In this document: positions 1 through 64,000 of the stretch, one piece after another
Numbering within the stretch: the stretch's first letter is position 1
Layout of the letters: every line of letters begins with the position of its first letter
Assembly: GCF_031180965.1 (NCBI RefSeq)
Contig: NZ_JAPSLH010000011.1
Coordinates: 1 to 64,000 of the forward strand
Direction of reading: 5' to 3'
DNA length: 64,000 nucleotides
DNA from: Chelativorans sp.
Lineage (GTDB): Bacteria; Pseudomonadota; Alphaproteobacteria; Rhizobiales; Rhizobiaceae
The notes under the pieces: generated by a model
The model's input: the letters and a program-made list of their open reading frames with translations, nothing else
Database searches by the model: none
What the model was told of the DNA's origin: nothing
Made by a program: the position numbers and the translations under genes

Positions 1-8
1 GCAAGAAT

Positions 9-647
9 GTGATGCCGCGCGTGGCAGCCCTCCTCGACGTGATGCAGGTCTCCGACGTCATCGAAGTGATCGACGCGAAGACGTTCAAGCGGCCGAGCTA
101 TGCCGGCAATGCCATCCAGACGGTGGAGTCGGCCGACGCAAAGCGCGTCATCACGGTGCGCACCTCCTCGTTCCAGGCGGCAGGCGAAGGCGGGCAGGCT
201 CTGGTCGAGACGGTGGCTGCCGCAGAAGATCGCGGACTGTCCACCTTCATCGAGAACAAGATCGCCGCCAGCGAGCGGCCGGAGCTCACCTCGGCCCGGA
301 TCATCATCTCCGGCGGGCGGGCGCTGGGCTCGGCGGAAAAGTTCCAGGAGGTGATCCTGCCGCTGGCCGACAAGCTGGGGGCCGCGGTCGGCGCCAGCCG
401 CGCGGCGGTCGACGCCGGATACGCGCCGAACGACTGGCAGGTGGGGCAGACGGGCAAGGTTGTGGCGCCCGACCTCTACATAGCCGTCGGCATCTCCGGC
501 GCCATCCAGCATCTTGCCGGCATGAAGGACTCCAAGGTCATCGTCGCCATCAACAAGGACGAGGAGGCGCCGATCTTCCAAGTCGCCGACTATGGGCTTG
601 TCGGCGACCTCTTCCAGATCCTGCCGGAGTTCGAAAAGGCGCTTTGA
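9..647 (+). CDS. etfA: electron transfer flavoprotein alpha subunit, C-terminal part (5' end outside window)
   Basis: FAD-domain signature '[12 protein letters not shown]...[84 protein letters not shown]'. Confidence 0.95.
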
Positions 648-934
648 TCCGCCCCGCCGCTGCTGACGCTCTATGACTCCGTATGACTTGTTGCTGGGCA
701 CCCCCGTTCGCGGTCGAAAGACCCGCCGCGCCCGCATGGCCCGCATTGCGCGCCCGATGTCGAATGGTTCCTCGTTCAGTTCGACGAATTCGGCTTCCTC
801 GAGCATCGAGACTAATGGCTATTTTTTGATGGCTCCACACGTCTAGCACGTCTCGGTATACGCCGAAGGCCACATCAGTACGTATCTTTGTGGCCGCCAG
901 GATCACGCTCGTTGCAGGTCAACGAGTGATTAGG

Positions 935-1144
935 GGGAAAATTCGCATAAGCGTCGTAGAAATACCACCACCAGAAGAAGGCCGGCGGTGGATAGAACGG
1001 TATCCAGCGATCTCGAACCACGGCGTTCCAAGCTGAGCCTGGAAACCTAGGCGCCACGCAGTCCACTGCGTCGCCACTCCATGTCGTCGCCAAAACAATG
1101 AAGAGCACAACGGCGAGCTGACCCCACAGTATGCGGACATTCAT
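935..1144 (-). pseudogene. traG (VirD4-type coupling protein) N-terminal relic, spread over frames
   Basis: Minus-strand pieces 'MNVRILWGQLAVVLFIVLATTW' + 'ATQWTAWRLGFQAQLGTPWFEIAG' + 'YPPPAFFWWWYFYDAYA' lie in order but in different frames; resembles the TraG N-terminus. Confidence 0.7.
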
Positions 1145-1763
1145 TTCCTCGCGCGTGAGTGAACGCGCATCGAAAGCCGCCGTGGCGAATGCGACAAGCG
1201 AAACCGTCTCCACCCAAGGTTCGATTGCGCTACGACTGGCAATTACGTGCGCGGGGCGAGCCGGAACGTAACCATGCGCAACCACTCCAACAAAGGAGGA
1301 CAGTTGCTCATTATGTTCGCTTGAGGCGCAAATTCAGCCGCTGCAGCTGCAGTGTTGGACTCACTTCCGTGCAACCAGTTAAGCCGACTCGCTGTTCCGC
1401 GCCCAGGGCGGCAGCCCTGCGCGCCCCGTCCCCGACTTTTGATAAACGGATCAAAGGAAACGGCCATCCTGTTCAAGGTGGCCCGCGCATAGGGCTACAG
1501 CCATCGGATCGCGAGGAACTCATCCGGGAGATCGCTCTGCAGGTCTGAATTCCGTCGATGGATTCCACGCCGATGCCAGGGTCACCACGTGGATTCCAAC
1601 TTTTTTCGCTCGGGCATAAGAGATCTGCTCTCAACGATCAGGGGTAAGCTTCTGACCTGGTGCGCTTTGGCCGTGCACAGCGGTGACTTGGAGTCCCGCA
1701 ACCTCCCGATCTTCCGCCCGGCTGTAGCGGCCGCGTCGTCTTGATCGTGCTGGCCGAAGGTGC

Positions 1764-2345
1764 TCACGTCTCAAAGCCTAAGTCTCCCGATGCAGAGTGC
1801 GCGTGACTCACCCGGTTGAGCTTCCTGATGCATCCAGAGCGAAACTGCCCACTCCAACGGGAGCCCGCCCATCCCCTGCTTCGATGTTTGCTGCGACTCC
1901 CTCGGTCGAGAACCCCACCATACAGTTCGATAAGGCCGTATCCTGAGTGGGCCAGCTCCGCGGCGACGCGCGCACCGGTCGCCTCGTCAGGGACGGGAAC
2001 GAAGGTAGTCTCCTGCGGCGGGGAGACCTTCACGAAGCGGTCCCGACCCGGATCAGCGTCGCGCTTTAGGATCACGAGGGCCTCGCGTGGCGGCTTCCCC
2101 TCGCTGAACGCAGAGTTATAGACGGCGGCCGGCTGGAGGGATTCAATGCCGAATGTGACCGAACTCACGCGCAGCTTCGGCCCGACAGCAGCGGCCACCT
2201 TTGGCCGCCAGACAGGTGAAATTCCTCCGCAGAGCTCTATGAGGCGGATTCCCAAGTCCGCGAGTTCCCGCGCCACCTCCGAAGCCTGCGCAGCATCACC
2301 TGCCGCGACGATGATGACCCTTCCATCGGCCCCCTCCAGCGTGAA
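1764..2345 (-). CDS. DUF6506-like protein (two similar halves), possibly partial
   Basis: Minus frame '...GRVIIVAAGDAAQASEVARELADLGIRLIELCGGISPVWRPKVAAAVG...' and a second copy '...RVAAELAHSGYGLIELYGGV'. Confidence 0.4.
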   Translation of the reverse strand, partial: FTLEGADGRVIIVAAGDAAQASEVARELADLGIRLIELCGGISPVWRPKVAAAVGPKLRVSSVTFGIESLQPAAVYNSAFSEGKPPREALVILKRDADPGRDRFVKVSPPQETTFVPVPDEATGARVAAELAHSGYGLIELYGGVLDRGSRSKHRSRGWAGSRWSGQFRSGCIRKLNRVSHAHSASGDLGFET

Positions 2346-2561
2346 CCGATCGGCCGCTCCGCGGGCTCGGCGTGGAGCCCGTTGCAGCGCCCTTCGATCT
2401 GGGGTCGGCCACGGCGGCGGAGTCTGATCCTCTTTGCCGAAGCGGCGTGCCGACGAGCATTGCCCTGACTGCAGCGGAACCGTTCAGGACCGAATATCGG
2501 ATCACCTGCAGGGCGGCCTGAGATCACAGACGCGCAAGCGAAGATGAGGAAACGGCGTTGA

Positions 2562-3154
2562 CCTATCGCGAAGAAAACTTCCTGCAATCGCAAATTCGGA
2601 GCATCGTCGACTTCTAGTATCCCGTGTGCATCGACCACGAACGCGGCGGCTTCATCAACCAGCTCCTGGACGACGCAGGAGCCTTGATCTGGGAGCACTA
2701 CCACAGTGATTGGACCCCGGGCTCGGAATACAACAAGGAGGATCCGAGGCATCTGTTCAAGCCCTACGACTATCTTACCGGCCACTTCGTCGAATGGGCC
2801 AAGCTGCTCTTGATCCTCCGTCGCTATCGGCCCGAAGACTGGCATGTCGAGTCGGCGGAGCGGCTGTTCAATACGGCAATGGAGAGGGCCTGGGATGGAG
2901 AAGGCCAGGGTGTGCACTACAGCTTTGCTCCCGACGGCGGCATCCTGGATACGGACCGCTACTATTGGGTCCTATCCGAAATGATCGCCGCCGCCGCCCT
3001 GCTCGCGCTGTAGACGGGGGGGCGGCAATACTGGGATTGGTACGAGCGCGGCTGGGAATATGCCGACCGGCATTTCATCGACCACGAACATGGCGGCTGG
3101 TTTCGCGTTCTCGACCGTTTCGGGCGGAAGTATAGCAATGAGAAGAGTCCTTGA
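2562..3154 (+). pseudogene. N-acylglucosamine 2-epimerase (AGE) family relic with two in-frame TAG codons and an internal deletion
   Basis: Frame: TYREENFLQSQIRSIVDF*YPVCIDHERGGFINQLLDDAGALIWEHYHSDW...DTDRYYWVLSEMIAAAALLAL*TGGRQYWDWYERGWEYADRHFIDHEHGGWFRVLDRFGRKYSNEKSP*. Confidence 0.8.
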
Positions 3155-3190
3155 GATGAACTCCGCTGCCGAGACGAATAGACGCCTACA

Positions 3191-3432
3191 ATGCCGTTCT
3201 ATCGCTTTAACCTGAAGCCCGACAAAACCTTCCTCACTGCATAGACGAAGAGGTGCTTTTGCCGAACCAAGAGGCCGCGCTGAAGGAGGCCACCAGAACC
3301 TGCGGCGCGATGATCCGCGACATGGACGGCTTACCTCTTGGCTGCGAATGGCAAATGGAAGTCGCCGACGAGGAGGGACCGATCTTCGCCATCACCGTTG
3401 GTGCAAAGCAGATGCGCTGGGCATCGCGCTGA
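3191..3432 (+). pseudogene. DUF6894-family protein, frameshifted
   Basis: 'MPFYRFNLKPDKTFLTA*' then, after a frame change, 'IDEEVLLPNQEAALKEATRTCGAMIRDMDGLPLGCEWQMEVADEEGPIFAITV'. Confidence 0.6.
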
Positions 3433-3448
3433 AATGTCATTTGATTGC

Positions 3449-3481
3449 GCCCCCGCTGGCTCCTGCCGGCGGGGCTTTTTT
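3449..3481 (+). terminator. Rho-independent terminator-like hairpin
   Basis: CCCCGCTGG-CTCCTG-CCGGCGGGG-C-TTTTTT: ~9 bp stem with one G:U, followed by a T-run. Confidence 0.65.
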
Positions 3482-3779
3482 GTTCGCGATCAGTGCTTCG
3501 TCAGGGTGTCGCGATAGGCTTGATCTTGCTCCTCATAAGCCTCGTCGACCACTGCGGGCTCGGTGATCCCGCTGCCGTGGGCAAGGAAAGTCTCCAGCCA
3601 GATCAGGGTTCCTTCATCATCGAGAGTATCGCCCAGCTGGATTCGATGGCCTGCAGTTCGATCGAGGGCCCATACTGCTCCATCGTCCAGTCCAGCAGAG
3701 AGCAGATCTTCGCTTTGATGTCTTCCTCGGGCATGCGAGTCCTCACTTCTTCCGTTTTGACGGACGCTTAGGCGTGGAC

Positions 3780-4640
3780 TGCATTGTGCGTCATCTTCTC
3801 AGGCAGCGGCCCCATGAGGTGAACGCCCTTGCCGCCGGTCAGCTTGGCCAGGTCGCGATCCCTTCCTGCTTCAGGTGATCGCGCAGGTTAAGCGCCGTCT
3901 CGACCACAAACTCCCACGGGATGCCCTCACCGGGATCCAGGTCGAAGATCAGCGTGTCGGCGTGCTCTATGTCGTCAACCGTCGCCGCTCAGGGGTGCAC
4001 CTCGACGACGCCGATTTCGACCAGGCCGAGGAGGCCGGCAAGATCGTCCACCCATAGCCGAACTCCTTCGCCGCCCTCGCGCTTCTGGATGCGCAACTGG
4101 TGCACCTCCGGCGGGATCGGGGGGAGCGGTCAATGGCCGGCCGCCGAGGGAATCCCAGTGCGCGATCGGCTACCCGCGTCCAGTAGCCGACGAGTTCCTC
4201 CTTTGATGGCACGACCGCGTCCCGCAGCAGCTGTAGAATGTTCTCCTTCGGCACGTCGCCGCTGGTTCTCGCGACCTTCGGTGTTTTCCGCGCGGGCGCC
4301 TGACTCTCCTCTACCAAACCCTTGAAGGCCGCCTCGCGGAGCAACCCGTTATCCGTCTCAGCACCATAGGCGATCTCCGCCTCAGCGGGCTCTTGCGGGT
4401 GATATGAGGATCGAGCCGCTCCCTTATCTCCCGCGCTGCGGCCATGGTGTAGCCCGTTGCAGCCTTGCCGGCATAGACCAGGCGATCTTCCTCCCATCGG
4501 CCGAGATAGAGCGAGGCAATCCGGCGCGTCCGGGCCCCAAGCTTCTCCACGAACGCGATGCATTTCTGGCATGTAGTTCCAGCGGTCGTAATTCTTCGAG
4601 CTGACGTCCTGGAGCACGTGGTTCTGAAGGCTATCAAACG
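3780..4640 (-). pseudogene. LigD (NHEJ DNA ligase/polymerase) relic with several frameshifts and a stop
   Basis: Ligase part 'ASLYLGRWEEDRLVYAGKAATGYTMAAAREIRERLD', then 'KENILQLLRDAVVPSKEELVGYWTRVADRALGF', then polymerase part 'PPEVHQLRIQKREGGEGVRLWVDDLAGLLGLVEIGVVEVHP*AATVDDIEHADTLIFDLDPGEGIPWEFVVETALNLRDHLK'. Confidence 0.85.
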
Positions 4641-4884
4641 AGTGGATCGGCGGCGGTGCGGTACCCGGCTCGGTAAGGCTGGGGCAGGGGACTGGGATAT
4701 GGGATCGACAGATGGTGTCCTTTAAGGACCTCAACTCCTGCCGCTTTGCGCCCCATTTCAGTCGGACAGGAAAGCTGGTCGACACTCCTGAAGCGGACAT
4801 TCTACAGTGGTCATAGCAGTCTGTACCCGCCTGCTCGGCGACGTTCTATACCAGCGGGCCTGAGGGTTCTGTGAGCCGCCATGC

Positions 4885-5499
4885 TCACAGCCGTGGCCAC
4901 TCACCTTTCTCCAGCCAGTGGTCGAGCATCCAGAGGCGGTCACAGCCCCACAGCGGCTCGCCATCTGCAATGAAGAAGGGCACTCCGAAGACGTTGCGCG
5001 AGATCGCATACTGAACCGCGTCGTGTAGCCGCTGCTTCAACTCGCGTGATCCGAGCGCTTCCTCCATGCCCGTCGTTACGATGCCAAGTCGCTGCGCTTC
5101 TTTGATCACTGTCTCTGGTGGCGTGATGTCGAGCGCATCCGTCCACAGCCTGGCCGAGAGATGCCGGATCAATTGTGACGCGGCCTCGGGATCGCGATCC
5201 TTGAGCCAGAGAAAAGCGCGGCAGGCAGCAAGGGAGTTGATGCCGGAAAGCCCGTGCCGGTTCAGCGGCACACCGAACATCGATGCCAAGCGCTGGACGT
5301 CGTGCCAGAAATAGACCGATTTCAGCGGCGTCTCCGGCACAGGCTTAAGTCCCATGACCTTGAGGGTAGTGATCCCGATCAAGGTTGGGCGCCAATCAAT
5401 GGCACGCCCGTGGTGCGCAGCGATTTCGTCTATCCTGGTCGTCGCCAGGTAGGAGAAGGGCGAGATCGGGTCGAAGAAGAACTCGATCGGCGGCTTCAC
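4885..5499 (-). CDS. 2-hydroxychromene-2-carboxylate isomerase family (DsbA-like fold)
   Basis: 'IEFFFDPISPFSYLATTRI...NVFGVPFFIADGEPLWGCDRLWMLDHWL'. Confidence 0.9.
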   Translation of the reverse strand: MKPPIEFFFDPISPFSYLATTRIDEIAAHHGRAIDWRPTLIGITTLKVMGLKPVPETPLKSVYFWHDVQRLASMFGVPLNRHGLSGINSLAACRAFLWLKDRDPEAASQLIRHLSARLWTDALDITPPETVIKEAQRLGIVTTGMEEALGSRELKQRLHDAVQYAISRNVFGVPFFIADGEPLWGCDRLWMLDHWLEKGEWPRL

Positions 5500-7106
5500 G
5501 ATGCACTCACCGGCTTGTCCAAGGCTTCAGTAGCCAGCACCCGCAACTTGGCCTTCGAAACCTTGCCGAAGCCGACACGCGGCAGTTGGTCAATGAAGAT
5601 GATACGGCGCGGAACCTTGAAGCGCGCAAGTGTCAGCTTACAGGCCTCCTCTATCTCGGCGCGAAGCTGCCCTTCCGACCCGTCCTTGGAATGCCTGACC
5701 ACGAAGGCCACCGGTACTTCGCTGCGCAGCGGGTCGGGCCCGGCGACCACCGCCACTTCTGCCACGCCGGGTACTGCCTGGATCACCGCTTCGATCTCGC
5801 TTGCCGCCACGCCCTCGCCCCCTACCTTGATGACATCCTTGATGCGATCAACGAAGGTGATCGTACCATCTTCGTTAAGACGCACGCGGTCGCCGCTGCG
5901 GAAGAAGCCGTCTTCCTCGAAAGCGTTGCGGGTTGCGTCCGCGTCGCCAAAATATTCAAGGAAGATCGATCTTCCACGGATCCCGCGCACGAGTAGTTCG
6001 CCGTTTTCTCCGGCCAAGGCGCCTCTGCCTCTCTCATCGACGATGCGCACTTCGTAGCCCACCGACGGGCGCCCGACCGCGTTGGCGGCGAGCGGCCCGA
6101 GGCGAGGATCGCCGATGATCGGCTGCGAGATCATCTCGGTCATGCCCCAGGCCGATGAGAATTGTTCGATCCCGAAATGCGCCTGCTCGCGCGGCATCTG
6201 CCGATTGGTGATCCATTGACGGAAATGGTGCGCGGGAGGCCGCTCCTGCTGCATCAGCGCCGCCATGGTGAACGGCACGTGCGGTGAGACGGTGGAGCGA
6301 TGTGCAACCGCTGTCGGCCAGAACCTTGTCGCGGAGAAGCGTGGCTGCAGGACCACGGTGCCGCCGGACCAGATAGCTGGCAGGAACGCCCAAGAGAAGC
6401 CGACGACGTGGAACAGCGGCAAGAAAAGCTGGGTTACGTCCGAGGCCAGGAAGCCCTGCTGTGCGGCGCCGAGACGTGCTGCCCAGAGCATATTCTCATG
6501 GGTCCACAAAACCGCCTTGGCTCGCGCCGTGGTGCCGGTTGTGAACAGGATCAGCGCCGGTAGCGTTAAATCCGGTGCACGCATGGGCATTGGCTCGCCG
6601 CAGAGCGAGGCGAAACGGTCAGACCTTTGCGGGAGTTCGTTTGGTCGCGCCGTATGGCCCGCGCCGCTGTCGGTAGTAGCGATCCAGTCCAATCCCCGGA
6701 CATGCGATGCCACCATCTCCGCCAGCGATGGCTGTGTTATTGCAGCCCTGACGCCGACCGCGTCGGCGAGGACCGCAAGTTCCGGACCCGTCGCCATCGC
6801 GTTCGTTGCCACGCAGATGGCCCCCAGCCAAGCACAGGCAAAGCGGGCGATGAGCGCCTCGGGCGCATTTTCGAGATGAACTAGGATGCGATCGCCCACC
6901 GAAATCCCCCGCGCGGACAGGCCGCCGGCAACGCAGCGGACCTGATGCACGAACTGCGAATAGGTCCAGCTCGCCTCCTCGCCTTCGGCGGGCACCCATA
7001 CCAGCATCGGATGGTTTGGGCGCGCGTCGGCCAGGCGCACGAGCATTGTTGCGACGTCGATGCCTGCAAAAGGCGAGACGTGGCCGCCGCCGTCAGTTGA
7101 ACGCAT
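5496..7106 (-). CDS. AMP-dependent acyl-CoA synthetase/ligase
   Basis: 'LILFTTGTTARAKAVLWTHEN', 'AWGMTEM', 'FFRSGDRVRLNEDGTITFVDRIKDVIKVGGEGVAASEIE', 'PRVGFGKVSKAKLR'; overlaps next CDS by 4 nt. Confidence 0.9.
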   Translation of the reverse strand: MRSTDGGGHVSPFAGIDVATMLVRLADARPNHPMLVWVPAEGEEASWTYSQFVHQVRCVAGGLSARGISVGDRILVHLENAPEALIARFACAWLGAICVATNAMATGPELAVLADAVGVRAAITQPSLAEMVASHVRGLDWIATTDSGAGHTARPNELPQRSDRFASLCGEPMPMRAPDLTLPALILFTTGTTARAKAVLWTHENMLWAARLGAAQQGFLASDVTQLFLPLFHVVGFSWAFLPAIWSGGTVVLQPRFSATRFWPTAVAHRSTVSPHVPFTMAALMQQERPPAHHFRQWITNRQMPREQAHFGIEQFSSAWGMTEMISQPIIGDPRLGPLAANAVGRPSVGYEVRIVDERGRGALAGENGELLVRGIRGRSIFLEYFGDADATRNAFEEDGFFRSGDRVRLNEDGTITFVDRIKDVIKVGGEGVAASEIEAVIQAVPGVAEVAVVAGPDPLRSEVPVAFVVRHSKDGSEGQLRAEIEEACKLTLARFKVPRRIIFIDQLPRVGFGKVSKAKLRVLATEALDKPVSAS

Positions 7107-7124
7107 GTGTGGCTTTGGATCCTC

Positions 7125-8153
7125 TTACTGCGGCTCGATACCGGCAGCCTCCACGTAGCCCTTCCAGTCATCGATCTGTTGGAGGAGCAATGCCTGGCCT
7201 TCCTCGGGCGTGCTGATGAATGGATCGCCGCCATTGTCGTTGAGGAACTTGACCGTCTCCGGCTTTGCCAGGATCGCATTGAAGTGGCCATTGATCTTGT
7301 CCACGACCGGCTTCGGAGTGGCGGACGGAACGATCGCCGCGAACCAGCTGAGCATCACGAGATTCGGCATGCCCGCTTCGCCGAAGGTCGGGTAGTCGGG
7401 CGCGGATTTTAGCCGCTCGGGGGTGCTGACTGCGAGAATGCGCGCAGCACCGGAGCGTGCCTGCGCCAGCGAGAACACCGGGTTCATCATGGCGAAGTCG
7501 ATCTGCCCGCTCTTCATGTCATTCACGATTTCCAGGTCCGTCTGGTAGGCGACCGCCGCTGTTTTCAGGTCCGCGGCATCCGTAAACAGCCGGCCCATGA
7601 CGCGGCCCGTTGTGTTCGAAAAGGCGTAGTTGCCGCCATCGCCCTTAGCCTTCATCGCCTCGACCAGCTCTGCCACCGTCTTGTGCGGACTTGCCGCCGG
7701 GACGATCAGCATGAAGGCTTGCTGGTTGATAGTTGCGGCGATCTGAAGGTCCTTCGCTACGTCAATCGGCGGCTTTTTGAATAAGTGCATGTTGGCGGCG
7801 ATCGAGCTCGCCGCATGAACGTAGATCGTGTGGCCGTCGGGCTTCGAGCGCGCGACATACTCAGCACCGATATTGCCTGCCGCACCGGTCTTGTTTTCGA
7901 CTACGACAGTCGCACCGGTTGCCTCGGCGAGTTCCTTGCCTAGATAGCGCACGAGAACGTCCGAACCGGAACCTGGCGGAAAGCCAGTGATCAGATGAAC
8001 GTCACGGATGGGGAATTGCACGTCCTGTGCGATCGCTGACCATGCGCCAAATGCCAGCGCCGTTGCACCGATTGCGCCCACTAGGCAGCGTCTCGTCAAG
8101 CTCATGATGCTCCTCCATCGCTCAGCGGGTGCGCCTCTCAGGCGCGATTTCAA
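7125..8153 (-). CDS. Bug-family (TctC-type) tripartite tricarboxylate transporter substrate-binding protein
   Basis: 'FPIRDVHLITGFPPGSGSDVLVRYLGKELAEATGATVVVENKTGAAGNIGAEYVARSKPDGHTI'. Confidence 0.9.
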   Translation of the reverse strand: MKSRLRGAPAERWRSIMSLTRRCLVGAIGATALAFGAWSAIAQDVQFPIRDVHLITGFPPGSGSDVLVRYLGKELAEATGATVVVENKTGAAGNIGAEYVARSKPDGHTIYVHAASSIAANMHLFKKPPIDVAKDLQIAATINQQAFMLIVPAASPHKTVAELVEAMKAKGDGGNYAFSNTTGRVMGRLFTDAADLKTAAVAYQTDLEIVNDMKSGQIDFAMMNPVFSLAQARSGAARILAVSTPERLKSAPDYPTFGEAGMPNLVMLSWFAAIVPSATPKPVVDKINGHFNAILAKPETVKFLNDNGGDPFISTPEEGQALLLQQIDDWKGYVEAAGIEPQ

Positions 8154-8282
8154 CCCGCATGCTCCTCCAGCGTATAGCGGTTAGCGGCCGATGGTCGGCT
8201 ACACTACTCGCTCATGCCTTGGCGACCATAAAGGCTGGGCAAACCTTGACTAGGCGCACGCCGAGAACCTAAGGTACCGAAT

Positions 8283-9215
8283 ATGGAACACTCGCAATCG
8301 AGGCCAGGGGCTCGATCGCCGCGCATCGATCTGAATGCGCTGATGCTGTTCTACGAAACGGTCAACGCACGCAGCATCAATAAGGCATCGGCGTTGCTCG
8401 ACATGCCGAAGTCGACAATCAGCAGGCGATTGCGCATGTTGGAGCAGCAATTCAACTCGACGCTGCTGAAGCGCGGCGCGCGCTCGCTTAGCTTGACGGA
8501 AACCGGGCGGGCGCTCTACCAGCGCTGTCTAAGCATAGTAGCGGAACTGGAGAAGGCGAACCTCCAGACTGCCGCCATCCAGGAGGAGATGAGCGGTGTC
8601 CTGCGGATCAGCATGCCATCATTCTTCGTGGGATGGGTGGCCGAGGCGATAGCTGACTTCGCGCGCCAGTATCCCGCGCTCCGGCTGGAGATCGAGGCGC
8701 TCAATCGCCATGTGGACGTCTCCGAAGAGCCATTCGACCTCGCAATTCATTTCGGCAAGCCTGCCGAAACCTTTCATCCGACGCGGTTGCTGGCAGAACT
8801 CCCGCGCAACTTCTATGCAACGCCGGGCTACCTAAAAAAGCACGGGACGCCCACGCGCTACTCAGAACTGGCGCGACATGACATGATCGCCCACCAGTTT
8901 CAGATGCGCGACAAGGTCTTCCCATGGTTCACCAAGCCGGACGGCGACGCGACGCCACTGCCACCGCGCGCTGTGGTCAATAATGCGGTCCTCGTCCGTG
9001 ACCTCATCCTTCGCGACCTCGGCATAGGCCTGATGCCGGATATAATGTGCCTGGAGGACGTGGCCGACGGGCGATTGGTGCGCGTGGCGCTTGATTGGCA
9101 GAGTCCGCCTCTAGCGGCTTCGGCGACGTATCTTGCCCGCCGCTACGCGCCTGCAAAGACGCGCGCGTTCCTCGACCATCTTTCAGCGTTCCTCCGTAAG
9201 CGCGCGTACTGCTAG
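8283..9215 (+). CDS. LysR-family transcriptional regulator, divergent from the operon above
   Basis: 'LMLFYETVNARSINKASALLDMPKSTISRRLRMLEQQFNSTLLKRGARSLSLTETGRALY'. Confidence 0.95.
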   Translation: MEHSQSRPGARSPRIDLNALMLFYETVNARSINKASALLDMPKSTISRRLRMLEQQFNSTLLKRGARSLSLTETGRALYQRCLSIVAELEKANLQTAAIQEEMSGVLRISMPSFFVGWVAEAIADFARQYPALRLEIEALNRHVDVSEEPFDLAIHFGKPAETFHPTRLLAELPRNFYATPGYLKKHGTPTRYSELARHDMIAHQFQMRDKVFPWFTKPDGDATPLPPRAVVNNAVLVRDLILRDLGIGLMPDIMCLEDVADGRLVRVALDWQSPPLAASATYLARRYAPAKTRAFLDHLSAFLRKRAYC

Positions 9216-9232
9216 CCGAAAGAATTTCTCGA

Positions 9233-9619
9233 GTGGGCCGCGTTTCGAACACTGGATTCGATGACGTCAGCTATTTGAACCGGAATGCCTCTGGTAGCGT
9301 CGCTATTGTCGTGGGAGGAACGTGGCGTCCCGACGCCGCGCTACCGGGAGGAGGTATGCAAGTCACACATCCATCCCAAACGTCGCCACATCTGGTCGCC
9401 CTGCGCTATCTCAGGGGTGAAACGCCGCTCCCTGCGGTGGTGGCCAGGGGGCAAGGCGGGATAACGGATCCGATGGCGGCCGAGGCCCGCCGCCTCGGCA
9501 TGCCCATCGTCATGGATCCTCCCCTGCTTGAGCCGCTCTTCGGGAACAAGCGCAACGGCGCCTACATCGCCCAGGATCTCTTATCGCCAGTCGTACGCCA
9601 CCTGTCCGCCTCGGCCTGA
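9233..9619 (+). pseudogene. type III export switch protein (FlhB/SctU family) C-terminal domain relic
   Basis: 'HLVALRYLRGETPLPAVVARGQGGITDPMAAEARRLGMPIVMDPPLLEPLFGNKRNGAYIAQDLLSPVVRHL' matches the post-NPTH part of FlhB/YscU C-domains; no TM domain present. Confidence 0.65.
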
Positions 9620-9769
9620 CATGGTTGGAGATCACCTGCTCTGGACTTATCATGGCTGCCGATACGGTCGCAGGCTATATCCAACGTTCTGAATAGCAGG
9701 AGCCGTAGTTGTTGGATAAGCAAGGGAACTGGTGAACCTCGCGCGTCACCGGCTGCACTCCCCATCGCG

Positions 9770-10158
9770 GCCGCGGATGAACCCGGGAGTGGATTCGGGC
9801 ATCACCAGCCAGTGATGCCGGCTCTGCTCGTAGACCGAGCGAGCCGGTGCGGGGAGCGCCGGATCGCCAATCGTGCCCACTGTCACTCCGATGATGTCGG
9901 GGAACGCGCTGGCCTTGCCGTAAAGCGTGCTTCCGCACGTCGGGCAGAAGCCGGTGATGTAAATGTAGCCGGAGTCCGTCGGGCGCGAACTCGCGCGCTT
10001 CTCCGGACACCGCAACGGCGTCGCGCGGATAATAGGCCATCGTGCCGAAGGGCGAGCCGCTGCGCTTCTGGCAATCGACGCAGTGGCACGCGACCACCGT
10101 CGGCTCGACGCCGTCTGCGATCGTGGCGGTTAGACTTCCGCACTGGCAACTCGCTTGC
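9770..10158 (-). pseudogene. GFA / CENP-V family protein (Cys-rich Zn-binding), frameshifted
   Basis: 'MQASCQCGSLTATIADGVEPTVVACHCVDCQKRSGSPFGTMAYYPRDAVAVSGEAREFAPD' continues in another frame as 'SGYIYITGFCPTCGSTLYGKASAFPDIIGVTVGTIGDPALPAPARSVYEQSRHHWLVMP'. Confidence 0.85.
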
Positions 10159-10687
10159 ATGGGCGGATCGTAACGCGCGGCCTCGATATAGGAAAGGCCG
10201 AAGCCCTCATTTTAGAGGAAGGGGCTAGGGTGCAGGGGTGCCGGGCTGCAAGCTCGCGCGCGCCGCGCACCACCAGCCTCCCTTGCAGCTCAGAAGCCAT
10301 TGGCTTGTGGAGTGACCGTCACCCGCATCCAAAGACACTGCAGTTGCACCCGCCCATGCGGGGGTCTCCGGTTTGAGTGGAGCAAGCAAGTGAGGTGTTC
10401 CGATAGTCGCCTGATAGGCCAGCCGCTGTGCGCCCCACATCGTAGCAAAGGTTGATCCTCGGTAGTCGGAAAGCGGACATGCTAAGCGGCCTAAATGGAG
10501 CTTGAAATTGTGAGGGAGGCTGAGTGTTGGATCGTCCGCATGCACATGAACGCTACTTCGGCGTGGGCAATACGACGGCGGCCACTCACGTTTGCGACAT
10601 TCCTGGCATCCACGGAGCCGATGAGGACCTTGGTTGACGCTATAGGACTTGGGAGCCACACTGCCGGAAACGCATAAGCCCAGAGTC

Positions 10688-11137
10688 ATGATATCTCAGA
10701 AAGCAAAATACGCACTCCGCGCCCTGATTGCGCTGGCCAGGAGCGCCCGCCCGGGCGAGGTGCTCCTGATCTCGCAGATCGCAGAGCAACAGCGCATCCC
10801 GCGCAAATTCCTCGAGCAGATCCTGCTCGACCTGAAGCATCACGGCATTGTTACCAGCAGGCGCGGCAAGGCCGGCGGCTATCTGCTCCTGAAGGATCCG
10901 GCCGAGATCAGCTTTGGCGAGGTGCTGCGAACCATCGATGGCCCAATTGCGCCGCTTCCGTGCTTGAGCCGCATGGCCTACCGGCGCTGTATCGACTGCC
11001 GCGAGGAGGAAAGCTGCGAGGTGCGGCGGGTGTTTGCGCGCGTTGCCGAGGCGACGCGCGCCGTGCTCGACCACACCACGATCGCCGATTGCGTCGGCAA
11101 GCCTGTGGAAGCGGAAGTGCGCGCACTGCTCGCCTGA
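10688..11137 (+). CDS. Rrf2-family transcriptional regulator (Cys-rich)
   Basis: 'MISQKAKYALRALIALARS...IPRKFLEQILLDLKHHGIVTSRRGKAGGYLL...PCLSRMAYRRCIDCREEESCEVRRVF'. Confidence 0.93.
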   Translation: MISQKAKYALRALIALARSARPGEVLLISQIAEQQRIPRKFLEQILLDLKHHGIVTSRRGKAGGYLLLKDPAEISFGEVLRTIDGPIAPLPCLSRMAYRRCIDCREEESCEVRRVFARVAEATRAVLDHTTIADCVGKPVEAEVRALLA

Positions 11138-11190
11138 GGAAATCCTTTTCCAAGACAAGCCTTGATTTTGGGTGGCGCGGAGGTTTCCAT

Positions 11191-11211
11191 ACTCTACTTA
11201 CTAGATAGAGT
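11191..11211. promoter_or_regulatory. inverted repeat ACTCTA-N9-TAGAGT upstream of sbp; candidate Rrf2 operator
   Basis: actctacttactagatagagt, 25 bp upstream of the ATG at 11236. Confidence 0.5.
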
Positions 11212-11235
11212 TAATGCGCTCACAAGGAGGCAGGC

Positions 11236-12255
11236 ATGACTCTCGACCGGAAATCACTTCTCTTCACCGCCGCGCTGGCGGCCATGGTTCAGTTCGGCGG
11301 ACTGGGCTTTGCCTTTGCCGACAGCACGATCCTGAATGTGTCCTACGATCCTACGCGCGAGTTCTACCGCGCTTTCGATGCCGCCTTCGCGGAGAAATGG
11401 AAGGCCGACACCGGAGAGACGGTGACCATCCAGACCTCCCATGGCTCCGGGGCGCAGGCACGCGCGGTGATCGACGGGCTTGAGGCCGATATCGTGACGC
11501 TCGCTCTCGAGGCTGACATAAACGCCATTGCCGAGAAGACAGGAAAGATCCCGGCCGATTGGCGCGGCCGCCTGCCCAACAACAACGCGCCCTACACCTC
11601 CACCATCGTCTTCCTGGTCCGCAAGGGAAACCCGAAGGCCATCAAGGATTGGGGCGACCTGATCAAGGACGAGGTTCAGGTGATCACGCCCAATCCGAAG
11701 ACCTCGGGCGGCGCACGCTGGAATTTCCTGGCCGCCTGGGCCTGGGCCGAACAGCAATTCGGCGGCGACGAAGCCAAGGTGCGCGACTATATCACCACGC
11801 TCTTCCGCCATGTGCCCGTGCTCGACACCGGCGCGCGCGGCGCGACGACCACCTTTGCCCAGCGTGGTATTGGAGATATGCTCCTTGCCTGGGAAAACGA
11901 GGCCTTCCTCTCCCTGCAGGAGCTGGGCCCCGACCAGTTCGAGATCATTGTGCCCTCAATCTCCATCAAGGCGGAGCCCCCGGTTGCGCTCGTTGACGGC
12001 AATGTCGACGCGAAAGGCACGCGAAAGGTGGCCGAGGCCTATCTCGACTTCCTTTATTCCAATACGGGGCAACAGCTTGCGGCCAAGCATTTCTATCGGC
12101 CCTCCAACCCTGAAGCGGCGGCGCCTGACGATATCCGGCGCTTCCCTGACCTGAAGCTGGTCAGCATTGACGATTTCGGCGGCTGGAAAGAGGTGCAACC
12201 GCGCTTCTTCGGCGATGGCGGGATCTTCGACCAGATCTACAAGCCGGGGAGATAG
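11236..12255 (+). CDS. sbp: sulfate ABC transporter substrate-binding protein
   Basis: '[59 protein letters not shown]'; followed by cysT, cysW, cysA. Confidence 0.95.
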
Positions 12256-12257
12256 GC

Positions 12258-13118
12258 ATGGCCGCCGCGCTCACCGGCGCGGGGTGGCGATTTCGGCGGC
12301 CGAGCGTCATTCCGGGTTTCGGTCTGACGCTCGGCTTCACGCTCGTCTACCTTTCGCTGATCGTACTGATCCCGCTTTCGGGCATCGTCTGGCGTTCCGC
12401 ATCGCTGGGCACCGCCCAATTCTGGGCAATCGCCACCGACGAGCGCACCGTTAAGGCGCTGAAGATCAGTTTCGGCGCCTCGCTGCTGGCCGCCACGGTG
12501 AACGTTCTTTTCGGCACGGTGGTGGCCTGGGTTCTCGTGCGGTACCGTTTCCCCGGGCGGCGCCTGGTCGATGCGGTGGTCGATCTCCCCTTCGCCCTGC
12601 CCACTGCGGTGGCGGGAATAGCACTGACCGCGATCTATGCGCCCAACGGGTGGATCGGCAGCCTGCTTGCTCCCTACGGAATCAAGGTGGCCTTCACGCC
12701 GCTTGGCATTGTCATCGCTTTGATCTTCATCGGGCTCCCCTTCGTGGTGCGGACCGTCCAGCCGGTCATGGAGGAGATCGACAAGGAGGTGGAGGAAGTG
12801 GCCGCCACTCTCGGCGCCCACCGCTTCCAGACGATTGCACGCGTCATCCTGCCTGGCTTGGCGCCGGCGATCCTGACGGGCTACGCTCTCGCCTTCGCGC
12901 GGGCGGTGGGCGAATACGGCTCGGTGATCTTCATCGCCGGCAATATTCCCTATGTTTCGGAGATAGCTCCGCTCCTGATCGTCATCCGGCTCGAAGAGTA
13001 TGATTACGCCGCTGCCACCGGCATCGCGGCAATCATGCTCGCCATCTCCTTCGCCATGCTCTTCGTGATCAATCTGCTCCAGGCCTGGAGCCGCAGGAGG
13101 TACGGCTATGGCGGTTGA
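12258..13118 (+). CDS. cysT: sulfate ABC transporter permease CysT
   Basis: '[39 protein letters not shown]'; operon context. Confidence 0.95.
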
Positions 13119-13995
13119 AGCCTTCCTTTCAGCCGCAATTGCGCACAGCGCGCGGCCTGTCGCAACGGCGACGGGCGAGCGCGCCGGTATTCGCCTCCTC
13201 CTGATCGCGATCGCGCTCGCCTTTCTCGGATTCTTCCTGTTCCTGCCGCTCGTCGCAGTTTTCGTCGAAGCATTTCGGGAGGGGGCCGCCGCCTATGCCG
13301 CGTCGCTGGCGGAACCCGAAACGGCGGCGGCGATCCGGCTCACGCTCACCGTCGCGGCGATCGCCGTGCCGCTGAACCTGGTCTTCGGAGTGGCGGCGGC
13401 CTGGTCGATCGCCAAGTTCGAGTTCAAGGGCAAGGCCTTCCTGATCACCCTCATTGATCTGCCCTTTTCCGTTTCACCGGTGATAGCGGGACTTGTCTAT
13501 GTGCTTCTGTTCGGGGCGGGCAGTGCGCTTGGACCGTGGCTGAAAGCCCATGGGATCGAGGTTCTTTTCGCGGTGCCCGGCATCGTGCTCGCGACCGTCT
13601 TCGTAACGTTCCCCTTCGTCGCCCGCGAACTGATCCCGCTGATGCAGGAGCAGGGCAGCGGCGACGAGGAGGCGGCGATCTCGCTCGGCGCTTCCGGTTG
13701 GCAGACATTCTGGCACGTCACCCTGCCCAATATCCGCTGGGGGCTCCTCTACGGCGTGCTCCTTTGCAACGCGCGGGCGATGGGTGAATTCGGAGCGGTG
13801 TCGGTGGTGTCCGGCCGCATCCGCGGACTCACCAACACCATGCCGCTGCAGGTGGAGATTCTCTACAACGAGTATAATTCGGTTGCCGCCTTCGCCGTGG
13901 CGTCCCTGCTGGCGATGCTGGCGCTTGTGACGCTCGGACTCAAGAGCCTGCTCGAACACCGTTTCGCCGACGCGATCGCCGCCAAAAACCATTAG
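13108..13995 (+). CDS. cysW: sulfate ABC transporter permease CysW
   Basis: '[48 protein letters not shown]'-type sequence; overlaps cysT by 11 nt. Confidence 0.95.
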
Positions 13996-14005
13996 GAGTT
14001 GCGCC

Positions 14006-15121
14006 ATGGATGTTTCGATCCGGAAGGTCCGGAAGGAATTCGACCGCTTCGCGGCACTTCATGAGGTCTCGCTCGACATCGCTTCCGGCGAGCTGATCGC
14101 GCTGCTTGGCCCCTCTGGCTCGGGCAAGACGACCTTGCTGCGCCTGATCGCCGGGTTGGAGAGCCCGAGCGCAGGCGCCATCTTTTTCGGCGAGGAGGAT
14201 GCCTCCCGCAAAAGCGTGCAGGAGCGCAATGTTGGCTTCGTCTTCCAGCACTACGCGCTGTTCCGGCACATGACAGTGGCGCAGAATGTCGGCTTCGGCC
14301 TGAAAGTTCGGCCGGCTGCAACCCGTCCGCCAAAGGCGGAGATCCGGCGCCGGGCGGATGAGCTCCTGGAGCTCGTGCAGCTCTCCGGACTTGGAGGCCG
14401 CTACCCGCATCAGCTTTCCGGCGGTCAGCGCCAGCGCGTGGCCCTCGCCCGCGCGCTCGCCATCGAGCCGCGGGTGCTTCTTCTCGACGAGCCCTTCGGC
14501 GCGCTCGATGCGCAGGTGCGGCGCGAACTGCGCCGCTGGCTGCGGGGGATCCACGATGCTACGGGGCATACCACCGTCTTCGTAACGCACGACCAGGAGG
14601 AAGCCCTCGAGCTCGCCGATCGCGTGGTAGTGATGAGCCAGGGGCGCATCGAGCAGATCGGCACGGCAGACGAGATCTATGACAGCCCTAACTCACCCTT
14701 CGTCTTCGGGTTCATCGGCGATTCCAGCAGGCTTCCCGTGCGCGTGGCGAACGGCCAGCTCTGGCTGCAGGATCGCACGATCGGCCTTGCCGCCCGCGGG
14801 ATTCCAGACGGGGACGCGACGCTCTATTTCCGTCCGCATCAAATCGAGCTTCTTGATGGCTGCGGCGGCTGCATAGCGGGAACCGTGGTGGCGAGCCGCC
14901 GCGTTGCGGCTTCAAGGCGGGTGGAGCTGGAGGTCGGAGGGGAGCGCCACCGGGTCGAAATCGAGCTGCCTGCCGGTGATCCGGCAGCGGGCAAGAGCCG
15001 GATCGCCTTCCGCCCGAAGCGCTGGGCCGTTTTTCCCGATCGCCTCGCCGGTCAGCCGGGCTTGGCGGAGAGAAATGTCCCGGGCAGGCCGGAGCCGGAA
15101 CTGGCTCTGACGGGGGTCTGA
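14006..15121 (+). CDS. cysA: sulfate ABC transporter ATP-binding protein CysA
   Basis: Walker [10 protein letters not shown], signature [15 protein letters not shown], Walker [14 protein letters not shown]. Confidence 0.95.
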
Positions 15122-15241
15122 GCCGAAGCGGTACCACTGGCAGGCGGCTGCTTCTTGGCGTCCCGATGGTATGGGCGCGCTAGTCCTCCTTCGTCGGCAC
15201 ATGCTATTGGGTCGGCTCGGCAAACGGAGACGCATGCGCAG

Positions 15242-16971
15242 ATGATATTCGAGCAGGCCGCGATTCTTCTGCTGCTTGCGGGCCAGCTCGTCATCTTCGC
15301 CTCCGACCGCTTCCGGATGGAGGTGGTTGCTCTCGGCGGCTTGTGTCTGGGGATCCTCTTGGGGATCGTTCCCGGGGAAACCGCCTTCCTCGGTTTTGCC
15401 AATCCGGCCTTCGTCACGGTCGTGGAAATCCTGCTGATCGTTCCCGTCCTCGGACGCTCGGGTCTATTGGACCGTCTTGCGGCGCGCCTGCCCGCCGAAA
15501 CACTCGGCCATACTGGCGTGCTTGCGCTTCTATGCGTCATCACCGCGGCCATATCCGCTTTCATGAATAATATTGGCGCGCTTGCGCTCATGATCCCGGT
15601 CGTCAGCAGCGTCTGCCAGTCTGCGCGGATCGACCGGCGGCAGGTTTTGATGCCGGTAAGCTTCGCCGCCCTGCTTGGCGGGCTGTGTTCGATCATCGGC
15701 ACACCGGCAAACCTGCTCGTGAGCCAGCAGCTTGCGGCGCAGACGGGCGAGGGCTTTGCATTCTTCGATATCGCCTATGCCGGCGTGCCCACGGCCGTGG
15801 CGGGATTGGCCGCCATCCTCTGGTGGAGCCGTAAGGCGCTGGCTTTGCCTCACGAAAAGGACCAGACGGCCACACCATCGTCACGCCTCGTCGTCAGCGA
15901 GTCGCAATCCCTGAGGGGTCTCCCTTGTGCGGCTTGGCGGCAGACGCATTCCCCGCCCGCATCCATGCGCTTCGCCGGCATGGCCGGAACGTGATGTTCC
16001 AGCGTCCCGGAACGATTGTCGAAGCGCACGACCACCTCCTGGTCAGCGCCGATCTGCCGGCACTGGAAGGCTGGCTCGCGGACGGCGCGGCAGGGCTTGC
16101 AGCGCAGGAGGCGCCCGCACCGGCGGGCAGGTGGATCGAGGCTGTGATCATGCCCGAAAGCACGATCGTCGGCTCGTCCCTCGCCACTTTGGAAAGCTTT
16201 GCTCAGCGCGGCATCACCGTCGCGGCGGTCGCCACGCAGAACCCGCGCATCGAAGGAGGCTTCGCTGATGTCCGACTTGGCATCGGCGATATTCTCTATC
16301 TGCACGGCGATCCGGAGGCAGTGCGCCAGACGGCCGATGAGTCGGAGATCCTCCTGCTGTGGCCGCGCGCCGAGCAACCGGCTGCAAAAACCTCGTGGTT
16401 GGCAGCCGCAGTTTTTGCGCTCGGCGTTCTGCTCACTGCATTCGGCGTGGCCCCTCCGGAGCTTGCATTCGGGCTGGTAGTGATCGTCCTTGCCGGGACA
16501 GGCACGCTTGACCTCCGCCGCGGCCTGGCAGAGCTCAACTGGTCGATCCTGATCATGCTGGCGGCGCTGATCCCTCTGGGGCTGGCCGTACAAAGCACCG
16601 GTGCCGCCGCCGTCGTCGCCAATCTGTTGACATCCGCCCTTCCTCCCGACGAGCCCCTCGTCCTCCTTGCGGCGGTGCTTGGACTGGCGGTCGCCATCAC
16701 TCCCTTCGTGAACAATGCCTCGACAGCGATCGTGCTCGGCCCCATCGCGGTGAGTGTCGCCCAATCCGCTTCACTGCCTTTAGAACCCTTTCTGCTCGCG
16801 GTCGCCATTGGCGCTTCCATCGATTTTCTGACCCCGGTCGGCCACCACAACAACACAGTCGTCATGGGATTGGCCGGCTACCGCTTTTTCGATTTCGCCA
16901 GAACCGGCTGGCCGATTGCTTTTGCGTCGTTCCTCGCCGCTTTGATCGCAATATGGCTGGTTTGGCTGTGA
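15242..16971 (+). pseudogene. SLC13/ArsB-NhaD-type anion permease with TrkA-C-like domains, single frameshift near 15910 (or assembly error)
   Basis: ORF 15155-15994 carries the N-half ('SAFMNNIGALALMIPV', 'GTPANLLVS'); ORF 15925-16971 carries the C-half ('AITPFVNNASTAIVLGPI', 'FLTPVGHHNNTVVMG'). Confidence 0.85.
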
Positions 16972-17246
16972 GTTGAGAACCACACGGTAAGACATGGACC
17001 CGTTCCCAGCTCCGGATATGCTCTGGTCATCACTCAGAGACTGGACGACCTGCTTACTTAACGGAACTCTGCTATCACGCTGTTGGTGTAGGATGGGGCC
17101 TACTTCCGGCCCCAGCTGTAGCGTTGGCGCTCGCCGGTTCTAAAGGCATCTTGAGGTGCCAGTCTTTGCCAGGTCCAACGCTCTCAGGCTTTAGATTGAC
17201 CAATGACCATGCCTAACCCCCGTCAGGGCACGTGGGAGCGACCGAG

Positions 17247-17520
17247 GCTTTACGCGTCCTCCGAGGTGAATTCGTAAATGCCGATTTGGCCGTACTCGCA
17301 GAATCCGAGCAGCTCGTAAACCGACTTTCCCATCGGAGATGCAGCGATAACCGCCAGATCGTTTCCCATTGAGGGCGGTGCCAAGAACCCGGGACACCGT
17401 GCAGCCGGAGCCGTGAGACTACTTCGGCGATCGCGCTGTCCACCTCGTCTGGGGCGAGATGAGCCTGAACCACCGCATTGTGGTAATCGATAGGTGAGCC
17501 TCCAATGGTCCAGCACAAGT
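17247..17520 (-). pseudogene. GNAT acetyltransferase relic, internally deleted and frameshifted
   Basis: 'MCWTIGGSPIDYHNAVVQAHLAPDEVDSAIAEVVSRLRLHGVPGSWH' then, in another frame, 'NDLAVIAASPMGKSVYELLGFCEYGQIGIYEFTSED'. Confidence 0.65.
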
Positions 17521-17528
17521 GAGCGTCG

Positions 17529-17860
17529 TCATTGCGGCCACCACATCAAGGAGAGAGCACTGCTGAAGAAGGAAGCGACCTTGGTCTGCTGAATGGCTCG
17601 TTTAAGGGAACTCATTTTGAGGCGTGCCGTGTCCAGACACATCTTTCCCGCATCGCTTTGTAGATTGAGAAACAGCGGAGCGGATACGGCTGCTGTAGCG
17701 GCGATGCCCCAAAACGCATACCGAAACTCCTCAGGCCCAAAAATATGCTGGTCACGCCAGGCGAGCGCCAGGTTGAGCAGCAAGGCGCCAACGGCAGTAC
17801 CGATGCTCTGGGATATTTGCTGAGCCGTACTCGCAAGGGCGGTTGCGCGGCTCATCTGCT
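17529..17860 (-). pseudogene. MFS drug-transporter (DHA2-like) C-terminal relic, copy 1
   Basis: 'RATALASTAQQISQSIGTAVGALLLNLALAW...PEEFRYAFWGIAATAAVSAPLFLNLQSDAG'. Confidence 0.65.
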
Positions 17861-17974
17861 CCTTCTCCGTCGCAGATGGGCACTTTTGGCCCTTTTCCAA
17901 TGCAGGGGATTTGAGCCGTTCGCCATCTCCCGGCCATGGATGATGTAGCCGGTGTTTTTTGGCCCCACCGATGA

Positions 17975-18859
17975 TCAGCCGCAGAACCACTCGATGAACG
18001 CCTGGAGCTTTGGCGGTTGATTGCGCGAGGGATAATACAGGTGGAACTGGTGAGCTGCCGGCTCGAATTGTTTCAGAAGCTCAACCACGTCCCCTGAACT
18101 CGCGGCGGGTGTTCCCGTGACCCGATACCGTTGGGCGATGCCCAACCCCTCCTGCACGGCGAGGCCAATGTGGTCGTCGTCGTTGAACACCAGGCGCGGT
18201 GATGGGTCGATCTGAAGTATCTCACCTTCGACATTGAAGGTCAGTGGCACCAGCCGCTGGCTGCCTGGGAGCCGAAAGCGGATGATGGCGTGGGCCGCGA
18301 GATCCGCCGGATGTTGGGGGGTACCAGCAGTTTCCAGGTATGTGCGCGAAGCGACGGTCACCCGGCGCAGCTTCGGGCCGATGGGTCGAGCGATCATGTC
18401 CATCTCCAACGCGTCCGGAAAACGGATGCCGGCATCAAATCCGCCGGCCACGATATCTGTCAGGCGATCGTCCGATGTGAGTTCAAGTGCAATTCCGGGG
18501 TAACGCCGGACAAAGCCGGGCAGCTGCGGCACGATACAGACCTGAGCCGCCAGCCGTGACAGATTGATGCGCAGATTGCCGGCCGGCTGCTTCCCGAGCG
18601 CCTGGATTCCCTCGATCGCACCCGTGATTTGGTCAAAGGCGGTGTCTACATTGTCGAGCAGGATTCGACCCGCCTCGGTCAGTCGGACGCTGCGGCTGGT
18701 GCGTTCGAAAACTCTAACCCCCAAAAGAGCTTCAAGCTGCCGGATTTTCTGCGAGACAGCGGAAGGTGTGACTCCGAGCGGGCCTGACGCGGCTGTAAAA
18801 CCGCCCTTCGTCGCGACTATGCGGAATACCGGCAGCAACGAGAAGAGTTCCGGTCGCAT
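17975..18859 (-). CDS. LysR-family transcriptional regulator
   Basis: 'FSLLPVFRIVATKGGFTAASGPLGVTPSAVSQKIRQLEALLGVRVFERTSRSVRLTEAGRILL'; divergent from the beta-lactamase-family gene. Confidence 0.95.
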   Translation of the reverse strand: MRPELFSLLPVFRIVATKGGFTAASGPLGVTPSAVSQKIRQLEALLGVRVFERTSRSVRLTEAGRILLDNVDTAFDQITGAIEGIQALGKQPAGNLRINLSRLAAQVCIVPQLPGFVRRYPGIALELTSDDRLTDIVAGGFDAGIRFPDALEMDMIARPIGPKLRRVTVASRTYLETAGTPQHPADLAAHAIIRFRLPGSQRLVPLTFNVEGEILQIDPSPRLVFNDDDHIGLAVQEGLGIAQRYRVTGTPAASSGDVVELLKQFEPAAHQFHLYYPSRNQPPKLQAFIEWFCG

Positions 18860-18960
18860 CGTATAGTTCCGCTTCAAGGCCCTTTTAGCATGCGCCGGCT
18901 CAACTTCGCGATCAAGATGCGGCAATCGTAGCGGAACCACTTCCTGACCTGGAGTACCGA

Positions 18961-20139
18961 ATGACCTACGAGACGGTGCCGGTCGCGCCGAGCAGGCCGA
19001 ACAAGCTGGCATCTGCCATTGATGCCGCTGTCGACGAGGCGCTCACGCAGCGCCGTATCGTTGGTTGCGTGGTGCTGGTCGCCGAAGATGGCCAGCTCGT
19101 CTATGAGCGAGCAGCCGGCTATGCCGACCGCGAGACAGGACGGCATATGCAGATTGATACGCCGTTCCGCTTCGCTTCGGTGACGAAGCCGTTCACCCTC
19201 ATGGCGGCATTGAAGCTCATAGAGGCCGGTCAGTTGTCGCCTGACGATCAGGTGACAATGTATCTGCCAGAATTTCTCCCCAGTCTCGAGGATGGCTCGA
19301 TCGCCGATATCAAGGTCGCTCACCTGATGGCGCACATGGCCGGACTCGATTATCGCTTCCAGCAAGCTGAAGATGGTACCTACGCTCGTGCGCGTATATC
19401 CGATGGAACTGACGAAAGCCAAGGTTCTCTCGCCGAGAATATCGCCCGCATCGCAAGCGTGGCACTGGACCGCCGACCGGGCGAGGGCTGGCGGTATTCC
19501 GTCGCGACGGATGTGCTCGGCGGTGTTATCGAAGCCGTCACCGGCACCGCTCTTGACGATGCTGTCCGCGCACTGGTCTGCGAACCGCTGCAGCTTGGCG
19601 CAGCATTCTACTGGCCCGGGGAGGACCTCGCCGTGCCCTACTACGACGGCCAGCCGCAGCCGATACGGATGACCGGCACGGTCGAAGTGCCGCTGCCTTT
19701 TGTCGAAGGACCGGGCGTCCGCTTCGACCCGGAGCGGATACGCACGAGATCGGCCTGGCCTTCAGGCGGCGCTGGCATGGCCGGGCGGGCTCGGGACGTG
19801 CTGGCGCTGCTTGAGGCGTTTCGTGCCGGGGGCTTCCTGCGCGAAGATCTACGCGAGGCGGCGAGGAAGCCGAGAGCTGGCGCGGAAACACAAACCGCTG
19901 GGCCGGGCTGGGGCTGGTCCTGGCTGGGCGCCGTCCTGATCGAGCCGACAGCCGCGGGTAGTAGATGGAGCGAAGGGTCCGTCTCCTGGGGCGGTGTGTA
20001 TGGAAACTGGTGGGGCATCGATTTCGCACGCAAGAGATGTGTCGTATCCCTGACGAACACCGCCTACGAAGGCATGATGGGCAGGTTCGCACAGGCGATC
20101 GCCGCCGCTGCCTCGGCGGAAGAGCGCCAGTGCCGTTGA
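18961..20139 (+). CDS. serine hydrolase, beta-lactamase (class C / EstB) family
   Basis: 'FRFASVTKPFTLMAALKL' (SxxK motif = SVTK) and overall family pattern. Confidence 0.9.
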   Translation: MTYETVPVAPSRPNKLASAIDAAVDEALTQRRIVGCVVLVAEDGQLVYERAAGYADRETGRHMQIDTPFRFASVTKPFTLMAALKLIEAGQLSPDDQVTMYLPEFLPSLEDGSIADIKVAHLMAHMAGLDYRFQQAEDGTYARARISDGTDESQGSLAENIARIASVALDRRPGEGWRYSVATDVLGGVIEAVTGTALDDAVRALVCEPLQLGAAFYWPGEDLAVPYYDGQPQPIRMTGTVEVPLPFVEGPGVRFDPERIRTRSAWPSGGAGMAGRARDVLALLEAFRAGGFLREDLREAARKPRAGAETQTAGPGWGWSWLGAVLIEPTAAGSRWSEGSVSWGGVYGNWWGIDFARKRCVVSLTNTAYEGMMGRFAQAIAAAASAEERQCR

Positions 20140-20592
20140 GTGTAAGAACCTGAAGTTTTCCGGCAAGTTGTGGGTCCAATAATATCCTTCCTCCACCAAC
20201 TCCGCTATTTGCCAGCCTATTGACGTACGGACGATGCGATCTCGATACCAGAGACCTTGAAAGAAGACCTGCCTCTCGCCGTCTCCGAGATCAACGACCA
20301 TGGGACATGAGCAGTGAACTCGGGCCGAAGCTTCATCCCCATTGATGTTCAGGAGAATTGTCGAGATGGCGTGCTGAGAGAGTACTATCTTTGCCAGAGC
20401 TTTCTGAAGGTAGGCTATATGTTCTTCAACGCCGCTTTTAATGCCGCCGGTTACGGTGTCGTCCAATATCGCGTCGGGCGTGAACAGACGGCGATACTCA
20501 TCCCAGTTGCGATCATCGACGGCGTAGCAATAGCGAACAAGCAGATCCTCAATCTCCAGGCGGTCGGAAATCTGTTGCAGAGAAAGAGTCAT
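19849..20592 (-). CDS. NTF2/SnoaL-like protein reading through into the antisense strand of the beta-lactamase gene
   Basis: 'MTLSLQQISDRLEIEDLLVRYCYAVDDRNWDEYRRLFTPDAILDDT...ELVEEGYYWTHNLPENFRF' then LHSTALALF... antisense to 18961-20139. Confidence 0.7.
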   Translation of the reverse strand: MTLSLQQISDRLEIEDLLVRYCYAVDDRNWDEYRRLFTPDAILDDTVTGGIKSGVEEHIAYLQKALAKIVLSQHAISTILLNINGDEASARVHCSCPMVVDLGDGERQVFFQGLWYRDRIVRTSIGWQIAELVEEGYYWTHNLPENFRFLHSTALALFRRGSGGDRLCEPAHHAFVGGVRQGYDTSLACEIDAPPVSIHTAPGDGPFAPSTTRGCRLDQDGAQPGPAPARPSGLCFRASSRLPRRLA

Positions 20593-20761
20593 GTCGAAAT
20601 CTCCACTCAACGTGGTATTTCTGCCGGCCTTCATCGATCTGCCTGGCAGGGGGAGAGGCCAAGTGCAGATGCTACAAGGGTCGGATGAGCTCAGGTCGAA
20701 AGATCGAGGCAGACTCCGCCCTGCCGCGTGCCTCCATACCCATACCCGATCGATACACTCC

Positions 20762-20798
20762 AACAAGTCATTCGCTCATGCTGGTGTTGGGAGTACCA
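20762..20798. promoter_or_regulatory. conserved intergenic element, copy 1 (AACAAGTCA-N7-ATGCTGGTGTTGGGAGTACCA)
   Basis: 30 of 37 positions match 23903-23939 by eye; lies between divergent NTF2-like and MmyB-type regulator genes. Confidence 0.55.
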
Positions 20799-20802
20799 CG
20801 CT

Positions 20803-21714
20803 ATGAGCACCGACACCTCGGACGACACAAAGCGTCGGGATATGCGGCGTTTCTTGATGGCTCGGCGTGCAGCCATTTCCCCCGAGAGCGTAGGCCTGCC
20901 CAGCGGCTGGCGACGGCGTACGCGCGGTCTGCGCCGTGAGGAAGTCGCCGCTCTCGCGGGTGTTGGGCTCTCATGGTACACATGGCTCGAGCAGGGGCGC
21001 GACATCCGGGTGTCAGCGCAGACCTTGGAGCGGATCGCAAATGCACTGCGCCTAAGTCGAAGTGACACCGACTACCTTTTCGCACTTGCCGGAGTAGCCC
21101 GGCTGGAGTCGGCGATCAGGCCCGCCAATGAGGTCGACAGGTCCATTCAGGACACCCTCGATGGTTTTCAGTCGGATCCGGCGCTCTTCCTCAGCCCGTG
21201 GTGGGACGTGCTCGCCTACAACGAGCTTGCGGATGCGGTTTTCGAGTTTGACGACTACGACGGCCCGTTCGCCCGCAATCACTACTGGCGCTTCTTCATG
21301 GATCCTAAACGCCGGGCGAAATATCTGAACTGGGACGCGCTGGGCGAAGTACATGTGCACTACCTTCGGCTCCTCTACGGCCAGATGCCCGGAGATCCGC
21401 ACTTTACCCAGCTCGTGGAGGCGCTGCGCAGCAACAGTCCAGAGTTCTGCCGGTTTTGGGAGGCACAGTTTACCGCAGCACCAAGCCACTCCTTCGAGAT
21501 CGGGATGACACTTCCCCGGGTGGGAGTTGTACACTTCATGTCTATGCGCTTTCGCGCGCTGGGCTCGCAGGAATTATTGATACTGTTGCCTCCTGCGAAC
21601 GAAGTGACAGCTCGTGCCATGAAAAATCTCCAGCAGATGCTCAACAGGTCAGCGCCTCGGAAGACAGCGCGTGCCCGGAAGAGCAACAGCAACCCTGAAG
21701 CCGTGAGTCCCTGA
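20803..21714 (+). CDS. XRE/MmyB-like transcriptional regulator
   Basis: 'RTRGLRREEVAALAGVGLSWYTWLEQGRDIRVSAQTLERIANALRLSRSDTDYLFALAG' HTH plus MmyB ligand-binding-like domain. Confidence 0.93.
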   Translation: MSTDTSDDTKRRDMRRFLMARRAAISPESVGLPSGWRRRTRGLRREEVAALAGVGLSWYTWLEQGRDIRVSAQTLERIANALRLSRSDTDYLFALAGVARLESAIRPANEVDRSIQDTLDGFQSDPALFLSPWWDVLAYNELADAVFEFDDYDGPFARNHYWRFFMDPKRRAKYLNWDALGEVHVHYLRLLYGQMPGDPHFTQLVEALRSNSPEFCRFWEAQFTAAPSHSFEIGMTLPRVGVVHFMSMRFRALGSQELLILLPPANEVTARAMKNLQQMLNRSAPRKTARARKSNSNPEAVSP

Positions 21715-21846
21715 GGAAACGCCTTGCATAGGCCGGCCATACGAGCGCCGCGTTAGCCCAAAAAGGTTCGTGCCATGGGAAGGCCACTAAACGATTGAGG
21801 GGCTGCTTTGACGGCCGCAAGGTCCGCTGGCGGCGCGACCACCGGA

Positions 21847-22899
21847 TCAAATCTGTCGGTCCGTCGCGGGGAGGTTCGAGCCTTCAGCTTCCCGAAGGAG
21901 ACCAGCGATGTCATCATAGCCGTAAACTTCTGCCAGCTCTCGCGCGGTCATACCGTTGTGACCACGCAAGTCGAGACGTGCGCCAGCCGCCACGAGGACG
22001 CGGACAGCCTCGAAATGCCCATGCCAGACAGCATCATGCAAAGCCGTAAATCCGTTGTAAGGACCTTGGGCATCCAACTCCAATCCGCGCGCGCCGTGGG
22101 CTTCTCGATGCTGAAGCAGGGCCTGCAGCACTGCGTGATGTCCCATATATCCGCCTTTGTGACCTGGTGTCGCCTTCATCAGCCCGTCGACACGCCGTGG
22201 ATCGGCTCCGGCATCCAAGAGCTCCCTGACAATATCCGCATGGCCGAGAAGCGCTGCAACGCCGAGCGGCGTGTAACCGTCAAAGAAGCTTCCGGTCATT
22301 GGTGCGCGTTCGTCCACGGCAGCCCGTTCGGCCACCAGGCGGCGCACGCTCTCGGCATTTCCTTCGAGGACAGCGGCCATGAGGGTTTGTTGCTCGATCG
22401 CCTTGGCATCGGCACTGTCACGCTCCTCTATCATCTGGATGATCTCCGCCAAACTGTCCTGCTTCGCCCAGTCCATCGCCGTCCGCCCGTAGTGCGTGCG
22501 TAGGGACGTTTTGGCACCGCGGTCGAGCAGAAATCGAACCAGCGTTGCATTCTTGTGCCAGACAGCATCGATGAGCGGTGTGTGGCCCAAGGTAGCCGAC
22601 TGAAGGTCGATGAAAGCGCCGTGATCGAGCAACAATCGCGCAACGTCGACACTGCCGCTCTGGGCCGCCTTGTGCAGCGCGGATGCGCCCATGCGCGGCT
22701 CGAGCATGTAGACGTCCGCCTTGGCAGCGAGGAGAAGCTCGACCATCTGCGGACTGCCCGACCCCGCCGCGATCATTAAGGGCGTATAACCTTCCGGATC
22801 TCTACTGTTCGCCGATACGCCTGTGCGAAGCATCAAGGTCGCAACGGCGAGGTCGTTTTGTCGAACGGCTTCGGAAAGTGACGTCATTGGAATACCCAA
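21847..22899 (-). CDS. ankyrin-repeat protein
   Basis: Repeats 'GYTPLMIAAGSGSPQMVELLLAAKADV', 'GASALHKAAQSGSVDVARLLLDHGAFID', 'GFTALHDAVWHGHFEAVRVLVAAGARLD'. Confidence 0.93.
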   Translation of the reverse strand: MGIPMTSLSEAVRQNDLAVATLMLRTGVSANSRDPEGYTPLMIAAGSGSPQMVELLLAAKADVYMLEPRMGASALHKAAQSGSVDVARLLLDHGAFIDLQSATLGHTPLIDAVWHKNATLVRFLLDRGAKTSLRTHYGRTAMDWAKQDSLAEIIQMIEERDSADAKAIEQQTLMAAVLEGNAESVRRLVAERAAVDERAPMTGSFFDGYTPLGVAALLGHADIVRELLDAGADPRRVDGLMKATPGHKGGYMGHHAVLQALLQHREAHGARGLELDAQGPYNGFTALHDAVWHGHFEAVRVLVAAGARLDLRGHNGMTARELAEVYGYDDIAGLLREAEGSNLPATDRQI

Positions 22900-23001
22900 G
22901 CTCTCTTCAGATGGTAGCCCCAGCGCTGCTTGGCATGCGCGGCGACCACCGCGGAGACCAAAGCAGGCCTCTTAGCGCACCCCGTATGAGGCGATCAGCA
23001 C

Positions 23002-23772
23002 TCACCAAGCTGTATAGCCGCCGTCCACTAGCATCGCCGAGCCAGTGCTAAAGCTCGCACGCTCCGACAGTTGCCATAGAACGGCGTCCGCGACCTCCTC
23101 GGGAGTGGCCGCCCTTCCGATGGGATGTGCCGCCTTGACCGGTTCCAGCACAGAGGGATCGCCGGACTCGTGCACGAACTTCTGCGCCATCGGCGTGTCG
23201 ACGAGGGCGGGGCAGACTGCGGTCACTCTGATGCCGCGTTGGGCGTAGTCCAAAGCCGCGCCTCTGGTTAGGCCAAGCACCGCATGCTTGCTTCCCGCAT
23301 AAGCGCCCTGTCCCTGCGCAGCGATATGCGATGCGACACTGCCGACATTTACGACAGCGCCGCCCCCCGAAGCGAGAATGGCGGGAATTTCGTACTTGAG
23401 ACAAAGCCAGACCCCTTTGGCATTCACAGCCATAAGCTGGTCGAACTGCTCTTCAGCTAGTTGGTCTATTGGCATTGCAGGTTGCGCAATGCCGGCGTTG
23501 TTAACTGCTCCGTCGAGCCTACCCGCCCGCGAAACTGCGGTCTCCACCATCCGCTGGACATCTTCAGCATTCGTCACGTCGGCCGCGATCGCTGTTGCTT
23601 CCGCGGCGCCTTCGACTGAGATCGCACGGGCGACAGCCTGTACACTTTCCTCGTTCCGGTCGGCGAGCACGACGTGAGCTCCTTCGGAAGCGAGCGCTCG
23701 TGCGGTGGCCGCACCGATCCCGGAAGCGGCTCCCGTGACAACGATAACCTTGCCGTTCAGCCCAAGATCCAT
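23002..23772 (-). CDS. SDR-family oxidoreductase
   Basis: 'VIVVTGAASGIGAATARALASEGAHVVLADRNE', 'NNAG', 'YAGSKHAVLGLTR' (YxxxK). Confidence 0.95.
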   Translation of the reverse strand: MDLGLNGKVIVVTGAASGIGAATARALASEGAHVVLADRNEESVQAVARAISVEGAAEATAIAADVTNAEDVQRMVETAVSRAGRLDGAVNNAGIAQPAMPIDQLAEEQFDQLMAVNAKGVWLCLKYEIPAILASGGGAVVNVGSVASHIAAQGQGAYAGSKHAVLGLTRGAALDYAQRGIRVTAVCPALVDTPMAQKFVHESGDPSVLEPVKAAHPIGRAATPEEVADAVLWQLSERASFSTGSAMLVDGGYTAW

Positions 23773-23902
23773 GGTCTCCTCCTTCAAAAGTTGATCTGCT
23801 GCGCCGCCTGACGGAAGCTGCGGAAGCGCCGCTTTATCGGTTAGCCGAAGCACGTTATGCCTTCCCGTTGCTTCTGGCACTCTGTTGCTGATTGAATGTC
23901 TT

Positions 23903-23940
23903 AACAAGTCACCCGATTATGCTGGTGTTGAGAACACCAG
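23903..23940. promoter_or_regulatory. conserved intergenic element, copy 2, with perfect palindrome CTGGTGTT-GAG-AACACCAG (23922-23940)
   Basis: Upstream of the SDR gene; matches 20762-20798. Confidence 0.6.
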
Positions 23941-24412
23941 TGTGTCGGAGGCGGGAGGTAAGCGGGCTCCGAGGCAAGCCTTCCAGGCATGCTCCGAAAA
24001 TTTCAAACGGGTCATTCTGGGATCTTAGCTCCACCGGATCGATGTCCGCTATCGCATTTTGAAAGCCAGAAGCGGCCAGTCCGCTTGGCTCCAAAATTGA
24101 ACTTTTCCAACGCCAGCGGCAGTGACATAACCAAAGCAGACCCGACTGCTCCCCGCGCGTGCAGACTGTCTTGACGGATTCGATCGCTGACATCGGCCGG
24201 ATCCTCCTTGTCTTCCTCAATGTTCCTGGCCGCCGCGTGCAATCCTCGCCTTGGCCTCGGTCTCGCACCGGCTGTGCGGCGGAGGAAGCAGTTGCAATTG
24301 AAACACCGCACCAGCTTCGCGGCCGGGCTGAAGAGCCAAGCGCGTAGAGACTGGAGCGGGTCACGCGTTGGAGGTGGCGACGTCGTCCCTACAAAAAGAT
24401 CCTCCGATCACC

Positions 24413-24594
24413 ACTGCCGCCATCTCATCAAGGAGAGCACTGCTCATGAAGGGAGCGACCTTGGTCTACAGAATGACTCGTTTAGGAAAGTCCTCTTTGA
24501 GGCGTGCCGTGTCCAGAGACGTTTCCCCGCATCGCTTTGTGGGTTGAGAAACAGCAGAGCCGATAGGGCTGCAGTAGCGGCGATGCCCCACGCG
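24413..24594 (-). pseudogene. second copy of the MFS C-terminal relic
   Basis: Strong nucleotide similarity to 17533-17715 ('...aaggagagcactgct...gaggcgtgccgtgtccagagac...cccgcatcgctttgtgggttgagaaacagcagagccgatagggctgcagtagcggcgatgcccca'). Confidence 0.7.
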
Positions 24595-24696
24595 GGCTCG
24601 ATCGCAATCGCTCTTTCCGAACATTGCATCCACCTGGCTGTTTCGCAGAGACAGCCAACCAACCCTCGCCAGCCTCGGCTCACAAATGAAACGAGT

Positions 24697-25188
24697 ATGA
24701 GTATGTCTGGAGTATTCAGCGGCGTTTACCAAATCGCCTACGTCACCACCGATCTGGACTACGCTCTCAAGGTTTTCACCAACGACTATGACGTGCCGCG
24801 CTGGAAAGTTCTCGGAGAGGTTTCGCTCGCACTAGACGATGGAGGTTCGACCAGAATTCGTCTTGCGCTGACATTCGTTGGCCCACTGCAGCTGGAGATC
24901 ATCGAGCCGCTCGGCGGCGAGGACGCCCTATACCGTGAGGCGCTGCCGCCCGAAGGATTTGGGCTGAAGTGGCACCATGTCGGCTTCAAGGTACCCTCAG
25001 TTGAAGCACTTGCAGAGATTCGCGAAAAAGTCGCCGCGCGCGGAGACCCTTACGTCATCGGCGGCGGCGATCCGAAGTCCGCTAAATTCTTTTACGCCGA
25101 TGCCCGCCATCGCTTGGGCCACTTCCTTGAATACATCTATCTCAGCCCTGAGCGGCAAGAGCTCCATGCCTCATTTCCCCGCAACTGA
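24697..25188 (+). CDS. VOC-family (glyoxalase-like) protein
   Basis: 'GVYQIAYVTTDLDYALKVFTNDYDVPRW...LQLEIIEPLGG...KWHHVGFKVPS...RLGHFLEYIYLSPE'. Confidence 0.85.
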   Translation: MSMSGVFSGVYQIAYVTTDLDYALKVFTNDYDVPRWKVLGEVSLALDDGGSTRIRLALTFVGPLQLEIIEPLGGEDALYREALPPEGFGLKWHHVGFKVPSVEALAEIREKVAARGDPYVIGGGDPKSAKFFYADARHRLGHFLEYIYLSPERQELHASFPRN

Positions 25189-25220
25189 GCCGGGGCGATG
25201 CCCTTCAATCGCGCCATCGT

Positions 25221-25460
25221 CTATAGCTGAATTGCGGTTTCGTCCTTGCCCGTCCGGATCACCATCATCGTGAAAAACCGCGCCACATTGCTCTGATCAC
25301 GGAATAGCTTGTCACACAGCGCATCGAACTCCTCCATGTCTCGCAGGCGGAGGAACAAGACGATGTCGATCTCTCCAGTGACGGCGTAGGCTTGCGCGAA
25401 TGCCTCCTCCTGACCGCAAGGTCGAGAAAAACCACCCATATGCTGTTCTCCGTCAAGCTT
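25221..25460 (-). pseudogene. Lrp/AsnC-family regulator C-terminal relic
   Basis: 'AFAQAYAVTGEIDIVLFLRLRDMEEFDALCDKLFRDQSNVARFFTMMVIRTGKDETAIQL'; no intact HTH upstream. Confidence 0.7.
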
Positions 25461-25615
25461 GAGCTCGATGCCTTTGCAGTGGCTGCGACGGCGTTTATTG
25501 CGTGGATCATTCGATCTGTCCCGGACGAGACATTCTTCGCCTGGATGTTCGTACGAACTGGCCAGCAGGAAACACCCCTGTAAGATCGAGCGGATCATCG
25601 GCTATCGCTTGGTGA

Positions 25616-25850
25616 TCCACAGCGACGTCTACGTGAACGTGCCGCACTTCGCCGGCAAGTACGGTGTCGAGCGGATGATCGTGCAGATGGGGCTCAACGC
25701 CAGATCCTGCGCCCGGCCTACTTCATAGACAACGACATCACGATCAAGGCATCATCGGCAGTTATGGCATCTACCCGATGCCTATCGGCAACAAGGGTCT
25801 CGCCATGATTGGCGCGCGCGATGTCGGCGAGCGCGCCCGTTTCTCCCCCC
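25616..25850 (+). pseudogene. NmrA-family NAD(P)-binding protein relic, frameshifted
   Basis: 'NVPHFAGKYGVERMIVQMGLNA' / 'ILRPAYFIDNDITIK' / 'YPMPIGNKGLAMIGARDVGE' in successive frames. Confidence 0.65.
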
Positions 25851-26489
25851 CGGCCTTTGCACGCGCTGCAATATCGTGGGGGAGCGCGACCCACCTTGTG
25901 CGCGAGGCCACGATCGCCGGCTTGCGCGAGATCATCACCCTCGACCCGCAGAGAAAGATTACCTTCTTCCAGTCGACCGGTCCTCGCGAAGGCGCGATCA
26001 TCAACGAACTATATGAGGATGACGCGGGTCGATCCTCCACTCGTCGATGCTGTCGGCGCGTGCCAGTAGCTAGTGAACAGCCGCTCATTGAGGCAATCCC
26101 TGAGGCGGCCGATGACCCTTCTCCGGGTGGCACTTCTGCCGTTCCCCGTAGTAGCAAGCGCTGTCGCAGCGGCACCGCTCGGCAGCGTCGGTACCACCAC
26201 CGATGAGAAGACAAGATGGAATGGTGTCATGGGTCGCTCTTCCAGTTTCAGGAGCATTATCGATCCAGGGCGGGAGAGGGGGACAAAGCAGCGGTGATTT
26301 TTTATGATGCACTGAATTGTAGGGCACTCATCTGGTGTGACGTCACCTTTGCATGGTGGAAGCCACTCGGAAGCGCCGAGATCGATACGATTCGGATATT
26401 CACCACCGATTCATGGACGCCGACACTGATAGTCCCTTTGAACGCAAGAAACGGCCCTAGCTACAGGCAATAATGAGGAGATCATCGCG

Positions 26490-27497
26490 ATGAGATCGGA
26501 TCTGGCGGAACAGAGCCGGCCGCATGCGATTGTCTACGGGGTGATAAAAGAGCTGTTGCTGACCAATGCTGAGACGGAGGAGATCCGAATCTCGGTCGGG
26601 GCGGTGGCGCGGCTATTTTCTGTCAGCCGCTCGCCGGCCGAGCGGGCACTCAACATGCTGGCGCGGGAGCGCCTGTTGGAGAAGCGGGCCAACGGCAAGT
26701 TCGCCCGTCCACCCCTCTCGCCGAACGGAGAGCCACGGATACTGGATGTCGAAGATCTCGTGCGCGAGCCGCAAAACGAGATTGCCGGCATTGGACGCCA
26801 GCGCGGCTCCTGGTTGCACCTCTACGACCAGGTAGCTCAGACCGTCGTCGGCGTGACAGCCTTCGGGTCCTACAGAATCGTGGAATCGGCGATGGCCAAG
26901 CATTTCAACGTCAGCAGAACCATCACCAACGATGTTCTGCTGCGGCTCGAGGAGCGCGGGCTCATCACCCGCGGGCCGCGCGGGAGGTGGCTGGTGGAGC
27001 AACTCAGCCAGCAGCAACTCGCCAATATTTATCAGTTGCGGCGGACACTCGAGCCGGTAGCGCTGATCGAGTCCGCGCCGGAACTGGATAAACAGTTCCT
27101 CCAGGCAGCGCGCGCCCGCATCGATAGTGCGCTTGGCGCGGAGGGTCAGCTCACGCGCAAGCAGGCGAACGAGATCGAGCGGGATCTCCATACCACGAGC
27201 CTTCGGCACTGCAGGAATGGACGGCTGCTCGGCGTTATCCGCAATTGCCAGGTTCTGCGCATCGCACAGCTTTACATGCCGAACCAGTCGGCTTCGAAAG
27301 AGGAACGGACAGAGTATCTTGGCGAGCATCGCCTCGTCATCGAGGCACTTGAAAAAGGTGCGGCTCGCCTTGCGGCCGAGGCACTGGTTTTTCACCTGGA
27401 GGCGTCGCTGCGCCGGGCCTCCTACCGGCTGGAACTGGCATCGCAAGCGACACCGCCCGAGGTGCCGCCTTTTCTGGTTCCCGCGGATGCGGAATAA
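26490..27497 (+). CDS. GntR-type regulator with two winged-helix domains and an FCD-like C-domain (paralogue A)
   Basis: wHTH-1 'ISVGAVARLFSVSRSPAERALNMLARERLLEKRANGKF'; wHTH-2 'RIVESAMAKHFNVSRTITNDVLLRLEERGLITRGPRGRWLVEQLS'; FCD 'YQLRRTLEPVALIESAP...EHRLVIEALEKG'. Confidence 0.9.
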   Translation: MRSDLAEQSRPHAIVYGVIKELLLTNAETEEIRISVGAVARLFSVSRSPAERALNMLARERLLEKRANGKFARPPLSPNGEPRILDVEDLVREPQNEIAGIGRQRGSWLHLYDQVAQTVVGVTAFGSYRIVESAMAKHFNVSRTITNDVLLRLEERGLITRGPRGRWLVEQLSQQQLANIYQLRRTLEPVALIESAPELDKQFLQAARARIDSALGAEGQLTRKQANEIERDLHTTSLRHCRNGRLLGVIRNCQVLRIAQLYMPNQSASKEERTEYLGEHRLVIEALEKGAARLAAEALVFHLEASLRRASYRLELASQATPPEVPPFLVPADAE

Positions 27498-27516
27498 GGA
27501 ACAGCGCCGTCGGACG

Positions 27517-28380
27517 CTAAGAGAGGACTTTCCTATCCGCAAAGAGCCTTTGCAGATTGCCGCCGAAGAGGAGGCCGCGTTCGGCCTCCGAGAGGAACCT
27601 GTAGTGCTGCTGTACAACTTCGAGGGCCTGCGGATACGACATAGCGCGGGTGACGACCGGAAAATCCGAGCCCCAGATCAACCTTTCCGGCCCGAAGGCG
27701 CTGTAAAACTCGCGGGCAAGCCATTCCTGATCTGCATAGGGAAAGGCGCCGGAGGGGTCGGTATGGGCGAAGCCGGAAATCTTGAGGAAGATGTTCGGCA
27801 GCCGCGCTGCGGCAAGCACCGCGAAAAGTCCCGTTTCGGCGTTCTGCGCCCCTATCCTGATGCCTCCCATATGATGGAGTAGAACAGGGAGCGAGGCATA
27901 CCGTTCTGCGACCGAGAGCAGTGCCGTGAGATGACGCGACATGGCAGCAATGCTTGCGATGAGGCCAAGCTCGGCAGCCGTGGCGAAGAGCTCCGTTCCC
28001 ACGGCATCCGCCAGCCATTCGGCATCCTCATCCTCATCGAGATAATGAGTGAAGCCGGCAACTCGGAAGCGTTCCACCGCTACGCGCAGCCTCGCTCCTG
28101 CGCCGGGCATGCGATGCTCGGGTGTCCAGCGCGAATCGATGTCCGCAAAAGGAATGAGGCGGCCGGGATATTTTTCCGCCTCCGCCGCCACATAGGCATT
28201 GTTGTCGTCATTGCCGTTGAGCCGAGCGCAGATCACGACCGCACGCGCGATCCCGGCCTGGTCCATTTCCTTCACGAGCTGTTCGGCCCTGCCTTGGCTC
28301 TCGGGACTGGAGGCGCCCGGCCACGGCCAGCGATGCCACGCGTGGACATGACCGTCTACCATGATGATGGCGCCTGTCAT
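27517..28380 (-). CDS. amidohydrolase_2 family (COG3618-like; candidate sugar lactonase)
   Basis: 'MVDGHVHAWH...VLLHHMGGIRIG...RLIWGSDFPVVTR...LLFGGNLQRLF'. Confidence 0.85.
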   Translation of the reverse strand: MTGAIIMVDGHVHAWHRWPWPGASSPESQGRAEQLVKEMDQAGIARAVVICARLNGNDDNNAYVAAEAEKYPGRLIPFADIDSRWTPEHRMPGAGARLRVAVERFRVAGFTHYLDEDEDAEWLADAVGTELFATAAELGLIASIAAMSRHLTALLSVAERYASLPVLLHHMGGIRIGAQNAETGLFAVLAAARLPNIFLKISGFAHTDPSGAFPYADQEWLAREFYSAFGPERLIWGSDFPVVTRAMSYPQALEVVQQHYRFLSEAERGLLFGGNLQRLFADRKVLS

Positions 28381-29429
28381 TCGGATTTGCCGGCGGGCGT
28401 CGGAGCGTCCGGATGGAGCAGCCCGCGTGACTTGAGGTCGAGCCAGAAGTCAAGCGGAACGGGATGGTGCATCAGCACCCGGTTGCGCTCAACCTCCACC
28501 GCCGACACCGCACCTGCCACCACGGACGCCACTGCGGGATGGCCCAGCGGGAACTGTAGCGCTGCAGCAGCAAGAGGCACATCATACTCTCCGCATACAG
28601 CCTCTATGCTACGCACGCGGCCAAGAACTTCCGGCGGTGCTGGCCGGTAGTTATACTGCGCGTTTTCAACCGAGCCGGTCGCCAGAATGCCGGAATTGAA
28701 GGGCGCAGCAACCAGAAGGCTGATCTTTCTTTGCGCGCAGAGCGGCAAAAGCTTCTCGATCGCGTCCTGCTCAAGCAAAGTGTAGCGCCCGGCAAGCATG
28801 ATGCAGTCGAGTTCACCGTGTTCCGCGAAGTCGAGGCAGGTCTGTACCTCGTTGACGCCGATTCCTATGGCGGCGACCACGCCTTCAGAGCGTAGCCTGC
28901 ATAGCGCCGGGTAGGCGCCATCAAGAGCCTCCCGCAAGCGGGCCGGGAAAGCGTCGCCATGTGTCCAGCGGTCGATGTCGTGAATGAGCGCGATGTCGAT
29001 CCGCGCCAGGCCGAGCCGTTGCAGGCTGTCTTCTATGGAGCGCATGGTGCCGGCATAGGAGTAGTCGAAGACCGGCTCGAACTCGAGCCCACCCTTGAAC
29101 GGCCTCGGTCCCTGGTCCGCAGCCCTGCGCGGCCGCAGCAGCCGCCCGACCTTGGTGGAAAACACACATTCTGATCGCGGGCCCTGCCGCAGAAAGCGGC
29201 CGACCCGATGTTCGGCCAATCCATAGCCGTAAAATGGGGCTGTATCGAAATAACGGATTCCCGATTGGAAAGCGGCCTCGAGCGTCTCTTCCGCCGCGGC
29301 TTCGGGCACGAGCATCTTGTGCTCGCCCAGCGGCGCCGTGCCGAAGCCGAACGCCGTCACTTCGAGATCCGAGGAGCCGAGCCGCCGCCTTCGCTGGCTT
29401 CCGCTCGGCTCCGTCTGAGGCTCATCCAT
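28377..29429 (-). CDS. aldo/keto reductase resembling L-fucose (D-threo-aldose 1-) dehydrogenase
   Basis: 'RRLGSSDLEVTAFGFGTAPLGE...GIRYFDTAPFYGYGLAEHRVGRFLR...LLAGRYTLLEQ...AAPFNSGILATG...YNYRPAPPEVL'. Confidence 0.85.
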   Translation of the reverse strand: MDEPQTEPSGSQRRRRLGSSDLEVTAFGFGTAPLGEHKMLVPEAAAEETLEAAFQSGIRYFDTAPFYGYGLAEHRVGRFLRQGPRSECVFSTKVGRLLRPRRAADQGPRPFKGGLEFEPVFDYSYAGTMRSIEDSLQRLGLARIDIALIHDIDRWTHGDAFPARLREALDGAYPALCRLRSEGVVAAIGIGVNEVQTCLDFAEHGELDCIMLAGRYTLLEQDAIEKLLPLCAQRKISLLVAAPFNSGILATGSVENAQYNYRPAPPEVLGRVRSIEAVCGEYDVPLAAAALQFPLGHPAVASVVAGAVSAVEVERNRVLMHHPVPLDFWLDLKSRGLLHPDAPTPAGKSE

Positions 29430-29480
29430 GTGCTCTATCAGACCTAATAATGTGCGCGAAGTCCATTTCCAGGACGGATC

Positions 29481-30761
29481 CTAGCCGGCGGACAGCACCC
29501 GATCCGCTTCCGCAAACAGTGCGCGCGCACCTTCCTGGGGTGAGGACTGCCCGAAACCGACCTCCTCGCTGATCCGCTTCAGGGTGGCGTTCATCTCCGT
29601 CGCCCCTTCCGGTGGCGCCGGCGGCATCGGGCCGCCGACAGGACCAACGAGCTCAAGATACTCGGCCATCTTGCGGCTGTCCTCATCGAGCTTCGGAATG
29701 AGCAGCTCACGGATTTTCGCGGAAGCGGGCATGCCGCGCTCGACTCCTAGAACGAGAGCCGCTTCGGGATCCCGGACGAAGAAATTGACGAAGTCGACCG
29801 CCAGGTCAGGATCAGCCGTCGTTCTTGCGATGCTGAAGAACTGAGCCGGCTGGAGGTAGATCCCATGCGACCGATCGCCGTTTTCCATCGGTGGCGGCAC
29901 CAGGGCGAGAGGGTCCTTGTTGACAGCCTGGTAGCCGACGAGCTGGTTCGCGTATCCGTAGGACATGGCCGCATGGCCGAGCGTGAGCATCGCCGTCTCG
30001 ATGTTCAGCTGGTCGAGCGCCTGCAGGTCGGCCGGGGGGCAGGCGCCGCTTTCGCGCAACCTGGCCCAGAGGGCGAACCAGTCGGCTGCATCCTCCTCCG
30101 AATAGCCCAGTTTGCCTTCCGCTGTGTAGAGGTCCTTGCCGCGCTGCCTTACCCAATTCTGCAGTGCGCCAACCACACCGCTGCCATCCTGGATGCCGTA
30201 GTGGTTCGGCCGCCCGGCCGCCCTTGTCACCTCGGCCGCCATGCGCTCGAACTCATCCCAGGTCGTATCGAGATTCGGCAATTCGACGCCCGCATCCTCC
30301 CATGACTTGGCATTGACGATCATGCCGAATGCGGCGTAGCCGAGGCTGACGCCATAGAACTTGCCATCGACCGTACCGGCATCGATCTGCGATTTGTCGA
30401 AGTCGCTGATGTCCAAGCCGTTGCCGACATACTCGTCAAGGGGCAGCAGGATGTCGCGTCGGGCATATTCCGAGATCGTGCTGTGGTTCTGCTGGACGAT
30501 GTCGGGAGCATTTCCACCGCTCACCTGCGTTGCCAGACGCGGCCAGTAATCGGCCCACCCCGCACCCTCGCCCTCGAAGACGACGCCTGTCTTCTTGCGA
30601 TAGAGTTCGCCGACGGCGAGCGTCCGTTCCGTCCGGTCGTTGGAGCCCCACCAGGCTCCGCGCAGACGCCGTTCCTGGCCGACAGCGGATGCGTGCGAAA
30701 ACGTAGGAAAAGCAATCGATGCAGCGCCCAGCTGCAGCAGGTTTCTGCGCGTCAGATGCAT
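29481..30761 (-). CDS. ABC transporter sugar-binding protein (SBP A1)
   Basis: 'RLRGAWWGSNDRTERTLAVGELYRKKTGVVFEGEGAGWADYWPRLATQVSGGNAPDIVQ'. Confidence 0.9.
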   Translation of the reverse strand: MHLTRRNLLQLGAASIAFPTFSHASAVGQERRLRGAWWGSNDRTERTLAVGELYRKKTGVVFEGEGAGWADYWPRLATQVSGGNAPDIVQQNHSTISEYARRDILLPLDEYVGNGLDISDFDKSQIDAGTVDGKFYGVSLGYAAFGMIVNAKSWEDAGVELPNLDTTWDEFERMAAEVTRAAGRPNHYGIQDGSGVVGALQNWVRQRGKDLYTAEGKLGYSEEDAADWFALWARLRESGACPPADLQALDQLNIETAMLTLGHAAMSYGYANQLVGYQAVNKDPLALVPPPMENGDRSHGIYLQPAQFFSIARTTADPDLAVDFVNFFVRDPEAALVLGVERGMPASAKIRELLIPKLDEDSRKMAEYLELVGPVGGPMPPAPPEGATEMNATLKRISEEVGFGQSSPQEGARALFAEADRVLSAG

Positions 30762-30827
30762 TTCATCGTCTCCTCCTCATCAAGGCCGCGGCTCCGTCAT
30801 TGCGGGCCGAGGCGGGCCCTCCAAAAA

Positions 30828-32111
30828 TCAGGTTCTGCCGAGAATGTCGGTCGCCTGCGCGACCAACGCCTCGCCGGCTTCTGCCGGTGTCAGCTGCCCG
30901 AACGCCACTTCCTCGCTGACGCGCTTGAGCGTGGCGTTGATTTCCGCCGCTCCGGCGGGCGCAGCTGGGGGCAACGGACCGGCGATGGGGCTTACGAGCG
31001 ACACGTATTCCGCCGCCCGGCGCTCCACCTCTCCGAGCTTGGCGGTCAGTGCTTCCCTCACCGCAGCGGAAGCGGGAATGCCCCGTTCAAGCCCGAGGAT
31101 CGATGCCGCCTCGTTGTCGCGCACGAAGAAATTGATAAAGGCCACGGCCTCGTCCGGGTAATCGGAGCCTGCCGCGACGCTGAAGAACTGCGAGGGTTTG
31201 ACGTAGATGCCGTTGGTCGGGTTGTCGCCCAGTTTCGGCATCGGCGCCGGCAGGATCGGATCCTGGTTGAGCGCCTGGAAGCCGACGAGTTGGTTCGCGG
31301 AGCCGAAAGAAGATGCCGAATGCCCGAGCGTCAGCATGGACGTCTCGATGCTCACCTGGTCGAGTGCCTGCAGGTCGGGTGTCACGCAGGCGCCGCGCTT
31401 CCGAAACTCTGCCCACATGGCGAACCACTCGCCGGCGTCTTTAGCGTCGTAGCCCAAGGTGCCGTCCGCATTGTAAAGATGTTTGCCCCGCTGGATGAGC
31501 CAGCTTTCGATGACAGCCTCGATGCCGCTCGAATCCTGGAGGCCGAAATAGTTCGGGCGGCCGAGCGCCTTGGTGACCTGTTCGCCCATCCGGCCGATAT
31601 CTTCCCAGGTGCTTTCCGCCGTGGGCAGTTCTACGCCAGCCTCCTCCCAGGCCTTGGCATTGACCATCATGCCATTGGCCGTGGTGCCGAGACTGACCGC
31701 ATAGAAGCGGCCGTCCACCATGCCGCCGTCGATCTGGCTGCGATCGAAATCGGAGAGGTCCAGCGCCTTGCCCAGGTAATCGTCGAGCGCTAGCAACACG
31801 CCGCGGCGGGCATATTCGCCAAGTGTGCTCAATTCCATCTGCATGATATCCGGCGGATTGCCGCCGCCGACCTGAGTGGCGAGCCGCGGCCAGTAGTCGG
31901 CCCAGCCTGCCCCCTCGCCCTCGAACACAATACCGGTCTTCTGCTTGTAGAGCTCACCTACTGAGAGCGTGCGCTTGCTGCGCTCCTGCGAACCCCACCA
32001 GGCGCCGCGGAGCCTGACTGCCTGTCCATGGGCGCTCCAGGGCAAGAGCATAGCACCTGCTATGGCTGCGCCGCCCTGGAGCAAGGTCCGCCGCGAAATG
32101 GTTTGTTGCAT
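30828..32111 (-). CDS. ABC transporter sugar-binding protein (SBP A2), paralogue of A1
   Basis: 'MQQTISRRTLLQGG...RLRGAWWGSQERSKRTLSVGELYKQKTGIVFEGEGAGWADYWPRLATQVGGGNPPDIMQ'. Confidence 0.9.
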   Translation of the reverse strand: MQQTISRRTLLQGGAAIAGAMLLPWSAHGQAVRLRGAWWGSQERSKRTLSVGELYKQKTGIVFEGEGAGWADYWPRLATQVGGGNPPDIMQMELSTLGEYARRGVLLALDDYLGKALDLSDFDRSQIDGGMVDGRFYAVSLGTTANGMMVNAKAWEEAGVELPTAESTWEDIGRMGEQVTKALGRPNYFGLQDSSGIEAVIESWLIQRGKHLYNADGTLGYDAKDAGEWFAMWAEFRKRGACVTPDLQALDQVSIETSMLTLGHSASSFGSANQLVGFQALNQDPILPAPMPKLGDNPTNGIYVKPSQFFSVAAGSDYPDEAVAFINFFVRDNEAASILGLERGIPASAAVREALTAKLGEVERRAAEYVSLVSPIAGPLPPAAPAGAAEINATLKRVSEEVAFGQLTPAEAGEALVAQATDILGRT

Positions 32112-32160
32112 CGGTGCCTCCCAGCTACCGCGCCTCAGGCGCTTTAAACTTGCGTCGCCG

Positions 32161-33354
32161 TCATCCACGACCGGAAGACGTAGCCCTCTCCCTGCCGAAG
32201 CTCTTTCGGTCAACGGCGTGCGATCTGATGAATGCCCAGTTGTAGGCGACTCCCAAACCTGGGCCGGTCGGCACGGGAAACGTGCCGTCGCCCGCAACGC
32301 TCTCCAGCGCGTCGGCGTAGTCGCAGGCGTAATAGGGCGAGGTCCATCCATCGCCCGGCCCGACAAGGGAGAGCTCGTAGAAATTGGAATTGCGGGTGGC
32401 TGCCATGCAGTGGCGCTGGGCCGGACCGCAGCCGTGATACTCCACGTCCAGCCCCAAGGCTTCCGCAAAGCGCGCGATCTTGATAGCCCCTGTAATCCCC
32501 ATATCGTAATCGGGGTCGGCGCGGACGACGTCCGTGCCGCCGGCCAGGACAAAGTCCGCCTTCGGCTCCACCCCCCGGACGTGCTCTGTGATGAGGAGCG
32601 GCGTCTTGATGGACTCGCGAAGCTTGCGGTGCGCGAAGGCGGAGACACTGCTGTCGCGGAACGGGTCCTCGTACCAGTAGTAGCCGGCCTCGTCGCAAGC
32701 GCGTCCAACATAAAGGGCATCGGCGAAGGTGCGCAACTCGCAGGCAGGGTCGAGCATCAGCGTCATGCGGTCGCCGACCCTGCGGGCCACATGGAGGACG
32801 TTCTCGGCCTCCTCCCGGGCATTGCCCTCGTTCCAGCCATGGATCTTGAAAGCCCGATAGCCCAGATCGAAGCAGTGCTCCGCGAAATCGGCGTAGGCCT
32901 CCTTGCTGTCGAGGCGGCCTTCCCTGTCGCCATGAAAGGTGGAGGCATAGGCAGGCAGCCGGTTGCGATAGCCGCCGAGCAGCTTCGTGACGGAGCAGTC
33001 GTACTTCTTGCCCGCGAGATCCCAGAGAGCGACGTCGAGAGCGCCGTGACCCATATGGTCGAACTGACGGATTTCGCGCTTCAAATCATCATAAATCTGT
33101 TCACGCGCTTCCGCATCGCGCCCGATGAGGAAGGGGGCCAGATAGGCCGCCTGTTGGAAGGCGATCACGTTAGCGCCGCTGACATATTCGCCGACAAGCC
33201 CGTCGCTTGTCGCGATAGAGACTGCGAAGCGGCGCAGCACCCGCTTTTGCGGCGATACAGGATAGCGGGATGAACGATTTGCGACCGCCGCCAGATCAGC
33301 TTCGAAGGCAAAAAGCGTAAGCTCCACGCTCTCGATGATGCTCGTCTTCATCAT
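32161..33354 (-). CDS. enolase-superfamily (MR/MLE) sugar-acid dehydratase, copy A
   Basis: 'ALWDLAGKKY...FKIHGW...MLDPACELRTF...YWYEDPFRD...LLITEHVRG...VRADPDYDMGITGAIKIARFAEALGLDVEYHGCGPAQ'. Confidence 0.9.
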   Translation of the reverse strand: MMKTSIIESVELTLFAFEADLAAVANRSSRYPVSPQKRVLRRFAVSIATSDGLVGEYVSGANVIAFQQAAYLAPFLIGRDAEAREQIYDDLKREIRQFDHMGHGALDVALWDLAGKKYDCSVTKLLGGYRNRLPAYASTFHGDREGRLDSKEAYADFAEHCFDLGYRAFKIHGWNEGNAREEAENVLHVARRVGDRMTLMLDPACELRTFADALYVGRACDEAGYYWYEDPFRDSSVSAFAHRKLRESIKTPLLITEHVRGVEPKADFVLAGGTDVVRADPDYDMGITGAIKIARFAEALGLDVEYHGCGPAQRHCMAATRNSNFYELSLVGPGDGWTSPYYACDYADALESVAGDGTFPVPTGPGLGVAYNWAFIRSHAVDRKSFGRERATSSGRG

Positions 33355-34259
33355 TGCGATCCCGTACGGACGGAGAGAAGCCCGGCGGCCTCCGCATGCC
33401 GGAGCGCTATCTTCCTGCTCCAGGATCGGAGCGGCGGCGCAATGCGCGCATGCGCCGAGCCGATGATGCCCCTCGCGGCGAGCACCTCCTTGACGGCAAG
33501 GACCGACAGCGGGAGCGACTGCGCCTTGAAGACCAGGAAAGGCATCAGCTTCAGGTGCAAGGCACGCGCGCCTTCGCGGTCGCCCATGCGGTAGCGCCGG
33601 GTGATCTCGCGGAAGACGGCCGGCGCCTCGAAGGCAGGGATGACGCCCGTCACGCCGGCGTCGAGAAGGTCGAGATAGTGCAGCCCACCCGTTCCGCCGA
33701 AGAAGGTGAGGTGGCGACCGACATCCGTCGCCAGCAGATCCGAGACCGCCTGACCCGTATTGTGCCCCTCCAGTTTCGCGTAGCGTACATTGGGAGCCCT
33801 CTCCACGATGCGGATGATAGTCTCCGGCTGGAGCATGACGCCCAATTCGTTCGGCGCGTCCTGAAGCATGATCATTGCTCCGCGCGCAGCGCTTGCAACG
33901 GCGGTGAAATGCTCGACTTGCTGATCCGCGGTGAGACCTGCAACGGCGGGAGGGGCGACCATCAGGAGGTCTGCGCCGAAGGACGCGGCCTCGGCGGCAA
34001 GCCGGCATGCCGTGGGAGTATCGTCGGCGCTCACACCCACCAGGGTTGGACACCGTCCGCCCACCGCGCGGACTGCGGCTTCTACGACCTGTGACCGCTC
34101 CTCCGGTGAGAGGCAGCGGACTTCTGCTGCCAATCCCATGATCGCGAGGCCATCAACGCCTTGCGCAAGGGCATCGTCGACCAGCCGGGAGATGGCTGGG
34201 AAATCGACATCGCCGCCGCTGAATACCGTCGGCAGCATGGGGAAAACACCATCAAACAA
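33351..34259 (-). CDS. dihydrodipicolinate synthase/aldolase (DapA) family, copy A
   Basis: 'GVFPMLPTVFSGGDVDFPAISRLVDDALAQGVDGLAIMGLAAE...AKLEG'; 4-nt overlap with the enolase gene. Confidence 0.9.
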   Translation of the reverse strand: MFDGVFPMLPTVFSGGDVDFPAISRLVDDALAQGVDGLAIMGLAAEVRCLSPEERSQVVEAAVRAVGGRCPTLVGVSADDTPTACRLAAEAASFGADLLMVAPPAVAGLTADQQVEHFTAVASAARGAMIMLQDAPNELGVMLQPETIIRIVERAPNVRYAKLEGHNTGQAVSDLLATDVGRHLTFFGGTGGLHYLDLLDAGVTGVIPAFEAPAVFREITRRYRMGDREGARALHLKLMPFLVFKAQSLPLSVLAVKEVLAARGIIGSAHARIAPPLRSWSRKIALRHAEAAGLLSVRTGSQ

Positions 34260-34320
34260 AGTTCACTCCGAGTCCGCACGTTCCAAGGCGGGCGATACTG
34301 AACACTTTAGAACTATGTAA

Positions 34321-34407
34321 TTTTGCACGCAATGCTACTATCGGAAATATCTCGCTGGGGCTCTCCTGCCTCCGTCTAGTGATCCAATTGAGTATATTTG
34401 CACGCAA
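34321..34407. promoter_or_regulatory. two TTTGCACGCAA boxes (34322-34332 and 34397-34407) upstream of the module A DapA gene
   Basis: Exact 11-mer occurs twice, 75 bp apart; TTGC-AC-GCAA core is palindromic. Confidence 0.55.
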
Positions 34408-34497
34408 AGCGGGGAATGCGCCGCCGACTATCCCTCAAGAAGAGCTGATCCGGTGGAAAGTTTTTGTTCGCAGGAATTCTGAGCTCCCCCACCACAC

Positions 34498-34680
34498 CAG
34501 CGACAGTTGGGTATCTGGTCATCGCCGCTGCCGTGTTCGGCAGCACCAGCCTGTCGGGAAAAGGAACGGTCATCGGCTCGATGTGGGCGCGCGCATGATC
34601 GGGCTGATCAACAATGGCCCGACTCTGATCGGGCTCGAATACTCTCGGCAGCTCATAGCGCGCGGGCGGGGGCATGGCTC
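34498..34680 (+). pseudogene. RbsC/AraH-type sugar ABC permease C-terminal relic, frameshifted
   Basis: 'VIAAAVFGSTSLSGKGTVIGSMW' + 'ARMIGLINNGPTLIGLEYSRQLIARG'. Confidence 0.6.
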
Positions 34681-34723
34681 GACCGCTTCCCGCCATGCCA
34701 TTTTCTTGCTCCTTCCTCGCCGC

Positions 34724-35995
34724 TTACTGCACCTCAAAGATGCGCTTGCGGGCGGCTTCGAGGCGCTCGAGGATGGAGTCGCGTCGCGACGGGTCGACCA
34801 TGAACTCCTGAAAACCGTTCATGCCGATCTGCGCCATCTCCGGATTGGTATCGCGGTCGTAGAACTGCGCCGTTCCCTCGGCCTTTGCCAGCATGTCCAG
34901 CCCGGATTGCAGGAGCTCGTCCATGAAGGTGATCTCGACGTCCTTGCGCGGCGGCAAATAGCCCTCGGGCACGATCCACTCTTGGAGATTTTCCGGCCGG
35001 TAGAAATAGGCGAGGAATTCCTTGCCAAGCTCCTTGTTGCCCGCGCCGGAAGGCACGTGCATCGAGTTGGCAGTGAATTCCTCGTATTGCGGCACGTTCG
35101 GATCGAGCGTCGGGAACGGGAAGAAGCCGGTATTGGCGATCACCTCCTGCGGCAGGAACCGGCGCGCGAACTGGCCGAGAAAGATCATGCCGGCCTGGCC
35201 CTGGCTGAAGAAGGTGGCGCCCTGTTCCCAGGAATAGGAGGTGTGGTTGGGCGTGAAGAAGCCCGCGCTGACGAGCTCCGCCCAGCGGTCGAACACCTTT
35301 ATCACGCGCGGGTCGGTATAGGCTTCCTGGCCCGCCATCAGCCGCATGTGGAAATCGAGGCCGTTGGTGCGCAGGTTGATGTAATCGAAGAAATAGCCGG
35401 TCGGCCAGAGATCGCGGCTGCCAATGGCGAAAGGCGTGATGCCGGCCTTCTTCAGTGCCTCGCCGGCCGCCATCAACTCGTCCCAGGTGGCCGGCGGCTG
35501 GCCGATGCCCGCCCGTTCGAACAGGTCCTTGCGGTAGAAGATGCCGATGAAGGCCGCTTCGGTGGGGACGCCGTATTGCCGCCCGTCCACCGTGACGGAA
35601 TCGGCAAGCGCCCCGGTCGGCTCGTAAAAACCGTGCTTTTCCCAGACGTCCGTCACGTCCTCGAACAGGCCGAGCCGCACGAAGTGGCGCATGCGCTCGC
35701 CGCTATACCAGAAGCATACATCAGGCGGCGAGGTGACGAGGAAGTTGCGGATCGTCGTCTTGTAGGATTCGGGGTCCGTGGTGTTGATCGTCACCGAGCA
35801 GCCGAACTCCTTCCCGAACGCGGCGGTCATGCGCTCCAGGAGGGCGCGGCTCTCGGGGTTGTTGACGTTCGAATTGATCACGAGGGTCTGCCCCTGGCCG
35901 ATGGCCATGCGGGGCAGAAGGCCTGCCGCGCCGAGGGCGCCCATTCCTGTTAGCGTCTTTCGGCGGCTGATCGGAATTTTGCGGAAGCTGTTCAT
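34724..35995 (-). CDS. ABC transporter sugar-binding protein (SBP B1)
   Basis: 'TLVINSNVNNPESRALLERMTAAFGKEFGCSVTINTTDPESYKTTIRNFLVTSPPDVCFWYSGERMRHFVRLGLFEDVTDVWEK'. Confidence 0.9.
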   Translation of the reverse strand: MNSFRKIPISRRKTLTGMGALGAAGLLPRMAIGQGQTLVINSNVNNPESRALLERMTAAFGKEFGCSVTINTTDPESYKTTIRNFLVTSPPDVCFWYSGERMRHFVRLGLFEDVTDVWEKHGFYEPTGALADSVTVDGRQYGVPTEAAFIGIFYRKDLFERAGIGQPPATWDELMAAGEALKKAGITPFAIGSRDLWPTGYFFDYINLRTNGLDFHMRLMAGQEAYTDPRVIKVFDRWAELVSAGFFTPNHTSYSWEQGATFFSQGQAGMIFLGQFARRFLPQEVIANTGFFPFPTLDPNVPQYEEFTANSMHVPSGAGNKELGKEFLAYFYRPENLQEWIVPEGYLPPRKDVEITFMDELLQSGLDMLAKAEGTAQFYDRDTNPEMAQIGMNGFQEFMVDPSRRDSILERLEAARKRIFEVQ

Positions 35996-36047
35996 GTCTC
36001 TCCTCCTTCAGACGGTGCATGCTCCTCCCGAGCATGGGAATTCGGTC

Positions 36048-36902
36048 TCACCCTTTTACTGCACCCACAGTTAAGCCGGCGACGAAGTGTTTCTGCATGA
36101 GGAAGAACAGGAGCACCGGCGGCAGCGCGACGAAGATCGTGGCCGCCGAGACGAGGTTCCAGGCGGTGATGTACTGGCCTTTGAGGGTTGCAAGGCCGAG
36201 AGTGACGGGCTTCACCTGGTCGCTCTGGACGAGGATGAGCGCCCAGAAATATTCGTTCCAGACGAAAGTGAAGGTGAGCACGCCGAGCGCGGCAAGGGCG
36301 GGGCGCACCAGGGGAGTGACGATCATCGACAGCATCTGCAGGGGCGTTGCCCCGTCCACCCGCGCGGCCTCGAACAACTCGCTCGGCAATTGCGCGATGA
36401 AGGCGCGCATGAACATGGTCGCAAAGCCGGTCTGAAAGGCGGTGTGGAAGATGATCAGCGCCCAAAACGTGTCGTAGAGCCCGAGCGCGGTCATCAGATT
36501 GCGCACGGGGATCATCAGGATCTGCGGCGGGATGAAGTTGCCGGCTATGAAAAGGCCAAGGATCAGGGTCGAGCCGCGGAAGCGGTAGCGCGAGAGCGCG
36601 AAGCCCGCGAGCGTCGAAAGCACCAGCACGAACAGGACGCTCGGCAGCGTGATGATGAAACTGTTGACGAGGAAGCGCAGGATAGGCGTGCCGGTGAAGA
36701 CGGCGCGATAATTTTCGACGAGGTCGAAGGAGGAGGGCCAGCCCCAGTAATTGCCCAACATCAGGTCTTCGTTGGCTCTGATCGCCGTCAGCATGATGGC
36801 GACGAGCGGCAGGAGCCAGCAAAGGAGCACGGCCGCCACGCCGAGGCCATACAGCCGGCGCCTCCAGATGGCGTTGGGATCGATGGGCGCGGGATAGCTC
36901 AA
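36048..36902 (-). CDS. carbohydrate ABC transporter permease (MalG-type)
   Basis: 'FEAARVDGATPLQMLSMIVTPLVRPALAALGVLTF' (EAA loop). Confidence 0.93.
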   Translation of the reverse strand: MSYPAPIDPNAIWRRRLYGLGVAAVLLCWLLPLVAIMLTAIRANEDLMLGNYWGWPSSFDLVENYRAVFTGTPILRFLVNSFIITLPSVLFVLVLSTLAGFALSRYRFRGSTLILGLFIAGNFIPPQILMIPVRNLMTALGLYDTFWALIIFHTAFQTGFATMFMRAFIAQLPSELFEAARVDGATPLQMLSMIVTPLVRPALAALGVLTFTFVWNEYFWALILVQSDQVKPVTLGLATLKGQYITAWNLVSAATIFVALPPVLLFFLMQKHFVAGLTVGAVKG

Positions 36903-37855
36903 TTGCGAGCCTCCTCGCCGAGGACGCGCCGCAAATACCAGGCTATGAACACCGCCACGATGAGAAACAGGACGACGGCGATGGCGGCGCCGTAGCCGAG
37001 GCGGTAGCTGAAGATGGACTGCTCATACATCTGATAGGCGAGCACCGACGAGCTGCCGAACGGCCCGCCCTGCGTCATCACGGCGATCAGATCGAAGCTG
37101 CGCAGGGCGCCCACGACGGAGACGGCAAAGGCAATGAAGGTCGCGCCGCGCAATTGCGGCAGCACGACATGCCGGAACAGGGAAAAGCCGTGCGCGCCGT
37201 CGATCCGGCCGGCGCCGATGAGGTCCTCGTCGACATTGGTGAGGCCCGCGAGATAGAGAATCATGCAGAGCGCGGTCTGCGGCCAGATAGCCGCCACGAC
37301 GATGCCCCAGGTGACGAGGCTGGGATCGGAGAGGATCGCCGGCGCCGTCGTGCCGAAGGCGCGGGCGATCGGGGCCAGGAGCCCGAAAGCGGGATCGTAG
37401 AACCAGGTGAAGACGACGCCGACTGTGACCGGAGCCAGGACCAGCGGCACGAAGAAGAGGGATTTCGCAATCCCCATCCAGCGCAGCGGCTGGTTGATGA
37501 GCATCGCCAGCGCAAGCCCGAGAGGCGGTGCCAGGAGAAAGACGGCGAGCCAGATGAGGTTGTTGCGCAGGCTGACATAGAACTGCGGATCGCCGAAGAG
37601 CTCCACATAATTGGCAAGACCCACCCAGCGCGGCTCGCCGAGCCCGTCCCAGTCATGCAGGCTGATCCACATGCTCTGAAGGATGGGAATGATGATGACG
37701 ACGGTGAAAAGAATGGCGGCGGGCGCAAGCAGCGCAAGCGACGTCAGGAAGTCGCTGCCTGGGCGCCATGGGCCGAAGGTGGCCTGACTTCCCGCGCCGG
37801 AGGGCAGCGCGATCTCTCGTGCCCTCCGCCCATGCTCGTTGCCCGCAGCCGTCAT
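36899..37855 (-). CDS. carbohydrate ABC transporter permease (MalF-type)
   Basis: 'LIGAGRIDGAHGFSLFRHVVLPQLRGATFIAF' (EAA loop). Confidence 0.93.
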   Translation of the reverse strand: MTAAGNEHGRRAREIALPSGAGSQATFGPWRPGSDFLTSLALLAPAAILFTVVIIIPILQSMWISLHDWDGLGEPRWVGLANYVELFGDPQFYVSLRNNLIWLAVFLLAPPLGLALAMLINQPLRWMGIAKSLFFVPLVLAPVTVGVVFTWFYDPAFGLLAPIARAFGTTAPAILSDPSLVTWGIVVAAIWPQTALCMILYLAGLTNVDEDLIGAGRIDGAHGFSLFRHVVLPQLRGATFIAFAVSVVGALRSFDLIAVMTQGGPFGSSSVLAYQMYEQSIFSYRLGYGAAIAVVLFLIVAVFIAWYLRRVLGEEARN

Positions 37856-39108
37856 TGCTGGAAGACGCGCTTCCGAGTTGCCTCGAGACGTTCGAGGATC
37901 GCCTGGCGCTCGCCCGGCTGGACCATGAATTGCTGGAACCCCTGCAGCCCCGCCTGGGCCATATCCGGGTCGGTGTCGCGGTCGTAGAACTGGCTGGTAC
38001 CATCCGCCGCGGCGAGCAGCGCCATGCCCTTCTCAAGGAACTTGTCGCGGTTGAGCAGTTCCACATCATTGCGCGGCGGCAGGTTGCCCTCGGGCACGAT
38101 CCATTGAGCAAGGTTATCCGGCTGGTAGAAGAAGGCGAGGAACTCGCGGGCAAGCTCCTTGTTGGCGGCGCGCGCAGGGATATGGAGGGAATCCACCGGA
38201 TATTCCTCGAAATTGCCGACCGCGGGATCGACTTTCGGGAAGGGCATGAAGTCGGAAGCGTCGAGCACCTCCGGCGTCATTTGACCGCGGGCGAACTGTG
38301 CAAGCAGCATCATGGCCGCGGTGCCCTGATTGTAGAAGGCGGCCGCCTGCTCCCAGGAATAGGAAGTGTGGTTCTCCAGGAAGAAACCCGCCTCGATGGC
38401 CTCCTGCCAGCGGTCGAAGACGGAGCTGAGCTTCGGATCGAGATAGGATTCCTGTCCGCCCATCAGACCCATGTGGAAATCGAGGCCGTTGATGCGAAGG
38501 TTGAGGTAGTCGAACCATCCGGCGGTGGTCCAGGGCCGACGGGAGCCGATGGCGAAGGGGGTGATGTTTTGACCGCGTAGCGTCCTGCCGGCCTCGATCA
38601 GCGTGGGGAAGTCGGCGACGGGCGCCTTGATGCCGGCGCGCTCCAGGATGTCTGCGCGATAGAAGATGCCCCAGAAACTCGCCTGCATCGGGATGCCGTA
38701 CTGCCGGTTCTCGACGGCGAGCGCGCCGGACAGCGCTCCGGTTGGCGCGAAGAAGCCGCGTTCCTCCCACAGGTCGGTGATATCCTCGAACAGCCCGCGC
38801 CGCACGAAGGCGCGCATGCGCTCCCCGCTGAACCAGAAGCAGATGTCAGGCGGGTTGGTGACAAGGAAGCTGCGGATGGAGGTGTTGTAGGATTCGTAAT
38901 CCGCGTAGTTGACCTGCACCTCGCAATTCTCCGCCTTCTCGAACGCGGCCACGATCTGATCGAAGACCGGCCGCAGCTTGTTGTTGGCGTTGCTGTTGAT
39001 GACGAGCCGGCGCGTCTGCGCGATCGCCGGCATGCTGAGCGTGGTTCCGGCCGCGGCAATGCCGGCGAGAACCTGCCGGCGGTTTGCTCCCTTGCTGAAC
39101 ATATTCAT
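37852..39108 (-). CDS. ABC transporter sugar-binding protein (SBP B2), paralogue of B1
   Basis: 'RLVINSNANNKLRPVFDQIVAAFEKAENCEVQVNYADYESYNTSIRSFLVTNPPDICFWFSGERMRAFVRRGLFEDITDLWEE'. Confidence 0.9.
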   Translation of the reverse strand: MNMFSKGANRRQVLAGIAAAGTTLSMPAIAQTRRLVINSNANNKLRPVFDQIVAAFEKAENCEVQVNYADYESYNTSIRSFLVTNPPDICFWFSGERMRAFVRRGLFEDITDLWEERGFFAPTGALSGALAVENRQYGIPMQASFWGIFYRADILERAGIKAPVADFPTLIEAGRTLRGQNITPFAIGSRRPWTTAGWFDYLNLRINGLDFHMGLMGGQESYLDPKLSSVFDRWQEAIEAGFFLENHTSYSWEQAAAFYNQGTAAMMLLAQFARGQMTPEVLDASDFMPFPKVDPAVGNFEEYPVDSLHIPARAANKELAREFLAFFYQPDNLAQWIVPEGNLPPRNDVELLNRDKFLEKGMALLAAADGTSQFYDRDTDPDMAQAGLQGFQQFMVQPGERQAILERLEATRKRVFQQ

Positions 39109-39125
39109 CGCTCTTCCTCCCTGAT

Positions 39126-40304
39126 TCAGGCTTCGAAGACTTCCCGCCCGACGCTGTTGGCGTTGATGAAGGACCAATCATAGGTGACGCCCAGCCCGGG
39201 GCCGGTCGGCACCGGCACATTGCCGTCGGCATCCACGCATTCGAGCTGATCGCTGTAGTCGCCGAGATAGACGGGCGGCACGAGGTTTTTCACCTTCGGC
39301 CCCAGGAGCGACACCTCGTAATAGTTGGTGTTGCGCGTGGCGGCGATGCAGTGGCGTTGCGCCGGGCCTGCGCCGTGGAACTCGACATCGAGGCCCAGGG
39401 CCTCGGCAAAACGCGCGATCTTCATGGCGCCGGTGATGCCCATGTCGTAGTCGGGGTCGGCGCGCACGAAATCCGTGCCGCCAGCGAGCACGAAATCGGC
39501 CTTGGGCTCGATGCCCCGCACATGCTCGGTAATGAGCAGCGGCGTCCTGATCATCTCGCGCAGCCTGCGGTGCGCGAAGGCAGAGGTGCCGGCATCGCGG
39601 AACGGGTCCTCGTACCAGAAATAGCCGGCCTCGTCGCAGGCCTGGCCGACATAGAGCGCGTCGGCGAAGGTGCGCAGCTCGCAGGCCGGATCGAGCATCA
39701 GCACCATCTCATCGCCGACCTCCCTGGCGACATGGAGCACGTTCTCGGCCTCTTCGTAGCGGTTCCCTTCGTGCCAGCCATGGATCTTGAAGGCGCGGTA
39801 GCCAATCTCGCGGCAGTGCCTGGCGAAATCGGCGTAAGCCTCCTTGCAATGGAGGCCTCCCGAGCGGTCGCCGTGATAGGTGGAGGCATAGGCCGCCAGC
39901 TTCGTCCGGAACCCGCCGAGCAGTTTCGTGACCGAGCAGCCGTATTTCTTTCCCGCCAGGTCCCACAGCGCGATGTTGAGGGGCCCGTGGCCCATATGGT
40001 CGAATTGCCTCAATTCCCGCTTCAGGTCATCGAAGATCAGCTCCCGCTGCTCCGCATCCCGGTTGAGGAGGTGGGGCGCCAGATATGCCATCTGCGCGTG
40101 GGCGAATGCGTTCACGAGCAGCACATATTCGCCGCGGATGCCGTCGCGTGTCTCGATTGCCACGGCGGAGGCGTTGAGCGTGATGCTGTCGCCCTCCCGA
40201 TAGGAGGTGCGGAGCGTCCGGCCGGAAGGATCGGCTGCGCCGAGCCCGTCAACGCGATAGGCGAAGCGGACGATCTCGACTTTTCTGATGATGCTCGGCG
40301 TCAC
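39126..40304 (-). CDS. enolase-superfamily (MR/MLE) sugar-acid dehydratase, copy B
   Basis: 'ALWDLAGKKYGCSVTKLLGG...FKIHGWHEG...YWYEDPFRDAG...VRADPDYDMGITGAMKIARFAEALGLDVEFHGAGPAQ'; close paralogue of copy A. Confidence 0.9.
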   Translation of the reverse strand: MTPSIIRKVEIVRFAYRVDGLGAADPSGRTLRTSYREGDSITLNASAVAIETRDGIRGEYVLLVNAFAHAQMAYLAPHLLNRDAEQRELIFDDLKRELRQFDHMGHGPLNIALWDLAGKKYGCSVTKLLGGFRTKLAAYASTYHGDRSGGLHCKEAYADFARHCREIGYRAFKIHGWHEGNRYEEAENVLHVAREVGDEMVLMLDPACELRTFADALYVGQACDEAGYFWYEDPFRDAGTSAFAHRRLREMIRTPLLITEHVRGIEPKADFVLAGGTDFVRADPDYDMGITGAMKIARFAEALGLDVEFHGAGPAQRHCIAATRNTNYYEVSLLGPKVKNLVPPVYLGDYSDQLECVDADGNVPVPTGPGLGVTYDWSFINANSVGREVFEA

Positions 40305-41224
40305 GCCAGACTTCCGTTGCTGGTGATGATCTCGGCTTCAAGGGCGTGGCGGCGCAGCGCCTCGCGGCTCCATGGCTTGAGCGCCGGAGCGATGCGGGAA
40401 TAGGGATCCTTCAGGAGACCTTTCCAGGCGAGGATCTGCTTAACCGAGGCTACGGCGATTGCGAGCGACTGCGCCTGAAACGTCCAGAGCGGCAGCATCC
40501 GGCGATAGGCGGCAAGAGCGCCCGCCCGGTCACCCGCATCGTAGAGCCGCTGCACGGCGACGGCCCGCTCCGGCGCCTCGGCGGCGGGGATCATGCCGCT
40601 GCCGCCGGCGTCGAGCACGTCGATATAGCGCAGGCCACCCTTGCCGCCGAAGAAGGCAAGATGGGCGCATTCCGGATGCTCCCGGAGATCGGCGATCGAC
40701 TGGCCGTCGAGTGGGCCCTCAAGCTTCGCATAGCGCACATTGGGCGCGCGCGAGACGATGCGGGTGATGAGGTCAAAGGAGAGTTCCACGCCGAGCTCGG
40801 CCGGCGCGTCCTGCAGCATGACCGATGCATTCCCGGCCGCACGAGAGACGCTCAGATAATGCTCGAGCAGATCGTCCTCGCTCGCCCGGCGCTCTGCGAC
40901 GGGCGGGGCAACCATGATGATCTCGGCGCCGAGCGAGACGGCGTGTTGCGTCACGTCCACAGCGTCCCGCGTCCTGTCGCAGCTCGTCCCGATGAGCATG
41001 GGCAGGCGGCCGTCCAGCGCGCGGGCGGCCGCTTCCGCGACGCGCTTGCGCCCTTCGATCGAAAGCGCCCGCACTTCGCCCGCTAGGCCCAGCAGCGCCA
41101 GCCCATCCGCCCCGCTCTCGACGATATAGGCGACGAGCGCCGGGATCCCGGCGAGCGCCAGTTTCCCATCGCCGTCGAAAGGCGTGGGCAGCATGGGAAA
41201 GACGCCGCGTCGGGTTGGATTCAC
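40301..41224 (-). CDS. dihydrodipicolinate synthase/aldolase (DapA) family, copy B
   Basis: 'GVFPMLPTPFDGDGKLALAGIPALVAYIVESGADGLALLGLAGE...MLQDAPAELGV...AKLEG'; start uncertain (41224 or 41242). Confidence 0.9.
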   Translation of the reverse strand: MNPTRRGVFPMLPTPFDGDGKLALAGIPALVAYIVESGADGLALLGLAGEVRALSIEGRKRVAEAAARALDGRLPMLIGTSCDRTRDAVDVTQHAVSLGAEIIMVAPPVAERRASEDDLLEHYLSVSRAAGNASVMLQDAPAELGVELSFDLITRIVSRAPNVRYAKLEGPLDGQSIADLREHPECAHLAFFGGKGGLRYIDVLDAGGSGMIPAAEAPERAVAVQRLYDAGDRAGALAAYRRMLPLWTFQAQSLAIAVASVKQILAWKGLLKDPYSRIAPALKPWSREALRRHALEAEIITSNGSLA

Positions 41225-41422
41225 CTGCCTCTCCTCCTCCACAGAGGACTAGCAGTACTGCTTTTTGGGCGCAATATGCAAAAATCAGAAAGAAAACTGC
41301 CGCTCGTCTGGCGCAATGGTTGAGTTTTTGCGCTCATAAAGTGACAAACGACACGGGAGCCGCAGCCCTTGGGCGCGGTCGGGCGACTCGGTTAGATTGA
41401 CAGGGCACGTAGGAAGGAAGCG

Positions 41423-42409
41423 TTGGAAAACAGAATCGAGACCCGGCGGCCTTATGCCATCGTCCACGAGGCGCTGCTTACTGCGCTTTCGGAGGATCGG
41501 ACGGGAGCGGAGATCGTCATTTCGGTCTCGTCCGTGGCCGAGCATTTTGCCGTAAGCCGCCCCCCGGTGGAGCGCGCGCTTCGCATGCTCGTAGCCGAAG
41601 GGCTGGTGGAGAGGACTTCCGGGGGGAAATTCATACGCCCTGGCGCCAGGGAAAACCCGGTTCCGGTGAAGACGGTCCTCGACAGGCTGCCGCTCGACGT
41701 GGTCAGCAGGGCGCGCCAGAAAGGCTCATGGCAGCCGCTCTACGACCAAGTCGAGCGCATGATCGTCCGGTTCCTGCCTTTCGGCTCCTACAAGCTGATC
41801 GAAAGCGCGATGGCGGATTATTTCGGCGTCAGCCGCACGGTGACCAACGACGTCCTGCACCGCCTCGAAGAGCGCGGGCTAGTCAGAAGGGGAGAGAAAG
41901 GACGCTGGATCGTCGAGCAGCTGAGCCAGCATCATCTGAGCGACATCTACCAGCTGCGCCGGCTGCTCGAGCCCGCCGCTCTCGTCGAATCGGCTCCCCA
42001 GTTGGATGCAGCCTTCCTGGAGGGCGCCGTGGAGCGAATACACCGGGCGCTGGCGGTGCGCGGGAACCTTTACGCCGAGGAGCTGCAGGCCATCGAGCGC
42101 GACCTGCACACCCATGCGCTTTCCCACTGCCGAAATGCGCGGCTGCTCGCCGTCATCCGGCAGGCGCAGGTGCTGCACATCACCTATCTCTATCTGCCGA
42201 ACCAGTCTGCATCCGAAGCGGAGCGGACGCAGTATCTGAGCGAGCACCTCCAGGTCTTCGAGGCGTTGGCGCGGGAGGCCTTCAAGGTGGCGGAGCAGGC
42301 GCTTGTATTCCACCTGGAATCGTCCGAGAAACGCGCTTCCGAGCGCCTGCGCCAGGCATCCGATGCCGAAGCAGAAGCCGCCCCGCCGTTCCTTCTGCGG
42401 CAGCCGTAG
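41423..42409 (+). CDS. GntR-type regulator with two winged-helix domains and an FCD-like C-domain (paralogue B)
   Basis: wHTH-1 'ISVSSVAEHFAVSRPPVERALRMLVAEGLVERTSGGKFIRP'; wHTH-2 'KLIESAMADYFGVSRTVTNDVLHRLEERGLVRRGEKGRWIVEQLS'. Confidence 0.9.
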   Translation: MENRIETRRPYAIVHEALLTALSEDRTGAEIVISVSSVAEHFAVSRPPVERALRMLVAEGLVERTSGGKFIRPGARENPVPVKTVLDRLPLDVVSRARQKGSWQPLYDQVERMIVRFLPFGSYKLIESAMADYFGVSRTVTNDVLHRLEERGLVRRGEKGRWIVEQLSQHHLSDIYQLRRLLEPAALVESAPQLDAAFLEGAVERIHRALAVRGNLYAEELQAIERDLHTHALSHCRNARLLAVIRQAQVLHITYLYLPNQSASEAERTQYLSEHLQVFEALAREAFKVAEQALVFHLESSEKRASERLRQASDAEAEAAPPFLLRQP

Positions 42410-42698
42410 CGCAACAGCCCGCCACTAAGCGTTTCGATCTCTTGCATGAGATGCCAGGAGCATCTCTCAAACAGATGGGGAACTCGTCTCCTAAAAAGCG
42501 CTGCTACAGTCATCCTGCGTCGTGCAGCGGTAAATGGCGAATGGAGACGAACGGCAGAAAGTGCCGGACGTGACGCCCGGGTCATGAGGTGTATGGCACA
42601 CATCCGCTTCGTCGTACCAAAGCACCCCAACAGACGGACCCTGCGGATCGTGGCGAAGTGATGGTTCTGGCTCGAAGGCGCCGAGGGATGGACAGCCA

Positions 42699-43643
42699 CT
42701 ACCCAGCGGCTGCGCAGCGGAAGCCCATATGGCCGGTGCTGGAATCGGGCGTATTCGTGGTCCGAGCCGACAGGCGGTAGCGGGAACAGTAGCTTTCATG
42801 ACAAAGATAGGAGCCGCCGCGGATCACGCGGGTCGCACTCTCCGGCGGTCCTTTTGGGTTGACGCGGCTGTCGGGTACATCCAACAAATGCCAATCGGTG
42901 CTCCACCCGTCCGCGCACCATTCCCAGACATTGCCCACCACGTTATAAAGACCATAGCCGTTTGCGCTGAAGGCCTTCACCGGAGCCGTGGTAAGGAAAC
43001 CGTCGTCGCGGGTGTTCACGCGTGGAAAATCCCCCTGCCACACATTGCAGCGGTGACGCCCGCCTGGCGCAAGCTCGTCGCCCCAGGGAAAGAGCGTCTG
43101 GTCGAGGCCGCCGCGCGCAGCCTTTTCCCACTCCGCTTCGGTCGGCAGCCGTTTACCCGCCCAAGCCGCATAGGTGGCGGCATCGTTCCACGAAACGTGC
43201 ACGACCGGATGGTCTCCGCGATCTCTCACACTTGAACCTGGGCCTTCGGGTGCCTGCCAGGAGGCTCCCCGCACGGCCAGCCACCAGGGCGCCTGCGGCA
43301 CGCTTCCTTCAATCACATAGCGCCGCGCTTTGGGGTGCACGGCGGCGTAAAACACATACGACCAGCCATAGCGCTCGGCATCGGTAGCGTAACCCGTTTC
43401 GCGCGCAAATTGCGCGAAGCGACGGTTCGTCACCGCCGTGGCATCGATCAGGAATTCCGACACCGCCACGGTGCGTACCGGCCCCTCGCCATCGGCCGGA
43501 TAGGCTTTCGGGTCGTCGCTCCCCATTCGAAAGGGCCCTGCGGGTATACGCACCATTCCGGCACGATCTGCAACGGTGCGCGACGGCATCGGCACGCATC
43601 CGGCTTGCCGCGAGGGAGCGGAGGGCGAGCAACACTCTTTCAT
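42699..43643 (-). CDS. formylglycine-generating enzyme (sulfatase-modifying factor)
   Basis: 'MVRIPAGPFRMGSDDPKAYPADGEGPVRTVAVSEFLIDATAVTNRRFAQF...VIRGGSYLCHESYCSRYRLSARTTNTPDSSTGHMGFRCAA' retains the Cys pair and surrounding FGE motif. Confidence 0.93.
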   Translation of the reverse strand: MKECCSPSAPSRQAGCVPMPSRTVADRAGMVRIPAGPFRMGSDDPKAYPADGEGPVRTVAVSEFLIDATAVTNRRFAQFARETGYATDAERYGWSYVFYAAVHPKARRYVIEGSVPQAPWWLAVRGASWQAPEGPGSSVRDRGDHPVVHVSWNDAATYAAWAGKRLPTEAEWEKAARGGLDQTLFPWGDELAPGGRHRCNVWQGDFPRVNTRDDGFLTTAPVKAFSANGYGLYNVVGNVWEWCADGWSTDWHLLDVPDSRVNPKGPPESATRVIRGGSYLCHESYCSRYRLSARTTNTPDSSTGHMGFRCAAAG

Positions 43644-43663
43644 GGTGATGATTATCGGTTCAT

Positions 43664-45040
43664 TCAGATGGAAGTCGCTAGGATTGTTCGCTGCAAGGTC
43701 CGGCTTGCCATCCTTTCCTGCCAACCAGCGTCCTCGACAGTCACAATCTTCGGGGCTGCCTCACCGGCCTCAGCCATGGCCGCGGCCAGTAAAGAGCGTA
43801 GCTCCTCCCGTATGCCGGAATGTGCGCGTGAACGGATCAGGTTTTCGAGCTCGTGCGGATCGGAATGAAGATCGTAAAGACGCGCCTCCACGTAAACCTG
43901 CGCGCCGGGAACCGCGTAGCCATCCAGTTCCGGCGCCTCGACCTCATATTTCCATCGCGCGGTCCTGAGCGCGCGGCCGACATGATGTTCGCTGATCTGG
44001 ATGAGCACGCCTTCCCGTCCTTTCCTCTCGCCACGAAGAGCGGGAAGGAGGGATTTTCCCTGCATGGCCGCAGGCACCGTAACGCCGGCCGCATCGAGCA
44101 GGGTCGGCGGGAGGTCGATCAGGCTGACCAGCCCGTCATAAGTGCCCAACCCGTCGAACGCTGGGCCATGGAACAGCGTCGGCACCCGGATAGACGCTTC
44201 ATGGCTAGAGCGCTTGTACTCGTCGTTGCGGGTCTTGAAGTGGCAGCCATGGTCGGAGGTGAAGAGGACGATCGTGTCGTTGAGAATGCCAAGGCTGTGC
44301 AGCGCCTCAATGATGCGGCCGAGAGCCTCGTCCAGTCGCTTGACCATCCCGAGGTAACCCGGCAGATGCTCCAGGGTTGATCCGCCGAGTTGGGCGAGGT
44401 CAGTGGGGACGACCAGCTTGTCGCGCAGGCTTTCCTCGTAGCCGAGTGGGGCTGGGTAGCTGTCGGTGCTGTTCTGGTGATGCGGCTCCAGGAAAGACAG
44501 GAACAGGAAGAAGGGCCGATCCTGGCGCCGGTCGATATAGCGAATCGCGGCGTCGGCCAGCGCATCAACCCTATAGCCCGGCAGCTTCTGCCGGTGGCCG
44601 GACTCGTCGAACAGCACCGTGTCGAAAGGGCCAGAAACGAATTCGAGCAGGTTGGCAGCGAGCCAATCCTGGTACCCCCCCCGTTCCTCCGGCGGCACCG
44701 GCTCGTTCTCGGCCAGGTGCCATTTGCCGATATAGCCCGTCGCATATCCCGCATCGCCGAAGAGGGTCGCAAGTGTGGGCAGTGTGCGGGGAAGCGGGAT
44801 GCCGTTCTTGTAGCAGCCGCTCGTCGTTGGATAGAGGCCGGTCTGGAAAGCCGAGCGCGCCGGCGCGCAGACGGGCTGGCAGGTAAAGGAATTTTTGATG
44901 AAGGCGCCGCTCTGCGCCAGCCGGTCGAAATTTGGCGTAAGCCCCATCGGATTGCCGTGGGCGCCGACGGTGTCCCAGCGCTGCTGGTCGGTCAGGACGA
45001 CGATGACATTCGGCTTTTTTCCAGTCACGAGGTCTTCCAT
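43664..45040 (-). CDS. type I sulfatase (Cys-type CxPxR), no evident signal peptide
   Basis: 'KPNVIVVLTDQQRWDTVGAHGNPMGLTPNFDRLA...VCAPARSAFQTGLYPT...YIGKWHL...SDHG'. Confidence 0.95.
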   Translation of the reverse strand: MEDLVTGKKPNVIVVLTDQQRWDTVGAHGNPMGLTPNFDRLAQSGAFIKNSFTCQPVCAPARSAFQTGLYPTTSGCYKNGIPLPRTLPTLATLFGDAGYATGYIGKWHLAENEPVPPEERGGYQDWLAANLLEFVSGPFDTVLFDESGHRQKLPGYRVDALADAAIRYIDRRQDRPFFLFLSFLEPHHQNSTDSYPAPLGYEESLRDKLVVPTDLAQLGGSTLEHLPGYLGMVKRLDEALGRIIEALHSLGILNDTIVLFTSDHGCHFKTRNDEYKRSSHEASIRVPTLFHGPAFDGLGTYDGLVSLIDLPPTLLDAAGVTVPAAMQGKSLLPALRGERKGREGVLIQISEHHVGRALRTARWKYEVEAPELDGYAVPGAQVYVEARLYDLHSDPHELENLIRSRAHSGIREELRSLLAAAMAEAGEAAPKIVTVEDAGWQERMASRTLQRTILATSI

Positions 45041-45060
45041 TTGTAGTGAGGTGGCGCCGG

Positions 45061-45921
45061 TCAGCCCTTCACCGCGCCTTGCAAGAGGCCGCGAGTGAAA
45101 TAGCGCTGGCCAAAGAAGAAGATGACCAGGATAGGCAGTGCCACCAGGCCGGCGGCGGCGCCAACGCGATTGAATTCGAGGGTGAAGTAGTCGACGAAGT
45201 TGACGAGGCCCAGTGTCACAGTCTTCTTTTCCGGCGATTCCAGCAGGATCGAGGCGAAGGCGAATTCGGCCCAGGAGCCGACGAAGTGCCACAGGGCTGC
45301 CGTCACCAGGGAGGGCACGGCGAGAGGCAGGATCACCCTGATCATGGTCTGGAGACGGCTTGCACCGTCCACCATCGCCGCTTCCTCGAGCTCCATGGGG
45401 ATTTCCCGCAGGCCGGCGGTGATGATCCAAGTGGCGAAGGGCAGGCCGAAGGCAGAATAGATAAGGATGAGGGCCCAGGGGGAATCGTGCAGGCCGAGGA
45501 AGACCATCAAACGATAGGTGGGCAGCAGAAGCACCGCACCTTGGAACATGCGGCTCACAAGCAGCCCGCCCAGGATCAGGTCGCGGCCCGGGAAGGGGAT
45601 GCGCGCGAAGGCGTAGCCCGCAATTGATGCCAGGACGACGACGATCACTGTCGAGGTGACGGATATGAAGAAGCTGTTGGCGATGAGCCGACGCCAATCG
45701 AGCAATTGGCTCGACTGCGTGCCGGCTGTGAGAAGATCCCGGTAGGCGCCGAGCGTGAACTCATCAGGCAAAATGGTGGCTGGCAACCGCGCAAGCTCGC
45801 TGGCAGGCTTGAAGGAAGCGAGGATCAACCACAGGATCGGAAAGGTGATGTAAAGCGCGATAACGCCGGCGCAGAGTGCGAAGAGCGTTGTTGCGATGGG
45901 CTCCCTCGTCACCGTCGTCAC
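45061..45921 (-). CDS. carbohydrate ABC transporter permease (MalG-type), likely GTG start
   Basis: 'LEEAAMVDGASRLQTMIRVILPLAVPSLVTAALW'; start uncertain (GTG 45921 or 45912). Confidence 0.9.
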   Translation of the reverse strand: MTTVTREPIATTLFALCAGVIALYITFPILWLILASFKPASELARLPATILPDEFTLGAYRDLLTAGTQSSQLLDWRRLIANSFFISVTSTVIVVVLASIAGYAFARIPFPGRDLILGGLLVSRMFQGAVLLLPTYRLMVFLGLHDSPWALILIYSAFGLPFATWIITAGLREIPMELEEAAMVDGASRLQTMIRVILPLAVPSLVTAALWHFVGSWAEFAFASILLESPEKKTVTLGLVNFVDYFTLEFNRVGAAAGLVALPILVIFFFGQRYFTRGLLQGAVKG

Positions 45922-46895
45922 TCCTTTCGCGACCAGGAGCGCCGCATCACCGTGAGATAGAGCGTCACGAGCGCTGCAAGGCACAGGAGGTTGACGACGG
46001 ACATGGCGGACGCCACACCCCAATTGAAGAATTCAAAACTCTGCTGGTAGATATAGGTGGACATGATCTGGCTGGAATTTGCGGGGCCGCCGCCGGTCAT
46101 GACCCAGGGCAGCGTGAACTCCGCCGTCATCCAGATCATCGAGATCACCGTCACCGCGGTGAAGGGGAAGGCGATCTGCGGCATCACGATATACCGGAAA
46201 GTCTCCCAGCGATTCGCTCCGTCGATGCGGCTCGCCTCAATGAGCTCGCTCGGCACGTTGCGGATCGCGGCCGTCAGCACGAGTGTGATGAGCGGAACCT
46301 TGCGCCAGATGACGACGGCCACTAGCACCCACATGACGAAGTTGGGATCCCCAAGGAAAGACATCGGCCGTTCGGTGATGCCCAGCGCCTGCAAGGTCTG
46401 GCCGACGATGCCGACCTGCCCGTGCAGCATCCATTTCCAGGCCATGGCAGTCACCACGTCTGGAAGGATCCACGGCAGGAGGATCAGCGCGCGCAGCACG
46501 GTCGTCACGCGGCTTTCGATGGCGAGGAAGGTGGCGAGCGCGAGTCCCAGGACGACGCAGCCCAGCGTGCCGCCGAGGATCCAGATGGCGGTGTTCCTGA
46601 GCACCTGGAGGAACATCGGGTCGGCCAGCAGTGTCTTGAAGTTGACAAGCGTACCGAACGCCACTTCCTGCCCCATGATGAAGCGGGTGAAGCTCAGACG
46701 GAAGACGTCATAGGCAGGCCCGAGGACGAAACCGACCACCGCGAAGACCACGGGAAGGATCATCGCATAGGCAAGCCACCGATCGTGCCGCCGCAGCGGA
46801 TCCGGTGCGGCGCGGCTCCTACCAGCAAAACCAGTGCGTCGCCGCACCCCACCGTAGGGTGCGGCCGCGGGCCCCGTGGTGGCTCTCTCAGTCAA
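45918..46895 (-). CDS. carbohydrate ABC transporter permease (MalF-type)
   Basis: 'LIEASRIDGANRWETFRYIVMPQIAFPFTAVTV'. Confidence 0.92.
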   Translation of the reverse strand: MTERATTGPAAAPYGGVRRRTGFAGRSRAAPDPLRRHDRWLAYAMILPVVFAVVGFVLGPAYDVFRLSFTRFIMGQEVAFGTLVNFKTLLADPMFLQVLRNTAIWILGGTLGCVVLGLALATFLAIESRVTTVLRALILLPWILPDVVTAMAWKWMLHGQVGIVGQTLQALGITERPMSFLGDPNFVMWVLVAVVIWRKVPLITLVLTAAIRNVPSELIEASRIDGANRWETFRYIVMPQIAFPFTAVTVISMIWMTAEFTLPWVMTGGGPANSSQIMSTYIYQQSFEFFNWGVASAMSVVNLLCLAALVTLYLTVMRRSWSRKE

Positions 46896-46921
46896 CTCTC
46901 ACATCCAGAGGCTGGCTATGG

Positions 46922-48238
46922 CTATTTGAGCAGGTCAATCTGCTGCTGCGCTGCCGCCGCTGCATCGGCGAGCGCCTGCTCGGGTGATTTACGCTCAAGG
47001 ATTGCTTCCTGGATTGCAGCGCCCAAGGCTGTCTCCACCTGCGTCACGCCGACGAAACGGGGAATCGGCTCTGCGCCCGCAAAAAGCGTCCCGCCCTTAT
47101 AGGCTTCCACCCAGCTTGGCCATTTCTGCGCAAGCTCCGGTGTATCCCACGCCGCCTTGGCGGCCGGGATGCGCGAGTATTCGGGATCGCCGTCCCACAT
47201 CAGGAGCTGCTCGTTCTGCGACCAGAAATCCACATAGGAAAGCGCCGCCTCAGGATTTTGCGTGCTCGCCGAGATGAAGAGGATGGCGGAGGAATCCATC
47301 AATGCGTTCACCGGTGCCTGGCCGCCGCTGGGCTTGTCCGGCCGAGGAAAGGGCGCACCGGTCCAGTTCAGCGTCTCCGGTGTTCCCCACGGCGTGTTGA
47401 GCCAGGAGAAGGCGATCCACATGGCCACGCGACCCTGCGCGAAGAGCTGCGCCGTATCGCGGAAATTCGTCTCAGCCATGGACGCGGCCGACGGCGTCGA
47501 TAAGTCCTTCACGAGGTCGACATAGAACTGCAGGGCGTCGACAACGCCGCGGTCGTCGAGCGTCACCTTGCCCGTCGCGGGATCATAGACGCGTCCGCCA
47601 TTCATGTAGGCGACGGACTCGAAGATGTTGATGTCGCCGGGCGCGGTTGTTGCCGGGAAGGCGAAGCCCGGCCGGTCCGGCTTGGTGAGTTTCTTGGCGT
47701 AATCGCGCAGCTCCGACCAAGTGCGCGGTGGCCCATCAAAGTCCGCTTCCTTCAGTGCATCGATATTGTAGGCTAGGAACGGCGCCATATCGACATAGAC
47801 CGGCAGCCCGTACAGCTTGCCGTCGAAATTGCCGTTGGTAAGAATCTGCGGGACGATCCGTTCCTGCCACCCCGCGAGCTTGTCGCCCGCCAAGTCGTTG
47901 AGCGGCTGGATGGCCTTGAATGTGGCGAGCTCGGGCACGTCTTGGCCGAAGCCAACGATCACATCCGGGATCTGCCCCGTCTGCAGCGCGGCCTGCATTT
48001 TCTGCCGCCGCATCTGGCCGTTAAAATAGGAGTACTCCAGTTTGACGTCAGGATTGGCCTTGAGGAAAACCTCGTTCTGCTTTGCCCAGAACTCGACTTC
48101 GCGCGGCGTTCCACCGAACTTCCAGACAGCGATCGTTCCGGACGCTGCCCTGGCAGGCCGGGACAATCCGAGCGGCGCGGTGCCCGCGACAGCGAGACCG
48201 GCAGCGCCGGACATGAAATGGCGACGGGTGACCCTCAT
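46922..48238 (-). CDS. ABC transporter sugar-binding protein (SBP C)
   Basis: 'MRVTRRHFMSGAAGLAVAGTAPLGLSRPARAASGTIAVWKFGGTPREVEFWAKQNEVFLKANPDVKLEYSYFNGQMRRQKM'; Tat-like RR signal. Confidence 0.9.
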   Translation of the reverse strand: MRVTRRHFMSGAAGLAVAGTAPLGLSRPARAASGTIAVWKFGGTPREVEFWAKQNEVFLKANPDVKLEYSYFNGQMRRQKMQAALQTGQIPDVIVGFGQDVPELATFKAIQPLNDLAGDKLAGWQERIVPQILTNGNFDGKLYGLPVYVDMAPFLAYNIDALKEADFDGPPRTWSELRDYAKKLTKPDRPGFAFPATTAPGDINIFESVAYMNGGRVYDPATGKVTLDDRGVVDALQFYVDLVKDLSTPSAASMAETNFRDTAQLFAQGRVAMWIAFSWLNTPWGTPETLNWTGAPFPRPDKPSGGQAPVNALMDSSAILFISASTQNPEAALSYVDFWSQNEQLLMWDGDPEYSRIPAAKAAWDTPELAQKWPSWVEAYKGGTLFAGAEPIPRFVGVTQVETALGAAIQEAILERKSPEQALADAAAAAQQQIDLLK

Positions 48239-48278
48239 GCAGCACTCCTCCCTCACTGCTGGTTCCATGATGACGGAT

Positions 48279-48292
48279 GATATACGTATGTC
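48279..48292. promoter_or_regulatory. LacI-type operator candidate GATATACGTATGTC
   Basis: Near-perfect 14-bp palindrome with central CG in the divergent SBP C/sulfatase promoter; LacI gene adjacent. Confidence 0.55.
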
Positions 48293-48327
48293 AATACTGC
48301 CATGATGAGAATCGCTGGAGGCAAGGA

Positions 48328-49797
48328 ATGAAAGCAGACGGAAGCCTGGAGGCGGTGCAAAAGGGACAGCAGGATGTGCGCCGGCCGGACATCGTGCTCA
48401 TCCTGTCCGACGAGCACGCGCCACATTTCTCATCCATCTATGGAAACGACTTTGTCGCGACGCCTAACCTTGCCCGGCTGGCCGGCGAGGGCATGACCTT
48501 TGATGCCGCCTATTGCTCCTCTCCCTTGTGCGTTCCCTCGCGCATGTCGTTCATGACCGGGCGCTACCCCTCCCGCATCGGCTGCTTCGACAATGGCTCA
48601 CCCCTGCCGAGCGATATACCGACGCTTGCCCATGTGCTGAGCGCTTGCGGCTATGAGACCGTGCTCATCGGCAAGATGCACTTCATCGGGCCTGATCAAC
48701 TCCATGGCTTTGAACGGCGGCCGGTCGATGATGCTCGCGTGTGCGGCAACGCGATCGAGGCGCCCGACTGGAGCGAGCCGCTGGCGACCATCTCCGATGC
48801 GCGCAGCCGTCTCACAACCGCCGGGATCGGGCATACGCCGCATCTCGAACAGGATGAGGATGTGCTCCATCATGCGCTGCAATTTATTGAGGAGCGTGCC
48901 GCCGCGGGGCCCGAGCGGCGGCCCGTTTTCCTATGCATCTCCTTCAACGCCCCGCATTTTCCGCTGAAGGTGCCGGAGCACTATTTCGCCCGCTATAAAC
49001 ACGCGAACATTCCCCTGCCGCAGGTAACGCGAGATGAGCTGGATGCACAACATCCGTTTCACAAGCGCCTGAGGCGCTATTTCGATATTGAGGAGGTGGA
49101 TGAGGCGGTGGTGGCGAAAGCGCGCGCAGCCTATTTTGGGCTCGTTGCGCATCTGGACGACATGATAGGCGCCATCCTCAATGCCATGGATGGTGCGGCG
49201 CCGAGAGGATTCGACCCGCTGCTTTGCTATGCATCGGATCACGGTGAAATGCTGGGCGAGCACGGCCTGTGGTGGAAATGCTGCCTGTTCGAGGAATCGG
49301 TGCGTGTTCCGCTCATCATCCGCTGGCCGGGCGTGGTAGAAGGTGGGGAACGCTGCGCTGTTCCGGTTTCCCTGCTCGATCTTTCCGTGACCTTTGCCGA
49401 CCTTGCCGGAGCCAGCCAGAAACCGGCAACGCGGGCGTTTGTCGAGGAAGCCGACGGAGAGAGCTTGAAGCCCACGCTTGCAGGCGGCACAATCCGCCCT
49501 GAGCGCGCCGTTGTCTCAGAATATCTGGCCCATGCCGCTGAACGACCGATCCGCATGATCCGCCAAGGCTCCTGGAAATACGTCTACTACCATGGGGAGC
49601 CGGATGAACTCTTCCATCTGGATGACGATCCGCGCGAGCGGACCAATCTCGCCGAGCGACCGGACCTTGCCGGGATGAAAGCTGCGCTTCGGGGGCTGCT
49701 TCTCGAAGGCTGGTCTCCCGATGAGCTTGACCGGCGTATCCGCCAGAGCCAACGCGAGCGCCGGCTGATCGCAGCCGCAGAGGGCGCGCGGGCATGA
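48328..49797 (+). CDS. type I sulfatase (Cys-type CxPSR), choline-sulfatase-like, no evident signal peptide
   Basis: 'RRPDIVLILSDEHAPHFSSIYGNDFVATPNLARLA...PLCVPSRMSFMTGRYPSRIG...IGKMHFIGPDQLHGFERR'. Confidence 0.94.
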   Translation: MKADGSLEAVQKGQQDVRRPDIVLILSDEHAPHFSSIYGNDFVATPNLARLAGEGMTFDAAYCSSPLCVPSRMSFMTGRYPSRIGCFDNGSPLPSDIPTLAHVLSACGYETVLIGKMHFIGPDQLHGFERRPVDDARVCGNAIEAPDWSEPLATISDARSRLTTAGIGHTPHLEQDEDVLHHALQFIEERAAAGPERRPVFLCISFNAPHFPLKVPEHYFARYKHANIPLPQVTRDELDAQHPFHKRLRRYFDIEEVDEAVVAKARAAYFGLVAHLDDMIGAILNAMDGAAPRGFDPLLCYASDHGEMLGEHGLWWKCCLFEESVRVPLIIRWPGVVEGGERCAVPVSLLDLSVTFADLAGASQKPATRAFVEEADGESLKPTLAGGTIRPERAVVSEYLAHAAERPIRMIRQGSWKYVYYHGEPDELFHLDDDPRERTNLAERPDLAGMKAALRGLLLEGWSPDELDRRIRQSQRERRLIAAAEGARA

Positions 49798-50837
49798 GCC
49801 TGGACGAGGTCAGTCTCGCCAAGGACCGGCAGCGCAAGTCGGTGACGCTCAAGGACGTGTCGGAAGCGGCCGGCGTGTCACTCATCACGGTCTCGCGCGC
49901 CCTGCGCCAGCCCGACACAGTGACCCCCGCCACCCGCCAACGCGTGCACGAGGCGATCAACGCCACGGGCTATGTGCCCAACCTCATGGCGCGGGCGTTG
50001 GTATCGAGCCGGTCCAACATCGTCGGGCTGGCTGTCCCAACCATCAGCGCCTCGCTCTTCGCTGATCTTGCCGAACTCCTGGCCAAGGTGCTGCAGGAGC
50101 ACGGAAAGCATCTTCTGCTTGGCATCTATGACTGGTCGCCGGAGAAGGAATACGACGTCGTGACAACCTTCATGGGGCGGCAGGCGGACGCGCTGGTGCT
50201 GACCGGATACTCCCATTCGGCCGAGCTCAGGCAGCGGTTGGAGCGCTTCGACGGCCCGATCGTGGAGATGGGCAGCATCCGGGCGAAGCCGATCGACATG
50301 GGGGTCGGCTTCGATAATTTCGCAGCCGCCGCCGAGATGACGCGGCACCTGATCGATCGCGGCTATCGGAAGATTGCCCTCGTGCATGGCTCGACAGAGA
50401 ACAACGATCAGGCGGCGGAGCGCTACCAGGCGTTCCGCACGGTGATGCGCGAAGCGGGATTTTCGGTAGACGATGGTCACATCATTTCGGTGCCAACGCC
50501 CACCACCATGGAGCAGGGGCATGCGGCGATGTTCGAACTGCTTGACAGCCCGCGCCCGCCGGACGCGGTGTTCTTCCAAACGGACAATCTCGCCCATGGC
50601 GCGATGATGGCCTGCCTCTCGCGCGGCGTTGCCGTGCCAGCCGGGGTGGCGATCGCCGGCTTCGGCGATCTTGCTATGTCAGCCCTCCTGCCGGTACCGC
50701 TTACCACCGTAAAAGCGCGCCTTGAAGCGCATGGCCGTGAAGCGGCTTCGCTTATTCTTACACGATTGCGGGGCGAGAGGCCCATTTCACCAGTACACGA
50801 CGTTGGATACGAGTTGCTGATCCGGGAGAGCACATGA
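49794..50837 (+). CDS. LacI-family transcriptional regulator
   Basis: 'VTLKDVSEAAGVSLITVSRALRQPDTVTPATRQRVHEAINATGYVPNLMARALVSSRSNIVGL'. Confidence 0.95.
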   Translation: MSLDEVSLAKDRQRKSVTLKDVSEAAGVSLITVSRALRQPDTVTPATRQRVHEAINATGYVPNLMARALVSSRSNIVGLAVPTISASLFADLAELLAKVLQEHGKHLLLGIYDWSPEKEYDVVTTFMGRQADALVLTGYSHSAELRQRLERFDGPIVEMGSIRAKPIDMGVGFDNFAAAAEMTRHLIDRGYRKIALVHGSTENNDQAAERYQAFRTVMREAGFSVDDGHIISVPTPTTMEQGHAAMFELLDSPRPPDAVFFQTDNLAHGAMMACLSRGVAVPAGVAIAGFGDLAMSALLPVPLTTVKARLEAHGREAASLILTRLRGERPISPVHDVGYELLIREST

Positions 50838-51209
50838 ACGCGGTCGTATGATCCATGGCTGAACGGCTTTCTTGATTGTGATCCGCTCCAGGTCGTCCCC
50901 GACCGTTTTCTCGTTACGCCACGCATTGGTACTCCGGCGACAACGATGTGCGAGCTATCCTTTGCTGTTGCGATCCGCCTCCCAGCTTCTTAATTGCGAG
51001 CGCGAAGTCTCCCGCATTGCGCAAGCGCGCCTCATCGACGGAGTCCAGCAGACCCAGCCCTTGTCATTCGATGCCAGCCACGTCTCGAACTCTTCGAAAG
51101 TACCGACCTCGAACCCCTTCTCGAAAACGTTGGGTACATGTTCGAGACGGATAAAATATTGCGAATTTCAGCAGTTTTTCCTGAACCGGCTTCCGACAGG
51201 ATAATTAAG

Positions 51210-51668
51210 AAATCGGCATGATAACTGGTTTCCATTGGCGACACATGCGCCCTCCAACGGTGGCCACAACTCAACGCCCGTGGCACCCGCGCGAAATTCC
51301 ACAACCTCACTAGCCGCCAATCGCCGCGGCGCTCCTCATCAACGGCCTGTTCGTTACGCGTGACGTGAAACGGCGTGCGTTCCCAACCTTTGGTCGTCTT
51401 CATCTCAATCAGCCGATTGCCACGAACCGCTCCAGTGATGCGCTCTGCGATGCGCGGCACCGCCGCATCGATCGCAGCTAGCGAGGCTGCGCGTTCCTGA
51501 ACAGGCAGATAGGTGAGGTCGATATCGTCCGAAAGCCGTGGCAGGTCCGGGATGAATAGATTGATGGCCGTGCCGCCCTTCATCGCAAAGCAATTTTTCC
51601 GCTGCGACTGAAGGCAGCGCGCGGATCAGGAGCGCGACCTGGTTGCGGTGGGCATCATGAAAAGCCAT
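51210..51668 (-). pseudogene. AbiEii-type nucleotidyltransferase toxin N-terminal part joined to a DUF3883-like C-terminal segment; frameshifts
   Basis: 'MAFHDAHRNQVALLIRALPSVAAEK' (frameshift in A5) 'NCFAMKGGTAINLFIPDLPRLSDDIDLTYLPVQERAASLAAIDAAVPRIAERITGAVRGN' then 'RLIEMKTTKGWERTPFHVTRNEQAVDEERRGDWRLVRLWNFARVPRA...AHVSPMETSYHADF'. Confidence 0.7.
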
Positions 51669-51973
51669 CAGGGTGCCTCTTCCAGTTCTTTCGGCACGAT
51701 CTGGTAGGTGGGATCGTAGCGCCCCTCCTTGACCAGCATGCGCTTCCCCGAGCCAAGATCGATTGCAGCGCGCTCAATGTGTTTGAGCCACGCGTGGCGA
51801 TGCCGATCGGCAAACGCTTCGGCAGCGGACAAGCAGCTTCTGCAGCCCCGCGGAGTAAGATCGCTCAGTTCTTCCATCAGCACATCGACCTGATGGAAGC
51901 TTTCATGATCGGGCAGCTCGTCGAGAAGCTGGAGGATCGCACAGGTGCTGAAACCGTCAGCGGCCAATCCCAT
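51668..51973 (-). pseudogene. AbiEi-type antitoxin C-terminal part (5'-truncated)
   Basis: 'LPDHESFHQVDVLMEELSDL...EAFADRHRHAWLKHIERAAIDLGSGKRMLVKEGRYDPTYQIVPKELEEAP'; stop overlaps the AbiEii start (TGATG). Confidence 0.65.
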
Positions 51974-52178
51974 TGTCCCCAGGGAAGGAAGCGCAATCCG
52001 GCATCTTGGAGAGATCGGTCGTCGCGTATGCTGGCGTGATCCCGATCCATAACAAAGGTTTCAAACCAATAGCTCTTATTATCGGGTGTGAGCTATAGGC
52101 CGGCGAGGGCCAATCCGATGCGAATCGGCTGATGACGGTATTTTCCGCAAGAACTCCCCTAAGCGGTTGACACAGGAA

Positions 52179-53873
52179 TTACCTATCGGACAGGCTTGCC
52201 CGGTGCTCAGCTGCGTTTCGCAGCGTGGCCGCGAGCTGCTCCAGCTGGTACGGCTTCGGCAAAATCTCGAGCCCCTCGCTCCAAAGATTGGCGTTGAAAG
52301 CCTCAGCATTGCCGCTCGTCAGCACCACAGGCAGGTCAGGCTTGCGACGCCGAATCTCGCGCGCGAGCTCGATCCCGTTCATCCCGCCCGGCATCATGAT
52401 GTCGGAGAACACCACGTCGATCCGGCGCCCGTTAGCCAGCGCGCCGAGCGCAGCTTGCGCATTGGATGCCCGGGTAACGAGATAGCCGAGCTCATCCAAC
52501 ATTTGGCCAAGAAGGGATGCCACCTCGTCGTCATCCTCCACCAACAGCACGCAGAGGGCGGGCCCAGATAGCCCTGGCGCGATGTGGGTGGCAGCCCCGT
52601 CCATCTCGGGCGCCGGCGCCTTTGAAGAACGGGGCAGAAGCAGGGAGACGGTGGTGCCTACGCCGAGCCTGCTTTCGATGGTTACCGTACCGCCCGATTG
52701 CTGAGCGAAGCCATAGACCTGGGCCAATCCCAGCCCTGACCCTTTCCCGACCTCCTTGGTCGTGAAGAACGGTTCGAATACCCGTTGAAGAGTCTCCTCG
52801 GACATTCCGGTCCCGTTGTCTTCGACCGACAACCTGACGAAATCGCCGGAAAGATTCCCATCCTTCATTTCAGGCACGTTGTATGCCCGGACAACGATTG
52901 TGCCACCATTTGGCATTGCGTCCCGCGCATTCACGGCCAGGTTCAGGATCACCAGCTCAAGCTCGCCGGGATCGATCTCGACCGGCCAGAGATCCTCGTC
53001 CGCTTCCAGTCTCACATCGACGTCCCCGCGCAGGCTGCGCTCCAGCAACTCGCGCATCCTGCTGATCTGGCGTGACAAATCTACCGGCTGTGGATTGAGT
53101 TCGGTTCTGCGGGAAAAGGCAAGCAGCTGGCGTGTCAATCGAGCACCGCGCTCGATCGCCTGGCGCATACTGTCGACGATGCGGACGCGCAATCCGAGGT
53201 CGTCCCTCCGCTCCAGCATTTGTAGGCCAGCCGAAATCACCATCAGCAAGTTGTTGAAGTCATGCGCTACGCCGCCGGTCAGCTGGCCGATCGCTTCCAT
53301 TTTCTGTGCCTGCCGCAACGACTTTTCCGCACGCTCACGCTCACGAATTTCGTTGCGCAGCTCGATATTGGCTGTGGCCAGCTCGCGTGTCCGCTCCACG
53401 ACCAGCGCTTCGAGTTGCTGGGCTGCGCGTTCGCGTGCGGCGAGAAGATCGCGGAGCTGATACTGGCGCTTGCGGGCGCGCAGTGCCGCCCGAATGGCAC
53501 TCATCAAGGTGATGCCTTGGATCGGCCGCTCGAGCAGCGAAACGTTGCGCAGGACCTCGATCAATCTCTGCCGCCACTGCAGGATCGCGGCTTGCTCCTG
53601 CTTGCTCGTCAACACCACGAAGGGCAGGTCAGACCATGTCGGCTGCCGTTCAATCCAGCTGGCTAGTTGCTGATAATTCTGTCCGTACAGGCCCTCCTCG
53701 GCCATAAACACAGCCGCGGCGCCCTCCTCAATACCATTCAGCAACGCGCCGAAATCGGTGCAGTTCTGGGTATCTATCCCCGCTCGCCGAAGCAGTTCCG
53801 CCGACGCCGCCCCGTCACGGCCGATCGGAGCGAAAACGAGCACGCGCCCGCTATCCTCCTGTTTTGGGTCCAT
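52179..53873 (-). CDS. hybrid sensor histidine kinase/response regulator with N-terminal receiver-like domain
   Basis: HisKA 'TGGVAHDFNNLLMVISAGLQML', HATPase 'ILNLAVNARDAMPNGG'/'GKGSGLGLAQVYGFAQQSGG', C-terminal REC 'DVVFSDIMMPGGMNG'. Confidence 0.94.
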   Translation of the reverse strand: MDPKQEDSGRVLVFAPIGRDGAASAELLRRAGIDTQNCTDFGALLNGIEEGAAAVFMAEEGLYGQNYQQLASWIERQPTWSDLPFVVLTSKQEQAAILQWRQRLIEVLRNVSLLERPIQGITLMSAIRAALRARKRQYQLRDLLAARERAAQQLEALVVERTRELATANIELRNEIRERERAEKSLRQAQKMEAIGQLTGGVAHDFNNLLMVISAGLQMLERRDDLGLRVRIVDSMRQAIERGARLTRQLLAFSRRTELNPQPVDLSRQISRMRELLERSLRGDVDVRLEADEDLWPVEIDPGELELVILNLAVNARDAMPNGGTIVVRAYNVPEMKDGNLSGDFVRLSVEDNGTGMSEETLQRVFEPFFTTKEVGKGSGLGLAQVYGFAQQSGGTVTIESRLGVGTTVSLLLPRSSKAPAPEMDGAATHIAPGLSGPALCVLLVEDDDEVASLLGQMLDELGYLVTRASNAQAALGALANGRRIDVVFSDIMMPGGMNGIELAREIRRRKPDLPVVLTSGNAEAFNANLWSEGLEILPKPYQLEQLAATLRNAAEHRASLSDR

Positions 53874-55380
53874 TCTGCTCGTCCACCATGAGCGGCGCCG
53901 GATCACCGAGATATTGCGGAGTGCCTGAGAAAACGCCGCTGAACTGAGTTAGCGGGGGGCCGACCTTCAGCCCTTGATTGCTCAACTTGAATTCGCGGAT
54001 TGTGTGCTCGTGATTTCCGCTGCGCTTCTTCACCACTGACAATGCACGTCTCACCGTCCCGGCATGCTCGAAGTAACGCAGCATGAGGACGGCATCACTG
54101 AGATAGCTGATATCAACCGGCGTTTCCATCGGGCCGACAAGGCCATGCTGGGCAAGCACCAACATGCTCAGCACGCCCTGCTGACCGAGATAGCTCAGAA
54201 GCTCATGCATCTGCAGGATGAGAAAGCGCTCGTCGGGCATGGCATTCATATAGCCATTCAGACTGTCGATCACGACGAGCCGGGCACCGTCCAGCTCCAC
54301 GCTGCGCCGTACATTGTTGGCGAATTCACCGGGGGAGAGTTCGGCCGGGTCGATCTGCTGCACCCGCACCAGACCCTCCTTTATCTTGCCGCCGAGGTCC
54401 AACCCGAGCGTGCGCGCGCGCGCTTCCATGGTGCCGCGGCCTTCGTCGAAAGCGAAGATCACCGCATGTTCGCCACGATCGGCCGAGGCAATAGCATAAC
54501 TCAGCGCCAGGGATGATTTGCCGACCCCGGCAGCGCCGATCAGCAAGGCGTTGGTGCCCCGTTCCAGCCCGCCCCCTAAAAGCTGATCAAGCTCGCGGTT
54601 TCCACTCGAGGCGACCTCCGCGGAGAATTCCGCATGGTGCTCCGCGGCGATCAAGCGAGGAAAGATCTTCAGCCCGCCTCTTTCGATAATGAAATCGTGA
54701 TAGCCGCCGCGGAACTTGATGCCACGCATCTTGATCACGCGGAGCCGTCGCCGCTCCGAACCATAGTCGATCGCGAGCTGCTCCAGCAGCACCACGCCAT
54801 GGGAAATGGAATGCAGCTGGAGATCGTTCTGTTGCGATGACAGATCGTCGAGCAGAATGACAGTACATTGGCGGCTGGTGAAGAAATGTTTCAGCGCCAA
54901 TACCTGCCTTCGATAGCGAAGTGGGCTTTGCGCGAGAAGCCTTAGTTCCGACAGGCTGTCGATGACCACCCGCGTCGGGCTTAACTCCTTCACCCGCTCG
55001 AAGATCAGGTTCGTCGTCTCGCTCAGTTCCAGCTCCGCAGGGTGGAAGACGGTAAGCTCCTGGCTAGGATCAAGCGAGGTTTCGGCGGGGATCAGTTCGA
55101 AGATATCTACGCCAGAGAGCGACCAGCCGTGCCGCTCAGCGACCAGATGCAGCTCCTGCGTCGATTCCGAGAGCGTAATATATAGGACGCGCTCACCTTG
55201 GCGGGCGCCCTCGAGCAAGAACTGCAGCGCTATTGTCGTCTTACCGGTGCCCGGATGACCCTCATAAAGATAGACGCGGTTCGGATCCAAGCCGCCGCAT
55301 AGGATGTCATCGAGACCGGCGCTACCGGTCGAGATGCGCGGGTCATTCCCAACACTAGAGCTTCCCTTAGTTTCCGACAC
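53851..55380 (-). CDS. KaiC-like RecA-superfamily ATPase with two KaiC domains (GTG start)
   Basis: Two P-loops 'EGHPGTGKTTIALQF' and 'IGAAGVGKSSLALSY'; 'LDDILCGGLDPNRVYL' and 'LDQLLGGGLERGTNALL'. Confidence 0.93.
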   Translation of the reverse strand: MSETKGSSSVGNDPRISTGSAGLDDILCGGLDPNRVYLYEGHPGTGKTTIALQFLLEGARQGERVLYITLSESTQELHLVAERHGWSLSGVDIFELIPAETSLDPSQELTVFHPAELELSETTNLIFERVKELSPTRVVIDSLSELRLLAQSPLRYRRQVLALKHFFTSRQCTVILLDDLSSQQNDLQLHSISHGVVLLEQLAIDYGSERRRLRVIKMRGIKFRGGYHDFIIERGGLKIFPRLIAAEHHAEFSAEVASSGNRELDQLLGGGLERGTNALLIGAAGVGKSSLALSYAIASADRGEHAVIFAFDEGRGTMEARARTLGLDLGGKIKEGLVRVQQIDPAELSPGEFANNVRRSVELDGARLVVIDSLNGYMNAMPDERFLILQMHELLSYLGQQGVLSMLVLAQHGLVGPMETPVDISYLSDAVLMLRYFEHAGTVRRALSVVKKRSGNHEHTIREFKLSNQGLKVGPPLTQFSGVFSGTPQYLGDPAPLMVDEQNGPKTGG

Positions 55381-55629
55381 CGAACAATCTCCCCGACGAT
55401 TGCGTTCTGGGAATGATTTCTGGCTGCGCCTGGTTCCCAGTGGTTCCGGGTGACGCTCAGGGTTCGAAAGGAAACAGAGGATCGGCCAAGGCCGAACTTC
55501 GCTTGCGGCGGCCAAATATCGACGTGGCGCGCTGGTACCGCGTCAGGTCATGGCGTAAGCCTGTTTTGTGCGTCCCAATGGTGGGCGGCGCTTCTGCCTT
55601 CTGTGGGATCGCTCCTAGGGGTGCGCCTT

Positions 55630-55870
55630 CCGACCACACCTCACCTTTAGGCCGATATTGCCGGTAATGGCGTGGTTGTCGGCGAAGTTTGCAAGCCTGG
55701 TGTCGAGGGCGATTTCGCCATGGACGGCATATTTGTTGCCGGCCTAGCTATAGGTGCCGCCAAGGCCGAGCCCGCCCCACAGCCGGTCGTTCTGCGTCGC
55801 GAAGCTGGTCCCGGCAAGATTCGATCGCGTGCGCTCCGGCAGGATTTGATAAGCAATCTTGCTGCGGATC
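55630..55870 (-). pseudogene. autotransporter beta-barrel C-terminal relic
   Basis: 'AGTSFATQNDRLWGGLGLGGTYS*AGNKYAVHGEIALDTRLANFADNHAITGNIGLKVR' with an in-frame TAG. Confidence 0.6.
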
Positions 55871-56010
55871 CAACGGGTGCTTGCGGATGAGCAGCTTCAG
55901 TTTAGCCGTTGCTGCGCGCTAAGCTCATTCCGCGGTAGCGCTGCTTGATTCCGCCCTGGAGATCTTGAGCGGTGATCACCATATGACTGGCAGCCAAGCG
56001 GGAGAGCATC

Positions 56011-56310
56011 GTGTCGGAATTCATCAGCTATCTGTTCGCCATTCTTGTCGTCGGTCCGCTTCAAGCCGAACTCTCCGAGCGGCTTCAGGGCGTCCCGTCC
56101 ACGGAGATTGTACAGGCCGGCCGCGCCTGCATTTCGGAGGGTGGTCCCGAGCTTCTCCGGCGGGCCCGGGAGGACTGGGCGTGGGCCGCCGCGAATGCGA
56201 TCGGGGTTGGAGTGGGCGTGATCGACCCGCTCAACCTGTTGGCCGGTCACAGCGGGGATTGCGATCGGCTCTTGCAGGCTGTTTCGAATCGAAGCGGGGG
56301 CGAAGCCTGA
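56011..56310 (+). CDS. hypothetical protein, 99 aa
   Basis: Open frame 'MSEFISYLFAILVVGPLQAELSERLQGVPSTEIVQAGRACISEGGPELLRRAREDWAWAAANAIGVGVGVIDPLNLLAGHSGDCDRLL'. Confidence 0.5.
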   Translation: MSEFISYLFAILVVGPLQAELSERLQGVPSTEIVQAGRACISEGGPELLRRAREDWAWAAANAIGVGVGVIDPLNLLAGHSGDCDRLLQAVSNRSGGEA

Positions 56311-56479
56311 AAGAAGAAGAATCCAGAGGCGACGTCAGAATTACAGAGACATAGCGATTAGGCTTCGCTCCATCGGTCGGCGACCACAGGGAGCGACGAT
56401 CTAGGATTGCTGCCGTGTTCTCCGATGGCCGGGTGATCACGACTGACAACGGCGCTGAGCACGCTAGCTCAGGACGCCT

Positions 56480-57169
56480 TCATATGGATACTTCGGAAGG
56501 CAAGTGGACGCCCTCTTCAGTGACCACCACGTCCAGAGCTATGTCATGGCGTTGTGGGTAAATCGTAGGAATCGCGGCAACGCTATAGCCCACTCCTACT
56601 ACCCGCGGCCGCTTTGGCAGGACCGCAAGTGTTCGATCGAAGAAGCCGCCTCCATACCCCAGACGATAGCATGCCGGATCAAAGCCGACGACCGGCGCGA
56701 TGACGACGTTCGGAGTAACCTCTAGCGCGCTCGGCGGAGGAACGGGAATATTCCAAATGCCTTTCTCCAGCGCATCACCCTGGGTCCAGGCGCGGAAGAC
56801 CAGCGGCGCACCGCGTTGCACCACGACGGGGAGTGCCGTGCGGCCGCCCTTGCGGGAAATCCGCTCCAAGAGCGGCCGAAGGTCGGGCTCGCCGCGGAAA
56901 GGCCAGTAAGCGCTCACCGTTGCTCCCGCAACTTCCCCGATAATTTCCTCAAGATAGGCAGCGATCCGCTCTCCGTACATCCGCCGGCGGCCAGCGGGGG
57001 TTTCGAGCCGCGCCTGTATCAGCCGCTCGCGTTCTGCTTTCCGCCAACGCATTACGTCCAGGCGCTGCTGCGGATCCGTGGCATCCGGTGCCGGATCAAC
57101 TTCATGCATGAAGCACGGCGGCGAGGCATATCCCGCCGGTCGCTTGTCTTCATCACTCGTCATACGCAA
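56480..57169 (-). CDS. 5-formyltetrahydrofolate cyclo-ligase family
   Basis: 'VSAYWPFRGEPDLRPLLE...PVVGFDPACYRLGYGGGFFDRTLA'. Confidence 0.9.
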   Translation of the reverse strand: MRMTSDEDKRPAGYASPPCFMHEVDPAPDATDPQQRLDVMRWRKAERERLIQARLETPAGRRRMYGERIAAYLEEIIGEVAGATVSAYWPFRGEPDLRPLLERISRKGGRTALPVVVQRGAPLVFRAWTQGDALEKGIWNIPVPPPSALEVTPNVVIAPVVGFDPACYRLGYGGGFFDRTLAVLPKRPRVVGVGYSVAAIPTIYPQRHDIALDVVVTEEGVHLPSEVSI

Positions 57170-57504
57170 TCTCCTGAACGGCGGAGCTCAAGCTCTTCAC
57201 CGTTGACGCTCACGCTTCGGAGACGCTTGAGGTGAAGACAGCAGTCCGATCCCGCGTCAATATCCGGCCACGTAATCGCAGCCGCAACTGAAAAAATCCG
57301 GCGAGTGCTTGCGGGGAATAGGTGCCGAGCGCGGAGGTGCCCTAGCCGTTGCGGGGTCGCAAATTTCCGCGCGACCCGCTTCGGGGATCGCATCCGCCGT
57401 CGCATCGGGCTTCTAGCCGCATCGAGAGCTTGTCTTGCGGAGAGCTTCTCGGATGCGATCAAAAGCATCCGGAGAGGCATATGGTGCTTCAGGTAAAGGT
57501 CGCC

Positions 57505-58530
57505 TTATCCGCCTTTTTGGGCGCCGCTTACGACAGCGGCGACAACCGAAACGCAGTCGCCTGCCTGCACCAGCCCTGGAAAATGCCGTGCGGCAAGAAG
57601 ACCCGCCATCTTTGACTTTATTTCGTGCGGCGCCTGGCCGGTCCTCCCGACGGGATGAACGCGCGCGATGGTCGCGCCTTTTGCGATCTCACCGCCAAGA
57701 TCGATCATCGGTTCCAGGAGCCCGTCCACCTCGGCAAAGGAGAAGCAATCATCCGAGGGCATGTCGAGCCAGCGCGTAACCTGCCGGTCCACTGGGCCTT
57801 TCACGATGCTCGCATGGCGCAGCACGTTGAGCACGCCGCGCTTGGCAATCCTGACAGTCTCCGCGCGCGCCGTACCGCCGCCGCCAAGCTCGGTGGTGAC
57901 GAAGATCTTGCCCATCTCCTCAGCTGCCGTGTCGTACATGCCCACGGCATCGATCTCCAGCATTTTCACGGACCAGGGCGCGGAGAACGCCTCGACGGCA
58001 GCGAAAGCTTTCCGCTCCAGCGCCTTATCGGCAAGGATATGGGCGGCGGCGAAGGGCAGGAAGTCGAGCGTCTTCCCGCCGGAGTGAAAGTCGAGCACGA
58101 GGTCGGCCCGCGGCAGCAGCTCGCGCTGAAAATAGTCAGCGATCTTCTGGGTCACGGTTCCGTCCGGGCGGCCGGGAAAGCTGCGGTTCAAATTCCCCTT
58201 GTCGATCGGGGAGGTGCGAGTCCCCGCCACGAAGGCCGGATAGTTCATGGCAGGCACGATGATCACGGTGCCGCTCACCTGATCCGGTTGAAGCGTACGC
58301 GCAAGGTCATACAGGGCGACCGGCCCTTCATATTCGTCGCCGTGATTGCCGCCCGTCAGCAGCGCGGTCGGCCCGCGGCCGTTGCGGATCACGCAGATGG
58401 GGATCATGACCGATCCCCAGGCGCTCTCGTCGCGGCTGTAGGGCAGGCGGAGGAAGCCGTGCTGCACGCCTTCAGCCGAAAAATCGACAGTCGGCGCGAT
58501 GGGCGACGGCGGCAGGGAATTGGTGGCCAT
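57505..58530 (-). CDS. doeB: N-alpha-acetyl-L-2,4-diaminobutyrate deacetylase (AstE/AspA family)
   Basis: 'LLTGGNHGDEYEGPVALYDLARTL...NLNRSFPGRPDGTVTQKIADYF...DLVLDFHSGG'; context. Confidence 0.92.
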   Translation of the reverse strand: MATNSLPPSPIAPTVDFSAEGVQHGFLRLPYSRDESAWGSVMIPICVIRNGRGPTALLTGGNHGDEYEGPVALYDLARTLQPDQVSGTVIIVPAMNYPAFVAGTRTSPIDKGNLNRSFPGRPDGTVTQKIADYFQRELLPRADLVLDFHSGGKTLDFLPFAAAHILADKALERKAFAAVEAFSAPWSVKMLEIDAVGMYDTAAEEMGKIFVTTELGGGGTARAETVRIAKRGVLNVLRHASIVKGPVDRQVTRWLDMPSDDCFSFAEVDGLLEPMIDLGGEIAKGATIARVHPVGRTGQAPHEIKSKMAGLLAARHFPGLVQAGDCVSVVAAVVSGAQKGG

Positions 58531-58532
58531 CG

Positions 58533-59714
58533 TCAGTCCTTCACGAAAAGCTGCCGCGGCACATTGGCGAGGCATTCGACGCCGCTCTGCGTGATCAAGA
58601 TCGATTCGGTGATCTCCAACCCCATATTCTCCAGCCAAAGCCCAGTCATGAAATGGAAGGTCATGCCCGGCTTGAGTTCGGTGCGGTCGCCCGGCCGCAG
58701 GCTCATGGTGCGTTCGCCCCAATCCGGCGGATAGGACAGGCCAATCGGATAACCTGTCCGGTTATCCTTCACGATCCCATATTTTTTCAGGACGGCGAAG
58801 AAGGCGTTGGCGATGTCCTCGCAGGTGTTGCCCGGCTTTGCAGCCTCGAGCCCGGCCTCCATGCCTTCCAGCGTGGCTTTCTCCGCATCGAGAAACTCCT
58901 GCGTCGGCTTGCCCAGGAATACGGTGCGCGAAAGCGGGCAGTGGTAGCGGTTGTAGCAGCCGGCCACCTCGAAGAACGTGCCTTCGCCGCGCTTCATCGG
59001 CTTGTCGTCCCAGGTCAGGTGCGGCGCGGAAGCATCAGCGCCCGAAGGAAGCAGCGGGACGATCGCCGGATAGTCGCCGCCGAAGCCTTCTACACCTCTT
59101 GTGCCGGCATCGTAGATCTCGGCCACGAGATCGCATTTGCGCATGCCCGGCTCGACCTTCTCGACAATACGCGTATGCATCGCCTCGACGATCCGGGCTG
59201 CCCTGCGCATATAGTCGATCTCGGTCGTGCTCTTGATCGCCCGCTGCCAATTGACGAGCCCCGTCGTGTCGGCGAAGCGCGCATTTGGCAGGTGCTTCTG
59301 CAGCGACGCGAAAGCCGCCGCGGAAAACCAGTAATTGTCCATCTCGACGCCGATGGCGAGCTTGTCCCAGCCGCGCGAGGCCAGCACCTGCGAGAGATAA
59401 TCCATCGGGTGCCGCTCGGTCGATTGCACATAGTGGTCGGCATAGCCGACGATGTTGTCGTGCGAGAGGTATGCCGTGCGCTTGGCGCCGTTGGCATCCT
59501 GGCCGCGGCCATACCAGACCGGTTCGCCCTCCGGCGGCACGATCACCGCCTGGTGCACGTAGAAGGACCAGCCGTCATAGCCGGTGAGCCACGCCATGTT
59601 GGACGGGTCGCTCACGATCAGGAGATCCACGCCGCGGCTTTCCATCGCCGCACGGGTCTTGGCAAGCCGCTCGGCATATTCGCTGCGGCTGAATTTCAGG
59701 TTCGGCTGCGTCAT
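58533..59714 (-). CDS. doeA: ectoine hydrolase (M24 family)
   Basis: 'MAWLTGYDGWSFYVHQAVIVPPEGEPVWYGRGQDANGAKRTAYL...IGLSYPPDWGERTMSLRPGD'. Confidence 0.94.
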   Translation of the reverse strand: MTQPNLKFSRSEYAERLAKTRAAMESRGVDLLIVSDPSNMAWLTGYDGWSFYVHQAVIVPPEGEPVWYGRGQDANGAKRTAYLSHDNIVGYADHYVQSTERHPMDYLSQVLASRGWDKLAIGVEMDNYWFSAAAFASLQKHLPNARFADTTGLVNWQRAIKSTTEIDYMRRAARIVEAMHTRIVEKVEPGMRKCDLVAEIYDAGTRGVEGFGGDYPAIVPLLPSGADASAPHLTWDDKPMKRGEGTFFEVAGCYNRYHCPLSRTVFLGKPTQEFLDAEKATLEGMEAGLEAAKPGNTCEDIANAFFAVLKKYGIVKDNRTGYPIGLSYPPDWGERTMSLRPGDRTELKPGMTFHFMTGLWLENMGLEITESILITQSGVECLANVPRQLFVKD

Positions 59715-59753
59715 GACTGAAAAACGTCCTTATTGTTGTTGGAGTTCTTTCGC

Positions 59754-60746
59754 TCAGCTCTCGAAGGCAGTTCCGGCTCCCGCCCGCCTGGCGCGGTCGC
59801 GCGCAAGCGTGGCGATGGCGGTGTCCTGCACGCCGGTGCCGGTGAGGTCGGCCACGGTGATGTCGTGCGCGGAGGTGCGGCCTTCCTTCTCTCCGGCGAT
59901 GATCTGGCCGAGTTCCGCAAAGGCGCTGTCGACCGTCAGCACACCCTGGGCAATGGCGTGGTGCAACTCGCCCAGGCGCCGCGTCTGCGCCAGGCTGTCG
60001 GCGACGTAGCGGATCGGGCTGCCGAAGATCTGCGGGTCGAGCTCGTTCTTGTGCTCAGCGTCGGATCCCATGGCGGTGACGTGCTGGCCGGGCTTCAGCC
60101 AACCGGCGCGCAGGATCGGGGCGGGGGAGGGCGTCGTGGTCACGACGATATCGGCCCAACCGACGGCCCGTGCCGCGTCGCCGTCAGGCTCAACCGCGAT
60201 GCCAAGCTTTTCGCTCAACTCCGCAGCGGCCCTTGCCGCTTTCTCAGCCTCGCGCGCCCATATCCGCGCTTGCCGGAGCGGCCGCACCAGCATCAGCGCT
60301 TCAAGCTGCAGCCGCGCCTGCACGCCTGCGCCCATGATCGTGACGCGCTCGGCATCCTCCCGCGCCAGATATCTTGCCGCGACGGCTCCCGCGGCCGCAG
60401 TCCGGATATCGGTGAGGTATCCGTTGTCGAGCAGCAGGGACTCGACCATGCCGGTGCGCGCACTCAACAGCACCATCATGCCGTTGACGCTCGGCAGGCC
60501 GAGTTTCGGATTGTCAAAAAAACCCGGACTGATCTTGATCGCAAAGGCGTCGATGCCCGGCACATAGGCCGTCTTTACATCGACCTCGCCCCGATGTTCC
60601 GGAATGTCCAGCCGCAGGATCGGCGGCATGGCAACCGCCTCTGTCGCCAATGCGCGGAAGGCGTTCTCGACGCAGGCTACCGCGTCGAGATCGAGTGGAA
60701 CGATCCTGCGCAAGTCCGCCTCGGTGAGGATGGTCATGCGCGGCAT
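59754..60746 (-). CDS. eutC: EutC, ornithine cyclodeaminase-like ectoine utilisation protein
   Basis: 'VDVKTAYVPGIDAFAIKISPGFFDNPKLGLPSVNGMMVLLSARTG...TIMGAGVQARLQLEAL'; start 60737/60746. Confidence 0.92.
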   Translation of the reverse strand: MPRMTILTEADLRRIVPLDLDAVACVENAFRALATEAVAMPPILRLDIPEHRGEVDVKTAYVPGIDAFAIKISPGFFDNPKLGLPSVNGMMVLLSARTGMVESLLLDNGYLTDIRTAAAGAVAARYLAREDAERVTIMGAGVQARLQLEALMLVRPLRQARIWAREAEKAARAAAELSEKLGIAVEPDGDAARAVGWADIVVTTTPSPAPILRAGWLKPGQHVTAMGSDAEHKNELDPQIFGSPIRYVADSLAQTRRLGELHHAIAQGVLTVDSAFAELGQIIAGEKEGRTSAHDITVADLTGTGVQDTAIATLARDRARRAGAGTAFES

Positions 60747-61741
60747 CATTTCCCTCCCGTGGCAGCGGTCGTTTCGCCGCAGACGATCCGGCGGTGAAGC
60801 TCCATGTCGATGTTGCGGCCGGAGAGGATGATGGCGGTCACGCCGCGCGGATTCACCTTGCCCGCAAGCAGCGCGCCGACGCCCACGGAGCCCGCACCCT
60901 CCACGATCTCCCGCTCCTCCGCATAGAGGTGGCGGATGCCCGCCGCGATTTCCTCTTCCGAGAGAAGAACGAGATCGTCGAGCAGCGCGCGGCACATGGC
61001 AAAGGTCAACCTGTTCTGAAGCCCGATACCGCCTCCAAGCGAATCCGCCAGGCTCTGCGCCTCCTCCACCAGCACCGGCTTGCCCGCGGCAAGGCTGGCA
61101 TGCATGGCAGCACCACGGTCCATGGAGACGCCTATGACCGAAGCAGAAGGCTTCTTCGCTTTCACCGCCGCGGCTATCCCGGCCGCGAGCCCACCTCCCG
61201 AAACCGGCACCAGCACGGTGTCGACGTCTGGCAACTGATCGATCAGTTCCAGGCCAAGCGTGCTCTGGCCGGCGATGACTGCCGGATCGTCGAAGGGCGG
61301 TATCATCGCCAGGCCTTCTTCGGCCACGAGGCGGTCGACTTCCTCCTGGGCGTCGTCCTGGCTGTTGCCGATGATCTTGACCTCGGCGCCCAGCCGGCGG
61401 ATTTCTTCCACCTTGTTGGCAGGTACCAGGCGCGACATGCAGATGACCGCGCGCACGCCTTCCAGCCGGGCGGCATAGGCGAGCGCGCGTCCGTGATTTC
61501 CGGTCGATGCCGCCACCACGCCGCGCGCCTTCGCGTCCGCCGATAGCAGTGCCAAGGCGTTGGAGGCGCCACGCAGCTTGAATGCGCCGGTGGTCTGCCG
61601 ATGCTCAAGCTTCAGATGAACTGGCAGACCCATCCGGTCGGAAAGAGAGGGTGAGGGGACGATCGGCGTCTCCACCACCCTGCCGGCGATCCGGCGGCGG
61701 GCGGCTTCGATGTCCGAGATGTCTACCAGCGCGTCTTCCAT
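60746..61741 (-). CDS. eutB: EutB, threonine dehydratase-like (hydroxy)ectoine utilisation protein
   Basis: 'HLKLEHRQTTGAFKLRGASNAL' PLP site, 'VPVSGGGLAAGIAAAVK'. Confidence 0.92.
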   Translation of the reverse strand: MEDALVDISDIEAARRRIAGRVVETPIVPSPSLSDRMGLPVHLKLEHRQTTGAFKLRGASNALALLSADAKARGVVAASTGNHGRALAYAARLEGVRAVICMSRLVPANKVEEIRRLGAEVKIIGNSQDDAQEEVDRLVAEEGLAMIPPFDDPAVIAGQSTLGLELIDQLPDVDTVLVPVSGGGLAAGIAAAVKAKKPSASVIGVSMDRGAAMHASLAAGKPVLVEEAQSLADSLGGGIGLQNRLTFAMCRALLDDLVLLSEEEIAAGIRHLYAEEREIVEGAGSVGVGALLAGKVNPRGVTAIILSGRNIDMELHRRIVCGETTAATGGK

Positions 61742-61744
61742 GGC

Positions 61745-62524
61745 TCAGCCCGGGTACCCGGCGATCGTCATAAGCCGGCCGAGTTCTGGCCGGGCCGTCG
61801 CATCCCCGCACAGCCGCAGGCATGCCCAGGCGGTTGCCAGATTGCTGGTGACGACCGGCCGACCAATCGCCGTCTCGATCTCGGCGGCCACACCGGCCGA
61901 GCGCAGGCCGGTGCAGGAGATGAAGAGCGCTTCCGCCGCTGGCGCGGTCGCCCGGTGTGCTGCTTCCACCAGCGCCCCTGGGCTGATCCGCGCCATCTCC
62001 CGGTCATCGTCGAGACCGAGGCACGTGAAGCTTTCGATGGCAAAGCCGTGGCCGGCAAAATACTCCGCCATCGGCGCGCTCGTCTCCTCCGTGTAGGGGG
62101 TGAGAACGCTGATCCGGCGAATGCCGAGCGCCTTGAGCCCGTGCACGGCGGCAAGGGGAGGGGTCACGACGGGAGCACCGGGCTTGGCCGCCCGGATCGC
62201 CCTTGCGATCTCCTCGTCGCCGATGACGACGGACGCAGAGGTGCAGGAATACATGACTGCATCGAGCGCCTCGTCCGGAAGGATCAATTGCGCTGCCTGG
62301 GTGAGCGCCGGCTGCATGCGCTTCAGGTTTTCCGGCGTGACGGGGTTGGCATAAGGGACCCGGCTCACATAGACGCCGATCCGCTCGCTTGCCACCATGC
62401 GCCGGAAATCGGGCTCTGTCGTATGGTCCGTGGCAAGAATGATAAGCCCGATGCGCTTCTCGAGAGGGCGTTCGTCGAAGGTGAGAGGCACATTGCTGCG
62501 CTCGATCCTGACCGGCATCTCCAT
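61745..62524 (-). CDS. eutA: EutA, Asp/Glu racemase / maleate isomerase family ectoine utilisation protein
   Basis: 'SERIGVYVSRVPYANPVTPENLKRMQPALTQAAQLILPDEALDAVMYSCTSASVVIG'. Confidence 0.92.
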   Translation of the reverse strand: MEMPVRIERSNVPLTFDERPLEKRIGLIILATDHTTEPDFRRMVASERIGVYVSRVPYANPVTPENLKRMQPALTQAAQLILPDEALDAVMYSCTSASVVIGDEEIARAIRAAKPGAPVVTPPLAAVHGLKALGIRRISVLTPYTEETSAPMAEYFAGHGFAIESFTCLGLDDDREMARISPGALVEAAHRATAPAAEALFISCTGLRSAGVAAEIETAIGRPVVTSNLATAWACLRLCGDATARPELGRLMTIAGYPG

Positions 62525-62527
62525 CTC

Positions 62528-63184
62528 CTACGCGACGCGGCCGAAGCGCTTTTCGAGCCAGCGCAGGCCGATCACCGAGATGAGGCTGATGACGAGAAAG
62601 AAGACTCCCACCAGCGTGATCGGCTCGATGTAGCGGTAGCTCGAATTGGCGACGCTTTTCGCCTGGTTCATGAGCTCCAGCACCGTGATCGCGGAAAGCA
62701 GCGGCGTCTCCTTGAACATGGCGATGAAATAGTTGGCGAGCGCCGGGATCATCGGCGGGATCGCCTGCGGCATCACCACATGAATCCAGGTCTGCACCGG
62801 CGTGAGGTTGCAAGCCTTGGCTGCCTCCCATTGTCCGCGCGGCAGGTTCTCGATGCCGGCGCGGTAGACCTCCGCCGTATAGGTGCCGTAGTGCAGCCCA
62901 AGCCCGATCACCCCGGCGAGCAGTGGCGGGAGCAGGATACCGATGTCCGGCAGCACGTAGAAGATGAAGTAGAGCTGCACCAGGAGCGGCGTGCCGCGGA
63001 TGAACTCAGCCAGGAAGCCTACGGTCCTGGAAACCGCGCGGTTCGCCGAGCGCCGGGCAATCACGATCACCAGCCCCACCACTGCGGCTAGCGCGGACCC
63101 GAGGATCGTCGCCAGGATCGTGATCCTCACGCCCGCAAGAAGCATGGGCATGATTTCCCAGACGAATTCCCAATCCCACTCCAT
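62528..63184 (-). CDS. ehuD: ectoine ABC transporter permease EhuD
   Basis: HisM-type permease 'EAAKACNLTPVQTWIHVVMPQAIPPMIPALANYFIAMFKETPLLS'; context. Confidence 0.92.
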   Translation of the reverse strand: MEWDWEFVWEIMPMLLAGVRITILATILGSALAAVVGLVIVIARRSANRAVSRTVGFLAEFIRGTPLLVQLYFIFYVLPDIGILLPPLLAGVIGLGLHYGTYTAEVYRAGIENLPRGQWEAAKACNLTPVQTWIHVVMPQAIPPMIPALANYFIAMFKETPLLSAITVLELMNQAKSVANSSYRYIEPITLVGVFFLVISLISVIGLRWLEKRFGRVA

Positions 63185-63843
63185 CAGGCGCGCACCCCGT
63201 CGAGCCCACGCGCGAGCTTCCTCTCCAGCCTGCGCACGCCCCAGGAGAGCGCCGACGCCATGGCGAAATAGAGGAGGAGAATGGTCGCGAAGGGGATGAG
63301 CGTGTTGCCGGTCTGCGAGCGCACCACCTGCGCCTGAAAGGTCATGTCGGCAAGCGAGATGAGGGACACGACCGCGGTTGCCTTCAGGAGTTCGATGGCA
63401 TTGTTTCCGAAGGTCGGCAGCATGACGATGAAGGCCTGCGGCAGGATGATGTGGCGCATGCACTGCCAGCGGTTCAGGTTGAGCGCCACGCAGGCTTCGT
63501 ATTGCTCCTTGCCGACGGACAGAACCGCACCCCGAACCACTTCGGCCGCATAGGCGCCGACATTCAGCCCCAGCGCCAGCACACCCGCCTGCAGCGGCGA
63601 GAGCGGCACGCCCAGAAGCGGCAGCACGAAATAGGCCCAGAAGAGCTGGACGAAAATCGAGGTGCCGCGGAAGAATTCGATATAGGCGGTGGCGAGCCAC
63701 CGCAGCGGGGCCAGCTTTGAGAGCCGCCCGAGACCGGCGAGGAAAGCCATCACCAGGGCGAGCGCCGACCCGAGGATGGTGAGCTCGATTGTCACCCACG
63801 CCCCCTGCAGGATCAGACCGAGATAGCCGGACCACTGGTCCAT
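63184..63843 (-). CDS. ehuC: ectoine ABC transporter permease EhuC
   Basis: 'EACVALNLNRWQCMRHIILPQAFIVMLPTFGNNAIELLKATAVVS'; context. Confidence 0.92.
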   Translation of the reverse strand: MDQWSGYLGLILQGAWVTIELTILGSALALVMAFLAGLGRLSKLAPLRWLATAYIEFFRGTSIFVQLFWAYFVLPLLGVPLSPLQAGVLALGLNVGAYAAEVVRGAVLSVGKEQYEACVALNLNRWQCMRHIILPQAFIVMLPTFGNNAIELLKATAVVSLISLADMTFQAQVVRSQTGNTLIPFATILLLYFAMASALSWGVRRLERKLARGLDGVRA

Positions 63844-63935
63844 TCACGCGCCTTGCTGGTTGGTGCCCGCGCAGACATTGCGGGCCGCTTGACGGTCACC
63901 TGGCTTGGCAAGCGACCGGGTGCTTGAAAAAGGCA

Positions 63936-63963
63936 GCCCCTGCATGGTCGGTCCTGCAGGGGC
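63936..63963. promoter_or_regulatory. intercistronic hairpin between ehuB and ehuC
   Basis: Perfect 9-bp arms GCCCCTGCA...TGCAGGGGC with a 10-nt loop. Confidence 0.7.
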
Positions 63964-63974
63964 CGTGGTAGCTG

Positions 63975-64000
63975 CTATTGCGCCGCGGCGCACTGTTTGT
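63975..64000 (-). CDS. ehuB: ectoine ABC transporter substrate-binding protein EhuB, last codons only (gene continues beyond window)
   Basis: Minus-strand ...KQCAAAQ* immediately upstream of ehuC; identity inferred from cluster order. Confidence 0.6.

Follow-up and report, generated by a model that had tools for sequence, protein, structure and literature searches.

A 24 kb locus of Chelativorans sp. joining a sulfatase-importer unit to a duplicated enolase/DapA-family unit, and its possible role in the use of sulfated 6-deoxyhexoses

The window (the whole 64,000-nucleotide stretch analysed, from the soil-type bacterium Chelativorans sp.) contains, at 26490-50837, a 24 kb block of 21 genes (Table 1), all of them real and annotated nearly as in the preliminary description. 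Its gene list was recovered completely: two GntR regulators, an Amidohydro_2 protein, an AKR, five CUT1-type solute-binding proteins (SBPs), two permease pairs, two MR/MLE enolases, two DHDPS-family proteins, two Cys-type sulfatases, one FGE, and one LacI regulator. The block is nearly uninterrupted, as had been claimed, with a coding fraction of 0.948 (~95%) and several neighbouring genes overlapping by 4 bp or 1 bp. It is, however, two adjoining units and not one. Unit 1 (26.5-42.4 kb) comprises the AKR, a COG3618 lactonase-like protein (AH), two enolase/DapA-family pairs, four SBPs, one permease pair, and both GntR regulators. In unit 2 (42.7-50.8 kb), an SBP5-permeases-sulfatase-FGE string diverges from a sulfatase-LacI string, with a LacI operator between them. 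The 24 kb block contains no gene for an ABC ATPase, which must therefore be supplied in trans. Paralogous pairs were observed for GntR1/2 (54% identity), SBP1/2 (60%), SBP3/4 (57%), ENO1/2 (69%), and DAP1/2 (49%); since ENO1/2 and DAP1/2 are sister pairs, the unit-1 core is duplicated, in agreement with the duplicated modules described earlier. SBP2 is also ~50% identical to an SBP encoded on S. meliloti pSymB. A DNA-level plasmid search for relatives of the whole block returned short matches only.

Table 1 Features of the 24 kb block (window coordinates)
Feature	Coordinates	Strand	Basis
GntR1	26490..27497	+	two winged-helix domains + FCD; PF00392 (2 stretches), PF07729
AH, COG3618-type amidohydrolase, putative sugar lactonase	27517..28380	-	PF04909; motifs GHVHAW, HHMGG, WGSDFP
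AKR, putative aldose 1-dehydrogenase	28377..29429	-	PF00248
SBP1, CUT1 solute-binding protein	29481..30761	-	PF13416/PF01547
SBP2	30828..32111	-	paralogue of SBP1
ENO1, MR-type enolase-superfamily acid-sugar dehydratase, KxH	32161..33351	-	PF13378/PF02746; catalytic residues
DAP1, DHDPS/NAL-family protein, dehydratase-type active site	33351..34259	-	active-site residues
DAP1 regulatory region	34260..34723	.	two TTTGCACGCAA(A/T) repeats, at 34322 and 34397
SBP3	34724..35995	-	PF01547
CUT1 permease I	36048..36902	-	PF00528
CUT1 permease J	36899..37855	-	PF00528
SBP4	37852..39108	-	PF01547
ENO2, MR-type acid-sugar dehydratase, sister of ENO1	39126..40304	-	sister support 100/98
DAP2, sister of DAP1, same Gln/Lys/Glu signature	40301..41242	-	sister support 98/95
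GntR2/DAP2 shared promoter region	41243..41422	.	near match TTTGGGCGCAAT at 41264
GntR2	41423..42409	+	two winged helices + FCD
FGE (formylglycine-generating enzyme)	42699..43643	-	PF03781 271 bits; CHESYC pair
SULF1, Cys-type sulfatase	43664..45040	-	PF00884 203 bits, PF16347
CUT1 permease Q	45061..45921	-	PF00528; 85% to Microvirga
CUT1 permease R	45918..46895	-	78% to Microvirga
SBP5	46922..48268	-	78% Microvirga, 64% Jannaschia and G111; probable start 48238
SULF2, Cys-type sulfatase, BetC-like core without BetC tail	48277..49797	+	PF00884; probable start 48328
LacI operator (predicted) TGATATACGTATGTCA	48278..48293	.	conserved in four genomes
LacI-family regulator	49794..50837	+	PF00356/PF13377; 71% Microvirga, 52-53% Jannaschia and G111

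Both enolase-superfamily proteins carry the metal ligands D/E/E, the KxH motif, and the Asp-His dyad of the MR subgroup, and the catalytic residues K, H, D, E, E, D, and H are invariant across 15 relatives. Neither reached the equivalog cut-offs for L-rhamnonate, galactonate, or talarate dehydratase (best 80.5 bits against 500; 71.9 against 393 for a rhamnonate dehydratase model), and no L-fuconate dehydratase model was found among their equivalog-model matches. By sequence and fold, the nearest structures are 4hch/1rvk from Agrobacterium (deposited as D-glucarate dehydratase/AGR_L_2751), an enzyme that we take to be the galactarate dehydratase III of Groninger-Poe 2014. The MR fold and the KxHxW and HG motifs are shared with it; however, the identity of 27-28% is too low for substrate assignment. 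Reading a function from relatives of the enolases was abandoned, as the neighbours varied among the 237 loci found (SAR116, Burkholderiales, haloarchaea). In none of the 80 loci fetched from these 237 did a DapA-family, SBP, or AH gene like those of the window lie beside the enolase relative, and one had an AKR at 42%. When unit-1 clusters were sought in close relatives, four others among 121 genomes had the enolase, and in none of these did close orthologues of the DAP or SBP genes adjoin it.

The aldolase role previously claimed for the DapA-family pair is contradicted by the active-site residues. When DAP1 and DAP2 were examined for the features of DapA-type and KDG aldolases, the catalytic Tyr was absent, with Gln in its place (LQDAP), and the GXXG motif was replaced by GLAA/GLAG, the second Gly being kept by DAP2 alone. 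The residues resemble those of L-KDA dehydratase (KdaD), in which Gln likewise replaces the aldolase Tyr and the Schiff-base Lys is followed two residues later by Glu; equivalents of KdaD Gln143 and Glu173 are present (Q133/K162/E164 in DAP1, the same in DAP2). However, KdaD is distant in sequence (the best profile match, yet only 113 bits), its second catalytic Glu (Glu200) is missing from DAP1/2, which have GGTGG/GGKGG at the Glu199-Glu200 position, and the pair forms a separate branch of the tree outside the KdaD clade. No close DAP1 match was found in 385 genomes of the class. Of 298 genomes of the order, 45 gave matches to the Gln/KxE branch, whose members probably often carry a wrong annotation as dihydrodipicolinate synthase or aldolase. 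A predicted DAP1 structure was dropped for its low confidence (pLDDT 62).

The preliminary description had proposed the import, desulfation, and oxidation of a sulfated fucose-like sugar; for L-fucose, the oxidative steps would be those of fuconolactonase, fuconate dehydratase, and an aldolase. The AKR and COG3618 families do include fucose enzymes, AH is weakly similar to fuconolactonase, and an AKR-AH-FucU/RbsD gene string is present in Roseomonas. The nearest solved relatives of the AKR, placed in that family by its fold (PF00248) only, are L-galactose dehydrogenases. AH scored 62 bits with the NCBIfam equivalog model for L-fucono-1,5-lactonase, below the cut-off of 400, and neither dehydratase reached an equivalog cut-off or matched a fuconate dehydratase family; the enolases lie nearest to a GalrD/GlucD-type structure, at 27-28%, the DapA-family residues are not aldolase-like, and the genes that accompany relatives of unit 2 are rhamnose genes. 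With cut-offs missed this widely, fucose was rejected as a substrate read from family names, and we consider the fucose proposal improbable.

SULF1 and SULF2 combine the PF00884 domain with the CxPxR signature of type I (Cys) sulfatases (CAPAR and CVPSR, within CAPARSAFQTG and CVPSRMSFMTG), and by inspection neither shows a hydrophobic N-terminus or signal peptide, which suggests the cytosolic location that desulfation inside the cell would require. The FGE has the FGE-sulfatase domain and the active-site CxxxxC cysteine pair (CHESYC at residue 281). Since no second FGE was found in the genome, where PF00884 gave six matches, its position was dropped as a sign of a dedicated system. Ribosome-binding sites place the probable starts of SULF2 and SBP5 at 48328 and 48238, respectively; the LacI operator falls within the longer SULF2 reading frame.

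SULF2 resembles choline sulfatase, and unit 2 might scavenge sulfate (or choline sulfate) to supply the cell with sulfur or an osmolyte instead of carbon, the more so as genes resembling a sulfate ABC transporter set are found ~28 kb upstream of the FGE. Its sulfatase core, with CxPxR, aligns with BetC (6fny, PMC5870055) across 463 residues, but the score of 402.9 bits missed the BetC NCBIfam equivalog cut-off of 433.45, and SULF2 has no counterpart of the conserved C-terminal tail with which BetC closes its choline pocket. The alignment stops at chain residue 471/515 with 8 residues left in SULF2, so that Leu499, Asp500, Leu502, and Arg507 of the tail are absent; the choline-sulfate reading was rejected on this loss. 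Considering also the LacI control, the CUT1 sugar-type transporter, and the relatives that link unit 2 to glycosidases and sugar dehydrogenases, scavenging in general appears very improbable.

The LacI operator sequence was observed in the window, Microvirga, another genome of the order (G111), and Jannaschia. In the 4.37 Mb host genome it was matched exactly at 48278 alone, and no such site lies near unit 1. Conversely, TTTGCACGCAA-type repeats occur at unit-1 promoters and are absent from the SULF2/SBP5 promoter. An operator or regulator shared across the 24 kb, as expected of one co-regulated pathway, was not found in the window, and in this genome nothing shows both units acting on one sugar.

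The units may accordingly be two unrelated catabolic islands, neighbours by chance, with unit 1 acting on sugars or sugar acids that SBP1-4 import and unit 2 on a sulfated glycoside, the sugar of which would be broken down by other genes of the host. The differing regulators and operators fit this explanation, as do the many unrelated contexts of the enolase family and the other sugar routes of the host: it has other non-phosphorylative gene sets (C31; SDR 59% identical to that of G111, AH 29%) and, on C50, a phosphorylative rhamnose-type operon. So does the distribution of the sulfatase genes. Plasmid NZ_CP016620 of Microvirga ossetica has the same divergent LacI-SULF2/SBP5-permease layout at 71-85% identity, with FGE and SULF1 near, but linked to galactosidases and an alpha-L-rhamnosidase, the latter immediately downstream of the SBP5-R-Q orthologues, and not to AKR, AH, ENO, or DAP genes; in Martelella and Rhizobium, sulfatase-1 importers occur with unit 1 absent.

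G111 stands against the chance explanation. Orthologues of SULF2 (59%), LacI (53%), SBP5 (64%), and both permeases (69/71%) sit there among a COG3618 protein, an SDR, a Gfo/Idh protein, two MR-type enolases, and a DapA-family protein; a single string with 4-bp overlaps runs from the COG3618 gene through SULF2, SDR, and Gfo to LacI, divergent to SBP-permease-MR-MR-DapA. A Jannaschia plasmid carries a G111-type cluster without the sulfatase, with genes for L-rhamnose mutarotase, FAH, and UgpC, adjoining a rhamnose ABC transporter operon. These two clusters indicate that the importer neighbourhood with such enzymes recurs. Independent distribution of the sulfatase and enolase/DapA genes, named earlier as evidence against a joint pathway, was found in part, in Microvirga, Martelella, and Rhizobium. 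Overall, chance adjacency has an appreciable probability, well short of even. The G111 arrangement supports a putative order of desulfation followed by oxidation, although its enzymes are not orthologous to those of unit 1, and it upholds the claimed logic of desulfation with non-phosphorylative oxidation, a route that we consider plausible. The four-family kit AKR-DapA-MR-AH also recurs, at low identity, in a further genome (G127).

From gene neighbourhoods, L-rhamnose would be favoured over fucose as the sugar, given the rhamnosidase, the rhamnose mutarotase, and a further host sulfatase, which adjoins the rhamnose-type operon of this genome and comes after a string of ABC-RhaM-FGGY kinase genes. 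Our leading model, that at least one sugar desulfated by unit 2 enters a unit-1-type oxidative route, we place just below an even chance. Gene content, the duplication, the conserved operator, the active-site residues, and the co-clustering in G111 are observations; its substrates, reaction order, and coupling of the units we infer as follows. SBP5 and permeases R/Q, with an ATPase in trans, would import a sulfated saccharide, most likely containing an L-rhamnose-type 6-deoxyhexose, from which SULF1 and SULF2, activated by the FGE, would strip sulfate in the cytosol (LacI regulon). In unit 1 (GntR regulon), the AKR would oxidise the aldose at C1 to a lactone, the COG3618 protein would open it to the aldonate, and ENO1/ENO2 would dehydrate this to a 2-keto-3-deoxy acid. 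DAP1/DAP2 would perform a second, Weimberg-like dehydration through a Schiff base with no aldolase cleavage, and SBPs 1-4 would separately import related sugars or sugar acids. The G111 and Jannaschia clusters, the shared LacI operator, the Microvirga rhamnosidase, the host RhaM-string sulfatase, the DAP and ENO residues, and the G127 kit argue for this model; the separate regulators and operators, unit 2 standing alone in Microvirga, the host C31 set or rhamnose-type operon that could take the sugar, and the missing second catalytic Glu of L-KDA dehydratase argue against it.

The locus was compared with known systems. In the available text on SAR202 bacteria (PMC10444878), parallel non-phosphorylative kits of COG0667/COG1028, COG3618, COG4948, and COG0329 are proposed to act concertedly, fucose and rhamnose, as well as the lactones and acids derived from them, enhance growth, and genomes with the kits also carry sulfatase paralogues. 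The dehydrogenase, COG3618, enolase-superfamily dehydratase, and DapA family are common to these kits and the window; in contrast, that text reports no sulfatase in the SAR202 sugar operons, whereas in the window a duplicated pair stands together with CUT1 importers and with a sulfatase unit under LacI control. We tentatively propose, as possible and short of probable, an undescribed alphaproteobacterial cytosolic pathway for sulfated 6-deoxyhexoses, with desulfation followed by phosphorylation-free oxidation, in which a LacI-controlled sulfatase/CUT1 importer recruits differing dehydrogenase-lactonase-enolase kits and which ends in an uncharacterised DapA-family dehydratase branch. Sulfated 6-deoxysugars are components of hard-to-degrade algal polysaccharides, and the specialists described as consuming sulfated fucose and rhamnose belong to the Verrucomicrobiota and use microcompartments (PMC8857213). 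If true, alphaproteobacterial import, intracellular desulfation, and phosphorylation-free oxidation would be a solution different from those microcompartments.

Every gene named in the preliminary description was present in the block. It is part of contig C10 in a genome of 4.37 Mb (95% complete), is 94.8% coding and consists of two gene strings; no ABC ATPase gene was found within it. In unit 1, which holds two MR-type enolases (ENO1, ENO2), two DapA-family proteins (DAP1, DAP2) and four CUT1 solute-binding proteins (SBP1-4), GntR2 lies divergently at the head of the string and GntR1 convergently at the tail. The cellular location of the unit 2 sulfatases, SULF1 and SULF2, was judged by inspection alone. 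The same window contains an apparent sulfate ABC transporter, a transporter-like region with a possible frameshift, and genes whose translations look like ectoine/hydroxyectoine catabolism and uptake.

Coordinates and gene order of the block, its candidate operators and other loci
Feature	Position	Strand	Content
Block	26490-50837		units 1 and 2
Unit 1	26.5-42.4 kb	minus	DAP2-ENO2-SBP4-J-I-SBP3-(464 bp)-DAP1-ENO1-SBP2-SBP1-AKR-AH
Unit 2	42.7-50.8 kb	minus	FGE-SULF1-Q-R-SBP5 (map order), divergent from SULF2-LacI
Unit 1 candidate operator	34322, 34397; 41264 (near match)		TTTGCACGCAA repeats
Unit 2 LacI site	48278		TGAYAYNCGNRTRTCA
Apparent sulfate transporter	10649-15121		Rrf2-type regulator, SBP, CysT, CysW, CysA
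Apparently split transporter-like region	15155-16971		overlapping frames 15155-15994 and 15925-16971
Ectoine-type genes	57505-63843	minus	EutE, EutD, EutC, EutB, EutA, EhuD/EhuC-like permeases
G111 (L176; genome of the same taxonomic order), arm 1			COG3618 protein-SULF2 (59%)-SDR-Gfo/Idh-LacI (53%)
G111 (L176), divergent arm 2			SBP5 (64%)-R (69%)-Q (71%)-MR enolase-MR enolase-DapA-family protein
Host rhamnose-type operon (L124, G000:C50:98000-112000)	823-8802		CUT2-type ABC transporter-RhaM-FGGY kinase, then another Cys-type sulfatase (CMPAR)
Another non-phosphorylative-looking host cluster (L202)	G000:C31:25000-44900		SDR (59% identity to the G111 SDR), COG3618 protein, LacI, MR enolases, Gfo/Idh protein
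Paraburkholderia plasmid string (L135)	7827-14696		LacI, enolase (58% to ENO2), MFS transporter, two dehydrogenase-like genes, Gln/KxE DapA-family protein

ENO1 and ENO2 (DEHYDRATASES) belong to the MR subgroup, with the KxH motif, D/E/E metal ligands and Asp-His dyad unchanged in 15 relatives. The closest solved structures by both profile and fold were 1rvk and 4hch, both from Agrobacterium (27-28% identity; confident model, pLDDT 86); these matches support an acid-sugar dehydratase function without pointing to any one substrate. This enolase family has a wide distribution (237 loci, haloarchaea among them). Enolases on haloarchaeal plasmids (L130, L132, L136) are 53-55% identical to ENO2, and one copy stands in an SDR-COG3618-enolase string, an archaeal instance of this kit.

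The best solved relative of DAP1 and DAP2 by profile was L-2-keto-3-deoxyarabonate dehydratase, in which Gln143 replaces the aldolase Tyr and Glu173, not conserved in other DHDPS/NAL enzymes, acts as the base (PMC9795676; see also PMC13398020). In both proteins Gln likewise takes the place of this Tyr, the Schiff-base Lys is present with a Glu two residues after it, and the aldolase-type GXXG in its GTTGE/GSGGE form is absent. These residues are of dehydratase type and contradict the earlier assignment of the pair as aldolases; the branch is probably dehydratase-like. The second Glu (Glu200) is missing, so neither DAP1 nor DAP2 is a plain L-KDA dehydratase. Of 298 genomes of the order, 45 gave matches in a profile search, and all 29 protein sequences examined had Gln and KxE; two resemble true KdaD, at least 11 adjoin an MR enolase and two adjoin an AKR of 46-47% identity. 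This broad branch (L137-L165), often next to MR enolases and CUT1 permeases, falls into three or more motif classes (KEETLP, KxEG and KHEDWP).

ENO1/ENO2 were sisters in a tree of 36 proteins (support 100/98), DAP1/DAP2 were sisters in a separate tree (98/95), and GntR1/2 (54% identity), SBP1/2 (60%) and SBP3/4 (57%) form further paralogous pairs; as far as sampled, the sequences therefore place the duplication of the GntR-DAP-ENO core within this lineage. The two copies adjoin different SBP pairs.

Unit 2 is kept on a Microvirga ossetica plasmid (SULF2 73%, LacI 71%, SBP5 78%, permeases 78% and 85%), where an α-L-rhamnosidase directly follows the permeases, then FGE, with SULF1 (72%) and α- and β-galactosidases nearby. 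SULF1 homologues in Martelella and Rhizobium have different CUT1 importers and LacI genes as neighbors; the Rhizobium locus also has an FGE. In G111, the first enolase was nearest to L-rhamnonate dehydratase (217 bits, below the 393 cut-off), the second has KxH and 33% identity to ENO1, and the DapA-family protein carries Gln/KxE. A Jannaschia plasmid has this cluster minus the sulfatase, plus UgpC, L-rhamnose mutarotase and an FAH protein, adjoining a rhamnose ABC transporter operon. Gene names in these four genera follow public-record annotation; neighbours at unannotated loci were named by BLAST to window proteins and Pfam/NCBIfam scans, and genome counts are samples, not censuses.

The preliminary description favored a fucose-like substrate. 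For unit 2, comparative clues point instead to L-rhamnose, because of the rhamnosidase, the mutarotase and the rhamnonate-dehydratase-nearest enolase of G111 and Jannaschia, and because a host sulfatase gene follows a rhamnose-type string (L124; RhaM by profile match, kinase and ABC names from translations), linking the two in the same genome. In unit 1, AKR is nearest to L-galactose dehydrogenases and AH matches fuconolactonase weakly; neither names a substrate.

That units 1 and 2 belong together, we hold at slightly under an even chance. In G111 the genes around the sulfatase encode a dehydrogenase, a lactonase-like protein, dehydratases and a DapA-family protein, so the importer-sulfatase unit accompanies such a kit at least once; Jannaschia provides a second case for the importer, not fully independent since its kit is orthologous. 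An AKR-DapA-MR-AH set recurs in G127 (L154/L193; like L158, characterized by BLAST/Pfam/NCBIfam matches alone). These arrangements weigh against the units being mere neighbors, an alternative that we consider somewhat less likely than coupling. In favor of that alternative, their regulators differ, the Microvirga locus has unit 2 with no unit 1 genes, host contig C31 has alternative sugar-oxidation genes, and the candidate operators are separate. In each of four loci (window, Microvirga, G111, Jannaschia), a LacI operator close to TGAYAYNCGNRTRTCA separates the divergently oriented genes; the only exact match in the host genome is the unit 2 site, whereas unit 1 has the candidate TTTGCACGCAA repeats (10 such matches in the window, 2.7 expected). 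For the coupled arrangement, the logic of the kit has a published parallel in SAR202: COG0667/1028, COG3618, COG4948 and COG0329 proteins are proposed there to act concertedly in cells that respond to fucose and rhamnose (PMC10444878).
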